Both the position numbers and the translations under genes were made by a program. A stretch of 64,000 nt of DNA from Duganella zoogloeoides (GTDB lineage Bacteria > Pseudomonadota > Gammaproteobacteria > Burkholderiales > Burkholderiaceae_D). The notes under the pieces were generated by a model. The model was not told where the DNA came from. It worked only from the letters and a program-made list of their open reading frames with translations, and searched no databases. The number at the start of each line of letters is the position of its first letter. Positions within the stretch are counted from its first letter, which is position 1. Location of the stretch: the NCBI RefSeq assembly GCF_034479515.1, contig NZ_CP140152.1:1984001-2048000 (forward strand), read 5' to 3'. This document shows positions 1 through 64,000 of this stretch, in pieces.

Positions 1-226
1 CACGCTCGCGGTACGCGGCCGGGTCGAAATAATTCTTCATGATGGCCTGCGTAATCTGCTCGGCACCGGGGATCGTCAGGGACAGCGACAGCGTGGCGCG
101 CCGGTTCTCTGCCAGGTATTGCTCGGTAGCGATGAAGCGCGTTACCCTTCCTGCTTCGCACAACCAGCCCACGTGCTGGCCGTGCAGCCGCACTTCCAGG
201 TAACGTGGACTCAACGGATGACTCAT
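1..226 (-). CDS. hipA: HipA-family toxin kinase, N-terminal fragment (runs off the left edge)
   Basis: Only the first 75 codons are in the window; the 3' part lies to the left. The visible protein begins MSHPLSPRYLEVRLHG and continues with a VGWL segment and an LSLSLTIPG segment, the pattern of the N-terminal beta-rich (couple-hipA) domain of HipA-type Ser/Thr kinase toxins. Members of this family phosphorylate translation components such as glutamyl-tRNA synthetase; the catalytic kinase core is not visible here, so activity cannot be judged. Its ATG overlaps the TGA of the upstream HTH gene in an ATGA arrangement, the usual coupling of hipB and hipA. The context supports the call more than the short sequence does. 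Confidence 0.7.
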   Translation of the reverse strand, partial: MSHPLSPRYLEVRLHGQHVGWLCEAGRVTRFIATEQYLAENRRATLSLSLTIPGAEQITQAIMKNYFDPAAYRER

Positions 227-510
227 GGAGTGCTCGCGAGGAACCGGTCCACCGATGAGGGCACATCGTCCGGGCCGATGGCTTTACCGGACAACAGACG
301 TTCCACCTCGGGTAGCAGATGCTTGGGGATCACGACAACGCTTGCCTCCATGGCATTCGCCAGCGCTTCGATGGTGCCTAACCGCGCATCGACCTTTCCA
401 CCTAAAACGTTGCTGACCTGGGGCACGCTCATGCCGGTCAAAGTCGCAAGATATTGCAAGGTTTTTCCTTGGGCGTTGCGGCGCTGTTGAAGTTGTTGAA
501 AAATGGTCAT
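223..510 (-). CDS. hipB: HipB-like XRE-family antitoxin / autorepressor
   Basis: A 95-residue protein with a helix-turn-helix at about residues 15-45 (QYLATLTGMSVPQVSNVLGG is the core), typical of Cro/C1-type regulators. Partner antitoxins of HipA kinases have this size and fold and both neutralise the toxin and repress their own promoter. The C-terminal tail (KHLLPEVERLLSG onwards) would contact the toxin. The stop codon overlaps the hipA start by four bases, and a good inverted repeat lies directly upstream. I infer an autoregulated two-gene toxin-antitoxin operon. Confidence 0.78.
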   Translation of the reverse strand: MTIFQQLQQRRNAQGKTLQYLATLTGMSVPQVSNVLGGKVDARLGTIEALANAMEASVVVIPKHLLPEVERLLSGKAIGPDDVPSSVDRFLASTP

Positions 511-558
511 CTTATGCTTTCGTATAAATGCATAGATGATTTTACGTTAAAACATAAG
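511..558. promoter_or_regulatory. Inverted-repeat operator of the hipBA operon
   Basis: Two inverted arms flank the promoter region immediately upstream of the antitoxin start: CTTATGCTTTCGTA at 511-524 and TACGTTAAAACATAAG at 543-558. The outer six bases of the arms (CTTATG/CATAAG) and the inner CGTA/TACG match perfectly. Pairs of such palindromic half-sites are the normal binding sites of HipB dimers. The region between them is AT-rich and is the likely -10/-35 area. Binding is inferred. Confidence 0.6.
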
Positions 559-583
559 TCGAAGCGCGCATGTGGAGGTGTCT

Positions 584-1660
584 TCAGCGTGACCGCACCA
601 CCTCATCGACTTCGGCCATCAACACCCGCACCAGCTCTGCCGCCGGCATTTCCCGGACCAGCGGCGCGCCTTGCCCGGCCCAGTGCGCGGCGAATTCGTG
701 GTTGCCGGCCTTGCTGGCTGCGCCATGCAACTGCTTGCCCGCGTCGTACGCGACCGGGTAGTCGGCTGCCGGTGGTGCGCCGGCGGCTTCGCCGTGTACG
801 ATCAGCTGGTTCATCATGCCCCGGGCCAGGCGGCCCGAGATGGCAGCGGTAAGCCGGGTGGAACCGGCGCGGTCGCTTTGCAGCATGGCGCGGTAGCCGG
901 CGTTGGCGGCCGACTCCGGGCAGAGCAGGAAGGCGGTGCCCAGCTGGGCGCCCGCAGCGCCCAGGTCCAGCGCGGCCTGGATGCCGGCGCCGTCCATGAT
1001 GCCGCCGGCGGCGATCACGGGCAACTGCGTGTGTTTTGCCAGCAGGCGCACCAGCACCGAGGTGCTCAGCCTTTCATCGGGCGCTTCGGTATCGAACACG
1101 CCCCGGTGGCCGCCCGCTTCCACGCCTTGGGCGACGATGGCGTCGATGCCGGTTTGCCCGATGCGCCGCGCTTCGTCGAGGCTGGTGGCCGTGGCCATGG
1201 TGCGGATGCCCGCAGCGCGCAGCGCCGCCAGCCACTCGGCGCGCGGCAGGCCGAAGTGGAAACTCACCACCGCCGGCCGCAGTTCGAGCAGCAACTGGAA
1301 CGCTTCTTCGTCCTCGATGAAGGTCTTGTAAATCTCGTCCAGCACGGCGGGCGGTTCGATGCCGGCCTGGGCGAACAGCGGCGCCAGGTACGCGATCCAT
1401 GCCGCTTCGCGCTGCGCGTCGCGCCTGGCCGGTGGGTGGCAGAAAACATTGACGTTGATCGGGCCGGCGGTGAGCGCTTGCGTTTCTTCGATCAGCTTGC
1501 GCGACTGCGCCACGGTGGCCGCGCCGATGGCCAGCGAGCCGAGGGCGCCGGCGTCGGTCACCGCTGCCGCCATCGCCGGGGTGGAGAAGGCCGCCATGGG
1601 CGCGGCGACCAGGGGATGGCGTAAGCCGAGCTGGGTGAAAAACGGGTGGACTGCTGCCAT
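584..1660 (-). CDS. Nitronate monooxygenase (2-nitropropane dioxygenase family)
   Basis: A 358-residue FMN-dependent TIM-barrel enzyme that would oxidise alkyl nitronates such as propionate-3-nitronate using O2. Family marks are the N-terminal PLVAAPMAAFSTPAMAAAV segment, the GVEAGGHRG flavin-phosphate loop near residue 180, and AGGIMDGAGIQAALDLGA near 220 followed by LGTAFL. Length is normal for the family. An AGAAGG-like ribosome site precedes the ATG. It lies 38 bp behind a LuxR-type response regulator on the same strand and may be co-transcribed with it. FabK-type enoyl reductases share the fold, but there is no fatty-acid gene nearby. Confidence 0.85.
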   Translation of the reverse strand: MAAVHPFFTQLGLRHPLVAAPMAAFSTPAMAAAVTDAGALGSLAIGAATVAQSRKLIEETQALTAGPINVNVFCHPPARRDAQREAAWIAYLAPLFAQAGIEPPAVLDEIYKTFIEDEEAFQLLLELRPAVVSFHFGLPRAEWLAALRAAGIRTMATATSLDEARRIGQTGIDAIVAQGVEAGGHRGVFDTEAPDERLSTSVLVRLLAKHTQLPVIAAGGIMDGAGIQAALDLGAAGAQLGTAFLLCPESAANAGYRAMLQSDRAGSTRLTAAISGRLARGMMNQLIVHGEAAGAPPAADYPVAYDAGKQLHGAASKAGNHEFAAHWAGQGAPLVREMPAAELVRVLMAEVDEVVRSR

Positions 1661-1698
1661 GGTGCCGCCTTCTGACGAGTGGGGGGGAGATGTTTCCC

Positions 1699-2328
1699 CT
1701 AGATCGTAATGATCCCACGTTTGAGCGCGATCGTCACCGCGTGCGTGCGGTCGTTGGCGGCCAGCTTGGACAGCACGTTTTTCATGTGCGCCTTGACCGT
1801 CTCTTCGGAGATCGACAGGTGCTCGGCGATGCGGCGGTTGGAGTTGCCGCTGGCGGCGTGGTTCAGCACTTCCATCTCGCGCGGGCTCAGCGGCCCCTGG
1901 CCCATGTGCTGCGCCAGTTCCATGGCGATTTCGGGCGGAATCCGGCGCTGGCCGATGTGCACACCGCGCACGGTGTCGAGCAGTTCGCGGCGCAGGGTGC
2001 TTTTCAGCAGGAAACCGGCCGCGCCGGCCTGCACCGCGCGCAGGATCTGGGCATCGCCCTTGTAGGTGGTGAGCATGATCACGCGCGCGTCGCTGTGTTC
2101 ACCCCGGATGCGCTGCAACGCGGTCACGCCATCGAGCTCCGGCATGGCGATATCCATGATGGTGACATCGGGACGCAGCTCCTGGTAGCGGTCGATGGCT
2201 TCGCGGCCGTTGCTTGCTTCGCCTGCCAGGCGCATGTCGTCCTGGCTGGAAATGGCTTCGCCCAGACCGGCCCGCAACAGCGGGTGGTCATCGACAACGA
2301 GGACGGATATGGGGCGTGGAGCTTCCAT
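1699..2328 (-). CDS. NarL/FixJ-type response regulator (receiver plus LuxR HTH)
   Basis: A 209-residue two-domain regulator. The receiver domain (about 5-125) carries the VVDDHPLLR acidic pocket and the phospho-acceptor in TIMDIAMPE (Asp59). The C-terminal LuxR helix-turn-helix (about 145-205) has LSPREMEVLNHAASG and SEETVKAHMKNVLSKL. I start it at the ATG whose protein begins MEAPRPISVLVVDD; an open extension upstream of this has no receiver homology. No sensor kinase is adjacent, so it is an orphan in this window. It is 38 bp upstream of the nitronate monooxygenase gene and divergent from a LysR gene. Confidence 0.85.
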   Translation of the reverse strand: MEAPRPISVLVVDDHPLLRAGLGEAISSQDDMRLAGEASNGREAIDRYQELRPDVTIMDIAMPELDGVTALQRIRGEHSDARVIMLTTYKGDAQILRAVQAGAAGFLLKSTLRRELLDTVRGVHIGQRRIPPEIAMELAQHMGQGPLSPREMEVLNHAASGNSNRRIAEHLSISEETVKAHMKNVLSKLAANDRTHAVTIALKRGIITI

Positions 2329-2473
2329 GCTGTAACGAGTGTTGTATTCCAAATTTACTTTTCTGAGTCTGTATTGTGCGTTGCAGCTGCAAAGTATGCA
2401 TTCTCTGAAAGAATGGCACAATAGCCAGACCTGCAAATGACCTTTGCACTATCTGCAAACCTTGGAGACCATC

Positions 2474-3439
2474 TTGATCGATACCTTGCATTGCCTGCTG
2501 GCCGTGGTGGAGCACCGCAGCCTCTCGCGCGCAGCCACGCAACTGGAAATGTCGGTGTCGTCGGTATCGCGCAAGCTCGACGCGCTCGAGGCGCAACTGG
2601 GCGCGCGCCTGCTAGTACGCGGCGCGCGCCAGGTGGCGCTGACCGACGCTGGCGAACGCTTCCTCCCGCGCGCGCGCAATATGCTGGCCGAACTGGCCGA
2701 AGGCATGGCGGCGGTGCAGGACCTGGACCGCGAGCCGCGCGGCGTGTTGACGGTCACCGCCCCCGCCGGCTTTTCGCGCCTGCATGCGGCGCCGGCCATC
2801 GCCAGCTTCCTGGCCCGGTATCCGTCGCTGGAAGTGGAGCTGCTGGTGGGGGACAGCGTGGTGGACCTGGCCGAACAGCGCGTCGATGTGGCGATCCGCG
2901 CCGGCGTGGCCCCCAGTGGCGAACTGGTGGCCACCCGGCTGGCGCCCCAGCACCGCGTGGTGAGCGCCAGCCCGGCCTACCTGGAATGCCATGGCTGGCC
3001 GGCCTCGCCGGCGTCGCTGGTACAGCACCAGTGCCTGACCATGGTGGGCAAGTCGCCGCGTGCCTGGTGGCGCTTCGAAGGCGTCAATCAGAACCAGCCC
3101 TTGCCGGTCAAAGCAGCCTTCCGCTGCGACGATACCGACACGCTGCTGCATGCGGCGCTGGCCGGTGCCGGCATCGTCCACCTGGCCAACTGGATGGTAA
3201 GTGACGCCATTGTCGCTGGTACCCTGGTGCCGGTGTTCCCGATGGCGCCACTGGCGCGCACTCCGGCTGCGCGCCACGACCCGGCCGAATCGGCGATCCA
3301 CGCGGTACACATGCCGGGACGCTCCAGTCACGCCAAGGCGCAGCTGTTGATCGGTCACTTGAAGGAGTTCTTCGGCGATCCGCCGTATTGGGATGTAGCG
3401 ATGGAGAAGGCAGGGGCGGCCAAGCGGCGCGCCCCGTAA
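2474..3439 (+). CDS. LysR-family transcriptional regulator
   Basis: A typical LTTR of 321 residues: N-terminal winged HTH (LSRAATQLEMSVSSVSRKLD, LGARLLVRGARQ) and a C-terminal periplasmic-binding-like effector domain. I choose the TTG at 2474 because GGAG sits six bases upstream and the protein then begins MIDTLHCLLAVVEHRS, the normal LTTR length; an earlier TTG at 2444 is possible. The C-terminal 40 residues are basic and longer than usual. It is divergent from the response regulator/nitronate monooxygenase pair and could regulate it, but no effector can be deduced. Confidence 0.85.
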   Translation: MIDTLHCLLAVVEHRSLSRAATQLEMSVSSVSRKLDALEAQLGARLLVRGARQVALTDAGERFLPRARNMLAELAEGMAAVQDLDREPRGVLTVTAPAGFSRLHAAPAIASFLARYPSLEVELLVGDSVVDLAEQRVDVAIRAGVAPSGELVATRLAPQHRVVSASPAYLECHGWPASPASLVQHQCLTMVGKSPRAWWRFEGVNQNQPLPVKAAFRCDDTDTLLHAALAGAGIVHLANWMVSDAIVAGTLVPVFPMAPLARTPAARHDPAESAIHAVHMPGRSSHAKAQLLIGHLKEFFGDPPYWDVAMEKAGAAKRRAP

Positions 3440-3455
3440 ATTCAGTCAGAGCCAG

Positions 3456-3483
3456 CCTTCGCAGCAAGGTGCTGCGGCGAAGG
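3456..3483. terminator. Hairpin between convergent genes
   Basis: CCTTCGCAGCA (3456-3466) pairs with TGCTGCGGCGAAGG (3470-3483) with a two-base bulge and a three-base loop. It lies between the stop codons of the LysR gene and the opposing TPR gene. There is no T-run on either side, so it may be a weak bidirectional terminator or an RNA-stabilising hairpin. Confidence 0.45.
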
Positions 3484-3497
3484 TGATGCCAAGCGCT

Positions 3498-4463
3498 CTA
3501 ATTCCAGTCATCGCCGCCGGCGGCGCCGCCCCCGGCATCGTCCCAGCCGCCACTGACGCCGAAGTCGGTGCCGCCCATGTCGTCGTTCTGGACGATGCTG
3601 CTGCGGGTGGGGTCTTCGTAAATAATGTCGCTGCGGCCGCCGTCGGTGGCAGCGCTGTCGGTGGCGCCGTGGTTACCGCTCATGTTGCGGGCAATCGCCT
3701 CGGCCGCCATGAAGCCCGCGCCGACTGCCGCACCGGTGGCCAGGCCGCCCATGATGCGCGAGCCCATGCCCGGACCCTGCTGCGGGTAGCCTTGTTGGGG
3801 ATAGCCCTGCTGCGGATAACCCTGCTGCGGGTAGCCGCCACCGGGTGGATAGCCCGGAGGAGGCGGGGTGCCGGGATTGTATCCGGGGTTGAAGCCGCCG
3901 TTACCACCCATGCCGCCACCTTGCTGCTGCTGGCGATTGCGCATGAAGCGCGTTGCCACGAAGATGAACGCCACCAGCACCCCACCCATCAGCAGCACGC
4001 TGCCCCAGGGGATGCCGGCAGAGGCTTGCGGCGCCTCGGCACGGTTGGCGTAGCCGCCGCTGTCACGGCCGGCGCGGTTGGCCGGCGCTTGCTGGTTGTA
4101 GTTGGGGGCAGCATTGCCCGCCGCGCCGCTCTCGCCCTGGGCGATCAGCGTTTTCAGGTTGGCGACCGAGGTGGCATTCACCTTGGGCAGGCCGGGCGCC
4201 AGCCGCTCGGCCGTAGCGAGCGACCGCTGGGCGGCGGCAAACTTGCCCTGCTTGGCCAGCAGTTCGGCTTCGACAAAGTGCGCCTGCGAGCTGTTCGGAT
4301 GCTCCTTGAGCACTTGGTCCATCATGGCCTGGGCTTCGGCAAACTTGCCTGCCTCGGCCGCGACGTAGACCTCGTGCACGGTGGGCGATGCGGCAAACAC
4401 GGGCGCCGACAGTGCCAGCGCCCCAGCCAGCATCAGGCGGGTGGCGACAGATTTTGCATTCAT
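3498..4463 (-). CDS. Secreted/anchored TPR protein with GYPQQ repeats
   Basis: 321 residues. A Sec signal peptide ends near residue 24 (ALSAPVFA). Residues 27-108 form helical TPR-like repeats (EAGKFAEAQAMMDQVLKEHP, KQGKFAAAQRSLATAERLAP). A single membrane helix follows at about 151-172 (SVLLMGGVLVAFIFVATRFM). The region 183-232 is rich in Gly, Pro and Gln and contains four GYPQQ units, and a second short hydrophobic Gly/Ala stretch lies at 238-258. The tail is acidic and Gly/Asp-rich. The start has a GGAGAAAC ribosome site. I do not recognise a named family. The domain order suggests a scaffold protein in the inner membrane. Confidence 0.7.
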   Translation of the reverse strand: MNAKSVATRLMLAGALALSAPVFAASPTVHEVYVAAEAGKFAEAQAMMDQVLKEHPNSSQAHFVEAELLAKQGKFAAAQRSLATAERLAPGLPKVNATSVANLKTLIAQGESGAAGNAAPNYNQQAPANRAGRDSGGYANRAEAPQASAGIPWGSVLLMGGVLVAFIFVATRFMRNRQQQQGGGMGGNGGFNPGYNPGTPPPPGYPPGGGYPQQGYPQQGYPQQGYPQQGPGMGSRIMGGLATGAAVGAGFMAAEAIARNMSGNHGATDSAATDGGRSDIIYEDPTRSSIVQNDDMGGTDFGVSGGWDDAGGGAAGGDDWN

Positions 4464-4503
4464 GGTGTTTCTCCTGTGGGAACGATCCCTAAGTATTTCC
4501 AGT

Positions 4504-5772
4504 CTAGGCCATTTTCAAGGGGTGGGTGGTGCGGTGGACCACAGAGCGCGGCCCGCCCACCGAAGCGAGAACAGTCTCGGCAATGGTCTCGGCCGTGGCG
4601 GCGGACAAGGTCCAGCCCAGGTGGCCGTGGCCGGTGTTGTAGAACACGCACGGCGCCTTGCCGCGCCCCACGCGCGGCACCAGGTTCGGCATCATCGGCC
4701 GCAGTCCGGCCCACGGCGTGATGTTGCGGGTGGAAACGCCAGGGAAGCAGCGCTGCACCCAGTCCACCAGCGGGGCGATGCGGTCGGCGCGGATGTCGCG
4801 GTTAAAACCGTTGAACTCCGCCGTACCGGCCACGCGAAAGCGGTCGCAGCCCAGGCGGCTGGCCACCAGTTTGGCGGCGTCGTCTTCCAGGCTTACCAGC
4901 GGTGCGCAGGCGCGGCTCTCATCATCGTCCAGGTGCACCGTGATCGAATACCCCTTGACTGGATAGACGTTGACGCGGTCGCCCACCATGGCGGCCAGCG
5001 CGCGGCTGGCGGTGCCGGCACAGACCACCACGCCGTCGTACACGGCGATCTCCGGCGCGCCGTCCTGCAGCAGCGTGACGCAGGCGCCACGGTCATCGGC
5101 CGACAGGCCCACCACTTGCTGCGCGTAGCGTGTGTGCACGCCCAGGCGCTGGGCGGCAAGCGCCAGGCCGGCGGTGAATTTATGGATGTCGCCGGAGCTG
5201 TCGCTCTCGGTGTAGTGGCCGGCATAGTAGTCGCCCGCCAGCGCGGGTTCGATGGCGCGCATTTCCTCAGGCGTAACGGTGCGCCGTTGCACGCCTCCCT
5301 GCGCCAGCAGCAGCGAGACATCTTCGCCATGTTCGAAGTCGGCGCGGTCGCGGTAGATGTGCAGGATGCCGCGCCGCTCCAGGTCAAAGGCGATGTTTTC
5401 GTCTTCGGCCCACTGGAACAGGTGCTGGCGCGCCGCCACCGCCAGTCTGGCAATCGCTATCGTGTTCTCGCGGTAGTCGGGCATCGCCGATAGAAACTCT
5501 GCCAGCCAAGACAGCTTGTGCCAACTGGGCCTGGGGTTGAGCAGCAGCGGGGCGTCGCTGCGCAGCATCCAGCGCAACCCTTTACCCACGGTGCTGCGGT
5601 GGTTCCATACCTCGGCGTTCGATGCCGAGAGCTGGCCGCCGTTGGCATACGACGTTTCCATCGCCGGATAGCGGTGGCGCTCGATCAGCGTCACGCGCAG
5701 GCCACGCCTGGCCAGCGCGTAGGCGGTCGTCACGCCGGTAATGCCGGCGCCGATGACGGCGATGGTCTTCAT
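4504..5772 (-). CDS. D-amino-acid dehydrogenase-like FAD oxidoreductase
   Basis: A 422-residue DAO-family flavoprotein resembling DadA, which oxidatively deaminates D-amino acids to 2-oxo acids and passes electrons to the respiratory chain. The N-terminus is a Rossmann fold with VIGAGITGVTTAYALARRG (GxGxxG at residues 8-13) followed by ETSYANGGQLSASNAEVWN, the DadA-type signature. The C-terminus has WAGLRPMMPNLVPRVGRG and YNTGHGHLGWTLS, the FAD-closing segment. Full length. No alanine racemase or Lrp-type regulator is adjacent, so it may be a paralogue rather than the main alanine catabolic enzyme. The next gene upstream on the same strand is 17 bp away and may share its transcript. Confidence 0.8.
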   Translation of the reverse strand: MKTIAVIGAGITGVTTAYALARRGLRVTLIERHRYPAMETSYANGGQLSASNAEVWNHRSTVGKGLRWMLRSDAPLLLNPRPSWHKLSWLAEFLSAMPDYRENTIAIARLAVAARQHLFQWAEDENIAFDLERRGILHIYRDRADFEHGEDVSLLLAQGGVQRRTVTPEEMRAIEPALAGDYYAGHYTESDSSGDIHKFTAGLALAAQRLGVHTRYAQQVVGLSADDRGACVTLLQDGAPEIAVYDGVVVCAGTASRALAAMVGDRVNVYPVKGYSITVHLDDDESRACAPLVSLEDDAAKLVASRLGCDRFRVAGTAEFNGFNRDIRADRIAPLVDWVQRCFPGVSTRNITPWAGLRPMMPNLVPRVGRGKAPCVFYNTGHGHLGWTLSAATAETIAETVLASVGGPRSVVHRTTHPLKMA

Positions 5773-5789
5773 GGCGCCTCCGGTTTGCC

Positions 5790-7673
5790 TCAGGTGCGCT
5801 GGGCCGCTGCGATGTAGCGGTCGATCACGGTCGGCAGCACCGTGAGCGGCACGCCGCAGCTTTGCACCAGCGCGTCGTTAAAGCCCGGCAGGTCGAATTT
5901 GGCGCCCAGCGCGGCGCGCGCGCGTTCGCGCTGCCGCACGATCTCGTTGTGGCCTACCTTGTAGCCGCACGCCTGGCCCGGCGACACGCTGTAGCGGTCG
6001 ATCTCGCTGGTCATGGCCTGCTCGCCACGGCCGGTGTTTTCGACCAGGAAGCGGATCGCCTGTTCGCGGTTCCATTTCATCGCATGAATACCGGTATCGA
6101 CCACCAGGCGGCAGGCGCGGAACTGCTGCGCCTGCAGGTAGCCGATCTGGCTGAACGGGTCTTTCGCGTACAGGCCCAGTTCATCGACCAGCTGTTCGGC
6201 ATACAGCGCCCAGCCTTCGATAAAGGCATTGAAACCGATCAGCGACGAGATCAGCGGCAGGCGATCGTGGTGCTCGGCCAGGTAGGCGCCCTGGAAGGCG
6301 TGGCCCGGCAAGCCCTCGTGCGCGGTGAGCGTGGTCAGTTCCTGCTTGGGCCACAGCGTGGTCGATTTCAGGTTGACGTAGTAGATCGCCGGGCGGGTGC
6401 CGTCGAGCGAAGCGAAGTTCATGTAGCCGAGTGGGGCGCCCGCTTCGATATCGGTAGGTACGCGCTTGATTTCGAGCGGCACCTTGAGGTTCATGCGCGA
6501 GATCTTCGGCATCAGGTCGCGGATCGCTTCTACCCGCTCGTTGCAGAAGGCGATCAGTTCCTCGCGGCCCTTGTCGTTGTCGGCATAGAAGCGCTTGGGG
6601 TCCTTGGTCAGCGCCAGCAGGCGCGCGCCCACCGTGCCCTGGGTGATGCCCTGCGCTTTCAGGATGGTGTCGATACGCGCCTGCAGCGCCAGGTTCTGTT
6701 CCATGCCGATCGCGTGGATTTCCTTGGCCGACAGGCGGGTGGAGGTGCCCAGGCGCAGCGCCCATTCGTAATATGCTTCGCCGTCCGGCAGGCGGTGCAC
6801 GCCAGCGACATCGGTGGCCTTGGCGGTGGCGGCGGCAAACGCCTTGATCTGGCGGTCGAGCGCCGGATACACCTGGCGTTCTACCAGTTTGGTCGCGCGT
6901 GCGGCCCAGTCACCGTCGATGCCCAGCTTCTGGGTACGATCGACCAGCGACTGCACCAGCTTTTGCTGGCCCACCGGGGTGGCGCGGAATTCCTTCAACT
7001 GGGCCAGCGCGGTGCGGGCGATGAAGTCGGGCGGCATGATGCCACGGCCGGCCTGGTTGGTAATCCGCGTGTTTTCCTGCTCGAGCATGCGCGCCAGGCC
7101 GCTCAGGCGGTCGAGGTAGGCGTTGGCATCGGCCGCGTTGGCGATCTGGTGCTGAGAGTGCAGGAACTCCGGCACCCGGATGATGGCGCCGTCCTGCTGC
7201 GTGACCGGGAACGGCGAGGCATAGCCATTGAAACCGCTCGACGCGCCGCCGTAGGAAAAGCGCAGGCCCTCGATGCCCTCGTTGGCGGCGTAGCGCACGG
7301 TGTCGTAGCGCAGCTGCGCGTCTGGCCCCAGCTTGACGCGGTCCACCGCATCGAGCCGCTTGAGCATCGACTTGACCTGGCTGGCCCAGGCGGCGTCGCC
7401 CGCGCGGCTGATGTTTTCCAGTTTCGACTTGAGGTCGGCGCGTGCGCCCTTGTCCAGTCCCAGCGACGTGGCACTGGTGGGTGACAGGCGCAGGATTTCA
7501 TCGGCAAAGGTGTCGAGCAGCTTGGCGAACGCGGTGTCGCCCGGCGCAGCAGGTGCGACATTCCCCGCTTGTCCCTGTGCCAGTGCGAAGCCCGGCAAGA
7601 CCGAGACAGCGGTGGCGGAGAGGACGGATAACAACAGGTCGCGGCGGGAGAAATTCTGGGGCTGGTGGCTCAT
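5790..7673 (-). CDS. DUF885-family exported metallo-hydrolase
   Basis: A 627-residue DUF885 protein. The N-terminus NFSRRDLLLSVLSATAVSVL is a twin-arginine (Tat) signal, with cleavage likely after ALAQ near residue 33. The zinc-binding pair of the family is present: TAHEGLPGH (an HExxH variant with a downstream His) and NAFIEGWALYAE about 40 residues later. Characterised relatives are carboxypeptidase-like zinc enzymes, so a periplasmic peptidase is likely. The ribosome site AAAGGA precedes the ATG. The 161 bases upstream (7674-7834) hold no gene. The upstream gene for the pair 5790/4504 is this one. Confidence 0.8.
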   Translation of the reverse strand: MSHQPQNFSRRDLLLSVLSATAVSVLPGFALAQGQAGNVAPAAPGDTAFAKLLDTFADEILRLSPTSATSLGLDKGARADLKSKLENISRAGDAAWASQVKSMLKRLDAVDRVKLGPDAQLRYDTVRYAANEGIEGLRFSYGGASSGFNGYASPFPVTQQDGAIIRVPEFLHSQHQIANAADANAYLDRLSGLARMLEQENTRITNQAGRGIMPPDFIARTALAQLKEFRATPVGQQKLVQSLVDRTQKLGIDGDWAARATKLVERQVYPALDRQIKAFAAATAKATDVAGVHRLPDGEAYYEWALRLGTSTRLSAKEIHAIGMEQNLALQARIDTILKAQGITQGTVGARLLALTKDPKRFYADNDKGREELIAFCNERVEAIRDLMPKISRMNLKVPLEIKRVPTDIEAGAPLGYMNFASLDGTRPAIYYVNLKSTTLWPKQELTTLTAHEGLPGHAFQGAYLAEHHDRLPLISSLIGFNAFIEGWALYAEQLVDELGLYAKDPFSQIGYLQAQQFRACRLVVDTGIHAMKWNREQAIRFLVENTGRGEQAMTSEIDRYSVSPGQACGYKVGHNEIVRQRERARAALGAKFDLPGFNDALVQSCGVPLTVLPTVIDRYIAAAQRT

Positions 7674-7834
7674 GACATCCTTTTTTCTTTGTTAGAAGTA
7701 TTTTTCGTAACTTGAGGGTAATGCAACAGTTGCGAAAAAACAGCGCGACGATGACCATAGCGCGCCGTGCTGATCGATGTCAATGGGAATTGCGTGCGGG
7801 TTAAGCTGGGATTAATGTCAGAGCGAGGGTGTAT

Positions 7835-8245
7835 CTACTCGTCATCCCTGACAGCGCGAATCTCGAAATCAGCCTGCGATTCGGCATACGTCATTTTCCG
7901 AATCTTGTAAGTGAACTTGCCGGCACCTAGTATTTTCTCTCCGTAAAAACAGTATTCGGCGCTATGGATTTTTTCGTCCGGCGTCGCCGCTTCCAGCCCG
8001 GCGTAGCGATAGGCGCGTGCGTGGGGCAAATACCCGCTGAACGCCCCGGCGGCCAGATCGCCATAGTCGATGCCATTTACCCGCACGCCAAGCAATGTGA
8101 CGCCGGTGTCGTTGTGGAGTCGGATGTTCGATGGGGGCTTGAATGCTTCCATCATGCACAATATATAAACCACCGACAGGGTCAGGCCCAGTCCTGCGGC
8201 CAGGATGGAAAAGCGCAACCAGGGTCTGTCAGGGATGCTGTCCAT
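7835..8245 (-). CDS. Small membrane-anchored protein of unknown function
   Basis: 136 residues with one N-terminal membrane helix at about 11-32 (FSILAAGLGLTLSVVYILCM) and a soluble remainder, probably periplasmic, that begins PPSNIRLHNDTGVTLLGVRVNG. This segment looks like a beta-sandwich rather than an enzyme, and no catalytic motif is visible. Codon use and GC are lower than in the neighbours. It is a lone gene between the DUF885 gene and the FAD monooxygenase gene. I do not recognise a family. Confidence 0.6.
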   Translation of the reverse strand: MDSIPDRPWLRFSILAAGLGLTLSVVYILCMMEAFKPPSNIRLHNDTGVTLLGVRVNGIDYGDLAAGAFSGYLPHARAYRYAGLEAATPDEKIHSAEYCFYGEKILGAGKFTYKIRKMTYAESQADFEIRAVRDDE

Positions 8246-8317
8246 CGTTATGGTCCTGTTCCGGGAAGTTTGTACTATGCCATAGTGTACGGTGTGGTTG
8301 TTCCAAGAACAAGCACC

Positions 8318-9874
8318 TCACTGCGGCGGCGGCACCGGCTCCTCTTCCCCAAACCGCAATCCCCACTGCGCAATCAACTCCTGTAGCACATCGGTCTCCT
8401 GGCGCGGCAGGGCCAGCGCCACGTGCAGGTCCGGACGCAGCAAGTAGGCGGCGTCTTCGAGCAGGCCGGCTTGCTCGGCTGCGGTGCTCCAAGGCCAGGC
8501 GCGCAGCGGCAGGTGCAGGGCGGTGGCCAGCGCCGCCAGTTGCGGCTCGACCACGCCGTACACGTGCAATTGCCAGTCCAGGGTTTGCAGCGGCGCGAAA
8601 TTGTCGTGACCATCGGCGCCGTCCGGGCCCGGCACCCACGGCAACCGGTCGCCCCCGATGATCTCGCCCGCGCGCCCGCCCGACAGCGCGCTGTCGTGGT
8701 AATGGATGCGCACTTGCGAGATGGTGCGGAACAGCGCCCGCCGCGCGGCGTCGAAACCGGCCAGCGCCGGCAGCACGTGCGGCACCAGCCAGTTGCGCAG
8801 CAGTCGGCCGCCCGCGCCTTGCGCCACGATCAGCTGGAACGCGCGGTCGGTGGTGGCCACCAGCTTGCGGGCAAAGGCTATCCGTTCGGGTTCGTAGGTG
8901 TCGAGCAGCGCTGCATCGGCGTCGCCGCGCAGCACTTGCGCCAGTTTCCAGGCCAGGTTGACGGCATCGCCGATGCCGGTATTCATGCCCTGGCCGCCGG
9001 CCGGGCTGTGCACATGGGCGGCGTCGCCGGCCAGGAAAACCTGGTCCACGCGGAAGCTGGCGGCCACGCGGTGGTGCACGCGGTAGGTGGAAAACCAGTT
9101 TACCTGGTCGATGGCGATGCCCAGCAGCGCTTCGAGCCGGGGCCGAAGGTCGTCGAAGATCACGTTGTCGCTGCCACTTTCAGGCACGATGCCGATCAGC
9201 CGCTGCATGCCGGCCGTGCGCACCGGCAGCATCAGCGCGAAGCTGTTGGCGTCCAGGTGGACCATGATGTCGCGGTTGGCGCTGGCAGTGTGGACGTCGG
9301 CCACGTAATACAGGTGGTCGTAGGTGCCGCCGTCGAAGGCAAGGCCCAGCGCGTGGCGCGTGCTGCTGTGCACCCCGTCGCAGCCGCACAGGTAGGCCGC
9401 GCTGGTGTTGACGCGTTGCCCGCCTTGCAGCAGCACGGCGCGCACGCCCCATTCGTCCTGCTCCAGGTGTTCCAGCGCCGTGTTCCATTCCACTTCCACG
9501 CCGGCCGCGCGCAGTTGCTCCACCAGCAGCCGCTCGTGCTCGTCCTGAGGGAACGACAGCACGAACGGGTAGGGGCTCAGGTCCGCGCCGATATCGCCCA
9601 GCGGCAGTTCGGCAGCTTCTTCGCCATCCTCGCGCAGGTGCACCGCGTGGATCGGTATGCCCAGGTCCACCACCTGCTGCGCAAAGCCGAGCTGGCGGTA
9701 GAACTCCAGCGTGCGTGCATGGACCACCATCGCGCGCGAAGCCTGCCCCGGGCCGCTGGCTTGGTCGATGATGCGCACGGCCACGCCGCGCCGCGCCAGG
9801 CCAAGGGCGAGCACCAGCCCGGTGGGACCGGCGCCCGCGATGAGTACTTGAGGTTTGAGTGGTTGTGGTTGCAT
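8318..9874 (-). CDS. FAD-dependent aromatic hydroxylase (PHBH/PheA-type)
   Basis: A 518-residue class A flavoprotein monooxygenase. It shows the GxGxxG dinucleotide fold (VLIAGAGPTG, glycines at 14, 16, 19), the YLCGCDGVHSSTR segment equivalent to the DG motif, and VFLAGDAAHVHSPAGGQGMN, the ribityl-binding GD motif. Relatives hydroxylate phenols, resorcinols or polyketide intermediates with NAD(P)H and O2. I start at the ATG of MQPQPLKPQVLIAG because the open frame before it encodes nothing conserved. No ring-cleavage genes are adjacent, so the substrate is open. It is divergent from the beta-lactamase gene. Confidence 0.82.
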   Translation of the reverse strand: MQPQPLKPQVLIAGAGPTGLVLALGLARRGVAVRIIDQASGPGQASRAMVVHARTLEFYRQLGFAQQVVDLGIPIHAVHLREDGEEAAELPLGDIGADLSPYPFVLSFPQDEHERLLVEQLRAAGVEVEWNTALEHLEQDEWGVRAVLLQGGQRVNTSAAYLCGCDGVHSSTRHALGLAFDGGTYDHLYYVADVHTASANRDIMVHLDANSFALMLPVRTAGMQRLIGIVPESGSDNVIFDDLRPRLEALLGIAIDQVNWFSTYRVHHRVAASFRVDQVFLAGDAAHVHSPAGGQGMNTGIGDAVNLAWKLAQVLRGDADAALLDTYEPERIAFARKLVATTDRAFQLIVAQGAGGRLLRNWLVPHVLPALAGFDAARRALFRTISQVRIHYHDSALSGGRAGEIIGGDRLPWVPGPDGADGHDNFAPLQTLDWQLHVYGVVEPQLAALATALHLPLRAWPWSTAAEQAGLLEDAAYLLRPDLHVALALPRQETDVLQELIAQWGLRFGEEEPVPPPQ

Positions 9875-9941
9875 CGGCACAGTGTAGCGCCGCAAGCTGC
9901 GCCGGTGCGCGCGATTGGGTGACGATTCGGCTATGATGGCG

Positions 9942-9954
9942 ATGCATATTGCAT
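9942..9954. promoter_or_regulatory. 13-bp palindrome upstream of the beta-lactamase gene
   Basis: ATGCA-TAT-TGCAT lies 28 bp before the beta-lactamase ATG in the 108-bp divergent spacer. Its position would suit an operator or an AT-rich -10 region (TGCATAAT). Function is only inferred from position and symmetry. No ampR-type regulator is adjacent. Confidence 0.3.
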
Positions 9955-9982
9955 AATCAATTTTCACCTGGGCGAATTTCAG

Positions 9983-10870
9983 ATGACCTGTTTTACTACC
10001 CGCCGCAGCTTGCTGCTGGCGCTGGCCGCCTCGCCCATGGTTGGCATGGCGGAAATCCTGGACAAGCCGCCGGCAGCCACCGTGCTGTCGCCGGCCGCGC
10101 AACTGGCGCGCCTGGAAGCCGACACCAGGGGGCGCCTCGGCGTGGCGGCCGTCAACACCGCCGACGGCCGCATCCTGTCGCATCGCGGCGACGAGCGCTT
10201 CCCGCTGTGCAGCAGCTTCAAGGCCATGCTGGCCGCAGCGATCTTGCAGCACGAGCCGTCGCTGCTCGACAAGCGCATCAGGTACACGGCGGCCGACCTG
10301 GTGAGCCATTCACCGGTCACCGAGCAAAACCTGGCCGACGGCATGACGGTGGGCGAATTGTCCGCGGCCACCATCCAGTACAGCGACAACGCCGCCGCCA
10401 ACCTCCTGATGAAGCAGATCAAGGGCCCGGCCGGCGTGACGGCCTATGCGCGCTCCATCGGCGACAAGGCGTTCCGGCTCGACCGCTGGGAGACCGAATT
10501 GAACACCGCGATTCCGGGCGACCCGCGCGACACCACCACGCCGCTGGCGATGATGAAGTCCCTGCAAAGCGTCACGCTGGGCCCCGCACTCACGGTGGAC
10601 AAGCGCAAGCTGATGACCGAATGGCTGATTGGCAATACCACCGGCGACACGCGCATCCGCGCCGGCGTGCCGTACGACTGGCAGGTGGGAGACAAGACCG
10701 GCACCGGGTCGTATGGCAGCACCATCGATATCGGCGTGGTGTGGCCTCCGGGTAAGGCGCCGGTGGTGATGGCGCTTTACTACACGCAGCCGGGCAAGGA
10801 CGACAAGGCCAACCCGGAGATCCTGGCATCCGCTGCGCGCGTGGTGGTGGAGGCGTTCAAGCTGGCATGA
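9983..10870 (+). CDS. Class A beta-lactamase
   Basis: A 295-residue secreted serine beta-lactamase that would hydrolyse beta-lactams in the periplasm. The active-site motifs are all present: SSFK with the nucleophile Ser77 (Ambler S70) and Lys80, SDN at 134-136, ETELN at 170-174 (Ambler E166-N170), and KTG at 238-240. Cys76 precedes the nucleophile (Ambler 69). The N-terminus RRSLLLALAASPMVGMA is a signal peptide with an Arg pair, possibly Tat. The gene is convergent with the phosphopantetheinyl transferase and their 3' ends overlap by 14 bp. Base composition matches the neighbours, so it looks like a resident chromosomal enzyme and not a recent import. Confidence 0.92.
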   Translation: MTCFTTRRSLLLALAASPMVGMAEILDKPPAATVLSPAAQLARLEADTRGRLGVAAVNTADGRILSHRGDERFPLCSSFKAMLAAAILQHEPSLLDKRIRYTAADLVSHSPVTEQNLADGMTVGELSAATIQYSDNAAANLLMKQIKGPAGVTAYARSIGDKAFRLDRWETELNTAIPGDPRDTTTPLAMMKSLQSVTLGPALTVDKRKLMTEWLIGNTTGDTRIRAGVPYDWQVGDKTGTGSYGSTIDIGVVWPPGKAPVVMALYYTQPGKDDKANPEILASAARVVVEAFKLA

Positions 10871-11453
10871 GCGACGTGGCGCCGTCCACGTACACCAGCG
10901 TGCCCACCAGGCCGTCGGGCAGATCGAGGGTGACCGTCGCTCCCGACGACTGGCTGTGCGCCGGCCACTCGTCCAGCCCCACGCCCAGCCATTTCAGGTG
11001 CGCTTCGCGCGCGGTCCATGCCCGCGCAAATACGGCCGCGCGTTCGTCGCGGGGTGTGGCAGCGATGCGCGCCGTGGCCTCCGGTCCCAGGTAGTCGCGC
11101 GCCACCGCCTCCCAGCCCGCCACTTCCTCCGACAGCATCAGATCCACCCCCACTGGGCCATTGAAACACACGGCCGCCAGCGACATGCCGCCATCGTGCG
11201 CGAACGAGCAGTGCAGGCGCTGGCCGTCGGGCATGACCACCACTGGCGCGGCGCCGGGAGAGGCTTCGATTTCGATCTCGCGCGGCGGCACGTCGAACAG
11301 CGCACCGAGCGCCTCGGCCAGGGCCTGGCGCAGCTGCAGGCGCGCTTCTTCGCGCTGCTCGCCGGTGGCAAGGCCGATCACGAATACGCCGTCGTCGATG
11401 GTGGGGGCGGCGCCGGGCCAGGTGTGGACACTGAGTTTTTGCATGCTATTCAT
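10857..11453 (-). CDS. 4'-phosphopantetheinyl transferase (Sfp type)
   Basis: A 198-residue Sfp/AcpT-family enzyme that transfers phosphopantetheine from CoA to a carrier-protein serine. The magnesium-binding GVDLM motif (near 117-121) and the second conserved block FARAWTAREAHLKWLG (the W-x-x-K/R-E-A-x-x-K motif) are present. The length is slightly shorter than Sfp. It starts four bases after the stop codon of the large peptide synthetase on the same strand, so the two are almost certainly co-transcribed, and its natural target is the carrier domain of that synthetase. Its 3' end overlaps the beta-lactamase gene on the other strand. Confidence 0.85.
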   Translation of the reverse strand: MNSMQKLSVHTWPGAAPTIDDGVFVIGLATGEQREEARLQLRQALAEALGALFDVPPREIEIEASPGAAPVVVMPDGQRLHCSFAHDGGMSLAAVCFNGPVGVDLMLSEEVAGWEAVARDYLGPEATARIAATPRDERAAVFARAWTAREAHLKWLGVGLDEWPAHSQSSGATVTLDLPDGLVGTLVYVDGATSLMPA

Positions 11454-11457
11454 GTTC

Positions 11458-14400
11458 TTATGCCTTTGCTGGCGCGGCGGGGCAGCCGGCCCAGTTGCCG
11501 TTGGCGGGAATATGCTCGCCCTTCATCACCAGCGTGAGGGCGCCCAGGCGCGCATTGCGCCCGACTACTGCGCTGTATAGTACCGCGCTGCGCGGTCCCA
11601 GGTATACCCGTTCGCCGATATCGACCCGGTCGATCTTCATCACCCGGTCTTCGAACAAATGGGTTTGCGGGCAGGTAAGGGCATTGAGCTCGCTGTGGTC
11701 GCCGATGCGCACGCAGTCGAATTCGGTGATGTCGGTGGTGTCCATATAAACGCCCTTGCCGATTTTTGCGCCCATCAGGTTGAAGGCGAGCGGCAGCCAC
11801 GGCGTGCCGCGCAGGTAGCGCATGAAGTTGGGCACGGCGATGCCTTCGTACAGGTTGGTCACACCCTCAGACAGCCATACGAACGGCGTCCACATCGGCT
11901 CCGACTGTTTGCGGTAGCGGCCGATCAGCAGCCACTTGAGCAGCACCACGAACACGTAATTGCCCACGCCGTACACCAGGCCGGCCAGGGTCAGGTCCCA
12001 GATCACTTCGGCCCAGCGGCCGGCGCCGGCCGCCGGCATCACTTCCAGCACCACCGTGTAGCCGACCGCAATCACCAGCGCATGCGGCGCAACGATGCGG
12101 AAGGCCTCGATCAAGCCGCGCCCCAGGCGCCGCAGCGGCGACGGGTGGAATGTGAGCGACTCGGGATAACCGCTGGTCTGCTCGCGTGCTGGCAGGTTCA
12201 ATGGCGGTGAACCGAGCCAGGTATCGCCGGTGTTCATGCGGGCGTTGCCCGGTGCGCGCGAGTGCACGCCGATCAGCACCTGCTCGGGCAGCACGGTGCC
12301 ATCCGGGATGTAGGCGCCGTTGCCGACAAAACTGCGGTTCGAGATCACGGTGGGCTGCATGGTCATCCAGCCGCCGTCGATTTCCTCGTCGCCCAGCATG
12401 ACGGCGTCGGCGATGAAGGTTTCGTCGCCGAGGGTCAGCATGTCGGGCACCACGCCCAGCGCGGTGGAAATTTCCGCATCCTTGCCCACCTTGGCGCCCA
12501 GCAGCCGGTACCAGTACGGCGCAAACACGGTGGCGTAGATGCCATGCAGGACGTTCAGGCTCGATTCCTGGATCTGGCTCACCAGCCACTTGGCGCAGTA
12601 GGTATTGCTGTGCACTGCGAAGCGGCCCGGTTGCAGGCGCGGCAGCACGGTCCAGCGGATGCCGGCCGACAGCAGCGCGGTGAGCACGATCAGCACCGCG
12701 CTGGCAGGGAAGGCCAATACAAAATAGCGCAGCAGGCGGATGCCCATGCCTTCGCCCTGCAACCACGGCATCCAGCCCGCCTCGTCGAACCAGTCGATCA
12801 GCACGAAACTCGGGAACACCGGCATGAAGAACAAGGTGACGATCAGCAGGATGCCGAACACGAAGAACACGCCCTCCGCCACGCTGCGCACGGCCGACAC
12901 CGCGGGGCGCGGCGGCAGGCGCGCGGGGTCGAACGCGCCCACGTCGCCAGCCGGCGAACCGGCCCAGATGCGGCCGGCCGGCACGTGCGCACCATCGCCC
13001 AGCGCCGACTGGCCTTCCAGGTGGCCTTGCGCTTCGATGCGGGTATTGCCTTCCATGACCGCGAACGAGCTGACGCAGGCGTCGCGTTCGAGCGTGATGC
13101 GGCCCAGTTTGAGCACGCCGCGCTCTACCCGCGCGTTCTCGAAATTGACGGCATTGCCGATGCTGGCAAAGTCGCCAATGCTGAGGAGGTCCGGCGCCCG
13201 CAAGGTCATCGAGCCGATGATGACATCCTTGCCGATCTTCGCGCCCAAGGCCCGCAGCCACCAGTTATTCAGCGACGAACCGGCCAGCAGGTACACGGGC
13301 GCGGCTTCCACCAGTCGGTCGGCCAGCCACCAGCGGTAGTAGGCCAGGCTCCAGAGCGGATATTCGCCCGCCTGCAGGCGCCCGGCGATCAGCCATTTGC
13401 CGGCGATCGCAATGGCAAACTCCAGCACCGTGGCGATCAGGAACACGCCGACCGAGGCGGCGATTGCGCGCGGCACCGAGTCGCCGGGGTCGCCGGTAAA
13501 GAAGTGGTATGTAAAGAAGGGCGCCAGCCACTGCGCCATGCGCAGGGCAACCAGCACCGGCATGGCGGCGGCCTGCGCCAGCCCGCAGGTCCAGCGCTTG
13601 ACGGTCGATGGCGGCGTCCATTCGACTTCGGCGCTGGCTGCGCCGGCATTGTTGGCGCCGTCGGCCAGGGCCTGGGCGATCTTGCCCACCTGGCGCTGCT
13701 GGTAGATGTCGCGCACGGTCATGTGGGCAAAGCGCGGATCGGCGCGCAGGGTCGAGGCCAGCCGCGCGGCAAAGAACGAGTGGCCGCCCAGGTCGGAGAA
13801 AAAGTCGGCCTGGCGCAGGATGGCCTGACCGGGGAACAGCGTGGCCAGCGCCGAGAACAGCGCCGCTTCGGCCGGCGTTTCGGGCAGATCCGATTCCGCT
13901 GTGCTGCCGGCTGGCGGCGCGGATAACGGCATGGCTTTTAATGCCTTGCGGTCGATCTTGCCGGAGGTGAGGCGCGGCATGGCCGCCTGCATCTCGTAAC
14001 GGCCCGGCACCATGTACGGCGGCAGGGTGGCTGCCAGCGCGGTGCGCAACGCCTTGGGTTCGACCGTGACGCCGGTTTCCGGCACCAGGTAGGCCACCAG
14101 CTGGTCGATGCCGTCGTCCTTGCGCAACAGGACCGCCACGGTACCCACGCCCGGCTGCTGCGCCAGCAGCGCCTCGATCTCGCCCAGCTCCACGCGAAAA
14201 CCACGGATTTTCACCTGGTCGTCGGCGCGGCCCAGGCAAGTGACTTCACCGTCTGGGCCGATGCGCGCCAGGTCGCCGGTGCGGTACAGGCGTCTGTCAT
14301 GGTCGCTGCTGGCCCAGGGATTGGCCAGGAATTTTTCCGCCGTCAGATCGGGACGGCCAAGGTAGCCGGCGGCCAGGCCCGGTCCGGTGATGCACAATTC

Positions 14401-15525
14401 TCCGACTTCGCCGATCGGCAACAGGCGCAAGTTGCCGGCATCGGCGTTGGCGTCCACCACCAGCAGGCCATAGTTCGGCAGCGGCGTGCCGATCGTGACC
14501 GGGTGGCCGGGGCGCAGGCGCGCCAGGCTGGCCGATACGGTTGCTTCGGTCGGGCCATAGGTGTTGAACATCTGCCGGTCCGGCTGCGACCAGCGTTCGA
14601 CCAGCGCTTCCGGGCACGCCTCGCCGCCCAGGTTGATCAGGCGCAGCGATGGCACTTCCTGGTTGAACAACGCCAGCAGGGTGGGGACCGCGTGCAGCAC
14701 CGTCACCCGGTTTTCATCGAGCATGCGCGGCAGGGTTTCGGGGTCGCCGCTGATCTCCTTGGGGCCGATCCACAGCGTGGCGCCGGCCAGGTACGAAATC
14801 CAGATCTCCTCGAACGACATGTCGAAGGCGACCGAGAAGCCCTGGTACACCTTGTCGGCTGCCGTTACTTGCAGCACCGCGTTCTCGCTGCGCAGGAAAT
14901 GGCAGATGCTGCGCTGGGTGATCAGGATGCCTTTCGGCTTGCCGGTGGAGCCGGACGTGTAGATTACGTAGGCTGGCACGTCGGGCGAAACCGGGCCGCG
15001 CGTGGCCAGCACTTCGCCATCCGTGGGCGCGGCCAGCAGGGTTTCGATGGTCCAGGCCGGGCGTTTGATGTGTTCGAGGCGCGGCGCCAGCGCGGCGCTG
15101 GTCACCACGCCGGCGCCGTCGGCGTCATCGAGGCATACCTGCAGGCGTTCGACCGGCGTGTCTTCGTCCACCGGCAGCCAGGCCGCGCCGGCCTTGGCGA
15201 TGCCGGCTTGCGCCACCAGCAGATTGATCCCGCGCGGCAGCCACAAGCCGACGATCTGGCCCGGGCGCACGCCGGCGGCCAGCAGGCGCGCCGCCACCAG
15301 GGCGGCTTGCGCATCGAGTTCGCGGTAGGTGAGGGTGGCATCACCGAAAACCAGGGCCGGGTGATCGGGGGCGCGGACGGCGCTTGCTTCGAGCAAGTCG
15401 GCCAGGATTTCCTCGCGCAGCAGCGCGGCGTCGGGTTGGCCGAACAGGATGTCGGGATGCGTCTGCGTAAGGCCCTGCGGTGCTGGCTCGGTCATGCTGG
15501 AACAGTGTGGAAAAGAGGTGCCCAT
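11458..15525 (-). CDS. Pls/PosA-type membrane non-ribosomal peptide synthetase
   Basis: 1355 residues: adenylation domain (about 40-530), carrier domain (about 555-630) and a long membrane C-terminus. Adenylation motifs include TSGSTGKPKG (191-200), NTYGPTEATV, YRTGDLARIG and the closing Lys in SGKIDRKAL. The carrier serine is Ser583 in LGGHS. There is no condensation or thioesterase domain. From about 650 on, membrane helices alternate with three soluble segments of hexapeptide-repeat (left-handed beta-helix) character, as in epsilon-poly-lysine synthetase (Pls) and relatives. The substrate pocket contains Asp235 for the alpha-amino group and Glu239; by eye the code starts D-M-E, like ornithine or lysine activators. 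A second possible start is the ATG at 15495. Product unknown; a homopolymer or short isopeptide of a basic amino acid is my inference. Confidence 0.88.
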   Translation of the reverse strand: MGTSFPHCSSMTEPAPQGLTQTHPDILFGQPDAALLREEILADLLEASAVRAPDHPALVFGDATLTYRELDAQAALVAARLLAAGVRPGQIVGLWLPRGINLLVAQAGIAKAGAAWLPVDEDTPVERLQVCLDDADGAGVVTSAALAPRLEHIKRPAWTIETLLAAPTDGEVLATRGPVSPDVPAYVIYTSGSTGKPKGILITQRSICHFLRSENAVLQVTAADKVYQGFSVAFDMSFEEIWISYLAGATLWIGPKEISGDPETLPRMLDENRVTVLHAVPTLLALFNQEVPSLRLINLGGEACPEALVERWSQPDRQMFNTYGPTEATVSASLARLRPGHPVTIGTPLPNYGLLVVDANADAGNLRLLPIGEVGELCITGPGLAAGYLGRPDLTAEKFLANPWASSDHDRRLYRTGDLARIGPDGEVTCLGRADDQVKIRGFRVELGEIEALLAQQPGVGTVAVLLRKDDGIDQLVAYLVPETGVTVEPKALRTALAATLPPYMVPGRYEMQAAMPRLTSGKIDRKALKAMPLSAPPAGSTAESDLPETPAEAALFSALATLFPGQAILRQADFFSDLGGHSFFAARLASTLRADPRFAHMTVRDIYQQRQVGKIAQALADGANNAGAASAEVEWTPPSTVKRWTCGLAQAAAMPVLVALRMAQWLAPFFTYHFFTGDPGDSVPRAIAASVGVFLIATVLEFAIAIAGKWLIAGRLQAGEYPLWSLAYYRWWLADRLVEAAPVYLLAGSSLNNWWLRALGAKIGKDVIIGSMTLRAPDLLSIGDFASIGNAVNFENARVERGVLKLGRITLERDACVSSFAVMEGNTRIEAQGHLEGQSALGDGAHVPAGRIWAGSPAGDVGAFDPARLPPRPAVSAVRSVAEGVFFVFGILLIVTLFFMPVFPSFVLIDWFDEAGWMPWLQGEGMGIRLLRYFVLAFPASAVLIVLTALLSAGIRWTVLPRLQPGRFAVHSNTYCAKWLVSQIQESSLNVLHGIYATVFAPYWYRLLGAKVGKDAEISTALGVVPDMLTLGDETFIADAVMLGDEEIDGGWMTMQPTVISNRSFVGNGAYIPDGTVLPEQVLIGVHSRAPGNARMNTGDTWLGSPPLNLPAREQTSGYPESLTFHPSPLRRLGRGLIEAFRIVAPHALVIAVGYTVVLEVMPAAGAGRWAEVIWDLTLAGLVYGVGNYVFVVLLKWLLIGRYRKQSEPMWTPFVWLSEGVTNLYEGIAVPNFMRYLRGTPWLPLAFNLMGAKIGKGVYMDTTDITEFDCVRIGDHSELNALTCPQTHLFEDRVMKIDRVDIGERVYLGPRSAVLYSAVVGRNARLGALTLVMKGEHIPANGNWAGCPAAPAKA

Positions 15526-15639
15526 TGTACGTTACGCGCACCCGCTTTTTTGCTTACCTCTCCTAGCGGTAAGGAGAATTATGCAACTTCTGCTGGCAGC
15601 CCTTACAATGGAATCCAGAGCTATCTTTTAAGGAGTCGT

Positions 15640-17151
15640 ATGTCACCGAACCGTCCTTTCATCGCCCCCGTGCAATTCGACGATCCTGAAGCCGCTTTTG
15701 ACCAGGTGCTGGCCATTTACGACGCCAACATCGCCCACCTGCGCGACGCCATGAAGCGCTTCGTGGCCGGCGAAGACGTGGGGGAGCATGTGCGCGCCTG
15801 CTACCCGTTCGTGCGGGTCCATACCGACACCGTGGCCCGCGCCGACTCGCGCCTGGCCTTCGGTTTCGTCGCCGGGCCCGGCACCTACGAGACCACCGTC
15901 ACCCGCCCCGACCTGTTCAAGCGCTACTACATCCAGCAGTTCAAGCTTCTGCTGAAAAACCACGGCCACCGCCAGCAGGTGCGCATCGAGGTGGGCACCA
16001 GCGCCCAGCCGATCCCGATCCACTTTTCGTTCGCCGAGCACGAACATATAGAAGGCAGCCTGACCACCGACCGCCGCATGCTGATGCGCGACGTGTTCGA
16101 CCTGCCCAACCTGGCGGCCATGGATGACGGCATCGCCAACGGCACCCATGAACCGGCGATGGGCGAGGCCCAGCCGCTGGCGCTGTTTACCGCGCCGCGC
16201 GTGGACTATTCGCTGCAACGCCTGCGCCACTACACCGGCACGTCGTGCGAGCACTTCCAGAAGTTCGTCCTGTTTACCAATTACCAGTTCTACATCGACG
16301 AATTCATCAAGCTCGGTCACGGCTTGATGGCGCAACCGGTCGATGCCGGCGAGGGTGACAACGAGTACATCGCCTTTGTCGAACCGGGCAACCTGGTCAC
16401 GCGCCGCGTGGGCCAGCCGGCGGCGCCGGGCGACGCCTACGGCACCCAGCCGCCACGGCTGCCGCAAATGCCGGGCTACCACCTGATCCGCGCCGACGGT
16501 TCCGGCATCTCGATGGTCAATATCGGCGTCGGTCCCGCCAATGCCAAGACCATCACCGACCATATCGCCGTGCTGCGCCCGCACTGCTGGCTGATGCTGG
16601 GCCACTGCGCGGGCCTGCGCAACACCCAGGAATTGGGCGACTACGTGCTGGCCCACGGCTACGTGCGCGAAGACCATGTGCTCGACGAAGACCTGCCGCT
16701 GTGGGTGCCGATCCCGCCGCTGGCCGAGGTGCAGGTGGCGATCGAGGCCGCCGTGGCCGAGGTCACGCAACTGACGGGCCACGACCTGAAGCGCGTGATG
16801 CGTACCGGGACCGTGGCCAGCACCGATAACCGCAACTGGGAGCTGCTGCCGCAACGCACGCCGGAACGCCGCTTCAGCCAGAGCCGCGCGATCGCGCTGG
16901 ACATGGAAAGCGCGACGATTGCCGCCAACGGTTTCCGCTTCCGGGTCCCGTACGGCACGTTGTTGTGCGTGAGCGACAAGCCGATGCACGGCGAAATCAA
17001 GCTGCCGGGCATGGCCAACCAGTTCTACCGTGACCGCGTGGACCAGCACCTGCGCATCGGCATGAAGGCGCTCGAGATGCTGCGCAATCTCGGCGTAGAT
17101 AAGCTTCATAGTCGCAAGTTACGCAGTTTTACGGAAGTTGCGTTCCAGTAA
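15640..17151 (+). CDS. amn: AMP nucleosidase
   Basis: A 503-residue cytoplasmic enzyme splitting AMP into adenine and ribose 5-phosphate, used in purine salvage. It has the family's N-terminal regulatory domain followed by a nucleoside-phosphorylase-like catalytic domain with GISMVNIGVGPANAKTITDH, LMLGHCAGLRNTQELGDYV and DMESATIAANGFRFRVPYGT near the end. Length fits bacterial Amn. The ATG at 15640 is preceded by AAGGAG five bases upstream; the frame is open far upstream, but that part is antisense to the peptide synthetase. A rho-independent terminator follows. The 114-bp divergent spacer (15526-15639) has no other feature I can support. Confidence 0.92.
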   Translation: MSPNRPFIAPVQFDDPEAAFDQVLAIYDANIAHLRDAMKRFVAGEDVGEHVRACYPFVRVHTDTVARADSRLAFGFVAGPGTYETTVTRPDLFKRYYIQQFKLLLKNHGHRQQVRIEVGTSAQPIPIHFSFAEHEHIEGSLTTDRRMLMRDVFDLPNLAAMDDGIANGTHEPAMGEAQPLALFTAPRVDYSLQRLRHYTGTSCEHFQKFVLFTNYQFYIDEFIKLGHGLMAQPVDAGEGDNEYIAFVEPGNLVTRRVGQPAAPGDAYGTQPPRLPQMPGYHLIRADGSGISMVNIGVGPANAKTITDHIAVLRPHCWLMLGHCAGLRNTQELGDYVLAHGYVREDHVLDEDLPLWVPIPPLAEVQVAIEAAVAEVTQLTGHDLKRVMRTGTVASTDNRNWELLPQRTPERRFSQSRAIALDMESATIAANGFRFRVPYGTLLCVSDKPMHGEIKLPGMANQFYRDRVDQHLRIGMKALEMLRNLGVDKLHSRKLRSFTEVAFQ

Positions 17152-17173
17152 AGATTGTAATACCGTGCCATCG

Positions 17174-17197
17174 AACCCGCCTTGTGCGGGTTTTTTT
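17174..17197 (+). terminator. Rho-independent terminator of amn
   Basis: AACCCGC and GCGGGTT form a 7-bp stem with a five-base loop, followed by seven T residues. It lies 23 bp after the stop codon and separates amn from the arabinan locus. Confidence 0.9.
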
Positions 17198-17214
17198 ACG
17201 CTCAGGATCATGTT

Positions 17215-17281
17215 GATACCGGTTTCGGTATCGAAAACACCAAAAAATTGATTGGTTTGTTTTCCCGCTCACAAATAAGAT
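17215..17281 (+). promoter_or_regulatory. Dyad operator and promoter for the TonB receptor (site A)
   Basis: A perfect 18-bp dyad GATACC-GGTTTC-GGTATC (17215-17232), followed by GAA, then 19 bp to a -35 box TTGGTT (17252-17257), an 18-bp spacer and a -10 box TAAGAT (17276-17281). The dyad centre would lie near -65 from the start of transcription, the usual position of a LysR-type activator site. The same arrangement occurs at 23631 and 37809. The 5' leader would be about 53 nt. Confidence 0.7.
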
Positions 17282-17340
17282 CATTTCAACAGCCGATACA
17301 GGCTGGGGTAGAGCCACATAACAACGAGCACTGGAGACAC

Positions 17341-20016
17341 ATGAACACCACGATCAACGGGACGGCATCGTCCCGCGCGCAGCATTCCCTCGTCCTCAAG
17401 TCGGGCGTCGCAGTTTTGGCAGCTGCCGGCCTGCTGTCTGCTTTCCCTGTACTGGCGCAAGAAGCGCCGGCTGCGGCAACGGAGACGCCCGTCGCCGATC
17501 CCAACGTTTCGGTCATTACCGTGACCGGCATGCGCCGCGCGGCCGAATCGGCGCAAAAACTCAAACAGGACGCCGACAACGTCATCGATTCCATCGTCGC
17601 TGACGACATTGGCAAGTTCCCGGACACGAACGTGGCGCAAACCCTGGCCCGTGTGACCGGCATCCAGGTGCGCCGCGATGCGGGCGAAGCCAATACCGTG
17701 CTCATTCGCGGTTTGCCCGGCATTGCCACGCTGCTCAACGGCCGTGAAATGTTTACGACCACCGGCCGCTATATCCAGCTGGCCGACATTCCTTCGACCA
17801 TGCTCCAGCGCGTGGATGTCTATAAATCGCAAAGCGCGGACCTGATGGAAGGCGGCGTGGCCGGCGTGATCGACGTGCGCACCAACCGTCCGTTCGATTT
17901 CAAGGAATTTACCGCCAGCGCCCAGGTGGGCGGCAAGAACAAGGACAAGGCCAACGCCACCGATCCCGAGCTGTCGGGCATGATCTCGAACCGCTGGAAA
18001 ACCGGCGCCGGCGAAGTGGGCGCCTTGTTTGGTGTGTCGTCGGTGAAGGACAGCTATGCCGAGGAACGCGTGTTCCAGACGTTCCCGATCGATAAGAGCT
18101 TTGCCGCCCCCAACCTGACTGGCCCGGACCTGGTCGGCCTGCAGAACATCCACGGCGAGCGCAAGCGCCAGGCCGCCAACTACGCGTTCCAGTGGAAGCC
18201 GAACGCGGACCTGGAAGTGTATGCCGAAGGCCTGTATTCGACCTTCAAGCGGACCAACGAGACCGACTTCTTTGTCGGCCTGCCGTGGGCCACCAGCCCG
18301 GACCAGATCAAGGTCACCAAGATCCCCGGCACCAACCAGACCGAGACCATCAACTCGACCAACTCGTTTACCATCCTGTCCACCCAGGCGCTGCGGTCGA
18401 AAACCACGTCGTCGCAGCACGCCGTGGGCGCCAAGTGGCGCGCCACGCCGGGCTTGCGCCTGAGCTCCGAGCTGGCCGTCACCGACAGTAAATACGATTG
18501 GGCCAACCCGATCCTCGATACCAGCACCACTGCCGACAGCGCGTACATCAAGACCAATGCTGGCAAGAGCCCCTATGCGCAATACACGGGTTCCGGCCTG
18601 AGCGACCCGACCAAGATCGTGTTGTCGCAGTTCTTCGACCGTTACGGGTACGATACCGGCAAGTCCACCGACTGGCGCGCGGACGGCACCTGGACGCCGG
18701 AAAGCGATGGCTTCTTCAAGGATGTGAGCTTCGGCGTGCGCGCCAACGAGCGCAAGGCCAGTTCGATCAAGGCCAACGAAAGCAGCGTACAGTCGCGCCC
18801 CGGCATCACCATGGCCAGCGTGCCTGGCCTTTCGTGCACCACGCCCGGCATGTCGGAAAACTATGGCACCGCCAGCTGGGCTACGCCGTGCGCGGGTTAT
18901 CTGCTCAATAACACGGCCTCGGTCCGCGAACTGACCACTGGTTCGTCGGCGGCCAAGCCGATCGATCCGGCATCGTTCTTCCGCAACACCGAGAAGAACT
19001 ATGCGGCGTATGCCAAGACCCGCGTGGGCTTCGACCTGGGCAAGTATCCGGTGGAAGGCGTGATCGGCGTACGCGTATCGAAGACCGATTCGACCATCGA
19101 CGCCAACAACGCCACCACCGATATCAACAACAACACTGTCTACACCCCGACCACCAGCAAGTCGTCGGGTACCGAGGTGCTGCCGAGCGCGAACTTCAAG
19201 CTCGAGATCCGCAAGGACCTGCTGGCGCGCTTCGCCTACAACAAGACGCTGACCCGTCCCGACTTCGCGCAGCTGAATCCGGCCACAGCCTACATCAAGC
19301 CTAACGGCACCACCAACGTGGCCAGCGCCACCGGCGGCAATCCGGGCCTGAAACCGTTCACTGCGCAGAACTTCGACGCGACCATGGAATGGTACTTCGC
19401 CTCCACCGGCTCGGTCAGCGGCACCGTGTTCCGCCACAACTTCGACGGCTACATCGTCAACCGCGTGGTGTCGGAAAACTTCGAGGGCGTGCCCTACAAC
19501 GTGACCCGCCCAACCAACTCGGACAAGGGCCACCTGCAAGGCGTGGAGCTGGCGTACCAGCAGTTCTACGATGGCTTGCCCGGATGGCTGAGCGGTTTTG
19601 GCCTGCAGGCCAACGTCACCTACACCGAAGGCGGCGTCACCTCGGGCAATACGCCGCTGCTGCTGGACAAACCGTTCCAGGGCCTGTCGCGCCTGTCGTA
19701 CAACATCGTTGGCCTGTACGAGAAGGATGCCTGGTCGGCGCGCCTGGCGTACAACTGGCGCTCGAAGTTTGTCGACCTGTATGCCGATACGCCCGACCGG
19801 GCCAACCTGGCCGGCAAGGACCTGATCGTGGCGCCAAGTTCGTCGCTGGACGGCTCGCTCAGCTACAAGCTGACCAAGCAGGTTACGCTCAACCTGACCG
19901 GCACCAACCTGCTCAACTTCAAATACCGCGATTACTGGGATAACGAAAACGACTTCCCGCGCGATACCCGCCGCTACGACCGCACGGTGGGGCTGTCGAT
20001 GAACTTGAAGTATTAA
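17341..20016 (+). CDS. TonB-dependent outer-membrane receptor, probably for arabino-oligosaccharides
   Basis: An 891-residue TonB-dependent transporter with a signal peptide (cleavage after PVLAQ, about residue 41), an N-terminal plug domain (about 60-180; DIGKFPDTNVAQTLARVTGIQV, NTVLIRG, GGVAGVIDV) and a 22-strand barrel ending in an aromatic residue (LSMNLKY). The plug resembles the Xanthomonas/Caulobacter subfamily that takes up carbohydrates. The ATG is preceded by GGAGAC. It is the first gene after the site A promoter and the arabinan locus follows, so I infer uptake of arabinan fragments. Unlike in Bacteroidetes, no SusD partner is present. Confidence 0.88.
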   Translation: MNTTINGTASSRAQHSLVLKSGVAVLAAAGLLSAFPVLAQEAPAAATETPVADPNVSVITVTGMRRAAESAQKLKQDADNVIDSIVADDIGKFPDTNVAQTLARVTGIQVRRDAGEANTVLIRGLPGIATLLNGREMFTTTGRYIQLADIPSTMLQRVDVYKSQSADLMEGGVAGVIDVRTNRPFDFKEFTASAQVGGKNKDKANATDPELSGMISNRWKTGAGEVGALFGVSSVKDSYAEERVFQTFPIDKSFAAPNLTGPDLVGLQNIHGERKRQAANYAFQWKPNADLEVYAEGLYSTFKRTNETDFFVGLPWATSPDQIKVTKIPGTNQTETINSTNSFTILSTQALRSKTTSSQHAVGAKWRATPGLRLSSELAVTDSKYDWANPILDTSTTADSAYIKTNAGKSPYAQYTGSGLSDPTKIVLSQFFDRYGYDTGKSTDWRADGTWTPESDGFFKDVSFGVRANERKASSIKANESSVQSRPGITMASVPGLSCTTPGMSENYGTASWATPCAGYLLNNTASVRELTTGSSAAKPIDPASFFRNTEKNYAAYAKTRVGFDLGKYPVEGVIGVRVSKTDSTIDANNATTDINNNTVYTPTTSKSSGTEVLPSANFKLEIRKDLLARFAYNKTLTRPDFAQLNPATAYIKPNGTTNVASATGGNPGLKPFTAQNFDATMEWYFASTGSVSGTVFRHNFDGYIVNRVVSENFEGVPYNVTRPTNSDKGHLQGVELAYQQFYDGLPGWLSGFGLQANVTYTEGGVTSGNTPLLLDKPFQGLSRLSYNIVGLYEKDAWSARLAYNWRSKFVDLYADTPDRANLAGKDLIVAPSSSLDGSLSYKLTKQVTLNLTGTNLLNFKYRDYWDNENDFPRDTRRYDRTVGLSMNLKY

Positions 20017-20035
20017 GCAATTCCGTAGTATCCCA

Positions 20036-20062
20036 AGCCATCCCGCCGCGTGCGGGATGGCT
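20036..20062 (+). terminator. Stable intergenic hairpin after the TonB receptor gene
   Basis: AGCCATCCCGC (20036-20046) and GCGGGATGGCT (20052-20062) form a perfect 11-bp stem with a five-base loop. No T-run follows, so it is more likely an mRNA-stabilising or partial-termination element that lowers expression of the transporter relative to the receptor. Confidence 0.55.
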
Positions 20063-20086
20063 GCATTGATAAGAGGTAGCTAGCAG

Positions 20087-21436
20087 ATGTCGAATAAAAA
20101 ATTATCGCTGTTGGAAAAAGTGGGCTTTGGCGCCGGCGACATGGCGCTCAACGTGGTGATCTCGTCGATGATGTTGATCATCACGTTCTTCTACACCGAC
20201 ATCTACGGCCTCAAGACCTCCGACCTGGCGCTGCTGTTCTTCGTCGTCAAGGTGGTAGGCGCCATCGGCGACCTGGTGGTCGGCCAGCTCACCGACCGCT
20301 ACACCAGCCTGCGCATGGGCCGTTATCGCCCGTGGCTGCTGGCGCTGGCCGTTCCCTACGGGATCAGCGTGTTCTTCGTGTTTACCACGCCGGACTGGGA
20401 GTACAGCGCCAAGCTGGTATGGGCATACTCCACCTACATCATCATGACGCTGATGACGTCGGGCGTGGGCGTGGCCTACATCTCGCTGCCCAGCAGCCTG
20501 ACCGACGACCCGCAGGACCGCCTGTCGGCCAACGGCTACCGCCTGTTCTTCGCCAAGATCGGCGCCTTCATGGTGACGGTGGTGGTGCCGGTGCTGTCCG
20601 AGCGCTGGGGCGGCGGCAATCCTGCCGTGGGCTACCAGGCCGCGATGGCGGTGATGGCGATCGTCGGCATCGCATTGTTCCTGTTCTGCGTATTCACCAC
20701 CACCGAGCGCGTGCGCCACGTGGTGCAGCGCCAGTCGCTGTCGGACCAGTTGAAACTGCTGCTCAAGAATGACCAGTGGCTGATCCTGTGTGGCGTGTGC
20801 GTGGTGGGTACCATCGGCTACGTGGTGCGCGCATCCGCCGCCATCTACTACGCCAAGTACTACCTGGGCGGGAACACGGCCACCGTCTCGACGTTCCTGT
20901 CGATTGGCGTGGTGGCGGCGATCCTGTCGATGATTGCGTCCACCTGGATCACCAAGTTCTATTGCAAGGTCAAGCTGTTCCGCTGGTCGCAAATCGCCGT
21001 GGGCGTAATCAGCGCGCTGATCTATTTCGTGGTCAAACCAGGCGATGTGATGCTGGCGTTTGTGCTGTACTTCCTGCTGTCGTTCGTGGTGGACCTGCAC
21101 GCGCCGGTGTTCTGGTCGGCCATTGCCGAGACCATCGACTACGGCCAGGTGAAAACCGGCAAGCGCGTCTCGGGCTTTGCCTACGGCGGCATTTCCGTGT
21201 GCCAGAAGGCCGGCATGGGCATCGCCGGCGTGCTGGTGGGCTGGCTGCTGACGTACTTCCAGTACGCGCCCAACCACGAGCAGACCGCGTTCGCGCTGCA
21301 CGGCATCGTGCTGATGGTCACCCTGATTCCCGGCTTCTTCCACACCGTGATGGGACTGATGATGTTCCGCTACCGCGTGACCGACGAGTACTATGCGCAG
21401 GTGAAGAAGCAGATGGCTGTGCAAGCCCCGGCTTGA
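20087..21436 (+). CDS. GPH-family sugar:cation symporter
   Basis: A 449-residue MFS transporter with about 12 membrane helices. It fits the glycoside-pentoside-hexuronide family (MelB/XylP/XynP-like): KVGFGAGDMALNVVIS at the N-terminus, the DLVVGQLTDRYTSLRMGRYRPWLL loop between helices 2 and 3, and IAETIDYGQVKTGKRVSGF near 340, which is the usual GPH signature. Such carriers move pentosides or oligosaccharides with H+ or Na+ across the inner membrane. It sits between the TonB receptor and a cytoplasmic GH43 enzyme, so arabino-oligosaccharides or arabinose are the likely cargo. Confidence 0.88.
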   Translation: MSNKKLSLLEKVGFGAGDMALNVVISSMMLIITFFYTDIYGLKTSDLALLFFVVKVVGAIGDLVVGQLTDRYTSLRMGRYRPWLLALAVPYGISVFFVFTTPDWEYSAKLVWAYSTYIIMTLMTSGVGVAYISLPSSLTDDPQDRLSANGYRLFFAKIGAFMVTVVVPVLSERWGGGNPAVGYQAAMAVMAIVGIALFLFCVFTTTERVRHVVQRQSLSDQLKLLLKNDQWLILCGVCVVGTIGYVVRASAAIYYAKYYLGGNTATVSTFLSIGVVAAILSMIASTWITKFYCKVKLFRWSQIAVGVISALIYFVVKPGDVMLAFVLYFLLSFVVDLHAPVFWSAIAETIDYGQVKTGKRVSGFAYGGISVCQKAGMGIAGVLVGWLLTYFQYAPNHEQTAFALHGIVLMVTLIPGFFHTVMGLMMFRYRVTDEYYAQVKKQMAVQAPA

Positions 21437-21437
21437 T

Positions 21438-21461
21438 TGAATAACTTAGTGAATAACTTAG
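21438..21461 (+). repeat. 12-bp tandem duplication before the GH43 gene
   Basis: TGAATAACTTAG occurs twice head to tail between the symporter stop and the GH43 start. It looks like a recent duplication in the spacer and gives a second in-frame-neutral stop region. Confidence 0.7.
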
Positions 21462-21477
21462 AGTGGAAACCGAAGCA

Positions 21478-22431
21478 ATGCAAAACCCCGAAATCCTGCA
21501 ACCGCTGATCGAACAGCGCGCCGATCCGTTCATCATCCGCCACACCGACGGCTACTATTACTTCACCGCCTCGGTGCCGCAGTACGACCGCATCGAACTG
21601 CGCCGGGCCCTAACCATCGCCGGCCTGGTGGACGCTGAAAAAGTCGACGTCTGGCACAAACCGGACACCGGCGCCTACAGCGAACTGATTTGGGCGCCCG
21701 AGATCCACTTCAACGACGGCGCCTGGTATGTGTACTTTGCCGCCGCGCCGAGCCGCGAGATCAAGCACAAGCTGTTCCAGCACCGCATGTACGCGATCCG
21801 TAACACCAACGCCAATCCGTTGGAAGGCGAGTGGGAGTTCATGGGCCAGATCGACACCGGCATCGACACCTTCTGCCTGGACGCCACCACCTTCACCCAC
21901 AAGGGGCAGCTGTACTACCTGTGGGCGCAAAAGGACGTGGCCATCGAGGGCAATTCCAACCTGTACATCGCGCCGATGAAAACGCCGTGGCAGCTGGGCG
22001 GCCCGCCGGTCATGCTGAGCAAGCCGGAATTCGACTGGGAGATCCGTGGCTTCTGGGTCAACGAAGGTCCGTCGGTCCTGAAAAAGAACGGCAAGATCTT
22101 CATCAGCTACTCGGCCAGCGCCACCGACGAAAACTACGCGATGGGCATCCTGTGGGCCGACGAAAACGCCGACGTGCTCGATCCGGCCTCGTGGACCAAG
22201 AGCCCGCAGCCGGTGCTGCAGACGTGCTTCGAGCACGGCGTGTACGGACCTGGCCACAACAGTTTTACTATCGGCGACGATGGCGAAACTGTCATGCTGG
22301 TTTATCATGCAAGAACTTACACCGAGATCATCGGCGACCCGCTGTGGAACCCGGACCGTCACACCTATGTGAAACCACTGAAGTGGGACGAGCAGGGCAT
22401 GCCGGTGTTCGGCAAGCCATCGGTCGCGTGA
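21478..22431 (+). CDS. Cytoplasmic GH43 exo-alpha-L-arabinofuranosidase
   Basis: A 317-residue five-bladed beta-propeller glycosidase with no signal peptide, so it acts on imported sugars. The GH43 triad is visible: base Asp16 in RADPFII, the pKa-modulating Asp in FCLDATTF, and the acid Glu in NEGPSVLK; WAPEIHF is the blade-2 mark. The sequence resembles subfamily 26, whose members release arabinose from alpha-1,5-arabino-oligosaccharides. I start at ATG 21478; a GTG 15 bases earlier is also open. It follows the symporter by 41 bp and is likely in the same operon. Confidence 0.82.
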   Translation: MQNPEILQPLIEQRADPFIIRHTDGYYYFTASVPQYDRIELRRALTIAGLVDAEKVDVWHKPDTGAYSELIWAPEIHFNDGAWYVYFAAAPSREIKHKLFQHRMYAIRNTNANPLEGEWEFMGQIDTGIDTFCLDATTFTHKGQLYYLWAQKDVAIEGNSNLYIAPMKTPWQLGGPPVMLSKPEFDWEIRGFWVNEGPSVLKKNGKIFISYSASATDENYAMGILWADENADVLDPASWTKSPQPVLQTCFEHGVYGPGHNSFTIGDDGETVMLVYHARTYTEIIGDPLWNPDRHTYVKPLKWDEQGMPVFGKPSVA

Positions 22432-22450
22432 TGACCGTGAGCTGATGAGC

Positions 22451-22493
22451 CGTCATTCCGCGTCGGCGGACCGCCGCGCACGCGGGAATCCAT
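22451..22493. repeat. REP-like intergenic palindrome
   Basis: An imperfect palindrome beginning CGTCATTCCGCG and ending CGCGGGAATCCAT between the GH43 and epimerase genes. It is one arm-pair of the widespread extragenic repeat with ends GTCATTCC and GGAATCCA; a second, longer copy is at 25566-25646. Confidence 0.6.
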
Positions 22494-22559
22494 AGAACAT
22501 GCGCGCGGCCGGGCAGGTGATCAACCTCTCCGGCCGCAGTACCATCGAGAGACCTCCAC

Positions 22560-23618
22560 ATGCAACCATCGATTTCAGAATCGCCGTTCGGCCAACTGCC
22601 CGACGGCCGCGCCGTCACCCAGTACACCCTTACCAACGCCAACGGCATGATCGTCAAGATCCTCGACCTGGGCGGGATCATCACCGAAATCCATGTGCCC
22701 GACCGCGACGGCAAAGTGACCGATGTGGTGTGCAGCTTCGACGACGTGGCCGCCTACCTGGGCGAGTCGCATTACTTCGGCGCGCTGATCGGTCGCTATG
22801 GCAACCGCATCGCCAACGCCAGCTTCACGCTCGACGGCACGCAGTACCAGCTCGACGTCAACAACGGCGCCAACCACCTGCACGGCGGCGTCGATGGCTT
22901 CCATCGCCGCCTATGGGCCGCCGAGAGCTTCAACACCCCCAAGTCGGCCGGCCTGATACTCACGTACCTGAGCGCCGACGGCGAGCAGGGCTACCCGGGC
23001 AACCTGGAAACCACGGTGATCTACGAGCTGCGCGCCGATAACGAGTTGCGCATCGCCTTCCACGCCATCACCGACCGGGCCACGCCGGTGAATCTCACCA
23101 ACCACGCCTACTTCAACCTGGCCGGCGGCGGCGACATCCTCGGCCACGAACTGACGATACACGCCGACCGCTACACGCCGATCGACGCCGTGCAGATCCC
23201 GCTGGGCGACCTGCCGCCGGTGGCCGGCACGCCGTTCGATTTTCAGACGCCGCACGCCATCGGCGCGCGCATCGACGCCGACGACGAGCAAATTCGCAAC
23301 GGTTTTGGCTATGACCATAACTTCGTTCTCGCCAAAAAGACGGAGGGTGCCCTGGAGTTGGCCGCGCGCGTGCGCGAGCCGGCATCGGGCCGGGTGCTGG
23401 AGGTATGGACCCAGGAACCGGGCGTGCAGTTCTACAGCGGTAATTTTCTCGGCGATTCGGTACAAGGAAAAGGGCGCATCTACGGCCATCGTAGCGCCTT
23501 CTGTCTGGAACCCCAGCACTTCCCCGATTCGCCCAACCGGCCCGCGTATCCATCGACGATTTTGCGCCCGGGCGAGGAGTACACGACCGTCATGGCTTAC
23601 AAGTTCACGACCGAATAA
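22560..23618 (+). CDS. galM: Aldose 1-epimerase
   Basis: A 352-residue mutarotase interconverting the alpha and beta anomers of aldoses such as arabinose or galactose, supplying the anomer used by the sugar dehydrogenase. The catalytic His182 is in TNHAYFNLAG and the catalytic Glu317 in FCLEPQHFPDSPN; the substrate-binding GRYGNRIANA and NHLHGG are also present. Length is normal. It is the last gene before the second dyad promoter and belongs with the upstream transport genes or is expressed from its own weak promoter. Confidence 0.92.
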   Translation: MQPSISESPFGQLPDGRAVTQYTLTNANGMIVKILDLGGIITEIHVPDRDGKVTDVVCSFDDVAAYLGESHYFGALIGRYGNRIANASFTLDGTQYQLDVNNGANHLHGGVDGFHRRLWAAESFNTPKSAGLILTYLSADGEQGYPGNLETTVIYELRADNELRIAFHAITDRATPVNLTNHAYFNLAGGGDILGHELTIHADRYTPIDAVQIPLGDLPPVAGTPFDFQTPHAIGARIDADDEQIRNGFGYDHNFVLAKKTEGALELAARVREPASGRVLEVWTQEPGVQFYSGNFLGDSVQGKGRIYGHRSAFCLEPQHFPDSPNRPAYPSTILRPGEEYTTVMAYKFTTE

Positions 23619-23630
23619 GTGCCAGCCACC

Positions 23631-23697
23631 GATATCCATTTCGGTATCGAAGTCGTTTAACAATTTATTGGAAAGTTATCTCAGTACATTTTAGACT
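23631..23697 (+). promoter_or_regulatory. Dyad operator and promoter for the arabinose oxidation operon (site B)
   Basis: Dyad GATATC-CATTTC-GGTATC (23631-23648) followed by GAA, 19 bp to the -35 box TTGGAA (23668-23673), an 18-bp spacer, then -10 TAGACT (23692-23697). The spacing is identical to sites A and C. The predicted leader of about 59 nt ends at the dehydratase ATG with GAGGAG. Confidence 0.7.
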
Positions 23698-23762
23698 GCT
23701 TTCATCGCTGTGCTGGCGTGGTTTGGCCGGGCCGGCGCACAAGAATAACTGAGGAGATTTGC

Positions 23763-25508
23763 ATGTCCGAGAACGACAACAAGAAAGTTAAGCTGCGCTC
23801 CGCCGAATGGTTCGGCTCCAATGACAAGAACGGTTTCATGTACCGCAGCTGGATGAAAAACCAGGGCATTCCCGATCATGAATTCCAGGGCAAACCGATC
23901 ATCGGCATCTGCAACACCTGGTCCGAACTGACCCCGTGCAATGCCCATTTCCGCAAGCTGGCCGAACACGTCAAGCGCGGCATCCTGGAGGCGGGCGGCT
24001 TCCCGGTCGAATTCCCGGTCTTCTCGAACGGCGAATCGAACCTGCGTCCGACCGCCATGCTGACCCGTAACCTGGCGTCGATGGACGTCGAAGAATCGAT
24101 CCGTGGCAATCCGATGGACGGCGTGGTCCTGCTGGTGGGCTGCGACAAAACCACTCCGGCACTGCTGATGGGCGCCGCGTCGGTCGATATCCCGACCATC
24201 GTCGTCACCGGCGGTCCTATGCTGAACGGTAAGCTGAACGGCAAGAACATCGGTTCCGGCACCGCCGTCTGGCAGCTGCACGAGCAGGTCAAGGGCGGCG
24301 AAATCAGCATGCACGAATTCCTGGCCGCCGAAGCCGGCCACTCGCGTTCCGCTGGTACCTGCAACACCATGGGCACCGCATCGACGATGGCCTGCATGGC
24401 CGAATCGCTCGGTACCTCGCTGCCGCACAACGCCGCCATTCCGGCTGTCGATGCGCGCCGCTATGTGCTGGCGCACATGTCGGGCATCCGCATCGTTGAA
24501 ATGGTCCGCGAAGACCTCAAACTGTCGAAGATCCTGACCAAGGAAAACTTCGAAAACGCGATTCGCGTGAACGCCGCCATCGGTGGCTCGACCAACGCCG
24601 TGATCCACTTGAAGGCCATCGCCGGCCGTATCGGTGTCGATCTGGAACTGGAAGACTGGACCCGCGTGGGCCGTGGCATGCCGACCATCGTCGACCTGCT
24701 GCCATCGGGCCGCTTCCTGATGGAAGAGTTTTATTACGCCGGTGGTTTGCCGGGCGTGATCCGCCGCATGGGCGAAGGTAACTTGCTGCCCAACCCGAAC
24801 GCGCTCACCGTCAACGGCAAAACCATCTGGGAAAACTGCCTGGACGCGCCGATCTACGACGACGAAGTAATCCGTCCGCTGGAGAAGCCGCTGCTGAAAG
24901 ACGGCGGCATCTGCATCTTGCGCGGCAACCTGGCGCCACGCGGTGCGGTACTGAAGCCATCGGCTGCCACCCCGGCGCTGATGCAGCATCGCGGCCAGGC
25001 CGTGGTGTTCGAGGACTTCGAGCACTACAAGTCGCGCATCCTGGATCCGGACCTGGAAGTCGATGCGAACTCGATCCTGGTCATGAAAAACTGCGGTCCG
25101 AAAGGTTATCCCGGCATGGCTGAAGTAGGCAATATGGGTCTGCCGCCGAAGCTGCTGGCAGCAGGCGTGAAAGACATGGTCCGTATCTCGGATGCCCGCA
25201 TGAGCGGCACTGCCTACGGCACCGTGGTGCTGCACGTGGCGCCCGAAGCGATGGCCGGCGGTCCGCTAGGCATCGTCAAGGATGGCGACTGGATTACGCT
25301 GGACTGCGCCGGCGGGGAACTGAACCTGGAAATCTCGGATGCCGAGATGGCCGAGCGCCAGGCAGTACGCGTGGCCGGCAGCGCGCCGGGACCGAAAACC
25401 GGTTACCAGCAGCTGTACATCGAACACGTGCTGCAGGCCGACGAGGGCTGCGACTTCGACTTCCTGGTCGGGAACCGTGGTTCGGCTGTGCCGCGTCATT
25501 CGCACTAA
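23763..25508 (+). CDS. L-arabonate dehydratase (IlvD/Edd family)
   Basis: A 581-residue Fe-S dehydratase that would convert L-arabonate to 2-keto-3-deoxy-L-arabonate. Iron-sulphur cysteines are in GICNTWSELTPC, LVGCDKTT and AGTCNTMGTAST, the three positions used by IlvD/Edd enzymes. Its length and its first residues (RSAEWFGSNDKNGFMYRSW) are those of the pentonate/hexonate group and not of the biosynthetic IlvD. GAGGAG precedes the ATG. It opens an operon with an FAH-family protein, a semialdehyde dehydrogenase and an SDR. D-xylonate or D-galactonate activity cannot be excluded, but arabinan enzymes next door favour arabonate. Confidence 0.85.
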   Translation: MSENDNKKVKLRSAEWFGSNDKNGFMYRSWMKNQGIPDHEFQGKPIIGICNTWSELTPCNAHFRKLAEHVKRGILEAGGFPVEFPVFSNGESNLRPTAMLTRNLASMDVEESIRGNPMDGVVLLVGCDKTTPALLMGAASVDIPTIVVTGGPMLNGKLNGKNIGSGTAVWQLHEQVKGGEISMHEFLAAEAGHSRSAGTCNTMGTASTMACMAESLGTSLPHNAAIPAVDARRYVLAHMSGIRIVEMVREDLKLSKILTKENFENAIRVNAAIGGSTNAVIHLKAIAGRIGVDLELEDWTRVGRGMPTIVDLLPSGRFLMEEFYYAGGLPGVIRRMGEGNLLPNPNALTVNGKTIWENCLDAPIYDDEVIRPLEKPLLKDGGICILRGNLAPRGAVLKPSAATPALMQHRGQAVVFEDFEHYKSRILDPDLEVDANSILVMKNCGPKGYPGMAEVGNMGLPPKLLAAGVKDMVRISDARMSGTAYGTVVLHVAPEAMAGGPLGIVKDGDWITLDCAGGELNLEISDAEMAERQAVRVAGSAPGPKTGYQQLYIEHVLQADEGCDFDFLVGNRGSAVPRHSH

Positions 25509-25565
25509 AACATATCGCACGCCGGTCCGCCGTCAACGGCGGGCCGCAGCCGTTAGCTTTTGAGT

Positions 25566-25646
25566 CGTCATCCTCGCGAAAGCGGGGATCCATACTGAGT
25601 AACAGGATCAGGCGTTCCATGGATCCCCGCGTGCGCGAGGATGACG
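25566..25646. repeat. Paired inverted extragenic repeat (REP/BIME-like)
   Basis: Two inverted copies of a 28-bp unit: one starting CGTCATCCTCGCG and ending GGGGATCCAT, the other its reverse complement ending CGAGGATGACG, with about 25 bp between them. The whole can fold into a long cruciform between the dehydratase and the FAH-family gene. No coding content. Confidence 0.75.
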
Positions 25647-25715
25647 GGGCGGCGGCCACGATTGCCGCGACGGCTGCGCTCAGCAAGCTGCAACCCGCAA
25701 TTCAAGGAGACTTCC

Positions 25716-26708
25716 ATGCTACTCATCCAATTCACCAACGAACAAGGCGCGCGCCAAATCGGCGTGCTGGAACAGGACACCGTCCGCATCATCGACGGCT
25801 ACACCACCACGTACGCCCTGGCACAGGACGCGATCCGTAAATCGGTCGGCCTGGCCGCCCTGGCCGACAAGTCCATTGGCACCAACACCGCTTCGTTTGA
25901 GGCGATTGCCGCCGACGGCCGTCTGCTCCCGCCACTCGATCACACCGACGACGCCCACACCTACGTCACCGGCACCGGCCTGACCCACCTGGGCAGCGCC
26001 GACACCCGCGACGCCATGCACAAGAAAATCGGCGGCGACGTCGAGACCCTGAGCGATTCCATGAAGATGTTCCGCATGGGCGTCGAAGGCGGCAAACCTG
26101 CGGCCGGTGAGGCTGGCGTGCAGCCGGAGTGGTTCTACAAGGGCGACGGCTCCATCGTCGCCGCCAGCGGCAAGGACCTGGCCATGCCGGACTTCGCGCT
26201 CGACGGCGGCGAAGAGCCGGAAGTGGCCGGTCTGTACGTGATTGGCGACGACGGCCAGCCGTACCGCGTCGGTTTCGCGATCGGCAACGAGTTCTCGGAC
26301 CACGTGACCGAGCGCCAGAACTACCTGTACCTGGCCCACTCCAAGCTGCGCGTCTGCGGCCTGGGTCCGGCCCTGCTGGTCGGCGCAGCGCCAGCGCACA
26401 TCGAAGGCACTTCGCGCATCTATGATGTTGACGGCAAGGTACGCTGGGAAAAGGCGTTCTTCAGCGGCGAGCAGAATATGTCGCACACCATCGCCAACCT
26501 GGAGCACCACCACTTCAAGTACCCGCTGTTCAACCGCGCGGGCGATGTGCACATCCACTTCTTCGGTACCGCCACCCTGAGCGTGGCGGACAACATCGTG
26601 GTCAAGGAAGGCGAAACCTTCGAGATCGACGCGCCGCAATTTGGCCCGGCACTGCGCAACAAGCTGGCCGTGTACAAAACCGAAGTCGCGAAAGTGAAAG
26701 CCTTATGA
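25716..26708 (+). CDS. FAH-family protein of the AraD1 type
   Basis: A 330-residue fumarylacetoacetate-hydrolase superfamily protein. RefSeq-type annotations call this group AraD1 because it sits in L-arabinose oxidation clusters. Residues typical of the fold include [39 protein letters not shown] and [11 protein letters not shown]. By context it either dehydrates 2-keto-3-deoxy-L-arabonate to 2-oxoglutarate semialdehyde in place of the DapA-type AraD, or cleaves a diketo-pentonate. The first fits the presence of the semialdehyde dehydrogenase. AAGGAG precedes the ATG. Its stop overlaps the next start as ATGA, indicating translational coupling. Confidence 0.82.
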
Positions 26709-28285
26709 TTGATACCAGCGTTCTCACCGGCGAAGCACTGATCGCGGGCCAGCCCGTCAAGGGCACCGGCGCCTCCTTGCGTGCCTGGGACCCGGCAGCG
26801 GGCAAGCTGCTCGAGACTGAATTTTTCGCGGTCGATAACCAACAAATCGACGCGGCCTGCCGCGCGGCCGAAGCTGCATTCGACACGTTCCGCTCCATCA
26901 GCGACGAGCAGCGCGCAGTGTTCCTGGAAACCGTGGGCGAGCAGATCGTCGCCCTCGGCGACACCCTGGTCGAACGCGTGATGGCCGAAACCGGCCTGCC
27001 GCGCGCCCGCGTGGAAGGTGAGCGCGGCCGCACCGTCGGCCAGCTGAAACTGTTTGCCAACTTGCTGCGCGAAGGCTCGTGGAACGATGTGCGCATCGAT
27101 GCCGCGCTGCCCGACCGTGCGCCGCCGCGCCCCGACCTGCGCCTGCGCATGATCGGTCTCGGTCCGGTCGCGGTTTTCTCGGCCAGTAATTTCCCGCTGG
27201 CGTTCTCGGTGGCCGGCGGTGACACCGCCTCCGCCTTTGCCGCCGGTTGCCCGGTCGTGTTGCGCGGCCATTTCGCCCATCCCGGCACGTCCGAGCTGGT
27301 GGGCCGCGCGGTAGCCAGGGCTGTCGAAATTTGCGGTTTGCCGGGCGGCGTGTTCTCGCTGCTCACCGGCGCCGGCAACGCCATCGGCCAGGAGCTGGTG
27401 CGCCATCCTGCGATCAAGGCCGTGGGCTTTACCGGTTCGCGCGGCGGTGGCATGGCGCTGATGGCGGTGGCTGCCGCCCGCCCGGTACCGATTCCCGTGT
27501 ATGCAGAAATGAGCTCGATCAACCCGGTCTTCTTGCTGCCGGCCGCACTGGCCAACCGCGCCGAAGAAATCGCGGCCGGTTTCGCCGGTTCGTTGACGCT
27601 GGGCGTGGGTCAGATGTGCACCAACCCCGGCCTGGTGCTGGCGTTGGCCGGTCCCGAACTCGATCGCTTCACCACGGCCGCCTCGCAGGCGCTGGCTGGC
27701 GGCGCGGCAGTGACCATGCTGTCGCCAGGTATCGCCGGTAATTTCCAGCGCGGCGTGGCCCAGTTGAAGGATCAGCCCAATGTCTCGACCGTGGCGCTGG
27801 CGCCGCAGGAAGAGGGCAAGGGCGCCCCGGCGCTGTTCGTTACCACCGGTGCGGCCTTCCTGGCGCAGCATGCGCTGGGCGAAGAGATCTTCGGACCAGC
27901 ATCACTGGTCGTGGCGTGCAAGGACTTGGCCGAACTGTTGCTGGTGACCGAAAACCTGGAAGGCCAGTTGACCGCCACCCTGCAACTGGACGACGCCGAC
28001 CTCGATGCCGCGCGCGCACTGCTGCCGGTACTGGAGCGCAAAGTGGGCCGCATCCTGGCCAACGGTTTCCCGACTGGCGTGGAAGTGGCCAGCGCCATGG
28101 TGCATGGTGGTCCGTTCCCGTCCACCTCGGACGGTCGCAGCACGTCGGTGGGCACCGGCGCCATCGTGCGCTTCCTGCGCCCGGTGTCGTATCAGAACCT
28201 GCCGCAGGCGCTGCTGCCGGAAGTGCTGCGCGATAACGGCGCCGAAGCATGGCGCCGCCGCGACGGTGAACTGACCCGCAAGTGA
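26705..28285 (+). CDS. 2-Oxoglutarate semialdehyde dehydrogenase (NADP+ type)
   Basis: A 526-residue aldehyde dehydrogenase of the KGSA dehydrogenase group, the last step of oxidative pentose breakdown, giving 2-oxoglutarate. The nucleophile Cys305 is in GQMCTNPG, the general base Glu268 in VYAEMSS, and the cofactor loop is GFTGSRGGG at 241-249. Arg187 in VVLRGH occupies the place where most relatives have the cofactor-phosphate-binding Lys. The start overlaps the FAH-family stop. This gene, together with the dehydratase and FAH gene, defines the pathway as the non-phosphorylating route without aldolase. Confidence 0.87.
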
Positions 28286-28359
28286 TGTCGGACTAGCCTG
28301 CGAGCCCCGCATAGACGGGGCCGCGGGCACAGGCGTGAGCCTAAACTTCAGGAGACTGC

Positions 28360-29127
28360 ATGACCCAGTTGGCCAAGTTCCCCAGCTTGCGCGGCAAGCG
28401 CGTATTCATCACCGGCGGTGGCAGCGGTATCGGCGAGGCGATGGTGATCTCGTTTGCCGAGCAGGGCGCCAAGGTAGCTTTCGTCGATATCGCCCGCGAT
28501 CCCAGCCTGGCCCTGTGCCGGCGCGTGAAGGAAGCCGGTTATCCCGAGCCGCTGTTCCGCCTGTGCGACATCACCGACATCGCCGCCCTGAAGGCCACGA
28601 TGGCCGAGCTGACTGGCGCCATCGGCAACTTCGACATCCTCGTCAACAACGCCGCCAACGACCAGCGCCATGACACGCAAGACGTCACGGTCGAATACTG
28701 GGACCAGCGCATCGCCATCAACCAGCGCCCGATGTTTTTTACCTGCCAGGCCGTGTTCGACGGCATGAAGGAGAGGGGGGGCGGCGCCATCATCAATGTC
28801 GGTTCGATCTCGTGGCAGGTCAAGAACGCCGGGTATCCCGTCTATGCCACCGCCAAGGCGGCCACCCACGGCCTCACGCGCGGCCTGGCCCGCGAATTCG
28901 GCGCCCACGGCATCCGCGTCAATACCGTCACGCCGGGCTGGGTGATGACCCAGCGCCAGATCGACCTGTGGTTAGACGACGCCGGCGAGCAGGATATCAA
29001 GCGCAACCAGTGTTTGCCCACCAAGCTGCTGCCCCAAAATATCGCCTCCATGGTGCTGTTCCTGGCCGCCGACGATGGCGCCATGTGCACGGCGCAGGAA
29101 TTCATTGTCGATGGAGGATGGGTTTAG
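28360..29127 (+). CDS. SDR-family sugar dehydrogenase (candidate L-arabinose 1-dehydrogenase)
   Basis: A 255-residue short-chain dehydrogenase. Cofactor motif TGGGSGIG at 18-25, NNAAN near 97-100, and the catalytic Ser149, Tyr162 and Lys166 (VGS, YATAK). Asp at the end of strand 2 (FVDIARD) predicts NAD+ preference. In comparable loci SDRs of this type oxidise L-arabinose or D-galactose/D-xylose to the 1,4-lactone. The lactonase that would normally follow is not in this window. GGAG precedes the ATG. Confidence 0.78.
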   Translation: MTQLAKFPSLRGKRVFITGGGSGIGEAMVISFAEQGAKVAFVDIARDPSLALCRRVKEAGYPEPLFRLCDITDIAALKATMAELTGAIGNFDILVNNAANDQRHDTQDVTVEYWDQRIAINQRPMFFTCQAVFDGMKERGGGAIINVGSISWQVKNAGYPVYATAKAATHGLTRGLAREFGAHGIRVNTVTPGWVMTQRQIDLWLDDAGEQDIKRNQCLPTKLLPQNIASMVLFLAADDGAMCTAQEFIVDGGWV

Positions 29128-29248
29128 CAGTTGAGTTTAGTAGTTGACCCAAGCAGTACCGCAATACCCGCAGCACCGTTCGCCGCCCCGGAGACAGCGC
29201 CCAGCATGAGGCGCCTGGGCCACATAACCCTAAAAAATGGTATGAACA

Positions 29249-31213
29249 ATGGTGAAGAACTTTATCTCTGCGCTCGCGGTCGGCGTGATGGCCGCGCCGG
29301 GCGCAATGGCATTGACCCCCGAATCGAACCCGGTGAAGCTACCGGTGTCGAGTCCCGATGGGCGCATCGTGGCCAGTATCGTTGCAACGCCCGGCAAGCC
29401 GCTCAGCTACACGGTCAAGCGCGATGGCAGGCCGGTGCTGCTGCCGTCGGCACTAGGCCTGCAATTGCAGGGCGCTGATTTGTCCGGCGCGCTCACGGCC
29501 ACCGCCGCATCGAAGACCACCGCCATCAGCGACGATTACCGCATGGCGGTCGGCAAGAAGCGCGACATCAGCTACCGCGCCAACGAGAAAACCTGGACCG
29601 TGCAGAACGCACAAAACCAGAAAATGGACATCGTATTCCGCGTCTCGAACGACGGCGTGGCATTCCGCTACGTGGTTGCCGAGCCGTCGCTGCCGCGCAA
29701 GACGCTGGTGCAGGAGCGCACCACGTTCGCATTCCCCGGCACCGCGAAAGCCTGGCTGCAACCGATGTCGGTCGCGCAGACCGGCTGGGAGCGCACCAAT
29801 CCCTCTTACGAAGAACACTACAAGATGGACATTGCCGTGGGCACGGCATCGCCGTCGCCGGCCGGCTGGGTGTTCCCGGCTTTGTTCAAGAGCGGCGAGA
29901 CCTGGGTCGCGCTGTCCGAAGCGGGTATCGACGGCACGTACCAGGCTTCGCGCCTGGCGCCGGAATCGAACGATGGCGTGTACAGCATCGGCAATCCGAT
30001 GCCTGCCGAGGCTTACGGCGGTAAAGGCTTGCTGGCCGACGTCAAGGGCACCTTGACCACGCCGTGGCGGCTGATCGCACTCGGCTCGCTGGCAACGGTG
30101 ACCGATTCCACGCTGGGTACCGACCTGGCTGCGCCCGCGATCAGGTTCGACGAGAAGCTGGTCAAGCCGGGCCACGCGTCGTGGAGCTGGGCCCTGCTCA
30201 AGGATGATGGCACGGTGTATGACGTGCAGAAGAAATTCATCGACTACGCGGCCGACATGCACTGGGACTACACGCTGATCGACGCCGACTGGGACCAGAA
30301 AATCGGCTACGAGAAGGTGAAGCAGCTGGCCGACTATGCCGCCACGAAAAACGTGGGCCTGCTGCTCTGGTATAACTCGTCCGGCCCGTGGAACGGCACC
30401 AAGTATACGCCCAAGGGCAAGCTGCTCACCCACGAGCAGCGCGTGGCGGAGTTCAAGCGCATCCGCGACATGGGCATCAAGGGCGTGAAGATCGACTTCT
30501 TCAACGGCGACTCGCAGGCGATGATGGCCTATTACGTCGATATTCTCAACGATGCGGCCGCTGCCGGCCTGCTGGTGAACTTCCACGGCTCCACGCTGCC
30601 GCGCGGCTGGCACCGCACCTGGCCCAACCTGATGACGATGGAATCGGTGAAGGGTTTCGAGTTCACCAGCTTCGAGCAAAAGGATGAAGACGCCATGCCC
30701 ACCCACGTGGCCATGCTGCCGTTCACCCGCAACCTGTTCGACCCGATGGACTTCACGCCGATGGTATTCCGCGACATCCCCAACATCAAGCGCACCACCA
30801 GCAACGGTTTTGAGCTGGCCACGTCGGTGCTGATGCTCTCCGGCATCCAGCACTTTGCCGAACGCCCGGAAGGCATGGCCACCGCGCCCGGCTACGTGAA
30901 AGACTTCCTGCGCGAGCTGCCGCGCAGCTGGGACGACAGCCGCTATGTCGATGGCTATCCGGGCCAGTATGCGGTGATCGCGCGCCGTGCCGGCGACACC
31001 TGGTACATCGCCGGCATCAACGCCACCGAGTCCGACAAGACGATCACGCTCGACCTGTCGTTTGCCGGCAGCGGTGCGGCGCGGATCATCGCCGACGGCG
31101 AAGCCGTCACCGGCAACCCCGCCAGTTTCAGCCAGCGCAGCCTTGCCGCCGGCACGAAAGCAGTAGTGACCATCAAGCCGCGTGGCGGCTTCGTGATAAC
31201 AAAAAAACAGTAA
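29249..31213 (+). CDS. GH97 family glycoside hydrolase, retaining type
   Basis: A 654-residue exported GH97 enzyme: signal peptide 1-22, N-terminal beta-sandwich (about 25-290), TIM barrel (about 300-560) and C-terminal beta domain. In the barrel KIDFFNGDS places Asp416 at the position of the nucleophile of retaining GH97 members, and MESVKGFEF places Glu465 as acid/base; inverting SusB-like enzymes lack the Asp. Known retaining members are alpha-galactosidases and beta-L-arabinopyranosidases. In an arabinan locus removal of terminal galactose or arabinopyranose is likely. No clear ribosome site precedes the ATG. The GH51 gene begins 13 bp downstream. Confidence 0.85.
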   Translation: MVKNFISALAVGVMAAPGAMALTPESNPVKLPVSSPDGRIVASIVATPGKPLSYTVKRDGRPVLLPSALGLQLQGADLSGALTATAASKTTAISDDYRMAVGKKRDISYRANEKTWTVQNAQNQKMDIVFRVSNDGVAFRYVVAEPSLPRKTLVQERTTFAFPGTAKAWLQPMSVAQTGWERTNPSYEEHYKMDIAVGTASPSPAGWVFPALFKSGETWVALSEAGIDGTYQASRLAPESNDGVYSIGNPMPAEAYGGKGLLADVKGTLTTPWRLIALGSLATVTDSTLGTDLAAPAIRFDEKLVKPGHASWSWALLKDDGTVYDVQKKFIDYAADMHWDYTLIDADWDQKIGYEKVKQLADYAATKNVGLLLWYNSSGPWNGTKYTPKGKLLTHEQRVAEFKRIRDMGIKGVKIDFFNGDSQAMMAYYVDILNDAAAAGLLVNFHGSTLPRGWHRTWPNLMTMESVKGFEFTSFEQKDEDAMPTHVAMLPFTRNLFDPMDFTPMVFRDIPNIKRTTSNGFELATSVLMLSGIQHFAERPEGMATAPGYVKDFLRELPRSWDDSRYVDGYPGQYAVIARRAGDTWYIAGINATESDKTITLDLSFAGSGAARIIADGEAVTGNPASFSQRSLAAGTKAVVTIKPRGGFVITKKQ

Positions 31214-31226
31214 CCAGGAGACCAGC

Positions 31227-32789
31227 ATGAACCACCGTACTTACAACATCAAAAATGCCGTAGCCACCCTGTGCCTGATCGCCGCCGGCGGTTATGCGTA
31301 CGCCGCGCCAGTGACCGTCACCATCGACACGTCGAAACCGGGCCCGGTAATCAACAAGAACGTCTATGGCCAGTTTGCCGAACACCTGGGCACCGGCATT
31401 TACGAAGGCATGTACGTCGGCCCGAAATCGAAAATCCCCAATACCCGTGGGTGGCGCAATGACGTCATCGGCGCGCTCAAGGAAATGCACGTGCCGCTGG
31501 TGCGCTGGCCGGGCGGCTGCTTCGCCGACGAATACCACTGGCGCGACGGCATCGGCGCGCGCGAAAAGCGTCCGGTCAAGGTCAACACCAACTGGGGCGG
31601 CGTGGAAGAATCGAACGCGGTGGGCACCCACGAGTTCTTCGACCTGGCCGAGCAGCTGGGCGCCGATACCTACGTGAACGGCAACCTGGGCACCGGCACG
31701 GCGCAGGAGATGTCGGAATGGGTGGAGTACATGACCTCCGACAGCAAATCGACGCTGGCCGAACTGCGCCGCAAGAATGGCCGCGACAAGCCGTTCAAGG
31801 TGGACTTCTTCGCCATCGGTAACGAGGCCTGGGGCTGCGGCGGCAACATGACGCCGCGCTACTACACGGACCTGTACAAGCAGACCGAAACCTTCCTGCG
31901 TGCGCCCAAGCACCTGCGTCCGCAAATCATCGCCAGCGGTGGCAACGACTACGACACCAGCTGGACCGACATGATCAGCCGCGAGGCCAAGAAGCAGACC
32001 TACGGCATCAGCTTCCACTACTACACCATCCCGACCGGCAAGTGGGAAGTGAAGGGCGCAGCTACCGGATTCAATGAAAGCGAATGGTTCTCGACCCTGT
32101 CGAACACGCTCAAGATCGACAGCATGATCAAGAAGAACGTCGAAGTCCTGGACCGCAACGACCCGGAGAAAAAAGTCGGCTTCCTGGTGGACGAGTGGGG
32201 CACCTGGTATGACGTGGAGAAGGGCACCAACGCCGGCTTCCTGTACCAGCAAAACACGCTGCGCGACGCGGTGGTGGCGGCGCTCAACTTCAACATCTTC
32301 CACGACCATGCCGACCGGGTGAAAATGACCAATATCGCGCAGATGGTCAACGTGCTGCAGGCGATGATCCTGACCGACAAGGACAAGATGCTGCTCACAC
32401 CGACGTACCACGCCTACCACATGTACGTGCCGTTCCAGGATGCGACATCGCTGCCGCTCACGCTCAAGGACAATCCACAGTATTCGTACAACGGCAGCAG
32501 CATTCCTGAAATCAGTGCATCGGCCGCGCGCGCCAAGGATGGCAAGCTCTATCTGGCACTGGTCAACACCAACCCGAACAAGGATGCCGACGTGGCGGTG
32601 GATGTGCCGGGCGTAAGCATCAAGTCGGTCAAGGGACGCGTGCTGACCGCGCCGGCCATCGACACCCACAACACCTTCCAGGCGCCGGACACCATCAAGC
32701 CTGCGCCATTTAGCGCCAATGCCGGCGCGGACGGCAAGCTGACGATCAAGATCCCGTCGAAAGCGGTGATCGTGGTGGCGGTGGAGTAA
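31227..32789 (+). CDS. Secreted GH51 alpha-L-arabinofuranosidase
   Basis: A 520-residue GH51 enzyme with a signal peptide (cleavage after AYAA, about 27). The acid/base Glu200 is in AIGNEAWGCGG and the nucleophile Glu323 in LVDEWGTW, both clan GH-A motifs; the N-terminal NKNVYGQFAEHLG and RWPGGCFADEYHWRDGIG are typical. The family removes alpha-1,2, -1,3 and -1,5 arabinofuranose. Export is notable because many bacterial GH51 enzymes are cytoplasmic. AGGAG precedes the ATG and the next gene follows after three bases. Confidence 0.9.
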   Translation: MNHRTYNIKNAVATLCLIAAGGYAYAAPVTVTIDTSKPGPVINKNVYGQFAEHLGTGIYEGMYVGPKSKIPNTRGWRNDVIGALKEMHVPLVRWPGGCFADEYHWRDGIGAREKRPVKVNTNWGGVEESNAVGTHEFFDLAEQLGADTYVNGNLGTGTAQEMSEWVEYMTSDSKSTLAELRRKNGRDKPFKVDFFAIGNEAWGCGGNMTPRYYTDLYKQTETFLRAPKHLRPQIIASGGNDYDTSWTDMISREAKKQTYGISFHYYTIPTGKWEVKGAATGFNESEWFSTLSNTLKIDSMIKKNVEVLDRNDPEKKVGFLVDEWGTWYDVEKGTNAGFLYQQNTLRDAVVAALNFNIFHDHADRVKMTNIAQMVNVLQAMILTDKDKMLLTPTYHAYHMYVPFQDATSLPLTLKDNPQYSYNGSSIPEISASAARAKDGKLYLALVNTNPNKDADVAVDVPGVSIKSVKGRVLTAPAIDTHNTFQAPDTIKPAPFSANAGADGKLTIKIPSKAVIVVAVE

Positions 32790-32792
32790 GCC

Positions 32793-34367
32793 ATGGAAGA
32801 CTTCATGCTCTCGCGCCGCAAGGCGATCGCCGGCGGCGTGGCGCTGCTGCTGGCCGGCTGCGGTGGTGGCGACGGGGTGAGCAACCCTGTCACCGCCACG
32901 CCGACGCCTACCCCGACGCCAACGCCGACACCGACACCGACGCCAACGCCAACGCCAACGCCAACGCCAACGCCAACGCCAACGCCCACCACGATCGCCT
33001 TCACGGAGGCATCGGTGCACGATCCGTCCGTGATCCGGGTCGATGGCACGTACTACGTGTTCGGCTCGCACCTGGCTGCCGCCAAGTCCACCGACTTGAT
33101 GAACTGGACCAAGATCGCCGACGGGGTCGATGCGGCCAACCCGCTGTTTTCCAACGTCATTACGGCGCTGGCCCCCACCTTCGCCTGGTCGCAGGTGAAT
33201 GGCCTGTGGGCGGCGGACGTGGCGCGCCTGGGCGACGGCAAGTTCTACTTCTACTACAACTCGTGCAAGGGCGATTCGCCGCGCTCCGCCATGGGCGTGG
33301 CCGTGGCGGACAAGGTGGAAGGCCCGTACGTGGACAAGGGCATGTTCCTGCGTTCCGGCATGTGGGACCAGGTCAGCGAGGACGGCGTCAATATCTATAA
33401 CGCGCTGACCATGCCCAACGTGGTGGATCCGCAGACATTCTTCGACAAGGACGGCAACCTGTGGATGATTTACGGCTCGTACTCGGGCGGCATCTTCATC
33501 CTGAAGATGGACAAGATTACCGGCAAGCCGGTGGCAGGCCAAGGCTACGGCAAGCACCTGATGGGCGGTAATCACAGCCGCATCGAAGGCGCCTATGTGC
33601 TCTACAGCCCGGAGTCGAAGTTCTACTACCTGTTTACGTCCTTTGGCGGCCTGGATGCCAATGGCGCGTACAACATGCGGGTGGCGCGGTCGCTCAACCC
33701 CGACGGCCCGTACGTCGATGCCAAGGGCAACGACATGGCCACGGTGAAATCCGATCCGGCAAAGCCGCTGTTCGACGACGCGACCATCGCACCGTTCGGC
33801 CAGAAGATCATGGGCAACCACCAGTTCGCACTGGCGGCGGGGGAAAGCGGCACGGCGCTTGGGTACGTTTCGCCGGGCCACAACTCGGCCTATTACGACG
33901 CTGCCACCGGCCAGTACTTCCTGATCTTCCACACGCGCTTCCCCGGCACCGGGGAGCTGCACCAGATCCGCGTGCACCAGATGTTCATCAACGCCGATGG
34001 CTGGCTGGTGGTGGCGCCGTTCCGCTACGCGCCGCTCAGCAAGAATGCGACGCCGTTGTCGGCGGTGGTCACGGTGGCGGATGCCGCCGGCAGCTACAAG
34101 ATGATCAACCACGGCAAGGATATTTCAGCGGTCATCAAGGCGTCGCAAAATATCGTGCTGGCGTCCGGCGGTGCGGTGACCGGTGCGGCGACCGGCACCT
34201 GGACCCATGATGGCGACAACCGCATCACGCTGGTACTGGGTACGCTCGGTACGTTCAAGGGCGTGCTGTCGCGCCAGTGGAATACCAACGCCAGCGCGTT
34301 CGTGGTGACGTGGACGGCGCAGTCGGTCGATGGTGTGTCGATCTGGGGTGCGCGCACGGGCAGTTAA
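32793..34367 (+). CDS. Lipoprotein GH43 endo-alpha-1,5-arabinanase with Pro-Thr linker
   Basis: A 524-residue lipoprotein: lipobox LLAGC with Cys23, then a Pro-Thr linker at residues 36-67, then a GH43 propeller (about 70-385) and a C-terminal beta-barrel domain. Catalytic triad: base Asp77 in SVHDPSV, the second Asp in NVVDPQTFF, and the acid Glu in HSRIEGAYVLY. The GHNSAYYD and HTRFPGTGELHQIRVHQMF segments resemble the Abn2 type of endo-arabinanase. The linker would hold the enzyme off the outer membrane. Both ATG 32793 and ATG 32805 have a ribosome site; the lipobox is unaffected. Confidence 0.85.
   Translation: MEDFMLSRRKAIAGGVALLLAGCGGGDGVSNPVTATPTPTPTPTPTPTPTPTPTPTPTPTPTPTPTTIAFTEASVHDPSVIRVDGTYYVFGSHLAAAKSTDLMNWTKIADGVDAANPLFSNVITALAPTFAWSQVNGLWAADVARLGDGKFYFYYNSCKGDSPRSAMGVAVADKVEGPYVDKGMFLRSGMWDQVSEDGVNIYNALTMPNVVDPQTFFDKDGNLWMIYGSYSGGIFILKMDKITGKPVAGQGYGKHLMGGNHSRIEGAYVLYSPESKFYYLFTSFGGLDANGAYNMRVARSLNPDGPYVDAKGNDMATVKSDPAKPLFDDATIAPFGQKIMGNHQFALAAGESGTALGYVSPGHNSAYYDAATGQYFLIFHTRFPGTGELHQIRVHQMFINADGWLVVAPFRYAPLSKNATPLSAVVTVADAAGSYKMINHGKDISAVIKASQNIVLASGGAVTGAATGTWTHDGDNRITLVLGTLGTFKGVLSRQWNTNASAFVVTWTAQSVDGVSIWGARTGS
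32898..32990 (+). repeat. Hexanucleotide tandem repeat coding for (Pro-Thr)n
   Basis: About 15 six-base units, mostly ACGCCA with ACGCCG and ACACCG variants, run without interruption inside the endo-arabinanase gene. The 6-bp period keeps the frame, so slippage would change only linker length. Confidence 0.85.
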
Positions 34368-34374
34368 ATCAAGA

Positions 34375-34405
34375 CCCGCCATTGCTGTTGTCCAGCAATG
34401 GCGGG
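34375..34405 (+). terminator. Strong hairpin after the endo-arabinanase gene
   Basis: CCCGCCATTGCTG and CAGCAATGGCGGG form a perfect 13-bp stem with a five-base loop, eight bases after the stop codon. Only TTT follows after GGC, so it is a partial terminator or processing hairpin in the operon. Confidence 0.7.
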
Positions 34406-34427
34406 GGCTTTCAGTCAAAGGCATTAC

Positions 34428-35450
34428 ATGAAGTCTCTCATTTCTTCGATCATCCTCGCTGCCGCCACGGTGGCAGCACTCCCGTCCACCGCCAAGGAAG
34501 TCAGCGTCCACGATCCCGTGATGGCGAAGGAAGGGGATACGTATTACGTATTCTCCACCGGCCCCGGCATCACCTTCTACAGTTCGAAGGACATGAAGAA
34601 CTGGAAACCGGAAGGGCGCGTGTTCGCCGGCCAGCCCACGTGGGCCAAGCGCGCCGCGCCGACGTTCGACGACCATATCTGGGCGCCGGACATCCAGCAC
34701 CATAATGGCAAATACTATTTATATTATTCCGTCTCCGGTTTCGGCAAGAACACCTCCGGCATGGGCGTTACCGTCAACAAGACGCTCGATCCGCGTTCGC
34801 CCGACTACCGCTGGGAAGACCAGGGCATGGTGCTGCAATCGGTGCCGGTGCGCGACGACTGGAACGCCATCGACCCGAATGTGATCGAAGATGAAAACGG
34901 TGATGCGTGGATGTCGTTCGGTTCGTTCTGGAGCGGCCTGAAGCTGGTCAAGCTCAATCAGGACTTGACCGGCCTGGCCGAGCCGCAGGAGTGGCACGCG
35001 ATCGCCGCGCGGCCGCGCAGCGACAAGGTGGCCGGCGAGTCCGCCGGTCCTGCCGAAATCGAAGCGCCGTACATCTTCAAGAAAAACGGTTATTACTACC
35101 TGTTTGCCTCCTTCGGCCTGTGCTGCAAGAAGGCCGACAGCACCTACCACCTGGTGGTGGGGCGCTCGAAGTCGGTCAAGGGCCCTTACCTGGACAAGCA
35201 GGGCGTGGACATGGTCAAGGGCGGCGGTTCGCTCGTGATCGCCGGCGACAAGGACTGGAAGGGCCTGGGCCACAACAGCGCCTACACCTTCGACGGCAAG
35301 GACTACCTGGTGCTGCACGCGTACGAGACAGCCGATAACTATCTGCAAAAGCTGAAGATCATGGAAATGAAATGGGACAAAAATGGCTGGCCCACCGTGG
35401 ACCAGGCTGACTTGAACAACTACCGCAGCGTGCAGCTGCCCGCCAAATGA
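34428..35450 (+). CDS. Secreted GH43 endo-arabinanase-like enzyme
   Basis: A 340-residue GH43 protein with a signal peptide (cleavage after STA near residue 22). Catalytic residues: Asp29 in VHDPVM, Asp in AIDPNVIED, Glu in EIEAPYIF; HIWAPDIQ is the second-blade mark. The GHNSAYTF near the C-terminus and the overall pattern match arabinan endo-1,5-alpha-L-arabinosidases of subfamily 5. Start ATG 34428 is preceded by AAAGG. Its stop overlaps the DUF1680 gene start (ATGA), so the pair is translationally coupled. Confidence 0.85.
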   Translation: MKSLISSIILAAATVAALPSTAKEVSVHDPVMAKEGDTYYVFSTGPGITFYSSKDMKNWKPEGRVFAGQPTWAKRAAPTFDDHIWAPDIQHHNGKYYLYYSVSGFGKNTSGMGVTVNKTLDPRSPDYRWEDQGMVLQSVPVRDDWNAIDPNVIEDENGDAWMSFGSFWSGLKLVKLNQDLTGLAEPQEWHAIAARPRSDKVAGESAGPAEIEAPYIFKKNGYYYLFASFGLCCKKADSTYHLVVGRSKSVKGPYLDKQGVDMVKGGGSLVIAGDKDWKGLGHNSAYTFDGKDYLVLHAYETADNYLQKLKIMEMKWDKNGWPTVDQADLNNYRSVQLPAK

Positions 35451-37822
35451 AATACCAGCTTCGCCTGCTGGCCGCCGCAGCCCTGATCGCGGTATCGAGC
35501 GTCGTCCATGCGGCGCCTCTGAAACTGTTCCCGCTGCAGGACGTGCGCCTGGGCGCCAGCCCGTTTCTGGAAGCGCAGCAGACCGACCTCCATTACATGA
35601 TGGAGATGGAACCGGACCGCCTGCTGGCGCCGTTCCTGCGCGAGGCGGGTCTGCCATTGAAAAAGCCGACGTACGGCAACTGGGAGTCCACCGGCCTCGA
35701 TGGCCACATGGGCGGCCATTACCTGTCGGCGCTGGCGCTGATGTATGCATCCACCGGCGATGCGGAAGTCAAGCAGCGGCTCGACTACTTCGTGGCGGAG
35801 CTCAAGCGCTGCCAGGAAAAGAACGGCAACGGCTATATCGGCGGCATCCCCGAGGGCAGCGCCGTGTGGCAGGCCATCGCCCGTGGTGAAATGAAAGCCG
35901 ATAACTTCTCGGTCAACGGCAAATGGGTCCCGTGGTACAACCTGCACAAGGTGTACGCGGGCCTGCGCGATGCCTACAAATATGCCGGTAACGAGGATGC
36001 GCGCACCATGCTGGTCGCGCTGTCCGACTGGGCGCTGGCACTGAGCGCGCACCTGACCGACGAACAGATGCAGAACATGCTGCGCGCGGAGCACGGCGGC
36101 ATGAACGAAGTGCTGGCCGACGTGGCCGAGATGACGGGGCAGAAAAAGTATATGGACCTGGCCGTGCGATTCTCGCACCAGGCCATCCTGCGCCCGCTCG
36201 AGGAAAAAAAGGACAAGCTGACCGGCCTGCACGCCAACACGCAAATCCCGAAAGTGATCGGCTTCAAGCGCATCGGCGACATCACGGGCCGGCGCGACTG
36301 GCAGCAGGCCGCGCAGTTCTTCTGGCAGACGGTACACGATCACCGCACGGTGGCCATTGGCGGCAACAGCGTCAAGGAGCACTTCCACGACGCCAACGAT
36401 TTCACGTCGATGATCGACGAGGTGGAGGGGCCGGAGACTTGCAATACGTACAATATGCTCAAGCTCACCGAGATGCTGTTCCTCGGCGACGCGAAAGGTT
36501 CGTACACCGACTACTACGAGCGTGCGCTGTACAACCACATCCTGTCGTCGCAGCGGCCCGATACCGGTGGCTTTGTATATTTCACGCCGATGCGGCCCAA
36601 CCACTACCGCGTGTATTCGCAGGTGGATAAGGGCATGTGGTGCTGCGTGGGTTCGGGCATCGAGAGCCACGCCAAGTACGGTGAGTTCATCTACGCCCAC
36701 GGCAAGGATGCGCTGTACGTGAACCTGTTCATCCCGTCCACGCTCAAGTGGAAGGAGAAGAACCTCACCATCACCCAGACCAACCAGTTCCCGGACCGGG
36801 ACAGCAGCACGATTACCGTGACCGGCAACGGCAAATTCGCGATGAAGATCCGCTATCCGTCGTGGGTGGCGCGCGGCGCCATGCGGGTGACGGTCAACGG
36901 CAAGACGGTGGCCGCCAAGCCGGGCGCGGACAGCTATGTCAGCGTCGAGCGCACCTGGAAGAGCGGCGACAAGGTGGAGGTCAGGCTGCCGATGACCACC
37001 TGGCTGGAACAGATGCCGGACAAGTCGAACTACTACGCCGTGCTGCACGGCCCCATCGTGCTGGCCGCGAAAACCGCGCCGATCGCCAATGAAAAGCTCA
37101 GCTTCCTGGCCGACGATTCGCGCATGGGCCATATCGCTTCCGGTCCGATGTGCCCGCTGGAGTCGGCGCCCACGCTGGTGAGCGACACCAAGGACTTCAT
37201 GGACCGCTTCAAGCCGGTGCCGGGCCGTTCGCTTACATTTACCGCACCGGGACTGGTGCAAGGTAAAGACGTGGGCAGCGTGGTCTTCATGCCGTTCTTC
37301 CGCCTGCACGATGCGCGCTACGTGATGTACTGGCCGTACTCCACGCCGGCCAACCTGCAGGCGATGCAGGCCAGGGCGGCCGAAGGGGAGAAGGAGCGGC
37401 TGGCCTTGAATGCGCTCACCATCGACCAGGTGGCGCCGGGCGAGCAGCAGCCCGAGTCCGATCACTTCTTCAAGTCCGACGGCGGCGAGGCCGGGATCAA
37501 CCAGGGCAAGCACTGGCGCCACGCGACCGGCTGGTTCAGCTACGACCTCACCGACAGGAAGGGAGAAGCAAGTGCGTTGCGCCTGACCTACGCCAGGGGC
37601 GATGCCGGCCGCAAGTTCGACATCGTCGTCAACGGCCAGTTGCTGGCGGAAGTGGTGCTGGACGACCAGGCCGCGCAGCCGTTCTACACGGTGGACTATG
37701 CGCTGCCGCCGGCGCTGGTGGCAGCGGCGAAGGGCAAGCTGGTGGTGAAGTTCGTGGCCAAGCCGGGGTCGATCGCTGGCGGCTTGTACGGACTGCGGCT
37801 GCTCAGGCTATATCCGAAATGA
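35447..37822 (+). CDS. DUF1680-family beta-L-arabinofuranosidase (GH127/GH146)
   Basis: A 791-residue exported (alpha/alpha)6-barrel enzyme with a signal peptide of about 22 residues. Conserved parts are GLDGHMGGHYLSALAL, WVPWYNLHKVYAGLRDAY, GGMNEVLADV, GPETCNTYNMLKLTEMLF and MWCCVGSGIESHAKYG. The Glu and Cys residues of PETC and the CC pair fit the zinc-cysteine nucleophile site of this clan. The CCVGxG motif resembles GH146 more than the CCPPN type of GH127, as far as I recall the families. It would remove beta-linked L-arabinofuranose caps from pectin or arabinoxylan side chains. Confidence 0.83.
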   Translation: MKYQLRLLAAAALIAVSSVVHAAPLKLFPLQDVRLGASPFLEAQQTDLHYMMEMEPDRLLAPFLREAGLPLKKPTYGNWESTGLDGHMGGHYLSALALMYASTGDAEVKQRLDYFVAELKRCQEKNGNGYIGGIPEGSAVWQAIARGEMKADNFSVNGKWVPWYNLHKVYAGLRDAYKYAGNEDARTMLVALSDWALALSAHLTDEQMQNMLRAEHGGMNEVLADVAEMTGQKKYMDLAVRFSHQAILRPLEEKKDKLTGLHANTQIPKVIGFKRIGDITGRRDWQQAAQFFWQTVHDHRTVAIGGNSVKEHFHDANDFTSMIDEVEGPETCNTYNMLKLTEMLFLGDAKGSYTDYYERALYNHILSSQRPDTGGFVYFTPMRPNHYRVYSQVDKGMWCCVGSGIESHAKYGEFIYAHGKDALYVNLFIPSTLKWKEKNLTITQTNQFPDRDSSTITVTGNGKFAMKIRYPSWVARGAMRVTVNGKTVAAKPGADSYVSVERTWKSGDKVEVRLPMTTWLEQMPDKSNYYAVLHGPIVLAAKTAPIANEKLSFLADDSRMGHIASGPMCPLESAPTLVSDTKDFMDRFKPVPGRSLTFTAPGLVQGKDVGSVVFMPFFRLHDARYVMYWPYSTPANLQAMQARAAEGEKERLALNALTIDQVAPGEQQPESDHFFKSDGGEAGINQGKHWRHATGWFSYDLTDRKGEASALRLTYARGDAGRKFDIVVNGQLLAEVVLDDQAAQPFYTVDYALPPALVAAAKGKLVVKFVAKPGSIAGGLYGLRLLRLYPK

Positions 37823-37875
37823 TATCGAACAAGCGCAAAATGTGATTGGATAGATATTTCCCTAGCCCTTAGTAT
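37809..37875 (+). promoter_or_regulatory. Dyad operator and promoter for the third GH43 gene (site C)
   Basis: TATATC-CGAAAT-GATATC (37809-37826; five of six left-arm positions keep the symmetry) followed by GAA, 19 bp to the -35 box TTGGAT (37846-37851), an 18-bp spacer and -10 TAGTAT (37870-37875). The left arm overlaps the last codons of the DUF1680 gene. Predicted leader about 50 nt. Confidence 0.65.
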
Positions 37876-37931
37876 TTGCTCGATAAATACGAGCTAACCA
37901 TACGAGCCATTCGGAGACTTAGGAGTTGTAC

Positions 37932-38906
37932 ATGAAACTGAAGAAAATTGCCGCCATCGTTGCTGCCGGCGTGGCGTTCGCCGCCGCCACCGTGGCCCAC
38001 GCCGCCAATCCGCTGTTCCCTAAAATCTTCACCGCCGATCCGGCCGCCTTCGTGGAAGACGGCGTGGCCTACCTGTACGTGGGCCGCGACGAAGCCACGC
38101 TCAAGGACAAGGATTACGTGATGAAGGAGTGGCGCCTGTACTCGAGCTGCGACATGAAGAACTGGACCGACCGCGGCGTGCCGCTCAAGCCATCCGCCTT
38201 CAAGTGGGCGATCGGTAAAGTGGACGCCTGGGCCTCGGACATCGTCAAGCGCGATGGCAAATACTACTTCTATTCCACCGTCGATCACGCCACCATTCCC
38301 GGCCGCGCCATCGGCGTGGCCGTGGCCGACAAGCCGGAAGGTCCGTTTGTCGATGTGCGCGGTTCGGCGCTGGTCACCAACGACATGACCAAGGAGTCGC
38401 CGATTTTCTGGGACGATATCGACCCGGGCGTATTCGTCGATGACGACGGCCAGGCTTACCTGTACTGGGGTAACACGGTACTAAAGTACGCCAAGTTGAA
38501 AAAGAACATGATGGAGCTCGACGGCCCGATCGTCACCGTGGGCATGGACCGCTTCACCGAGGCGCCGTATCTGCACAAGCGCAACGGCATCTACTACCTG
38601 TCGTACTCGCGCGAGTATCCGGAAGAAACTGCGTACATGACCGGCCCGAGCCCCACCGGTCCGTGGACGTATCGCGGCGTGATCATGTCGAAGAATAAAA
38701 TCGTCAAGACCATCCACCACGCGTTCATCGAATTCAACGGCAAGTCGTACATCGTGTACCACAACGACAAGCTGCCCGGCGGTGGCGAGTTCCGCCGCTC
38801 GGTGGCGGTGGAAGAGTTCACCTATAACGCCGATGGCACCATCCCGTACATCAAGCAGACCAAGGAGGGTCCAGCAGCCAACCCCAGCCCTGCTTGCGGC
38901 AAGTAA
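37932..38906 (+). CDS. Secreted GH43 arabinosidase/xylosidase
   Basis: A 324-residue GH43 enzyme with a signal peptide (cleavage after HAA, about residue 25). The triad is Asp36 in TADPAAF, Asp in DIDPGVFVD and Glu in FTEAPYLHK; WASDIVK replaces the usual WAPE/D box. It resembles the exo-acting arabinofuranosidase/xylosidase subfamilies; I cannot give the subfamily. A GGAG site is seven bases before ATG. It has its own dyad promoter and is followed closely by the LysR gene. Confidence 0.82.
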   Translation: MKLKKIAAIVAAGVAFAAATVAHAANPLFPKIFTADPAAFVEDGVAYLYVGRDEATLKDKDYVMKEWRLYSSCDMKNWTDRGVPLKPSAFKWAIGKVDAWASDIVKRDGKYYFYSTVDHATIPGRAIGVAVADKPEGPFVDVRGSALVTNDMTKESPIFWDDIDPGVFVDDDGQAYLYWGNTVLKYAKLKKNMMELDGPIVTVGMDRFTEAPYLHKRNGIYYLSYSREYPEETAYMTGPSPTGPWTYRGVIMSKNKIVKTIHHAFIEFNGKSYIVYHNDKLPGGGEFRRSVAVEEFTYNADGTIPYIKQTKEGPAANPSPACGK

Positions 38907-38912
38907 GCGAGT

Positions 38913-38961
38913 GATATCGAAACGAACGGTGTTGACTAAAAATCTATGCCGTTTGTGATAT
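38913..38961 (+). promoter_or_regulatory. Promoter of the LysR gene with two GATATC half-sites (site D)
   Basis: GATATCGAA at 38913-38921, -35 TTGACT (38932-38937), 18-bp spacer, -10 TGATAT (38956-38961) which overlaps a second GATATC. The half-sites match the right arm of sites A-C, so autoregulation is likely. The -10 box is only nine bases from the ATG. Confidence 0.55.
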
Positions 38962-38970
38962 CATTTTCCT

Positions 38971-39909
38971 ATGGAAACAAACCCAAACTGGTTTTTACGT
39001 GCGCGCCTCAAGACGCGGCAGCTGCTGCTCCTGATCGCGCTCGACGAACAGCGCAACATCCATCGCGCCTCGGAAGAGCTGCACATGACGCAGCCGGCCG
39101 CCTCCAAGCAATTGAAGGATCTCGAAGAGATGCTGGGCGTGCAGCTGTTCGACCGCCTGCCGCGCGGCATGGAACCGACCATCTACGGCGAGACCATGAT
39201 ACGTCACGCCCGCATGGCGCTCACCAGCCTGTCGCTGGCGCACGAGGACATCGTTGCCATCAAGGCCGGCCTGGCCGGCCAGGTCGATATCGGCACCATC
39301 ATGACGCCGGGGATCGCGCTGCTGCCGCAGGCGATCACGCGCACCAAGCAGGCCGCGCCGCGCCTGCGCATCGGCGTGGAGATGGAGCAGTCCAACGTGC
39401 TGCTCGAGCAGTTGCAGCGCGGCCGCCTCGATTTCATGATCGGCCGCATTCCCGAGCGCCAGAGCGCCCAGGGCCTGAGTTACGAAGAGCTGGGCGACGA
39501 GCCGGCATGCGCGGTGGTGCGTCCCGGCCACCCGCTGCTGGCAGCGCGCAACCTGCAGCTGCGCGACATCTCGTCGCAGCCGTGGATCCTGCCACCGCAA
39601 GGCAGCATCCTGCGCGCGCGCTGCGAACTGATGTTCCGCCGCGCCGGGCTGGAAGTGCCGTTCAACGTGATCGACACCACGGCGGTGCTGATGATCAAGC
39701 CGCTGTTGCAGCAGACCGACGCCCTGAACGTGATGCCGGTGGCGGTGGCCCAGTACTACGAATCGCAGGGGGTGTTGAACATCCTGCCGATCGAGCTGCC
39801 GTGCCGGATGGATGCCTATGGCATCATCATGGTCGATGGTCACCTGATGTCGCCGGGGGCGGAGCTGTTGTTGCGGTATGTGCGCGAAGTGGCGCGCGAG
39901 ATTTACTGA
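38971..39909 (+). CDS. GbpR-type LysR regulator, candidate activator of the arabinan locus
   Basis: A 312-residue LTTR. The HTH is RNIHRASEELHMTQPAASKQLKDLE, then a linker helix and the effector domain (GQVDIGTIMTPGIALLPQA, GRLDFMIGRIPERQ). The sequence pattern is that of the GbpR/galactose-binding-protein regulator group, members of which respond to arabinose, fucose or galactose. It is the last gene of the locus and carries the operator motif in its own promoter. Three further copies of the dyad sit in front of the transport, oxidation and GH43 genes. There is no visible Shine-Dalgarno site before the ATG. Confidence 0.85.
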   Translation: METNPNWFLRARLKTRQLLLLIALDEQRNIHRASEELHMTQPAASKQLKDLEEMLGVQLFDRLPRGMEPTIYGETMIRHARMALTSLSLAHEDIVAIKAGLAGQVDIGTIMTPGIALLPQAITRTKQAAPRLRIGVEMEQSNVLLEQLQRGRLDFMIGRIPERQSAQGLSYEELGDEPACAVVRPGHPLLAARNLQLRDISSQPWILPPQGSILRARCELMFRRAGLEVPFNVIDTTAVLMIKPLLQQTDALNVMPVAVAQYYESQGVLNILPIELPCRMDAYGIIMVDGHLMSPGAELLLRYVREVAREIY

Positions 39910-39919
39910 GGGTTGCCGC

Positions 39920-40327
39920 CTAGCCGAAGCTGGCGAACGTATCGAGCAGCACCTTGGCCCGGAACGGTTTCACGATCACCCGGCTGATATCGCGGCTGCG
40001 CAATTCCTGCAGCAGCGCCGCCGTCGGATGGTCCACCATCACGGCGATCGGGATGGTTGCGCGGCTGGCCGACATGCCGCCGCGTACCCGGTCGAGCAGC
40101 GTGAAATTGTGGGCGGCGCCGCCAAAGGCGCCGCATTCGAGCGAAATCACCGCTCCCTGGAAACTGCGTTCGCGCAGCAGTTTTTCGGCCGCTTCGGCGG
40201 TCGCCGCCTCGTGCACCGTACCCATGCCCAGCGAGCGGGCCGTCATCGACACGGTTTTGCGCAGCAATGGCTGTTCTTCCACCAGCAGCATGTTGATCGG
40301 ATTGCGTGGACGTTCAGGCATGTTCAT
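39920..40327 (-). CDS. Degenerate receiver-domain protein
   Basis: A 135-residue single domain with the CheY-like fold (LLVEEQPLLR, RAT IPIAVMV, VIVKPFRAK). The conserved Lys at the switch loop is kept, but the acidic pair of strand 1 is EE instead of DD and the phospho-acceptor region reads GAVISLECG with no Asp. Phosphorylation is therefore unlikely; such pseudo-receivers act as protein-binding modules. GGAGGA precedes the ATG, which overlaps the end of the GAF gene by 14 bp. The two are one operon. Confidence 0.75.
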   Translation of the reverse strand: MNMPERPRNPINMLLVEEQPLLRKTVSMTARSLGMGTVHEAATAEAAEKLLRERSFQGAVISLECGAFGGAAHNFTLLDRVRGGMSASRATIPIAVMVDHPTAALLQELRSRDISRVIVKPFRAKVLLDTFASFG

Positions 40328-40811
40328 TTCCTCCCGATAATTCCTCTTGCAGCAGGTCGCGCAGGCTGGCCAGGATCGCCAGTTCGGTGGCGTCCAGGGT
40401 GCGCGGCTCGTGGTCGATCAGGCACAGCGTGCCGATGGCGTGGCCCGAAGGTTCGAGCAGCGGCGCGCCTGCATAGAAAATCACGCGCGGCTCGCCGGTG
40501 ACGATGGGGTTGTCGGCAAAGCGCGGATCCTGGCGGGCGTCCTCGATCACGAAGATATCGGGCTGCACGATGGCGTGGCCGCAAAACGAGATGTCGCGCT
40601 GGGTCTCGCACACATCAAGCCCCACGCGGGCCTTGAACCACTGGCGATTTTCATCGATCACCGACAGCAGCGCGATCGGCACGCCGAATTCTTCGGCCGC
40701 GAAGCGCACGATCCTGTCGTAGCGTTCTTCCGGTGGCGTATCGAGGATCAGCAGCGCGCGCAGCGCAGCCAGGCGTTCCTTGTCGTTGGCGGGTATCGGT
40801 GCTGCAAGCAT
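40314..40811 (-). CDS. GAF-domain sensor protein
   Basis: 165 residues from the ATG of MLAAPIPANDKERLAAL; the family start is usually a few residues before ILDTPPEERYDRI, which supports this choice. A GTG at 40862 with GAGG close upstream is an alternative. The GAF fold spans nearly the whole protein: FGVPIALLSVID, QWFKARVGLD, ISFCGHAI, FVIEDARQDPRFADNP, FYAGAPL and IGTLCLID. No output domain is attached. It shares an operon with the pseudo-receiver and diverges from the MarR-GNAT gene. Confidence 0.78.
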   Translation of the reverse strand: MLAAPIPANDKERLAALRALLILDTPPEERYDRIVRFAAEEFGVPIALLSVIDENRQWFKARVGLDVCETQRDISFCGHAIVQPDIFVIEDARQDPRFADNPIVTGEPRVIFYAGAPLLEPSGHAIGTLCLIDHEPRTLDATELAILASLRDLLQEELSGGNEHA

Positions 40812-40960
40812 GGGCGGTCGGGGCGCGGCGGCCAGAAGGTCATGTTCGGTCAACTTTAACACTGCCTCGCGATAAACGGTGCATGGTACGCAAAGGTGTT
40901 TTGTTGACTCAGTCAGCAATATGTTCGACAATTGCTGGCAATTCATTTGACGGAGTTCCA

Positions 40961-41899
40961 ATGTCATCACCAGTGAGCGACGACCGCGTCGCGGCCGTGC
41001 GGTCGTTCAACCGATTTTTCACGCGCCAGATCGGCGTGCTGCGCGAGGGTTTGCTGCATAGCCAGTTCACCCTGACCGAGATGCGCGTTCTGTACGAACT
41101 GGCCCATCACGGCGACCAGCCATCGGCCGCGCTGTGCCGCGACCTGGGGCTCGATCGTGGTTATCTGAGCCGCATCGTCACGGGGTTCGAGGCGGCAGGC
41201 CTGGTCGCCAAGGTGCCGTCTCCCACCGACGGACGCGCCAAGCTGCTGCACCTGACCGACCACGGACGCGCCGTGTACGAGCCGCTGGACCGCCGCTCGC
41301 GCGAGGAAGTGGGCGACCTGCTGGCGCGCTTCGACGACGCCGACCAGTTGCGCATGCTCGACGCCATGCGCACCATCCGCACGCTGCTCGACACCGATGG
41401 CGCCCTCAAATACGCACAGCCGTTCGTGCTGCGCACGCACCGTCCCGGCGACATGGCGTGGATCACGCGCCGTCACGGCGCGCTGTATGCAACGCAGCAG
41501 GGCTGGGATGCCAGCTTCGAGACGCTGGTCGGCCAGATTTGCGCGGACTTCGAGCACAACTTTGATCCGGCGCGCGAGCGTTGCTGGATCGCGGAGATGA
41601 ACGGTGTGCCGGTCGGCTCGATCGCGCTGGCGCGCAGCGGCGAGGAGGGCGTGGCCAAGCTGCGGCTGCTGCTGGTGGAGGATGCGGCGCGCGGCCACGG
41701 CCTCGGTTCGCGCCTGGTGGATGAATGCCACCGTTACGCGCGCGCTGCCGGCTATCGAAAAGTGCGGCTGTGGACCACCGACCAGCAGGCCGAGGCCCGC
41801 CATATCTACCGCAACAAGGGCTACGTGCTGGTGGCGGAGGAAGCCGTGCACGCCTTCGGCAAGGACATGGTCAACGAAACCTGGGAACTCGATCTCTGA
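40961..41899 (+). CDS. MarR-GNAT fusion regulator/acetyltransferase
   Basis: A 312-residue fusion. Residues 1-145 form a MarR winged-helix domain (RDLGLDRGYLSRIVTGFEAAGLV, PTDGRAKLLHLTDHG). Residues 150-312 are an N-acetyltransferase with the acetyl-CoA loop ARGHGLGSRLVDE and IYRNKGYVLV near the C-terminus. Fusions of this kind are known as a family and act on small amines or proteins while binding DNA. GGAG lies five bases before the ATG. No obvious partner gene is adjacent. Confidence 0.87.
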   Translation: MSSPVSDDRVAAVRSFNRFFTRQIGVLREGLLHSQFTLTEMRVLYELAHHGDQPSAALCRDLGLDRGYLSRIVTGFEAAGLVAKVPSPTDGRAKLLHLTDHGRAVYEPLDRRSREEVGDLLARFDDADQLRMLDAMRTIRTLLDTDGALKYAQPFVLRTHRPGDMAWITRRHGALYATQQGWDASFETLVGQICADFEHNFDPARERCWIAEMNGVPVGSIALARSGEEGVAKLRLLLVEDAARGHGLGSRLVDECHRYARAAGYRKVRLWTTDQQAEARHIYRNKGYVLVAEEAVHAFGKDMVNETWELDL

Positions 41900-41965
41900 C
41901 GCGATTGCCCGGCCGGCGCGGCTCTGGCACACTGGCCGGCATATCAATCATGGTCGCGGGGACGT

Positions 41966-44590
41966 ATGCGCAACAAGCGGTGGTGGAAGTGGCCGGGGCG
42001 GGTGCTGCTGGCCGTGGTGTGCCTGATGCTGCTGGCAGTGGCCGGTGGCTGGCTGTACCTGCGCGCCAGCCTGCCCGCGCTGGACGGCACGCGGTTGGCG
42101 CCCGGTTTGCACGGCACGGTCAGCGTGGCGCGCGACCGGCATGGCGTGCCTGTCATCAGCGGTGAGAGCCGGCTCGATGTGGCGTATGCCACCGGCTTCG
42201 TGCACGCCCAGGAGCGTTACTTCCAGATGGACCTGCTGCGCCGGGTGGCGGCCGGCGAGCTGTCGGAGCTGTTCGGACCGCGCGCGCTGCCCACCGACCA
42301 GGCCCACCGCCTGCACCGCCTGCGCGCCCGCGCCGACCTGGCGCTGGCCGCGCTGCCGGCCGGCGACCAGCAGCTGTTGATACGCTACACCGACGGCGTC
42401 AACGCCGGCCTGGGTGCGCTCGGCGCCAGGCCGTTCGAGTATGTGCTCACCGGCGCCGCGCCGCGTCCGTGGCGCGCCGCCGATTCTCTGCTGGTGATCT
42501 GGGCCATGTATTTCGACTTGCAGGGCAACCAGATGCCGCGCGAACTGGCGCGCGGCTGGCTGCGCGACCACACCGATGATGCCCAGCGCGCTTTCCTGGT
42601 GCCGGCGTTCACCGCGTGGGATGCGCCGCTCGACGCGGCAACCGTCACCGGCGACGAAGCGCCGATCCCCGCCACCGCGCCCGCATGGTGGGGCCGTCCG
42701 CGCGGGCAAGGCTTGCAGACGCCGCGCCGCCTCGCTTTGGCCGATCCTTCGGCCGTCCCCGCGACGGGGCCGTTAGCCGAATCGTCCATCGCCCTGGTCC
42801 CGACGTTAGCCGAATCGTCCACCGCCTCGACGCTATCGTTTGTGCAAGCGCCGACGGACTGGCTCAACACCGTTGGCAGCAACAACTGGGCGGTGGCCGG
42901 CGGTCGCAGCGACAGCGGCGCGGCCATTGTCGCCAACGATATGCACCTCGGCCTGCAACTGCCGGTGATCTGGTACCGCGCCGCCTTGCAGTTCGCCGAC
43001 GGCAAGGGTGGACAGCGCCGCGTGGTGGGCGTGACATTACCCGGCGCGCCGGTGGTCGTTGTCGGCAGCAATGGCCAGGTGGCATGGGGCTTTACCAACA
43101 GTTATGGCGACTACCTGGACCTGGTCGAAGTCGATGCCGACGCGGCCCATTCGGGGCAACTGCGTACCCCGGCTGGCCTGGAGACCCCGGTGGTCCACCA
43201 CGAAACCATCATCGTCAAGGGACAGGCAAGCCATACACTGACAGTGCGCGATACCTCGCTCGGGCCGCTGCGTGAGGTCGGCGGCAAAACCTACGCGGTG
43301 CGCTGGACCGCGCACCAGCCGGGCGCTGTCAATGTCCGTGCGCATTTGCTCGAAAGCGTGGCGACGGTGGAGCAGGCATTGGCGCTGGCGCCCACGCTCG
43401 GCATCCCGGCGCAGAACATGGTGGCAGGCGACAGCGGCGGCCATATCGGCTGGACTATTGCCGGCCGCATTCCGCGCCGCGTGAGCAGTGCTGCCGGCGC
43501 CACCAACGCCACCAACGCCACCAACGCCACCAACGCCACCAACGCCACCAACGCTCCCAGCGCTGCCAACCCTGCCGGCACCACCCGCGCCACCGACGCC
43601 AGCTATCCGCTGCGCGCCGGCGACATGGCCAGTACCTGGCGAGGCTGGCTGGCGGCGGACGAATATCCCAGGTTGATCGATCCGGCCGGCGGCCAGCTGT
43701 TTACCGCCAACAGCCGCCAATTGAATGGGGCCGGCGCGGCGCTGCTGGGCGATGGTGGTTACGACCTCGGTGCGCGTTCGCGCCAGGTGCGCGACGGCTT
43801 GACCGCGCTGGGCCCGCGCACCGGCGTCAGGCAGGTGTGCGCGGTGGCGCTCGACGACCGCGCGCTGTTCCTGGCGCCGTGGCGCGACCGGGCTATCGCC
43901 GCGCTCGATGCGCAAGCGGTGGCCGGCCAGTCGCTGCGCGCCGAGGCGCTGGCGCTGCTGCGGTCCACCTGGACCGGCCACGCCAGCGTCGATTCGGTGG
44001 CATACCGTCTCACGCGCGGCTATATGTACGCGCTGTTCGACATCCTGTATGGCGGCGCCGACCAGCAGTTGTCCGCCCTCGATCCCAAGGCCGGCATGGC
44101 GGCAGCCAGCGCGCGCTGGCCGGTGGTAGTGGCGCGCCTGCTCGATGCGCAACCGCCGGCCTGGCTGCCGCCCGGATTCGCCAGCTGGCACGCGGTGCAA
44201 CTGGCGGCGCTGGACCGCGTGATCGCCGATCTGACGCAGGACGGCCGGCGCCTGGCCGACGCCACCTGGGGCCAGCGCAACACGGCCGCCAGCGCGCATC
44301 CGATGGCCGCATCGATACCGGTGCTGGGGCGCTATCTGAAAGTGGCGCCCGACATGCTGGCCGGCGACCAGCACATGCCGCGCGTGGCGGGCCCCACTTT
44401 TGGCGCATCCGAGCGGCTGACGGTGGCGCCGGGGCGCGAGGAAGAGGGCGTGTTCAACATGCCAGGCGGCCAGGGCGGCCATCCGCTGTCGCCATACTTT
44501 CTCGATGGCCGCGACGACTGGGTGGCGGGACGGGCCACGCCGCTTCTGCCGGGCCTGCCTGTCCATACGCTGCATTTCAGCCGACCTTGA
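41966..44590 (+). CDS. Penicillin acylase-family Ntn hydrolase
   Basis: An 874-residue precursor. An N-terminal membrane helix or uncleaved signal is at about 12-34. The alpha part holds YATGFVHAQERYFQMDLLRR, and the autocatalytic site is TVGSNNWAV, with Ser305 as the N-terminal nucleophile of the beta part. The Asn and other oxyanion residues lie in QRNTAASAHP and in the C-terminal HPLSPYF. Relatives hydrolyse amides such as acyl-homoserine lactones or beta-lactam side chains. A low-complexity (Ala-Thr-Asn)6 stretch at about residues 512-529 is unusual. Residues 270-300 contain a second low-complexity segment with LAESS twice. Confidence 0.87.
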   Translation: MRNKRWWKWPGRVLLAVVCLMLLAVAGGWLYLRASLPALDGTRLAPGLHGTVSVARDRHGVPVISGESRLDVAYATGFVHAQERYFQMDLLRRVAAGELSELFGPRALPTDQAHRLHRLRARADLALAALPAGDQQLLIRYTDGVNAGLGALGARPFEYVLTGAAPRPWRAADSLLVIWAMYFDLQGNQMPRELARGWLRDHTDDAQRAFLVPAFTAWDAPLDAATVTGDEAPIPATAPAWWGRPRGQGLQTPRRLALADPSAVPATGPLAESSIALVPTLAESSTASTLSFVQAPTDWLNTVGSNNWAVAGGRSDSGAAIVANDMHLGLQLPVIWYRAALQFADGKGGQRRVVGVTLPGAPVVVVGSNGQVAWGFTNSYGDYLDLVEVDADAAHSGQLRTPAGLETPVVHHETIIVKGQASHTLTVRDTSLGPLREVGGKTYAVRWTAHQPGAVNVRAHLLESVATVEQALALAPTLGIPAQNMVAGDSGGHIGWTIAGRIPRRVSSAAGATNATNATNATNATNATNAPSAANPAGTTRATDASYPLRAGDMASTWRGWLAADEYPRLIDPAGGQLFTANSRQLNGAGAALLGDGGYDLGARSRQVRDGLTALGPRTGVRQVCAVALDDRALFLAPWRDRAIAALDAQAVAGQSLRAEALALLRSTWTGHASVDSVAYRLTRGYMYALFDILYGGADQQLSALDPKAGMAAASARWPVVVARLLDAQPPAWLPPGFASWHAVQLAALDRVIADLTQDGRRLADATWGQRNTAASAHPMAASIPVLGRYLKVAPDMLAGDQHMPRVAGPTFGASERLTVAPGREEEGVFNMPGGQGGHPLSPYFLDGRDDWVAGRATPLLPGLPVHTLHFSRP
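43499..43552 (+). repeat. 9-bp tandem repeat inside the penicillin acylase gene
   Basis: GCCACCAAC is repeated six times without change. It codes for (Ala-Thr-Asn)6 in a surface loop of the beta chain. The period keeps the reading frame. Several more Asn/Thr/Ala codons follow that look like decayed copies. Confidence 0.9.
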
Positions 44591-44670
44591 TCCAGATCTA
44601 ATCACGCTCACGCAGGCGGAACCGGGCGGTCACAGTGGAACTCCAAGCATGATAACCAGGAGTTCTCCCC

Positions 44671-46083
44671 ATGCTCAAAATTGCGCTCATCAGTTCGTAT
44701 GCTTCGCCGCTGGCCGTCAATCGCAGTGTCGATTGCGACAGCCTCGGCCTTTACGTGGCGCAACTCGGTTCGGAACTGGGTGCGCTCGGCTGCCAGGTCG
44801 ATATCTTCACCCGCCGCGACCGCATCGAGCAGCCCCAGGTCCATTATTGGCGGCCCAATGTGCGCATTATCCACGTGCCGGCCGGTCCGCCCGCTGTCCT
44901 GGCGTCCGAACACATGCAACCGTTCATCGAGCAGTTCGGGCGTTTCATGGCGGGCTTTGCGCGGCGCCAGCGCGGCGGCTACGACATCGCCCACGCCTGC
45001 GACCCGTCGTCCGGTTGCGCGGCGCAGCAGCTGCGGCGCACGCTGGGCGTGCCTTATGTGATCACGCTGTCTGCGTTTCCGGCGCAGCAGGGCGGCGCGG
45101 CGGCGGTCGCCTTGCAACAACAATCGCTGGACAATGCCGACCGCGTGCTGGTGCTGTGCCGACAGCAGCGCGACGCACTGCAAGGCGTGCCGGGCCGGGC
45201 TCCCCCCCGTATCGACATCGTGCCCGGCGGATTCGACCCTGCGCTGTTCTGGCCGGTGCGGCTGCGCGCGCGCGGCGTGCTGGGGCTGCCTACGGATGCC
45301 TTTCTGGCGCTGCACGTGGGGCGGCTGGCGCCCGGGCATGGCATCGACACCGCCATCGAGGGCATGGCAAAACTGGCCGGCCGGCACGCGGTGGCAGCGC
45401 GGCTGCTGGTGCTCGGCGCGGCTGTGCCGGACGAGGATAGCCATTTGGCGCGCCCGCTCGATGCAGCGCCGTCGCGCCAGCCATGCGAGACGCCGCAGTC
45501 AACCCGGTCGCAGCAGCCATCCCAATCGCAGCCGCCCAATCAGTCGCCCCCATTGCTCCAGTGGCACCAGCGAGCGCATGTGAGCGAGTTTCAGCGCCTG
45601 CGCGACCTGGCAGGCAGGCTTGATGTCGAAATTGCTTTCGTGAGGCCGCAGCCGGCTTCCGCGCTGCGCCACTGGTATAGCGCGGCGGATGTTTGCATTG
45701 CGACGCCGTGCCACAACGCTTTTGGTGCAGCGGTGCTGGGGGCCATGGCGTGCGCCACGCCGGTTGTTGGGGCAGCGGTTGGCTGCATCGACGCCATGGT
45801 GGTCGATGGCGAAACCGGCTACCTGGTCGCGCCGCGCGATCCGGCAGCGCTCGCCGGCCGGCTGGCCAGCCTGCACGCCAACCCGGCGCAGGCGCGCAGT
45901 CTCGGCGTGCAGGGCTGGCGCCGCGCCCATCGCCACTACACCTGGCGCCGCGTGGCGCAGCGCCACATGGCAGTCTATGCGCAGGTGCTGGCCGGGGTGG
46001 CCGCCGACGTGGCTTCTGACGGTGCCAGCGAGCTTGCAGGCAAGGTAGCCAGCCATGGGGGCGCCAGCGCCTCGCTGGCCTGA
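44671..46083 (+). CDS. GT4-type glycosyltransferase with an altered active-site box
   Basis: A 470-residue GT-B glycosyltransferase. The N-terminal half shows SSYASPLA, DSLGLYVAQLGSEL, VDIFTRRD and HACDPSSGCAA; the C-terminal half has VGRLAPGHGIDTAIEGM and TPVVGAAVGCIDAMVVDGETGYLV. A Ser/Gln/Pro-rich insert lies at about 272-302. The box that normally reads E-x7-E in GT4 is NAFGAAVLGAMA here, with neither Glu kept. AGGAG precedes the ATG. The 3' end overlaps the convergent acyltransferase gene by 109 bp. It may transfer sugars to an envelope polymer or be non-catalytic. Confidence 0.78.
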   Translation: MLKIALISSYASPLAVNRSVDCDSLGLYVAQLGSELGALGCQVDIFTRRDRIEQPQVHYWRPNVRIIHVPAGPPAVLASEHMQPFIEQFGRFMAGFARRQRGGYDIAHACDPSSGCAAQQLRRTLGVPYVITLSAFPAQQGGAAAVALQQQSLDNADRVLVLCRQQRDALQGVPGRAPPRIDIVPGGFDPALFWPVRLRARGVLGLPTDAFLALHVGRLAPGHGIDTAIEGMAKLAGRHAVAARLLVLGAAVPDEDSHLARPLDAAPSRQPCETPQSTRSQQPSQSQPPNQSPPLLQWHQRAHVSEFQRLRDLAGRLDVEIAFVRPQPASALRHWYSAADVCIATPCHNAFGAAVLGAMACATPVVGAAVGCIDAMVVDGETGYLVAPRDPAALAGRLASLHANPAQARSLGVQGWRRAHRHYTWRRVAQRHMAVYAQVLAGVAADVASDGASELAGKVASHGGASASLA

Positions 46084-47273
46084 GCGGGGGCTTGGACATG
46101 GTTCTCGCCCCGCACCGTCCGCTGCATCTTGCCCAGCCCGAACAAGGGGCGCAGCACCGCCACCCGCCGCACCAGCTCGAATACGGCAAAGCTGATGGTC
46201 ACGGTCAGGATCACCAGCACCGCGCCTTCCACGGCCGGCGCCAGCCTGACCGGCTTGAACCAGTGTGCCATGGTCACGATCAGGGTCTGGTGCAGGATGT
46301 ACACGGGGAAGACGGCTTCGGTCAAATAGCGGCGCGGGGCGCTGTCGGCGCGTACGTGGCGGTGGGCATAACCGCACACGGTCAGGATCGCCACCCACTG
46401 GTTCAGGCTATAGATTGCCCCCATCACCGGGCGCCACGGCGCCACGGCCGGGCTGTGCATCAGTTCGTGCGGCATGATGTAGCACACCACCAGGATCGCC
46501 CAGCTGCCCAGCCACATGCCCAGCGAGGTCCAGCGCAGGCGGTCGGCTTCCTGCCACACGTGGCGCTGGCTGGCCAGCAGCGCGCCCAGCACGAACAGGT
46601 AAAAGTACTGCGCATGGTTGTACCAGTCGCCAGCCAGGGCGTGGGTGCTGGGGTAGCTTGCGGAAAGCGTCAAGCGGGCCACTACCAGTACGATCACCGG
46701 CAGCAGCACCAGCTTCCAGCCGGCCAGCACGCGGCCTGCCAGGTTCGACAGCGCCGTCAGGCGTTTGCCCGCCATCCAGGCCAGCGCGCCGAACACCATC
46801 GTGTACACCCACAGGTAGGCCACGAACCACAGGTGGTTCCAGGTCGGCATGGCCAGGCAGTCGTCGCCCCGGCAAAAGCCGTCGTAGCTGGTCATGTACA
46901 GCTTGAGGAAGTCGCCGTAACCGCCCTGGTAGGCTACTTTTTCCACCACCTCGAAGTACGCTTGCGGCGGCACGATCACCAGCATGCCGAAGGCCAGCGG
47001 CACCAGCAGGCGCCAGCTGCGCTGCGCCATCAGTTTGCCGACGTGCAGTTTGCCCAGCATGAAGGCGGTGGCCACGCCCGAGATCATGAACAGCAAGCCC
47101 AGCCGCCACGGCGCAGACAGGATCATCAGCGGTTCGATGGCATGGCCGGCATCGGGACTTTTTACGTGCCAGTCCCAGCTGACGTAGTACATGCCGGTGT
47201 GGTAAAGGATCAGCACCAGGAAGGCGATGATGCGTATCCAGTCGAGAAAATACAGGCGTTGGTGGTTGTGCAT
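45975..47273 (-). CDS. Acyltransferase 3-family membrane protein
   Basis: A 432-residue integral membrane O-acyltransferase with about ten helices. It starts RLYFLDWIRIIAFLVLILYHTG, where the His of YH is a conserved catalytic position, and has RSWRLLVPLAFGMLV and AVFPVYILHQTLIV. Such proteins acetylate or succinylate exported glycans. The last 45 residues are Ala/Ser/Pro-rich, and they are encoded opposite the C-terminus of the glycosyltransferase. It lies 55 bp behind the LytTR regulator on the same strand. Confidence 0.85.
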   Translation of the reverse strand: MHNHQRLYFLDWIRIIAFLVLILYHTGMYYVSWDWHVKSPDAGHAIEPLMILSAPWRLGLLFMISGVATAFMLGKLHVGKLMAQRSWRLLVPLAFGMLVIVPPQAYFEVVEKVAYQGGYGDFLKLYMTSYDGFCRGDDCLAMPTWNHLWFVAYLWVYTMVFGALAWMAGKRLTALSNLAGRVLAGWKLVLLPVIVLVVARLTLSASYPSTHALAGDWYNHAQYFYLFVLGALLASQRHVWQEADRLRWTSLGMWLGSWAILVVCYIMPHELMHSPAVAPWRPVMGAIYSLNQWVAILTVCGYAHRHVRADSAPRRYLTEAVFPVYILHQTLIVTMAHWFKPVRLAPAVEGAVLVILTVTISFAVFELVRRVAVLRPLFGLGKMQRTVRGENHVQAPAQASEALAPPWLATLPASSLAPSEATSAATPASTCA

Positions 47274-47328
47274 GCTGGCTCCGTGGGGGATGCGTGGTTC
47301 GATGGAGCCAGCTTATGCGGCCGTCCAC

Positions 47329-48288
47329 TCAGGGTCCAGCGTCGTGGGGCGAACCGGGATGCCGGTGGGGCGAGTTGGAATTATTGGAACTGCCAGGTGC
47401 GCCAGGTGCGCCGCCTCCCGACGCTGCGTCCGCCTGCAGGCGCGCCACCACGTCGCTGCGGAACTGGCGCGAGCATGCCACCCGGGCGCCGCCGCGCAAT
47501 ATCAACTCTCCGTCACCCTTGTCCAGCGCTTCGATGCCGGCCACCCAGTCCAGCTGCACTGCGGCGCGGCGGTGGCAGCGCACGAAGCGCGGGCCGAGCT
47601 TGGCGAGCAGGCCGGCCAGGGTCTGGCGCATCAACGGCCCACCGTTGGCCGTGTGCAGCACTACGTAGTTGTCGGCCGTTTCGATCCACTGGATGTCTTG
47701 TACCCGGACCACGCGCATGCCGCCGCGTTCGGGTACCAGCAGTTGCATCGGGGCGGGCAGGGGTGGTGGCGTGTCTGGCGATGCTGCTGCGGCTGGCATG
47801 ACCGGATTAACCGGCGTTGAACGCGTGGACAGCGAACGGGCCGGCGAGGCAGGAAGCGGCGAGGCAGAAAACGACGAGTCCGCTTGTGGCAAGGCAGGGC
47901 ATGGCGAAGCACTTGGCGGTGCAAGCGCACCTTGCGCCAAGCGTGCGCGGGCGCGGTCCAGCGCGCGCCGCAGCCGCTGCTGGTCGTAGGGTTTGAGCAG
48001 GTAGTCGATGGCGTTGGCGTCGAAGGCGCGGATGGCGTAGTCGTCGTAAGCGGTCACGAACACCACCAGCGGCGCCGGGACCGGCAGCGAGGCCGCCACG
48101 TCCAGGCCGTTAACTTCCGGCATCTGGATGTCGAGCAGCAGCAGGTCGGGCGCGAACGCCGGCAATTGTTCGAGCGCATCGACGCCGTCGCGCGCTTCGC
48201 CGATGGCGGTAATGTCCGGCTCCTGCTCCAGCAGGCGCCGCAGCTTGTCGCGCGCCGGGCGCTCGTCGTCAACGATCAGGATCCGCAT
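47329..48288 (-). CDS. LytTR-type response regulator
   Basis: A 319-residue regulator with a receiver domain (1-118; IVDDERPARD, phospho-acceptor Asp53 in LLLLDIQMP, Lys in YLLKPYD), a long Ser/Pro/Ala-rich linker (about 125-180), and a LytTR DNA-binding domain (about 185-290; VQDIQWIETADNYVVLHTA, FVRCHRRAAV). The Ser/Asn-rich tail ends near the stop. The ATG overlaps the histidine-kinase stop by 13 bp, so the two are translationally coupled as a LytS/LytR-like pair. Confidence 0.88.
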   Translation of the reverse strand: MRILIVDDERPARDKLRRLLEQEPDITAIGEARDGVDALEQLPAFAPDLLLLDIQMPEVNGLDVAASLPVPAPLVVFVTAYDDYAIRAFDANAIDYLLKPYDQQRLRRALDRARARLAQGALAPPSASPCPALPQADSSFSASPLPASPARSLSTRSTPVNPVMPAAAASPDTPPPLPAPMQLLVPERGGMRVVRVQDIQWIETADNYVVLHTANGGPLMRQTLAGLLAKLGPRFVRCHRRAAVQLDWVAGIEALDKGDGELILRGGARVACSRQFRSDVVARLQADAASGGGAPGAPGSSNNSNSPHRHPGSPHDAGP

Positions 48289-49382
48289 GGCAGCCGCATC
48301 TCCGCCCGCACGCCGGCAGGCGCAAGCTGGATCAGGTTGAACGTTGCACCGCCAGCGTACCCGGTGGCCAGGCGCTCGCGCAAATTGCGCACACCGATGC
48401 CGGTGTTGTCGCCAGCGTCACTCGCCGCCGCCAACCGCCCCGCATCATCCTCCACCCGCAGCACCAGCAACCCGTCTTCGCGGTACGCGGTGATGGCGAT
48501 GGCGGTGGGCTGGCGTCGCCGTTCCACCGTGTGCTTGAAGATGTTTTCCAGCAGCGGCTGCAGGCTCATCACCGGTACCGGGCAGTCCAGCAACGCTTGG
48601 TCGATCTGCCAGGCGATGCTGACGCGGTCGGAGAAGCGTTCGGCCATCAACGCCGCGTAGCCGCGCAGCAGGCGCAGTTCGGTGGACAGTGGCACCTGGT
48701 GCTGCTCACCCACGTCGAGCGTGGCGCGCAGCACGTCGGCCAGCTGGATCAGCATGGCGTCAGCACGGTCCACGTCGGTGTGCATCAGCGACGAGACGGT
48801 GTTGAGGGCATTGAACAGGAAGTGCGGTTGCAGTTGCTGGGTGAGCCGCAGCAACTGTACTTCGCGCAGCGAGGCGTTCACCCGTTCCAGTCTCAGTTTT
48901 TCGCTGAGCATGGCGTGGTACGACAGGATGCCGAAGGTAATCGTGGCGAAGATGAAAAAGAACACCGTCATCTTGACGTTCTCGTACAGCAGCACCTCGG
49001 GCCAGGCTTCGTGCGTGTACACATCGCCCGCCATGCCGTACAGCAGATGGCGCATGCCGAAGGCGAGCGGGGTGAAGGCCACCCAGTAGACGGGCAGCCA
49101 TACCAGCTGGCGCGCGAACCAGCGCACCGGCGAACCGACCAGGTCGTCGTGGCGGGCGGTGTAGCGGCGCTGCAGGTAGAGCAGCAAGGTCACTGCCAGG
49201 AACGAGGTCGCCTCCCACGAGATCGGTTTCCACAGCGCGCCGCCACCGTTGCGGATGAATTCCTGTATCGCAGTAGCTGTCATCAGGCTCCAGAACAGGA
49301 GCCAGGCGATGGCGAGGTTGAGCCTGGTGCGACTCTGGAACTTGGCGGACATGGCGGCCATGATTGGCCATTCTTGGCACAT
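48276..49382 (-). CDS. LytS/YehU-type sensor histidine kinase
   Basis: 368 residues with four membrane helices in the first 155 residues, no periplasmic domain of size, and a cytoplasmic HisKA_7TM-less His_kinase domain: LTQQLQPHFLFNALNTVSSL with His187, then an ATPase domain with MSLQPLLENIFKH and GIGVRNLRERL. I start at the ATG with AAGGTGGG upstream; the longer open frame reaches into the divergent GH43 gene. It pairs with the LytTR regulator. Adjacent envelope genes (acyltransferase, glycosyltransferase) are candidate targets. Confidence 0.85.
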   Translation of the reverse strand: MCQEWPIMAAMSAKFQSRTRLNLAIAWLLFWSLMTATAIQEFIRNGGGALWKPISWEATSFLAVTLLLYLQRRYTARHDDLVGSPVRWFARQLVWLPVYWVAFTPLAFGMRHLLYGMAGDVYTHEAWPEVLLYENVKMTVFFFIFATITFGILSYHAMLSEKLRLERVNASLREVQLLRLTQQLQPHFLFNALNTVSSLMHTDVDRADAMLIQLADVLRATLDVGEQHQVPLSTELRLLRGYAALMAERFSDRVSIAWQIDQALLDCPVPVMSLQPLLENIFKHTVERRRQPTAIAITAYREDGLLVLRVEDDAGRLAAASDAGDNTGIGVRNLRERLATGYAGGATFNLIQLAPAGVRAEMRLPCGS

Positions 49383-49452
49383 TGTCAAACCCACCTTGTT
49401 GGTGAAATCGTTTTCAGATACCCTGTGGTCACAATAATGATGGAGAGTCATG

Positions 49453-51267
49453 ATGACCAACGATGCCCGCCGCAAGGCCGTTAAAACCATGCTGGCCGGC
49501 GCCGTCACGCTGTCGGCCACACCTGCGCTCGCTGCCACCGCTGGCGTCACCGCCAACAGCCGCAGCGCCACAGTCGCAGGCACCGGCACCCGCCCCGGCA
49601 ACGGCAACGGCAACGGCAACGGCACCCGCACCCGCCCCGGCAACGGCAACGGCAACGGCAACGGCGCAGGCGCAGGCGCAGGCGCCGCCGACACCAGCGG
49701 CAATGCCAACGCGGCTACCAGCCGGGGCGGGGATGGCTGCACGCCACCTTCGCCAGGCTGGGGCAAAGGCGTGGAAGGCCAGCGCCAGGCCGACCTCGGC
49801 AACGGCCTGTACCGCAACCCCATCATTGCCGGTGACCATCCCGACCCGACCGTGCTCAAGGACGGCAGCGACTACTACCTGACGTACTCGTCGTTCTATT
49901 CGTATCCCGGCCTGGTGATCTGGCATTCGACCGACCTGGTCAACTGGCGGCCGATCACCGCCGCCCTGACCAAGCCGCTGGGCGCCGTGTGGGCGGTGGA
50001 CCTGTGCAAGCACAACGGCCGCTACTTCATCTATATTCCCGCCGCGCCCGACGGCGATGCCTGGTCGATCTACGCGATCTGGGCCGACAACATCGCCGGC
50101 CCGTGGAGCGAGCCGGTCGATCTCAAGATCGCCGGTTGCATCGATCCCGGCCACGTGGTGGGCGAGGATGGCAAGCGCTACCTGTTCGTCAACGGCATCC
50201 GCAAGATCCGACTCACCGACGATGGCCTGGCCACCGACGGCCAACTGGAAAAGGCCTACGAGCCATGGCGCTACCCGGCCGACTGGGTGGTGGAAAACTT
50301 CGCGCCCGAAGGCCCGAAGCTGCTGCGTCGCGGCAAGTGGTTTTACCTGGTGACGGCAGTGGGCGGCACTGCCGGGCCGGTCACCGGCCACATGGTGATT
50401 GCCGCGCGGTCGGCGTCGATCCACGGACCGTGGGAACATTGCCCGCACAATCCGCTGGTGCGCACCACCGGCACCGCCGAGCCCTGGTGGTCGCGCGGCC
50501 ATGCCACGCTGGTCCAAGGCCCGGCCGGCGACTGGTGGATGATTTATCACGGCTACGAAAACGGCTACCGCACGCTGGGCCGCCAGACCCTGCTCGAACC
50601 GATCGAGTGGACTGCCGACGGCTGGTTCCGCGCGCTGGGCGGCGATTTGTCGCGGCCGCTGCCGAAACCGCGCGGGGGCAAGGCCGGACCTTCGGGCCAT
50701 GCCCTGTCCGACAACTTCAGCAGCAACCGCATGGGCGTGCAGTGGGCGTTCCACGATCCCGCGCCCGGCGAGTCGCGCCGCGCCCGCTACACGCAGCAGG
50801 GGCTGGAACTGGCCGGGCGCGGCCATACGCCGGCCGACAGCCGGCCGCTCACCTGCGGGGTGGGCGAGCACTCGTACCAGGGTGAAATCACGCTCACCCT
50901 GGACGGGCAGGCGGAGGCCGGCCTGCTGCTGTTCTATAACAGCAAGGCGTTCGTGGGACTGGGCTTTGCGCCGGACACCATCAAGACTTTCCAGTACGCC
51001 GAAGAGCACGGCTGGGCCCGCGTACAGCGCGCCACCTCGACGGTGCGGGTGCGCCTGACCAACGTGGAAAACGTGATCACCTTTCACTACTCGCACGATG
51101 GCGGCCGCCACTGGACGCTGCACGGTACGCGCATGGAAGTATCGGGCATCCACCACAATGTGTTCGGCGGTTTTCTCAGCCTGAAGCTGGGCGTGTACTG
51201 TGCTGGCGCGGGTACGGTGCGACTCAACGATTTCACATTCCGGGCTCTCGATGCGGTATCGAAGTAA
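49453..51267 (+). CDS. Exported GH43 xylosidase/arabinosidase with Gly-Asn repeat
   Basis: About 604 residues. A signal peptide with an Arg pair (ARRKAVKTMLAG) is followed by a low-complexity Gly/Asn/Arg/Pro region (about 45-78). The GH43 propeller spans about 115-400: Asp in GDHPDPTV, Asp in CIDPGHVV, Glu in FAPEGPKLL. A C-terminal beta-sandwich of the beta-xylosidase type follows (DNFSSNRMGVQWAF to LNDFTF). The enzyme releases xylose or arabinose from xylan-type polymers. GGAGAG is six bases from ATG 49453; the preceding ATG 49450 is too close. It is divergent from the kinase gene. Confidence 0.83.
   Translation: MTNDARRKAVKTMLAGAVTLSATPALAATAGVTANSRSATVAGTGTRPGNGNGNGNGTRTRPGNGNGNGNGAGAGAGAADTSGNANAATSRGGDGCTPPSPGWGKGVEGQRQADLGNGLYRNPIIAGDHPDPTVLKDGSDYYLTYSSFYSYPGLVIWHSTDLVNWRPITAALTKPLGAVWAVDLCKHNGRYFIYIPAAPDGDAWSIYAIWADNIAGPWSEPVDLKIAGCIDPGHVVGEDGKRYLFVNGIRKIRLTDDGLATDGQLEKAYEPWRYPADWVVENFAPEGPKLLRRGKWFYLVTAVGGTAGPVTGHMVIAARSASIHGPWEHCPHNPLVRTTGTAEPWWSRGHATLVQGPAGDWWMIYHGYENGYRTLGRQTLLEPIEWTADGWFRALGGDLSRPLPKPRGGKAGPSGHALSDNFSSNRMGVQWAFHDPAPGESRRARYTQQGLELAGRGHTPADSRPLTCGVGEHSYQGEITLTLDGQAEAGLLLFYNSKAFVGLGFAPDTIKTFQYAEEHGWARVQRATSTVRVRLTNVENVITFHYSHDGGRHWTLHGTRMEVSGIHHNVFGGFLSLKLGVYCAGAGTVRLNDFTFRALDAVSK
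49588..49683 (+). repeat. Tandem 36-bp repeat and Gly-Ala repeat inside the GH43 gene
   Basis: Two identical 36-bp units, each ACCCGCCCCGGC plus four AACGGC, lie at 49588-49623 and 49630-49665, separated by ACCCGC. Three GCAGGC units follow. They code for RPGNGNGNGNG twice and a Gly-Ala run in the mature N-terminus. Confidence 0.85.
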
Positions 51268-51353
51268 CAGTTTTGTATTGGATAATTTGCATAATTTCCG
51301 AGGAGAATTAATTACTGTATAGTTAGATATTCCCCTCGCATTACATCCACGCC

Positions 51354-53453
51354 ATGACTGCCGTTAACTCCGACCTGATGTATCGCCTGCTGGTGCAAGG
51401 CGTCTCCGACTATGCCATTTACATGCTCGATCCCGACGGCCATGTGATCAACTGGAACGCCGGCGCCGAGCGCGCCAAGGGCTACCAGGCGGACGAAATC
51501 ATCGGCAAGAATTTCGCGCTGTTCTACAGCGACGAGGATCGCGCTGTCGGCCTGCCGCAGCGCGCGCTGTCGATTGCGCGCGAGGACAGCCGCTTCGAAG
51601 CGGAAGGCTGGCGCCTGCGCAAGAATGGTAGCCGCTTCTGGACCAGCGTGGTGATCGAGGCGATCCGCGACCAGCGCGGCGTGCTGCTCGGCTTTGCCAA
51701 GATCACGCGCGATGTCACCGAGCGCCGCCAGCAGCAGCTGAGCCTGATCGAAGCAAAGGAAATGGCAGAGCAGTACAGCGTGCAAATGGCCGGCATGTCG
51801 CGCTTCCTCGATTCGGTGATCGCCAATATTCCGGCCAGCGTGCTGGCGCTGGACCGCGCCACCGGCGAGATCCTGCTGGCCAACCAGCAGGCGAAACTGC
51901 TGTTCGCCCAGCCGCGCCACGACATGGTGGGCCGCACCCCCGACCAGTGCCTGACGTCGGAAATCGCCGCGTACATCGCGCGCCAGACCTCGGGCGACCT
52001 GTCCGAAGCGGAACGGGTGGACAGCGAAAGCCTGGTGCAGACGTCGATCGGTCCGCGCCACCTGCGCAGCCGGGTGGCGATCGGCAGCCGGCCCGACGAG
52101 GGCGGCGATTACGTGCTGGTGATTACCGAGGACGTCACCGAGGAACTGGCCGCCTACGCGCAAATCCACCACATGGCCCAGCACGACGGCCTGACCGACC
52201 TGCCCAACCGCGCCTTCTTCAACGCTCGCCTGGAGCAGGCCATCTTGGATGGGGAGGGCAGCGAGACCGGCACCGCCATCCTGTGCCTGGACCTCGATAA
52301 CTTCAAGAACATCAACGACGCGCTGGGCCACGCCTTCGGTGACAAGATCCTGCTGGCGCTGGGCAAACGCCTGAAAAAATCGCTGCGCGAGCAGGATACG
52401 CTGGCACGCCTGGGCGGCGACGAATTTGCCGTGGTGCTGCCGCGCGTGAAACGGCTCGATGAAGCGCGGCTTGCGGCCCAGCGCCTGATCGACGCGGTGG
52501 CGCCGGCGTTCCTGATTGACGGCCACAGTTTTTCGGTGGGGCTGTCGGTGGGTATTGCACAGGCCACTGCCACCGAACCGGCCAGCGGCGAGGAGCTGAT
52601 GCGCTACGGCGACATGGCGCTGTACGAAGCCAAGCGCAACGGCCGCAATCGTTTCGAAGTCTTCCGCCCGGAGCTGGAAGAAGCGTCGCGCCACCGGCGC
52701 CAGATGGAAACCGAACTGCGCCGCGCGCTGCACCAGGGCCAGCTTGCAATGCACTACCAGCCGGTGATCGAATCGGACGGCCGCATTTCCGGTTACGAGG
52801 CACTGATGCGCTGGCAACATCCCGTGCGCGGGCTGGTGCCGCCGATGGAGTTCATCCCGATTGCCGAGGAAACCGGCTTGATCCACGAGATCGGCGTGCG
52901 TGCGCTGAACCTGGCCTGCCAGGAGGCAGTCGGCTGGGAAAATAATGCGGTGGTGGCGGTCAACCTGTCGCCGGTGCAGTTCAAGTGCACCGACCTGGTC
53001 AAGGTGGTGGCGCTGGCGTTGGCCGACTCGGGCCTGGACCCGGCCCGGCTGGAGCTGGAAATCACGGAATCGGTCCTGCTCGACAACAGCGACGGCAATA
53101 TCCGCACGCTGCGCGCGCTCAAGCATTTGGGCGTGGCGATTTCGCTTGACGATTTCGGCACCGGCTACTCGTCGCTCAGTTACCTGCGCTCGTTCCCGTT
53201 CGACCGCATCAAGATCGACAAATCGTTCGTGCGCGACATGGGCACCAGCAAGGAGGCGATGGCGATCATCCGCGCCATCACCGGCCTGTCGAGCAGCCTG
53301 CTGATCAAGACCACGGCCGAGGGCGTCGAAACCGAGGCGCAGTTCCTGCAACTGAAGAACGAGGGCTGCTCGCACTTCCAGGGCTTTTTGTTCGGCCGCC
53401 CGGAAGCGGCCGAGAACATGCTGCAGGATGCCTCGGCCCCGATGAATTTTTAG
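51354..53453 (+). CDS. PAS-PAS-GGDEF-EAL cyclic-di-GMP protein
   Basis: A 699-residue cytoplasmic protein with two PAS domains (about 10-125 and 150-265), a GGDEF domain (280-440; intact GGDEF at 354-358) and an EAL domain (450-690; Glu482-Ala-Leu, DDFGTGYSSLSYL, KIDKSFV). Both catalytic motifs are complete, so synthesis, degradation or both of cyclic-di-GMP are possible. No membrane segment is present. No strong ribosome site is seen before the ATG. The AT-rich 86-bp spacer upstream holds the likely promoter. Confidence 0.9.
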   Translation: MTAVNSDLMYRLLVQGVSDYAIYMLDPDGHVINWNAGAERAKGYQADEIIGKNFALFYSDEDRAVGLPQRALSIAREDSRFEAEGWRLRKNGSRFWTSVVIEAIRDQRGVLLGFAKITRDVTERRQQQLSLIEAKEMAEQYSVQMAGMSRFLDSVIANIPASVLALDRATGEILLANQQAKLLFAQPRHDMVGRTPDQCLTSEIAAYIARQTSGDLSEAERVDSESLVQTSIGPRHLRSRVAIGSRPDEGGDYVLVITEDVTEELAAYAQIHHMAQHDGLTDLPNRAFFNARLEQAILDGEGSETGTAILCLDLDNFKNINDALGHAFGDKILLALGKRLKKSLREQDTLARLGGDEFAVVLPRVKRLDEARLAAQRLIDAVAPAFLIDGHSFSVGLSVGIAQATATEPASGEELMRYGDMALYEAKRNGRNRFEVFRPELEEASRHRRQMETELRRALHQGQLAMHYQPVIESDGRISGYEALMRWQHPVRGLVPPMEFIPIAEETGLIHEIGVRALNLACQEAVGWENNAVVAVNLSPVQFKCTDLVKVVALALADSGLDPARLELEITESVLLDNSDGNIRTLRALKHLGVAISLDDFGTGYSSLSYLRSFPFDRIKIDKSFVRDMGTSKEAMAIIRAITGLSSSLLIKTTAEGVETEAQFLQLKNEGCSHFQGFLFGRPEAAENMLQDASAPMNF

Positions 53454-53469
53454 CGCTCGGTTTTAACGC

Positions 53470-55104
53470 TTATTTGTAACGCTCCTCCATCAGATCGATT
53501 TCGCGCACCAGCTTGCGCGAAATCGAATCCGAGATCTTGTCGTGCCGCGCCAGGTCGAACACCACGCGCCGCTCGGCCTTCAGTCCCGCCAGGCGCAGCT
53601 CGCGTTCGGCCGAATCGGTGCGGCGCCAGGCGCCTTCCTTCTCCGGTTCCACTTCCTTGAGCCGGTGCTCGTAGAACGCGATCACGCGGCCCGCCGCTTC
53701 CGGATACACGTTCGGATCGGCGCAGGTACCCGACTCCATCAGCTTGATCTGCGCATCCTTGACCGCTTCGAGTGCGGCAGTGGCGGCGGCGCGGCGCCCC
53801 AGGTCTTCCTCCTGCTGCTCTTCCGGCTCGGACGGGAACGTTACGCCCTTGAGCAGGCGCGGCAGGCCGATGCTGGCGATCAGCAGCGAGAGCAGGATCA
53901 CCGAGCAGGCCAGGAAGATGGTCAGCGCGCGGGCGGGGAAGGGCTCGCCGTTGGGCAGCAGCAGCGGCAGCGTCAGCACGCCGGCCAGGGTGATGGTGCC
54001 GCGTGCGCCAGCCAGCGTGGTGGCCATCACCAGGCGCCACTTGATTTGGGGACCCGGCGCGTGGCGCAGGCGCTGCTTGAAAATGGTCAGCCGCAGCGAC
54101 GCCCATACCCAGGCAAAGCGCAGCACCAGCAGGCCGCCGGTAATGGCCACCGCGTAGACCGCCAGCCACCACGGGTTGAGGTGGCCGCTTTCCTCGATGG
54201 TGGCGCGGGCGCCCTTGAAGATGTCGGGCAGTTGCTCGCCCAGCAGCACGAACATGATGCCGTTGAGCGCGAATTGCACCGTGTCCCACACGGCCGAGCG
54301 CTGGATGCGGGTATTGGCCATGGCCTGGCCGCTCAGCTCCACGTAGCTCATGGTCACGCCGGCCGCCACCGCCGCCAGGATGCCGGATGCATTAAGTCGC
54401 TCGGCCACCAGGTAGGCGCCGAACGGCAGCAGCAGGTTGACCAGGATCGGCGAGCCGACCGGTTCGCCGAAGTGGCGCGTGAGCCAGCGCTGCACCCAGG
54501 TCACGACCATGGTGACGGCCACGCCGGAACCGAGGCCCGCGATCACCACCCACACGAACGTCAGGCTGGCGCTGCCGATTGAAAACGCGCCGGTCATGGC
54601 AGCGGCCACCGCGAAGCGGAAGCATACCAGGCCGCTGGCGTCGTTGAGCAGCGATTCGCCTTCGAGGATGTGCATCAGGCGCTTTGGGATCGGCGTGTTG
54701 GACGCGATCGAGCTGACCGCGATCGGATCGGTGGGCGAGACGATGGCCGCCAGCGCAAAAGCGACGGCCAGCGGCATGGCCGGAATCAGCCAGTGGATCA
54801 AAAAGCCGGCGCCGATCACGGTAAAGAACACCAGCCCGAACGCCAGTTCGAGGATGGTGCCCTTGTCGCGCAGCAGGCCGCTTTTGGGGATGCGCCAGCC
54901 GTCGAGGAACAGCAGCGGCGGCAGGAAAATCAGGAAAAACAGGTCGGGCTCCAGTTCCACGCCGTGCGTGGACTTGGCAGCGATCAGCGCGCCCAGCGCG
55001 ATCTGCACCAGCGGCAGCGGAATCGCACTTGGCAGCAGCCGCATCAGGTACGCGCTGGCCACCACGGCCAACAGCATGACCAGCACAATTTCAATCGAAT
55101 CCAT
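53470..55104 (-). CDS. CPA1-type Na+/H+ antiporter
   Basis: A 544-residue membrane antiporter with about 12 helices to residue 410 and a long cytoplasmic C-terminus. The ion-binding SPTDPIAVSSI and GESLLNDASGLV motifs and the later ARGTITLAG helix identify the NhaP/NHE-like CPA1 family. The tail (about 415-544) is charged and helical and probably regulates transport. It is convergent with the GGDEF-EAL gene and divergent from tRNA-Gly. Confidence 0.87.
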   Translation of the reverse strand: MDSIEIVLVMLLAVVASAYLMRLLPSAIPLPLVQIALGALIAAKSTHGVELEPDLFFLIFLPPLLFLDGWRIPKSGLLRDKGTILELAFGLVFFTVIGAGFLIHWLIPAMPLAVAFALAAIVSPTDPIAVSSIASNTPIPKRLMHILEGESLLNDASGLVCFRFAVAAAMTGAFSIGSASLTFVWVVIAGLGSGVAVTMVVTWVQRWLTRHFGEPVGSPILVNLLLPFGAYLVAERLNASGILAAVAAGVTMSYVELSGQAMANTRIQRSAVWDTVQFALNGIMFVLLGEQLPDIFKGARATIEESGHLNPWWLAVYAVAITGGLLVLRFAWVWASLRLTIFKQRLRHAPGPQIKWRLVMATTLAGARGTITLAGVLTLPLLLPNGEPFPARALTIFLACSVILLSLLIASIGLPRLLKGVTFPSEPEEQQEEDLGRRAAATAALEAVKDAQIKLMESGTCADPNVYPEAAGRVIAFYEHRLKEVEPEKEGAWRRTDSAERELRLAGLKAERRVVFDLARHDKISDSISRKLVREIDLMEERYK

Positions 55105-55213
55105 TCCAGTCCTTCATTACCATTGCTAAATGGTATGAAGTTTAACCGAAGGGCCGCACGGTAAGAACTTGGCAAACGGATAGTGCCCGGGGCTGGCGCT
55201 TTGGAAAAAGTTC

Positions 55214-55222
55214 TGTCATAAT
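55214..55222 (+). promoter_or_regulatory. Extended -10 promoter of tRNA-Gly
   Basis: TG-T-CATAAT at 55214-55222 is an extended -10 box, with the tRNA beginning 14 bases later. The -35 region is weak, as is usual with TGn elements. Confidence 0.5.
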
Positions 55223-55235
55223 CTTGCCTCTCCAA

Positions 55236-55311
55236 GCGGGAGTAGCTCAGTTGGTAGAGCGCAACCTTGCCAAGGTTGAGGTCGAGAGTTCGAGACTCTT
55301 CTCCCGCTCCA
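55236..55311 (+). tRNA. tRNA-Gly(GCC)
   Basis: A 76-nt tRNA. The acceptor stem GCGGGAG pairs with CTCCCGC, the D arm is AGCTCAGTTGGTAGAGC, the anticodon arm CAACC-TTGCCAA-GGTTG presents GCC at 55269-55271, and the T loop is GTTCGAGAC. The 3' CCA is encoded. The anticodon reads the glycine codons GGC and GGT, both frequent in this genome. Confidence 0.97.
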
Positions 55312-55318
55312 GCATTCA

Positions 55319-55374
55319 GCTGTGCAGATTTTCGGTCTGCACAGCGTTCAAAAGGACCTGCGGGTCCTTTTTTT
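55319..55374 (+). terminator. Two hairpins ending the tRNA transcript
   Basis: A first perfect hairpin, GCTGTGCAGA with TCTGCACAGC (55319-55345), is followed by AAAGGACC with GGTCCTTT (55351-55370) and a T-run. The second is a standard rho-independent terminator. Confidence 0.88.
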
Positions 55375-55444
55375 ATTTCCATCGGCAGGTGACGTGGGTT
55401 GCCTTTCTATTCATAATGAGAATTCCTCATGAATGGAGAATCGC

Positions 55445-55693
55445 ATGACCCAACGCTCCGTTGCTCCGCTTGCCGCACTGTCAATCGCCTTTTTCACCTC
55501 GGCTGCCATGGCAGCCGAGGCCAAGACAGGCCCGGACTCCGCCATGCTGCCCGACACCGTCTGCACCAGGGCCAACCAGCCGATCGACGAAAAAGGCTTC
55601 GTACAAGCTGTTGCGGGAGAACTTCGATATTTGCGACTGATCTGCTCGAGAAGGAAAACTATCAAGTTCACATCCACTGAAATTCCTGCCTGA
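55445..55693 (+). CDS. Small secreted protein or truncated gene remnant
   Basis: 82 residues from the ATG with GGAGAA five bases upstream. The first 22 residues are a clear signal peptide (APLAALSIAFFTSAAMAAEA). The mature part (TVCTRANQPIDEKGFVQAVAGELRYLRLICSRR) resembles the start of longer exported hydrolases, then stops after a basic tail. I suspect a frameshifted remnant, but there is no downstream homologous sequence before CheV. The 162 bases that follow (55694-55855) have no other gene. Confidence 0.4.
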   Translation: MTQRSVAPLAALSIAFFTSAAMAAEAKTGPDSAMLPDTVCTRANQPIDEKGFVQAVAGELRYLRLICSRRKTIKFTSTEIPA

Positions 55694-55855
55694 ATTGACA
55701 ATGTTGCCTCGCAGACCGTTGTTTATCGTGCTGTAGGACAAGATTACGCCACTGAAAGTGCTCCGTAACAGTGTTGCGAACGTTATACTTCTCAGGCAAT
55801 GGCAGCAGGGGTCCGCGGTGGACTCGCTGTTCTGCGCACCCGACGGAGACGATCT

Positions 55856-56818
55856 ATGAAATCAGTTCAGCAGGAAGTGGATGAACGCAGTAATTTGACC
55901 AATTCCAACAAATTCGAACTGTTGCTGTTCCGCCTCGGCGCTGACGCCAATGGTGAACACTCGGAATTGTTCGGAATTAACGTCTTCAAAATCCGCGAAA
56001 TCGTGGCGATGCCTGAAGTGACAGCTGTGGCCGGATCCCCGCCACACATGCTGGGCGTCGTCAATTTGCGCGGTCAAATTATCACGGTGCTCGATTTGCC
56101 GGGCATCGTGGGTGTGACCCCAAAAACTGGTCTCAATATCATGCTGGTAACCGAGTTCGCGCGTACCACGCAAGCGTTCGCTGTGGAATCGGTGGAAGAA
56201 ATCGTGCGTCTCGACTGGAGCCAGGTGCTGACGGCCGAAGGTACGGCCGGCGGCAAGGTCACCAGTATCGCGCGCGTCGATGGCGATGTGCAAAACACGC
56301 GCCTGGCGCAGGTGCTGGACGTGGAGACCATCTTGCGCGAGCTGGTGCCGCCCGATGGTAAAGACGTGGACATGGAAACCATCGGCCCGAAAGTGCTGTT
56401 GAAGCCAGGCTCCGTGGTGCTCGCTGCCGACGATTCGGTGGTGGCGCGCAACCTGATCGAAAAAGGCCTGGAAGCGATGGGCGTGCATTTCATCATGACC
56501 AAGTCGGGCAAGGAAGCGTGGGAACGCCTGAACGCGATTGCCGATGGCGCCAAGGCCGAAGGTTTGCCGGTCAGCGACCGCGTGGCGATGGTGCTGACCG
56601 ACCTGGAAATGCCGGAAATGGACGGCTTTACCCTGACGCGCAAGATCAAGCAGGACGCGCGTTTCGCCAAGATACCGGTGGTGATCCACTCCTCGCTGTC
56701 GGGCAAGACCAACGAGGATCACGTCAAGGGCGTGGGCGCGGATGCGTACGTGGCCAAGTTCTCGGCCGAAGACCTGGCATCGACGATTCGTACCGTGATC
56801 GGCAAGGCTGCCGCCTAA
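55856..56818 (+). CDS. cheV: Chemotaxis coupling protein CheV
   Basis: A 320-residue protein with an N-terminal CheW domain (about 15-170; LFGINVFKIREIV, MLGVVNLRGQIITVLDL) and a C-terminal receiver (185-318; phospho-acceptor Asp249 in VLTDLEMPEMDGF, Lys in YVAKFSAED). CheV links chemoreceptors to CheA and adjusts signalling by phosphorylation. I start at the ATG with CGGAGACG upstream, not at an earlier ATG that lacks homology. There are no other che genes nearby. An imperfect terminator follows. Confidence 0.93.
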   Translation: MKSVQQEVDERSNLTNSNKFELLLFRLGADANGEHSELFGINVFKIREIVAMPEVTAVAGSPPHMLGVVNLRGQIITVLDLPGIVGVTPKTGLNIMLVTEFARTTQAFAVESVEEIVRLDWSQVLTAEGTAGGKVTSIARVDGDVQNTRLAQVLDVETILRELVPPDGKDVDMETIGPKVLLKPGSVVLAADDSVVARNLIEKGLEAMGVHFIMTKSGKEAWERLNAIADGAKAEGLPVSDRVAMVLTDLEMPEMDGFTLTRKIKQDARFAKIPVVIHSSLSGKTNEDHVKGVGADAYVAKFSAEDLASTIRTVIGKAAA

Positions 56819-56854
56819 CGGGATAGGCTCCTGAGCAAAACACGGTAGTATCGA

Positions 56855-56886
56855 GGTCCACGGCGGCAACGTCGTGGCCCTTTTTT
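56855..56886 (+). terminator. Terminator after cheV
   Basis: GGTCCACGGCG and CGTCGTGGCCC pair at nine of eleven positions around a GCAA loop, followed by six T residues. Confidence 0.75.
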
Positions 56887-56907
56887 CTTGCCCCGAAAGG
56901 ATCTATC

Positions 56908-57489
56908 GTGACAGCCAAAAACATCCTGTTTCTGACCGGCGACTTTGCCGAGGATTACGAGACCATGGTGCCATTCCAGGCGCTGCAAATGGTCGGTCAT
57001 ATCGTCCATGCAGTCTGCCCGGGCAAGCGCGCCGGCGACACCGTCAGAACCGCCATCCACGACTTCGAAGGCGACCAGACCTATACCGAAAAGCCCGGCC
57101 ACCTGTTTGCGCTCAACGCCAATTTCGACGAGGTCGATACCGCCAACTACCATGCGCTGGCAATTGCCGGCGGCCGCGCGCCCGAGTACCTGCGCCTCAA
57201 CCCGCGCGTGATCGCCATCGTCCAGGAGTTTGCCGCAGCGGGAAAACCGATCGCGGCGGTGTGCCACGGCGCCCAGTTGCTGGCCGCCACCGAGGTCATC
57301 CGCGGCAAGACCATCGCCTGCTACCCGGCTTGCTCGCCCGAGGTCAAGCTGGCCGGCGCCACCTATGCCGATATCGCGGTGGACCAGGCTATTACCGACG
57401 GCAACTTCATCACCGCTCCCGCGTGGCCGGCCCATCCGGCGTGGCTGGCGCAATTCCTCAAGGCGCTCGGTACCGAAATCAAGCTGTAG
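56908..57489 (+). CDS. DJ-1/PfpI-family protein
   Basis: A 193-residue DJ-1/PfpI-fold protein (class I glutamine amidotransferase-like). The nucleophile elbow [10 protein letters not shown] places Cys119-His120, and the acidic partner is near Glu15-Glu18 in GDFAEDYE. Members act as glyoxalase/deglycase-type or protease-like stress enzymes. It starts with GTG, preceded by AAAGGA. The gene stands alone between cheV and S-formylglutathione hydrolase; removal of reactive aldehydes would be a common theme with the latter. Confidence 0.87.
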
Positions 57490-57565
57490 CACTTGTCCCG
57501 GCAGTGAAGGAGGCGCCACTTGCACGCCTCGGCAACGGCGCCGGCGCGGCTTGTCAGCGCATCGC

Positions 57566-58405
57566 TTACGCCAGGTTCTTGGCGTGGAAGCGGATGTGGT
57601 CTTCGATGAAGGTCGCGATGAAGTAATAGCCGTGGTCGTACAGCGGATGCTGCCGCAATTCCAGTGGCTGCGATGCGTTGCGGCAGGCCGCCTCGAACAC
57701 TTCCGGATAGAGCTGCTCGGCGAGAAACTTGTCGCCGAGGCCCTGGTCGATCAGGATACCGGCCGGGAAGGGCGTCTGCAGGCGCGACATCAAGACCGAG
57801 GCGTCGTACTGCTCCCAGGTTTCCTGGTCGTCACCAAGGTAGCCGGTGAACGCCTTCTTGCCCCACGGCGACTTGATCGGCGCGGCAATCGGCGCGAAAG
57901 CCGACACCGACTTGAACGCCTGCGGATTTTTCAGCGCCAGCGTCAGCGCGCCATGGCCGCCCATCGAATGGCCGAAGATACCGACCCGCGCGCCATTGAC
58001 CGGCAGCTCGGCGATGACCAGCTCGCGCAGTTCGTGGATGTAGCTTTGCATGCGGTAGTGCTTGTCCCATTCCGGTTTGGTGGCGTCCAGGTAGAAGCCG
58101 GCGCCCACGCCGAAGTCCCAGCTGTCCGACTCGCCCTCAACGTTGGCGCCGCGCGGGCTGGTGTCCGGCGCGATCAGGATCAGGCCGGCTTCGGCGGCAA
58201 AGCGCTGGGCGCCAGCCTTGATCATGAAGGTTTCTTCGTTGCAGGTCAGGCCGGCCAGGTAGAACAGCGCCGGCAGGCGCGCATTGTCCAAGTTGGCGGG
58301 GATGAACACGGAGAAGCGCATCGGCAGGCCGATCTCGCGCGAGTCGTGGCGGTAAAAGCGTTGAACGCCGCCGAAACAGGCGTGTTCACTCAGTAATTCG
58401 AGCAT
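57566..58405 (-). CDS. fghA: S-formylglutathione hydrolase
   Basis: A 279-residue alpha/beta hydrolase of the esterase D family that splits S-formylglutathione to formate and glutathione in formaldehyde detoxification. The nucleophile Ser147 is in GHSMGGHGA, the Asp in DQGLGDKFL and the His in YDHGYYFIATF. LTCNEETFMIKAG and SPRGANVEGESDSWDFGVGAGFY fit FrmB/FghA closely. The glutathione-dependent formaldehyde dehydrogenase is not in the window. It is transcribed away from the antiporter. Confidence 0.93.
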   Translation of the reverse strand: MLELLSEHACFGGVQRFYRHDSREIGLPMRFSVFIPANLDNARLPALFYLAGLTCNEETFMIKAGAQRFAAEAGLILIAPDTSPRGANVEGESDSWDFGVGAGFYLDATKPEWDKHYRMQSYIHELRELVIAELPVNGARVGIFGHSMGGHGALTLALKNPQAFKSVSAFAPIAAPIKSPWGKKAFTGYLGDDQETWEQYDASVLMSRLQTPFPAGILIDQGLGDKFLAEQLYPEVFEAACRNASQPLELRQHPLYDHGYYFIATFIEDHIRFHAKNLA

Positions 58406-58505
58406 AGAAGTTTCCTTATGTTTCTTATGGAACAGTAGTCGGTGGCGTAATCGGCCATAATACTACTAGTAACGTTAAGTGTTTTGCAAAAAATAGGAGA
58501 ACTAC

Positions 58506-59690
58506 ATGCCGGAATTCCAGGTCATCCTGGCCGACCTTGGTTGGCCGCTTGCCATCGCTCTTGCCTGGCTGTTGGGCGAATTCATACACCGCTGGACCCA
58601 GCTGCCGCGCATCAGCGTGTACGGCATTGTCGGTTTCCTGTTATCACAGGCGTTTCCCGAGGCGCTCACCAGCGGCGCCTCCAGCACCGTCACCACCCTG
58701 GCCAACTTTGCCTTTGGCCTGATCCTGTTCGAATTCGGTTACCGCATCAACCTGCGCTGGCTGCGCATCAATCCGTGGATATTGGTCACCGGCCTGGTCG
58801 AATCGGCCGCCACCTTTGGCGTGGTGTACCTGATCGCCACGCTGTCCGGCATGCCGTCGCTGACGTCGTTGTTGCTGGCCTCGCTGGCCATGTCCACGTC
58901 GCCGGCCGGCGTGCTGCGCGTGATTAACGAGCAGAACAGTTCGGGGCAGGTCACCGAGCGCGTGCTGCACCTGGTGGCCATCAACTGCGTGCTGGCCGTG
59001 TTTGTCTTCAAGGTCGTGGTCGGCTTCTGGGTGTTCGAGACTTCGGGCAGCCTGACGCAAGCAATCTCGCATTCTCTGATCGAGTTGCTGATTTCGGCCG
59101 CCATGGGGGCCATCCTCGGCTTCCTGGTGCCGGCCGTGCTGCGCCGATTGGGCGCGCTGGCGCAGGATGGCACCATCGCGTTTGCTTTGGGCGTGGTGCT
59201 GCTGGTGGCCGGTTCGTCGGCGTTCGAGGTGTCGCCGGTGCTCGCTACGCTCACGTTCGGCCTGGCCGCGCGCCACAGCCGCGTCGCGTTCAGCCGTACC
59301 GAGCGCAACTTCGGCGGTATCGGCGAACTGCTGACCGTGCTGCTGTTCGTGTTTGCCGTGTCCACGCTGGAGTGGAGCCGCGTGGTGGAAGGCGCCGGCC
59401 TGGGCATGGTGCTGCTGCTGGCGCGCTTCCTGGTCAAGACCGCCAGCGTGACCGTGTTTGCCAAGGTGGGCGGTATTTCGTGGCGCAAGGGCATGTTGAC
59501 CGGCGTGGCGCTGGCGCCGATGTCGGTGTTCGTCACCTTGCTGCTCGAGCAAACCCGCTACATGGGCATCGTGCTGGTCGACGAGCTGGCCGCGCTGGCC
59601 GCCATGACCCTGGTGCTGGAAGTGCTGGGACCGATCTTCACCCAGCGCGCCCTGATCTGGGCTGCCGAAACGACCAAGAAGGAGATTTGA
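58506..59690 (+). CDS. CPA2-type cation:proton antiporter
   Basis: A 394-residue membrane protein of about 12 helices, Na_H_exchanger type. [35 protein letters not shown] and [19 protein letters not shown] correspond to the helix 1-5 ion path of CPA2 carriers. It lacks the RCK/TrkA-N domain that KefB/KefC proteins have. It is followed with one base between by the YbdK gene, whose ribosome site AAGGAG lies in the last codons of this gene. A link between K+ efflux and a glutathione-like thiol is a reasonable guess. Confidence 0.82.
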
Positions 59691-59691
59691 C

Positions 59692-60810
59692 ATGTCATTG
59701 GAAAAATTCAACAATTCCGAACCGCTGACCCTGGGCGTGGAGCTGGAACTGCAGCTGGTGAGCCTGTCCGACTACGACTTGACCGCGTCGAGCCCCGACC
59801 TGCTGCACCTGCTGGGCCGCAAGCCGTTCCCCGGCAACGTCACGCCCGAGATCACCGAGAGCATGATCGAGATTAACAGCGACGTCCACACCCGCCACAA
59901 CGAGCTGGTCGCGCAGTTGCAGGTGATCCGTGACACGCTGGTGCAGGCCGGCGAGCAACTCAATATCGGCATTTGCGGCGGCGGTACCCACCCGTTCCAG
60001 AAATGGTCGGAGCGCCGCATCTTCTCCAAGCCGCGCTTCAAGGAGGTGTCCGAGCTGTACGGCTACCTAGCCAAGCAGTTCACCATCTTCGGCCAGCACG
60101 TGCACGTCGGCTGCGCCAACGGCGACGATGCGCTGTTCCTGCTGCATTCGCTGAGCCGCTACGTGCCGCACTTTATTGCGCTGTCGTCGTCGTCGCCGTT
60201 CGTGCAGGGTAACGACACGCTGTTCAATTCAGCGCGGTTGAACTCGGTGTTCGCGTTCCCGATGAGCGGCCGGGCGCCGTTTACGCTGAGCTGGGACAGT
60301 TTCGAGCACGAGTATTTCGCCAAGATGGAGCACACGGGCGTGATCAAGAGCATGAAGGACTTTTACTGGGACATCCGACCCAAGCCCGAGTTCGGCACCA
60401 TCGAACTGCGCGTGTGCGATACGCCATTGACGGTGGAACGCGCCGCCGCGTTGGCCGCGTACCTGCAGGCGCTGTGCGCCTACCTGCTGGAACGGCGCGA
60501 AGAGGCGCCGGCCGAGGATGACTACCTGGTCTATAACTACAACCGCTTCCAGGCTTGCCGCTTCGGCCTGGACGGCACGCTGGTGCACCCGAAAACCTAC
60601 GAAAGCCTGTCGCTGCGCGAGGACATTCTGACCACGCTGCGCAAGATGGAACCGTACGGCGTCACGCTGGGCGGCACCGAAGGGTTGCAGCACCTGGTGC
60701 GCGCCACCCACGAAGGCAGCGACGCCCACTACTTGCGCCAGCAATACGACCGCAGCGGCAGTGCCGAAGGCATGGTGGACGCAGCGATCCAGCGGTTCCG
60801 CGGCCGGTAG
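59692..60810 (+). CDS. ybdK: YbdK-type carboxylate-amine ligase
   Basis: A 372-residue GCS2-family ATP-dependent ligase, weakly active as glutamate-cysteine ligase in E. coli Ybd[49 protein letters not shown] and [12 protein letters not shown] carry the metal and substrate residues of the family. Length is normal. It is translationally coupled to the antiporter and ends one base before a convergent NTF2-like gene. Confidence 0.9.
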
Positions 60811-60811
60811 G

Positions 60812-61282
60812 CTAGATGCCAGCGAGCACCGCAATGTCGCCGGTGCGCCAGATGTTATCGACCGTGTTGCGCGTGATGACCCAGCCATCGCCGGCTCTGG
60901 CCAGCTCCACGTCATACCGGTTCTTCATCAGGTAATGGCGGGTGGGATCGCTGCGCGGAACGTGCTGCGCTTCCACCAGTGCATCGAGCCGCGCCGTGTC
61001 GCCGTCGATGGTCACGCGCGCGTTGGTCACGGAGTGCGTGGTATCGAGCGTTGCCAGCGAGGCGCGCAAGGCTGCGACGATCACGTCTCTGCCCTCGATG
61101 ACAGGATAGTCGAAGCCCGCCTTGGCGGCTGCCGGACGAAAATCGGAGACGGCGTTTTCCGCCAGCGCCGACGCCAGCAGGGACTGGTCGCGCAGATCGA
61201 TGCCGGCAGCGAAGCGATAGAGGGCATCGACAGCCGCAAGCTTGTCGGCGGTGTCGCCGGTGAACGATGGTGAGTTGGTCAT
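60812..61282 (-). CDS. SnoaL/NTF2-like protein
   Basis: A 156-residue cone-shaped NTF2-fold protein (ADKLAAVDALYRFAAGIDLRD, TTHSVTNARVTIDGDTARL, GDGWVITRNTVDN). Such proteins act as isomerases, dehydratases or hydroxylating enzymes on small hydrophobic substrates, sometimes as binding proteins. Catalytic residues cannot be assigned. It is the last gene of a minus-strand set with a second NTF2-like protein and a reductase. Confidence 0.75.
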   Translation of the reverse strand: MTNSPSFTGDTADKLAAVDALYRFAAGIDLRDQSLLASALAENAVSDFRPAAAKAGFDYPVIEGRDVIVAALRASLATLDTTHSVTNARVTIDGDTARLDALVEAQHVPRSDPTRHYLMKNRYDVELARAGDGWVITRNTVDNIWRTGDIAVLAGI

Positions 61283-61357
61283 GGGTTGTCCTTTTTGGTG
61301 CGGGTGGCGGGCGGAGTGCCGCCATGCCCGGGATGTGCGCCCTTGCAGGTGCGTTGG

Positions 61358-61684
61358 TTATTCGAGTGCGGCGTCGATGCGAGCGATCAAACCGTCGGCA
61401 CCGAGCCTGATCCTGAGCCAGCCTGTTTCGTGGCCGAAATCGCCGGTGAAGTCAACTCGGGCGGTGGCTGCGCTGTCGCTCAGCCGCTCCAGCGCCAGCA
61501 GTTTCGTGCTGGTGTGATAGCCGACGAAGTACTGCGCGAGGTAGCGGCGGATGCCGTCGGTGCCGATAAAGGCATCGCCCACCGAGACGTCCTCGATGAA
61601 CGCTTCGGCGCTGAACAGCGCCAGCGTGCCCGCCACGTCGAAGGCGTTGGCGTTCTCGATAAACTGGTTTACCAGCTTTTCCAT
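61358..61684 (-). CDS. Second SnoaL/NTF2-like protein
   Basis: A 108-residue NTF2-fold protein (VNQFIENANAFDVAGTLALF, AFIGTDGIRRYLAQYFVGYH). The His/Tyr of YFVGYH face the pocket in related folds. It lies three bases behind the reductase gene and almost certainly shares its transcript. A 75-bp spacer with no gene separates it from the next NTF2-like gene. Function unknown. Confidence 0.72.
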   Translation of the reverse strand: MEKLVNQFIENANAFDVAGTLALFSAEAFIEDVSVGDAFIGTDGIRRYLAQYFVGYHTSTKLLALERLSDSAATARVDFTGDFGHETGWLRIRLGADGLIARIDAALE

Positions 61685-61687
61685 GAG

Positions 61688-62677
61688 TTACTCCTCGATG
61701 TCGATGATGGTGGTGTCGGCAATGCTCGCAGCAAAACCATTGCCAAACAGCGTGGCCGGCGTCTGGAAGCCGGGACGGTATTCGCCGGCCAGCACGCGCC
61801 GGCCTGCCTCGGCGGCAGCGGTGGCGGTGAAGGTGTAGCCGTTGACCGTGTCGAGGATCGAGCGCACCACGGAGCCGTCCGCACCGGTCACTTCGGCCAC
61901 GGCCTGGTACCGGTTGGCTTGCCGTTCGTGTTCGGTGGGACCATCGGGCAGCGCCGCCAGGTCGCCCTGCGGAAAGCCGGGACCGGTCACGTGGACGTAG
62001 GCCGCGATGTCGGCCACGCCGGTGGCGCGCCAGAGCGTGACAAGGTCGGGCAGGGTGACCTGGAAGCACTCGACCGGCCCCTTGCCAAAGTCGAACTGGC
62101 GGATCGTGGCGGCAGGCTGCGCCACCAGCTTGCCGCCGGCGCGCGCCAGCGTCGCGTTGGTCACGCCGGCCATGGCGCTGATGGCCGAACCGCGCGACAG
62201 GCCGCCAGCGACATGCATGGCGACCGCGATGCGCACGGGATGGCTGGTTCGCGCCACGGCATGGCCGGCCAGGCAACCGAGCATGGCGACGCTGCCGCCG
62301 CTGCCGGGCAACAGCATCACGTTGGCGGCACGGGCTTCGGCGTCGATTTCTTCGGCCAGCCGGTAGCCGTCCAGCTCCGCTGCCACGTCGAGGTAATGCA
62401 CGCCATTGCGCATGCCGGCCCGCATCAGCACCCCAGCGGTGGCAGCAAATGGTCCCGCGCAGTTCAACAGCACACCGATGTCCGCCAGCGAGCGGTCGAT
62501 CAAGGCATTGTCGTCCAGTGCGAATACCCGGTATTCCACGCCAAGGCTGGCGGCCAGCCCGGCGAGGTCCGGCTGGCTGCGTCCCGCCAGGATCAGCGGT
62601 GTGCCTGCCGCTGCGGCGCTCTGCGCCGCCATGCGACCGGTGTAACCGGTCGCGCCATAGATCATCAGTTTTTTCAT
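61688..62677 (-). CDS. Saccharopine dehydrogenase-like NAD(P) oxidoreductase
   Basis: A 329-residue protein with an N-terminal Rossmann domain (MIYGATGYTGRMAA; GATGYTG at 8-14) and the NCAGPFAATAGVLMRAG and HYLDVAAELDG segments of saccharopine dehydrogenase-like/trans-acting enoyl reductases. Such enzymes reduce double bonds in lipid or polyketide-like substrates, often with partner proteins. Its start overlaps the stop of the VOC remnant as ATGA. Together with two NTF2-like genes it forms a small catabolic or biosynthetic unit, probably under the divergent AraC gene. Confidence 0.8.
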   Translation of the reverse strand: MKKLMIYGATGYTGRMAAQSAAAAGTPLILAGRSQPDLAGLAASLGVEYRVFALDDNALIDRSLADIGVLLNCAGPFAATAGVLMRAGMRNGVHYLDVAAELDGYRLAEEIDAEARAANVMLLPGSGGSVAMLGCLAGHAVARTSHPVRIAVAMHVAGGLSRGSAISAMAGVTNATLARAGGKLVAQPAATIRQFDFGKGPVECFQVTLPDLVTLWRATGVADIAAYVHVTGPGFPQGDLAALPDGPTEHERQANRYQAVAEVTGADGSVVRSILDTVNGYTFTATAAAEAGRRVLAGEYRPGFQTPATLFGNGFAASIADTTIIDIEE

Positions 62678-62835
62678 GTCAGTGCTGCCATTCCTTGCAA
62701 ATCGGGATGGCCGGCGGGGCCCAGTTTGCCGTCGTAGTCGAGCACATGGGCGATGCCCAGCGGGGCCAGTGCTGTTTCATAGAATGCGATCGAGCGAGCG
62801 ATGTCGCTGACGGAGATGAAAACGTGGTCGAGCAT
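62674..62835 (-). pseudogene. Truncated VOC (glyoxalase/bleomycin-resistance) family gene
   Basis: A 53-residue reading frame starting MLDHVFISVSDIARSIAFYE, the first beta-alpha unit of a VOC protein, which normally has about 120-130 residues. The match stops after HPDLQG and the frame ends in the ATGA overlap with the reductase. AAGGAG is five bases before the ATG, so the fragment is probably still translated. One metal ligand (His4) is kept but the remaining half of the fold is absent. Confidence 0.7.
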
Positions 62836-62964
62836 GGGTTCTCCTTGAATCAAAGGATTGATGATAGGGGCGGCGCTCCCCGCTCACTCACCTGAAGCTC
62901 TTTCAAACTTGCCTATTTCTGCTTTTTGATTGCAGGGCAGGACGCCGCCTGTTAGTGTCGAAAC

Positions 62965-63858
62965 ATGGAAGATAAAATGAAAACACTGCGGGCGTTGGCC
63001 GCCGGTGCGCAAAACCGCCGTACCGACACCGGCATCCCGCGCGTGGCCATGGTGCAGGGCGCAATCCCGGAACACCTGCTGGCGGCCGTGTACGACCCGA
63101 TGATCAACCTGATCCTGACCGGCTCCAAGACCATGACGGTGGGCGACCGCACCTTGCACTAAGATCCGGCCACGTATTTTGTCATGTCGGTGGATCTGCC
63201 AGCGGTGGGGGCGGTGCATCCCGCCGCCACAGGGGAACCGTACCTGGCCGTGAGCCTGACGCTCGATCCGGCCATTGTCGCGGCGCTGATCCGCGACTTG
63301 CCGGTGCAGATATGCAGCACATTGTCCGGTTCCGGATTCTCGGTGGCGCCGGTGAACGACGACTTGCTCGATGCATGGATACGCATGCTGCGGCTGATGG
63401 AGCGGCCGAACGAGATTGCGGTGCTCGCTCCCGCCTACGAGCGCGAGATCCTGTTCCGCGTGCTGCAAGGGCCGCTGGGCTGGATGTTGCGCGACATCGC
63501 CGCGCCCGACACGGCGCTGTCGCGCATCGCTGTCGCCATCAACTGGATACGCAATAATTTTACCGAGCAGGTGAGGGTGGAGGCGCTGGCCGAGATGGCG
63601 GCATTCAGCGTGTCGGCTTTTCACCGGCATTTCAAGGCGGTGACGGCCTTGAGTCCGTTGCAGTATCAAAAACGGCTGCGGCTGCTGCATGCGCGTGCGC
63701 AGCTGATTGCCGGCCAGGGCAGCGCCACGTCGATCGCCTTCAGCGTGGGCTACGAGAGCCCCAACCAGTTCAGTCGCGAATATTCTCGCCTGTTCGGGCT
63801 GCCGCCTTCGCGCGACGTGGCGCAGGCATTGCGCTATGCGAGCAACAGCCAGGCGTAG
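62965..63858 (+). pseudogene. AraC-family regulator interrupted by one in-frame TAA
   Basis: One continuous frame of 298 codons with a single stop (TAA at 63160-63162). Before it: TGIPRVAMVQGAIPEHLLAA, TGSKTMTVGDRTLH. After it: DPATYFVMSVDLPAVGAV, then two HTH motifs at the C-terminus (VRVEALAEMAAFSVSAFHRHF, ATSIAFSVGYESPNQFSREY, FGLPPSRD). This is the cupin N-terminal plus AraC HTH organisation. In relatives the position of the stop carries Tyr (TAC/TAT), one base from TAA. Translation could restart at ATG 63184. It is divergent from the reductase operon. Confidence 0.8.
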
Positions 63859-64000
63859 CGTGCACGTTCACGGCTGAACTGCAAGGCGCATTGGTACCCA
63901 GCCTGAAAGGCGACCGGGGACGCGTCGTATCGCTCGAACCTGGCTTTCTGCTTGCCGACCTGCTGTTACCGCAATTTTTCAAGCGAGGAGACGATCTGGT
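63859..64000. other. No assignable gene at the right edge
   Basis: After the AraC stop I see no supported gene. A frame on the plus strand stays open from about 63860 to the end and reads like protein (TAELQGALVPSLKGD, VVSLEPGFLLADLLLPQFF), but no start codon with a ribosome site is visible. It may be the beginning of a gene that continues to the right. Confidence 0.3.

Follow-up and report, generated by a model that had tools for sequence, protein, structure and literature searches.

A predicted LysR activator regulon with a rigid promoter module in an arabinose-use gene cluster of Duganella zoogloeoides

The arabinose-use gene cluster of Duganella zoogloeoides raises the question of why three of its promoters share one dyad at identical distances to their −35 and −10 elements, and which regulator would act on it. 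We approached this question in a window of 64,000 nucleotides (contig NZ_CP140152.1, positions 1,984,001 to 2,048,000), to which all coordinates refer unless stated otherwise, in the whole genome (6.32 Mb) and in genomes of related bacteria.

Three promoter modules in a gene cluster for arabinose use

All genes of the cluster lie on the plus strand, and each of its three gene groups begins with one of three modules. The first group encodes a TonB-dependent receptor (17341..20016; PF00593/PF07715, TIGR01782), a GPH-family sugar:cation symporter (20087..21436; PF13347, TIGR00792), a GH43 glycosidase (21463..22431; PF04616) and an aldose 1-epimerase (22560..23618; PF01263). The second group starts with an IlvD/Edd-family dehydratase (23763..25508; PF00920), probably an L-arabonate dehydratase, which exceeded the cut-off of the broader model NF004784 and reached 824 bits with the L-arabinonate dehydratase model, below the cut-off of 882. 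It continues with a GguC/AraD1 family protein (25641..26708; NF040903 with 518.3 bits at a cut-off of 340, no Pfam match), an aldehyde dehydrogenase that probably acts on alpha-ketoglutarate semialdehyde (26705..28285; PF00171; best NCBIfam model 2,5-dioxovalerate dehydrogenase, far below cut-off), an SDR dehydrogenase that probably serves the aldose 1-dehydrogenase step (28360..29127; PF13561; 334 bits with the D-xylose 1-dehydrogenase model, below the cut-off of 400), and GH97, GH51, GH43, GH43 and GH127 genes recognized by Pfam (29249..37822). The third group consists of a further GH43 glycosidase gene (37932..38906; PF04616) and the gene of a LysR-type regulator (38971..39909), whose N-terminal HTH domain (PF00126, 70.8 bits) and substrate-binding domain (PF03466, 116.1 bits), both above cut-off, place it in this family. 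Within the oxidative L-arabinose set, AraD1/GguC is above its cut-off, and the dehydratase, aldehyde dehydrogenase and SDR are below those of their specific models. The assignment to arabinose, made already in a sequence-only reading of this DNA, rests on the gene content, i.e. on GH51, GH127, GH43, the AraD1/GguC family and the arabonate-type dehydratase.

Direct reading of the sequence bore out what had been claimed for the promoters themselves. The dyad GATAYC-N6-GRTATC, followed by GAA, occurs at 17215 (GATACC-N6-GGTATC), 23631 (GATATC-N6-GGTATC) and 37809 (TATATC-N6-GATATC, with one base of the left arm changed); in all three cases the gap from the dyad to a TTGG-type −35 is 19 bp and the −35/−10 spacer is 18 bp. 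Module 1 (17215..17281, plus strand) thereby consists of the dyad at 17215-17232, TTGGTT at 17252-17257 and TAAGAT at 17276-17281; module 2 (23631..23697, plus strand) of the dyad at 23631-23648, TTGGAA at 23668-23673 and TAGACT at 23692-23697; and module 3 (37809..37875, plus strand), which overlaps the end of the GH127 gene, of the dyad at 37809-37826, TTGGAT at 37846-37851 and TAGTAT at 37870-37875. If transcription is assumed to start about 7 nt after the −10, the leaders up to the start codons at 17341, 23763 and 37932 have the suggested length of about 50-59 nt. By position, module 1 is the predicted promoter of the TonB receptor - GPH transporter - GH43 - aldose epimerase genes, module 2 that of the catabolic and glycosidase genes, and module 3 that of GH43-lysR.

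How specific is this arrangement? The dyad by itself is a weak to moderate discriminator: with up to two mismatches it was found 13 times in the window (2.39 expected), and the genome holds five exact places, two of them in the cluster, and 88 places at up to one mismatch. Specificity comes with the extended pattern dyad-GAA-N15-ATTGG, which at up to one mismatch matches the three modules and nothing else in the 6.32 Mb genome; at up to three mismatches there are six places, the modules having 0, 0 and 1 mismatch and the other three having 3 each, and the reversed pattern used as control gave no place in the genome. A dyad-free pattern of the downstream half found the three modules at 0 mismatches plus one other place at 2, with one place per strand for its reversed control. 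Random occurrence throughout the genome, which had been named in advance as an observation that would speak against a regulon, was looked for, and the modules turned out to be confined to this cluster instead. A plain sigma-70 and terminator scan of positions 20001-40000 remained at chance level (6 promoter-like matches versus 4.7 expected, and 17 terminators versus 17.0 expected). Modules 2 and 3 are absent from its plus-strand list (module 1 lies outside this stretch), and that such a scan misses them fits a dependence on an activator. One promoter-like match of the same scan lies on the minus strand, over module 3.

The module and its proposed regulator gene in related genomes

With two mismatches allowed, the extended pattern matches 85 of the 195 family genomes, including some without the LysR regulator, and its reversed control gave one match altogether (G099). 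Sites at the loci of relatives (up to two mismatches, n=83, 64 non-redundant) were combined into a profile, which reveals a rigid 67-bp module. Counted from the first dyad base, positions 1-18 hold GATAYC-N6-GRTATC and 19-21 GAA; positions 29-33 are A-rich (A at 0.91, 0.98, 0.80, 0.97 and 0.67); positions 35-41 read TgATTGG and 42-50 AtnGnTATc, and there is little signal onward until 62-67, which read TAnnAT (0.95 and 0.95, then 0.80 and 0.94). The block TGATTGGATnGnTATC covers the −35 in this module, and a third half-site at 45-50 follows the arm at 13-18 by 32 bp, i.e. by about three helical turns. The pattern with which the sites were found biases the columns of dyad, GAA and ATTGG; it did not include the A-tract, the GnTATc half-site or the −10 (TAnnAT), and the −10 columns are conserved independently of it. 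With the transcription start assumed as above, the centre of the dyad falls at about −65, and the second block extends from about −46 to −25.

LysR activator promoters contain a recognition site, a dyad, near −65 and an activation site over the −35. The profile has this layout at positions 1-18 and 29-50, and the earlier placement of the dyad centre near −65 matches the profile positions relative to the conserved −10. The −35 elements are poor (TTGGAT), the −10 elements good. No T-N11-A core was found inside the dyad, where the profile has no strongly conserved T with a conserved A 12 positions on; T17 and A29 of the profile are 12 positions apart, A29 being outside the dyad. The block at 29-50, together with a fourth site at lysR, is an addition to the sequence-only reading.

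A scoring matrix, from which the sites of the window were left out and in which the close relative D. phyllosphaerae was included, assigned 74.7, 74.9 and 74.5 bits to modules 1, 2 and 3. The next best position of the window, at the lysR site on the other strand, scored about −6.3 bits, and the best score in 3 Mb of simulated sequence was −15. Judging by the best matrix positions of the window, no module stands before the GH43 gene at 49450. The other three exact dyads of the genome (genome positions 508500, 2103254 and 4757814) were rejected as modules, with no matrix site above 8 bits in 12 kb around each, and the same holds for the loci of two LysR paralogues of this genome (39-40% identity), with no such site in 18 kb around each.

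The LysR protein of the window and its counterpart in D. phyllosphaerae T54 share 99% identity. A search of the 195 family genomes at E 1e-40 or better gave a match in 88, and the identities among the matches listed fall into two groups, of at least 57% and at most 44%, the upper of which (70 genomes) was picked by hand as orthologues. As the looser pattern also matches genomes without this LysR, co-occurrence was assessed with a stricter pattern (right arm, A-tract, ATTRG and −10, up to one mismatch), which is found in 68 of the 195 genomes. Both module and LysR orthologue are present in 67 genomes, LysR only in 3, the module only in 1 and neither in 124 (Fisher p 2e-47, a value that ignores kinship, the genomes not being independent samples); five genera (g4, g12, g19, g29 and g33) are mixed, each containing genomes that have both and others that have neither. 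The three LysR-only genomes (G067, G094, G133), which lack the stricter pattern, have best matrix sites of 52, 23 and 45 bits near LysR, and the module-only genome (G171) has a stricter-pattern match, the locus of its 40% identical LysR paralogue being without a site. In some genera with a divergent LysR, the module lies between lysR and a porin, SDR or lactonase gene. Outside the family, the order sample contributed 10 further genomes with a LysR of 49-56% identity; a site scoring above 25 bits (25.8 to 60.1) is present at seven of these loci, in several cases in the stretch that separates lysR from a dehydratase or AraD1 gene, and the remaining three have 15.8 bits or nothing above 8. In the class sample, a LysR match at E 1e-70 occurs in 3 of 368 other genomes, all outside the order, and one of the four LysR loci from these genomes has a clear site (49.5 bits, before a GH51 gene, with a −10 that is poor by eye), the other three having no matrix site above 5 bits.

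What does the module precede in the relatives? The matrix gives 167 distinct sites above 15 bits in 150 related loci (2.8 Mb). With the target taken as the longest reading frame starting within 260 nt, and identified by Pfam on one representative from each of ten groups, the main targets are a periplasmic sugar-binding protein (74), the dehydratase (21), a TonB receptor (11), a second type of binding protein (11) and a porin (8); minor targets with one to three sites each include epimerase, SDR, AraD1, lactonase, GH97, GH43, GH3, GPH symporter and aldo-keto reductase genes. Some low-scoring target groups are probably false, i.e. frames that overlap real genes. The distance to the start codon is 83-99 nt at 11 of 16 dehydratase sites and 9 of 10 TonB-receptor sites, so that conservation upstream of orthologous loci, which had been proposed as a check, is found: modules precede the same genes at similar distances. 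At up to three mismatches, 96 of 134 sites have no gene of the window's cluster within 260 nt, and many of them precede other sugar genes.

The position of module 3 can be understood from this comparison. Among the best 80 of 116 loci found, 70 have a module above 30 bits on the same strand 4.6-5.9 kb upstream of lysR; eight of the other ten have none within the up to 10 kb covered, and the distance is 7.6 kb in one and 1.16 kb in D. phyllosphaerae. In relatives, this module precedes a sugar ABC-transporter operon. In five Duganella loci that were compared, a gene resembling a binding protein starts after it, and in one of the five (L124) the GH43 gene is preceded by frames that by eye resemble an ATPase and two permeases. 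In the window and in D. phyllosphaerae, the module still overlaps the GH127 end, the ABC genes are missing, and GH43 follows directly. As the ABC arrangement is common in other genera, deletion of the operon is the simpler reading, and module 3 is probably the transporter's promoter, inherited and now in the service of GH43 and lysR.

A fourth site in front of lysR

Upstream of lysR, a fourth site (38913..38962, plus strand) contains four half-sites with a spacing unlike that of modules 1-3, and it is conserved at this place in relatives. It consists of a 21-bp dyad GATATC-N9-GGTGTT (38913-38933) and an 18-bp dyad TATGCC-N6-GATATC (38945-38962), both degenerate in the window with two mismatches each. 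In many relatives the order is GATAYC-N9-GRTATY, about 11 bp, RATAYC-N6-GATATn, AT, about 6 bases and ATG, and the proximal dyad is found at up to one mismatch in 61 of the best 80 loci (31 non-redundant). The profile of these 31 has T at position 11 (0.97) and AT at 18-19 (0.97 and 0.97), giving TGATATnAT; these columns were outside the search pattern, by which the seed columns are shaped. Of the best 80 loci, 62 have TGRTATNAT no more than 40 nt from lysR. In the window, the putative extended −10 TGATATCAT (38956..38964, plus strand) overlaps the last half-site and ends 6 nt before the lysR ATG, which sits at the distance of a transcription start, and no Shine-Dalgarno sequence is seen before lysR. 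This suggests a leaderless lysR transcript, and the coincidence of the last operator arm with the −10 suggests its autorepression; LysR thus probably shuts off its own gene via the fourth site.

In three Duganella loci (L145, L148 and L157), the fourth site is wholly absent and the lysR ATG lies 2 nt after the GH43 stop codon, with the module still upstream. There, lysR would hardly be expressed except with the operon. One may tentatively assume, at somewhat less than even odds, that a single LysR uses two DNA grammars, one being the activation module and the other the 21-bp and 18-bp dyads at lysR with the −10 in the last arm, so that lysR would be self-limited and, upon induction, additionally transcribed by read-through from module 3, and only such feedback would operate in the three Duganella loci. 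A lysR without Shine-Dalgarno sequence on a read-through message may be translated poorly, which makes feedback through read-through uncertain. If the assumption is true, Duganella of this type would run on positive feedback alone, and genomes with and without the site would permit a comparison of an autorepressed with a feedback-only circuit.

Proposed mechanism, alternatives and known systems

From sequence we infer that the LysR protein encoded at 38971 would activate the three promoters of the arabinan/arabinoside cluster as a tetramer and probably represses its own gene, a reading to which we assign a probability of roughly 0.88. The tetramer would occupy the 18-bp dyad near −65 as recognition site and also the block from about −46 to −25 as activation site, with the third half-site in phase three turns downstream. 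Once an inducer from the arabinose pathway is bound, LysR would recruit RNA polymerase to promoters with a good −10 and a poor −35. At lysR, it would bind the four half-sites, the last arm being the extended −10, and probably repress there. That the neighbouring regulator very probably switches on the three modules agrees with the earlier proposal of a shared regulon served by the nearby LysR gene, which is strongly supported by the confinement of the modules, their conservation, their co-occurrence with LysR and the intergenic sites at lysR.

What alternatives exist for this mechanism? That the likeness of the three promoters arose by chance could be argued from the frequency of the dyad alone, but the confinement of the extended pattern to three places in the genome, the conservation across genera, the position-locked profile, the matrix scores and the co-occurrence with LysR make this hardly credible. 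The dyads could also be operators of another regulator, for example of a repressor encoded elsewhere, lysR being merely linked in the cluster. Physical linkage alone would produce a co-occurrence of module and LysR, as both are parts of the cluster, but linkage is incomplete, since some modules lie far from the cluster (in G106 and in genomes of g6), and the genera with a divergent LysR keep the module beside lysR while the other neighbours differ. As the −10 spacing and the −65 position are moreover those of LysR activators, and as related half-sites stand in front of lysR itself, we consider another regulator quite improbable.

The nature of the inducer is a separate matter within the LysR-driven regulon. 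Instead of arabinose, L-arabonate, 2-keto-3-deoxy-L-arabonate or another pentose or galactose derivative could be the effector, for which the odds are about even. Intermediates of a pathway are common effectors of LysR activators, the D-xylose 1-dehydrogenase model is the closest one to the SDR, the dehydratase stays below the L-arabinonate cut-off, and related sites precede GH3, LamB-type and, with a weak site of 23.7 bits, GH2 genes. GH51, GH127, several GH43 and AraD1 jointly indicate L-arabinose, but they do not discriminate between arabinose and its intermediates. At E 1e-20 or better, sequence comparison yields a single solved structure, that of an OxyR (3.6e-21), which is too distant to suggest an inducer for this LysR. 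With the activation by LysR as the preferred reading, the module would be an unusually sharp sequence definition of a LysR activator promoter, in which the distances between recognition site, phased third half-site and −10 are fixed, and the protein a widespread regulator of Oxalobacteraceae that is tied to the use of plant arabinan.

In the open-access literature, to which our search was largely directed, no description of this LysR regulator in Oxalobacteraceae was found. Arabinose genes are also controlled by AraC in E. coli and by LacI-type and GntR-type regulators, according to PMC10204090, and these are set apart from this LysR by protein family. By description only, there is a likeness to the LysR-family AraR of Halomonas, which PMC5507952 presents as predicted from genome context, divergent from its targets, for an oxidative L-arabinose pathway with mutarotase and ABC transporter; in contrast to that cluster as described there, TonB-receptor, GH43, GH51 and GH127 genes are added here. 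The nearest NCBIfam model is that of PcaQ, the LysR-type protocatechuate activator of Sinorhizobium and Agrobacterium, with 194.1 bits, which is well below the cut-off of 303.8 for TIGR02424. The PcaQ site ATAaccgggggatTAT is a 16-bp even dyad centred 65.5 bp upstream of the gene in the wording of PMC5002191, and compared by eye the modules likewise contain a 16-bp even dyad, ATAYC-N6-GRTAT, near −65. The sequence-only reading rightly called the dyad longer by one base than the classical box, a length already known from PcaQ in that same source. PcaQ is reported to be autorepressed while it activates its operon (PMC12285266). Unlike for PcaQ, the targets here are sugar genes and not aromatic-acid genes, and the inner dyad bases differ. 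The system is well conserved, has an unusual arrangement at the regulator's own gene, and is best described as the predicted regulon of a LysR activator whose even dyad resembles that of PcaQ.

Other genes and a hairpin in the window

Outside the regulon, the window holds a further GH43 gene with a GH43_C2 domain (49450-51267), and the best-scoring positions for the promoter module across the window include none at this gene. It also contains a gene for a fusion of a MarR-type regulator with a GNAT acetyltransferase (40733-41899), which is adjoined by a penicillin-amidase-family gene at 41966. Midway through the operon, two GH43 genes are separated by a perfect 13-bp hairpin (34375-34405), and this structure may stabilise or attenuate the message.

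The lysR region in other Duganella strains

At the loci of Duganella sp. Leaf126 (L166 / L122), the gene order is GH127 followed by lysR, neither GH43d, apparently the GH43 gene downstream of module 3, nor module 3 itself was found, and a search of the 200 nt upstream of lysR that allowed up to two mismatches revealed no dyad. In Duganella sp. CF402, D. rivi and D. flavida (L145, L148, L157), the lysR upstream site with its two dyads and extended -10 is missing, and the lysR ATG follows the GH43 stop codon after 2 nt.

Modules distant from the main cluster

Two relatives carry a module outside the main cluster, which lies upstream of another TonB receptor in one case (L128, genome G106) and upstream of a second sugar-binding protein in the other (L088, genome G072), and the regulon is therefore larger in some relatives.
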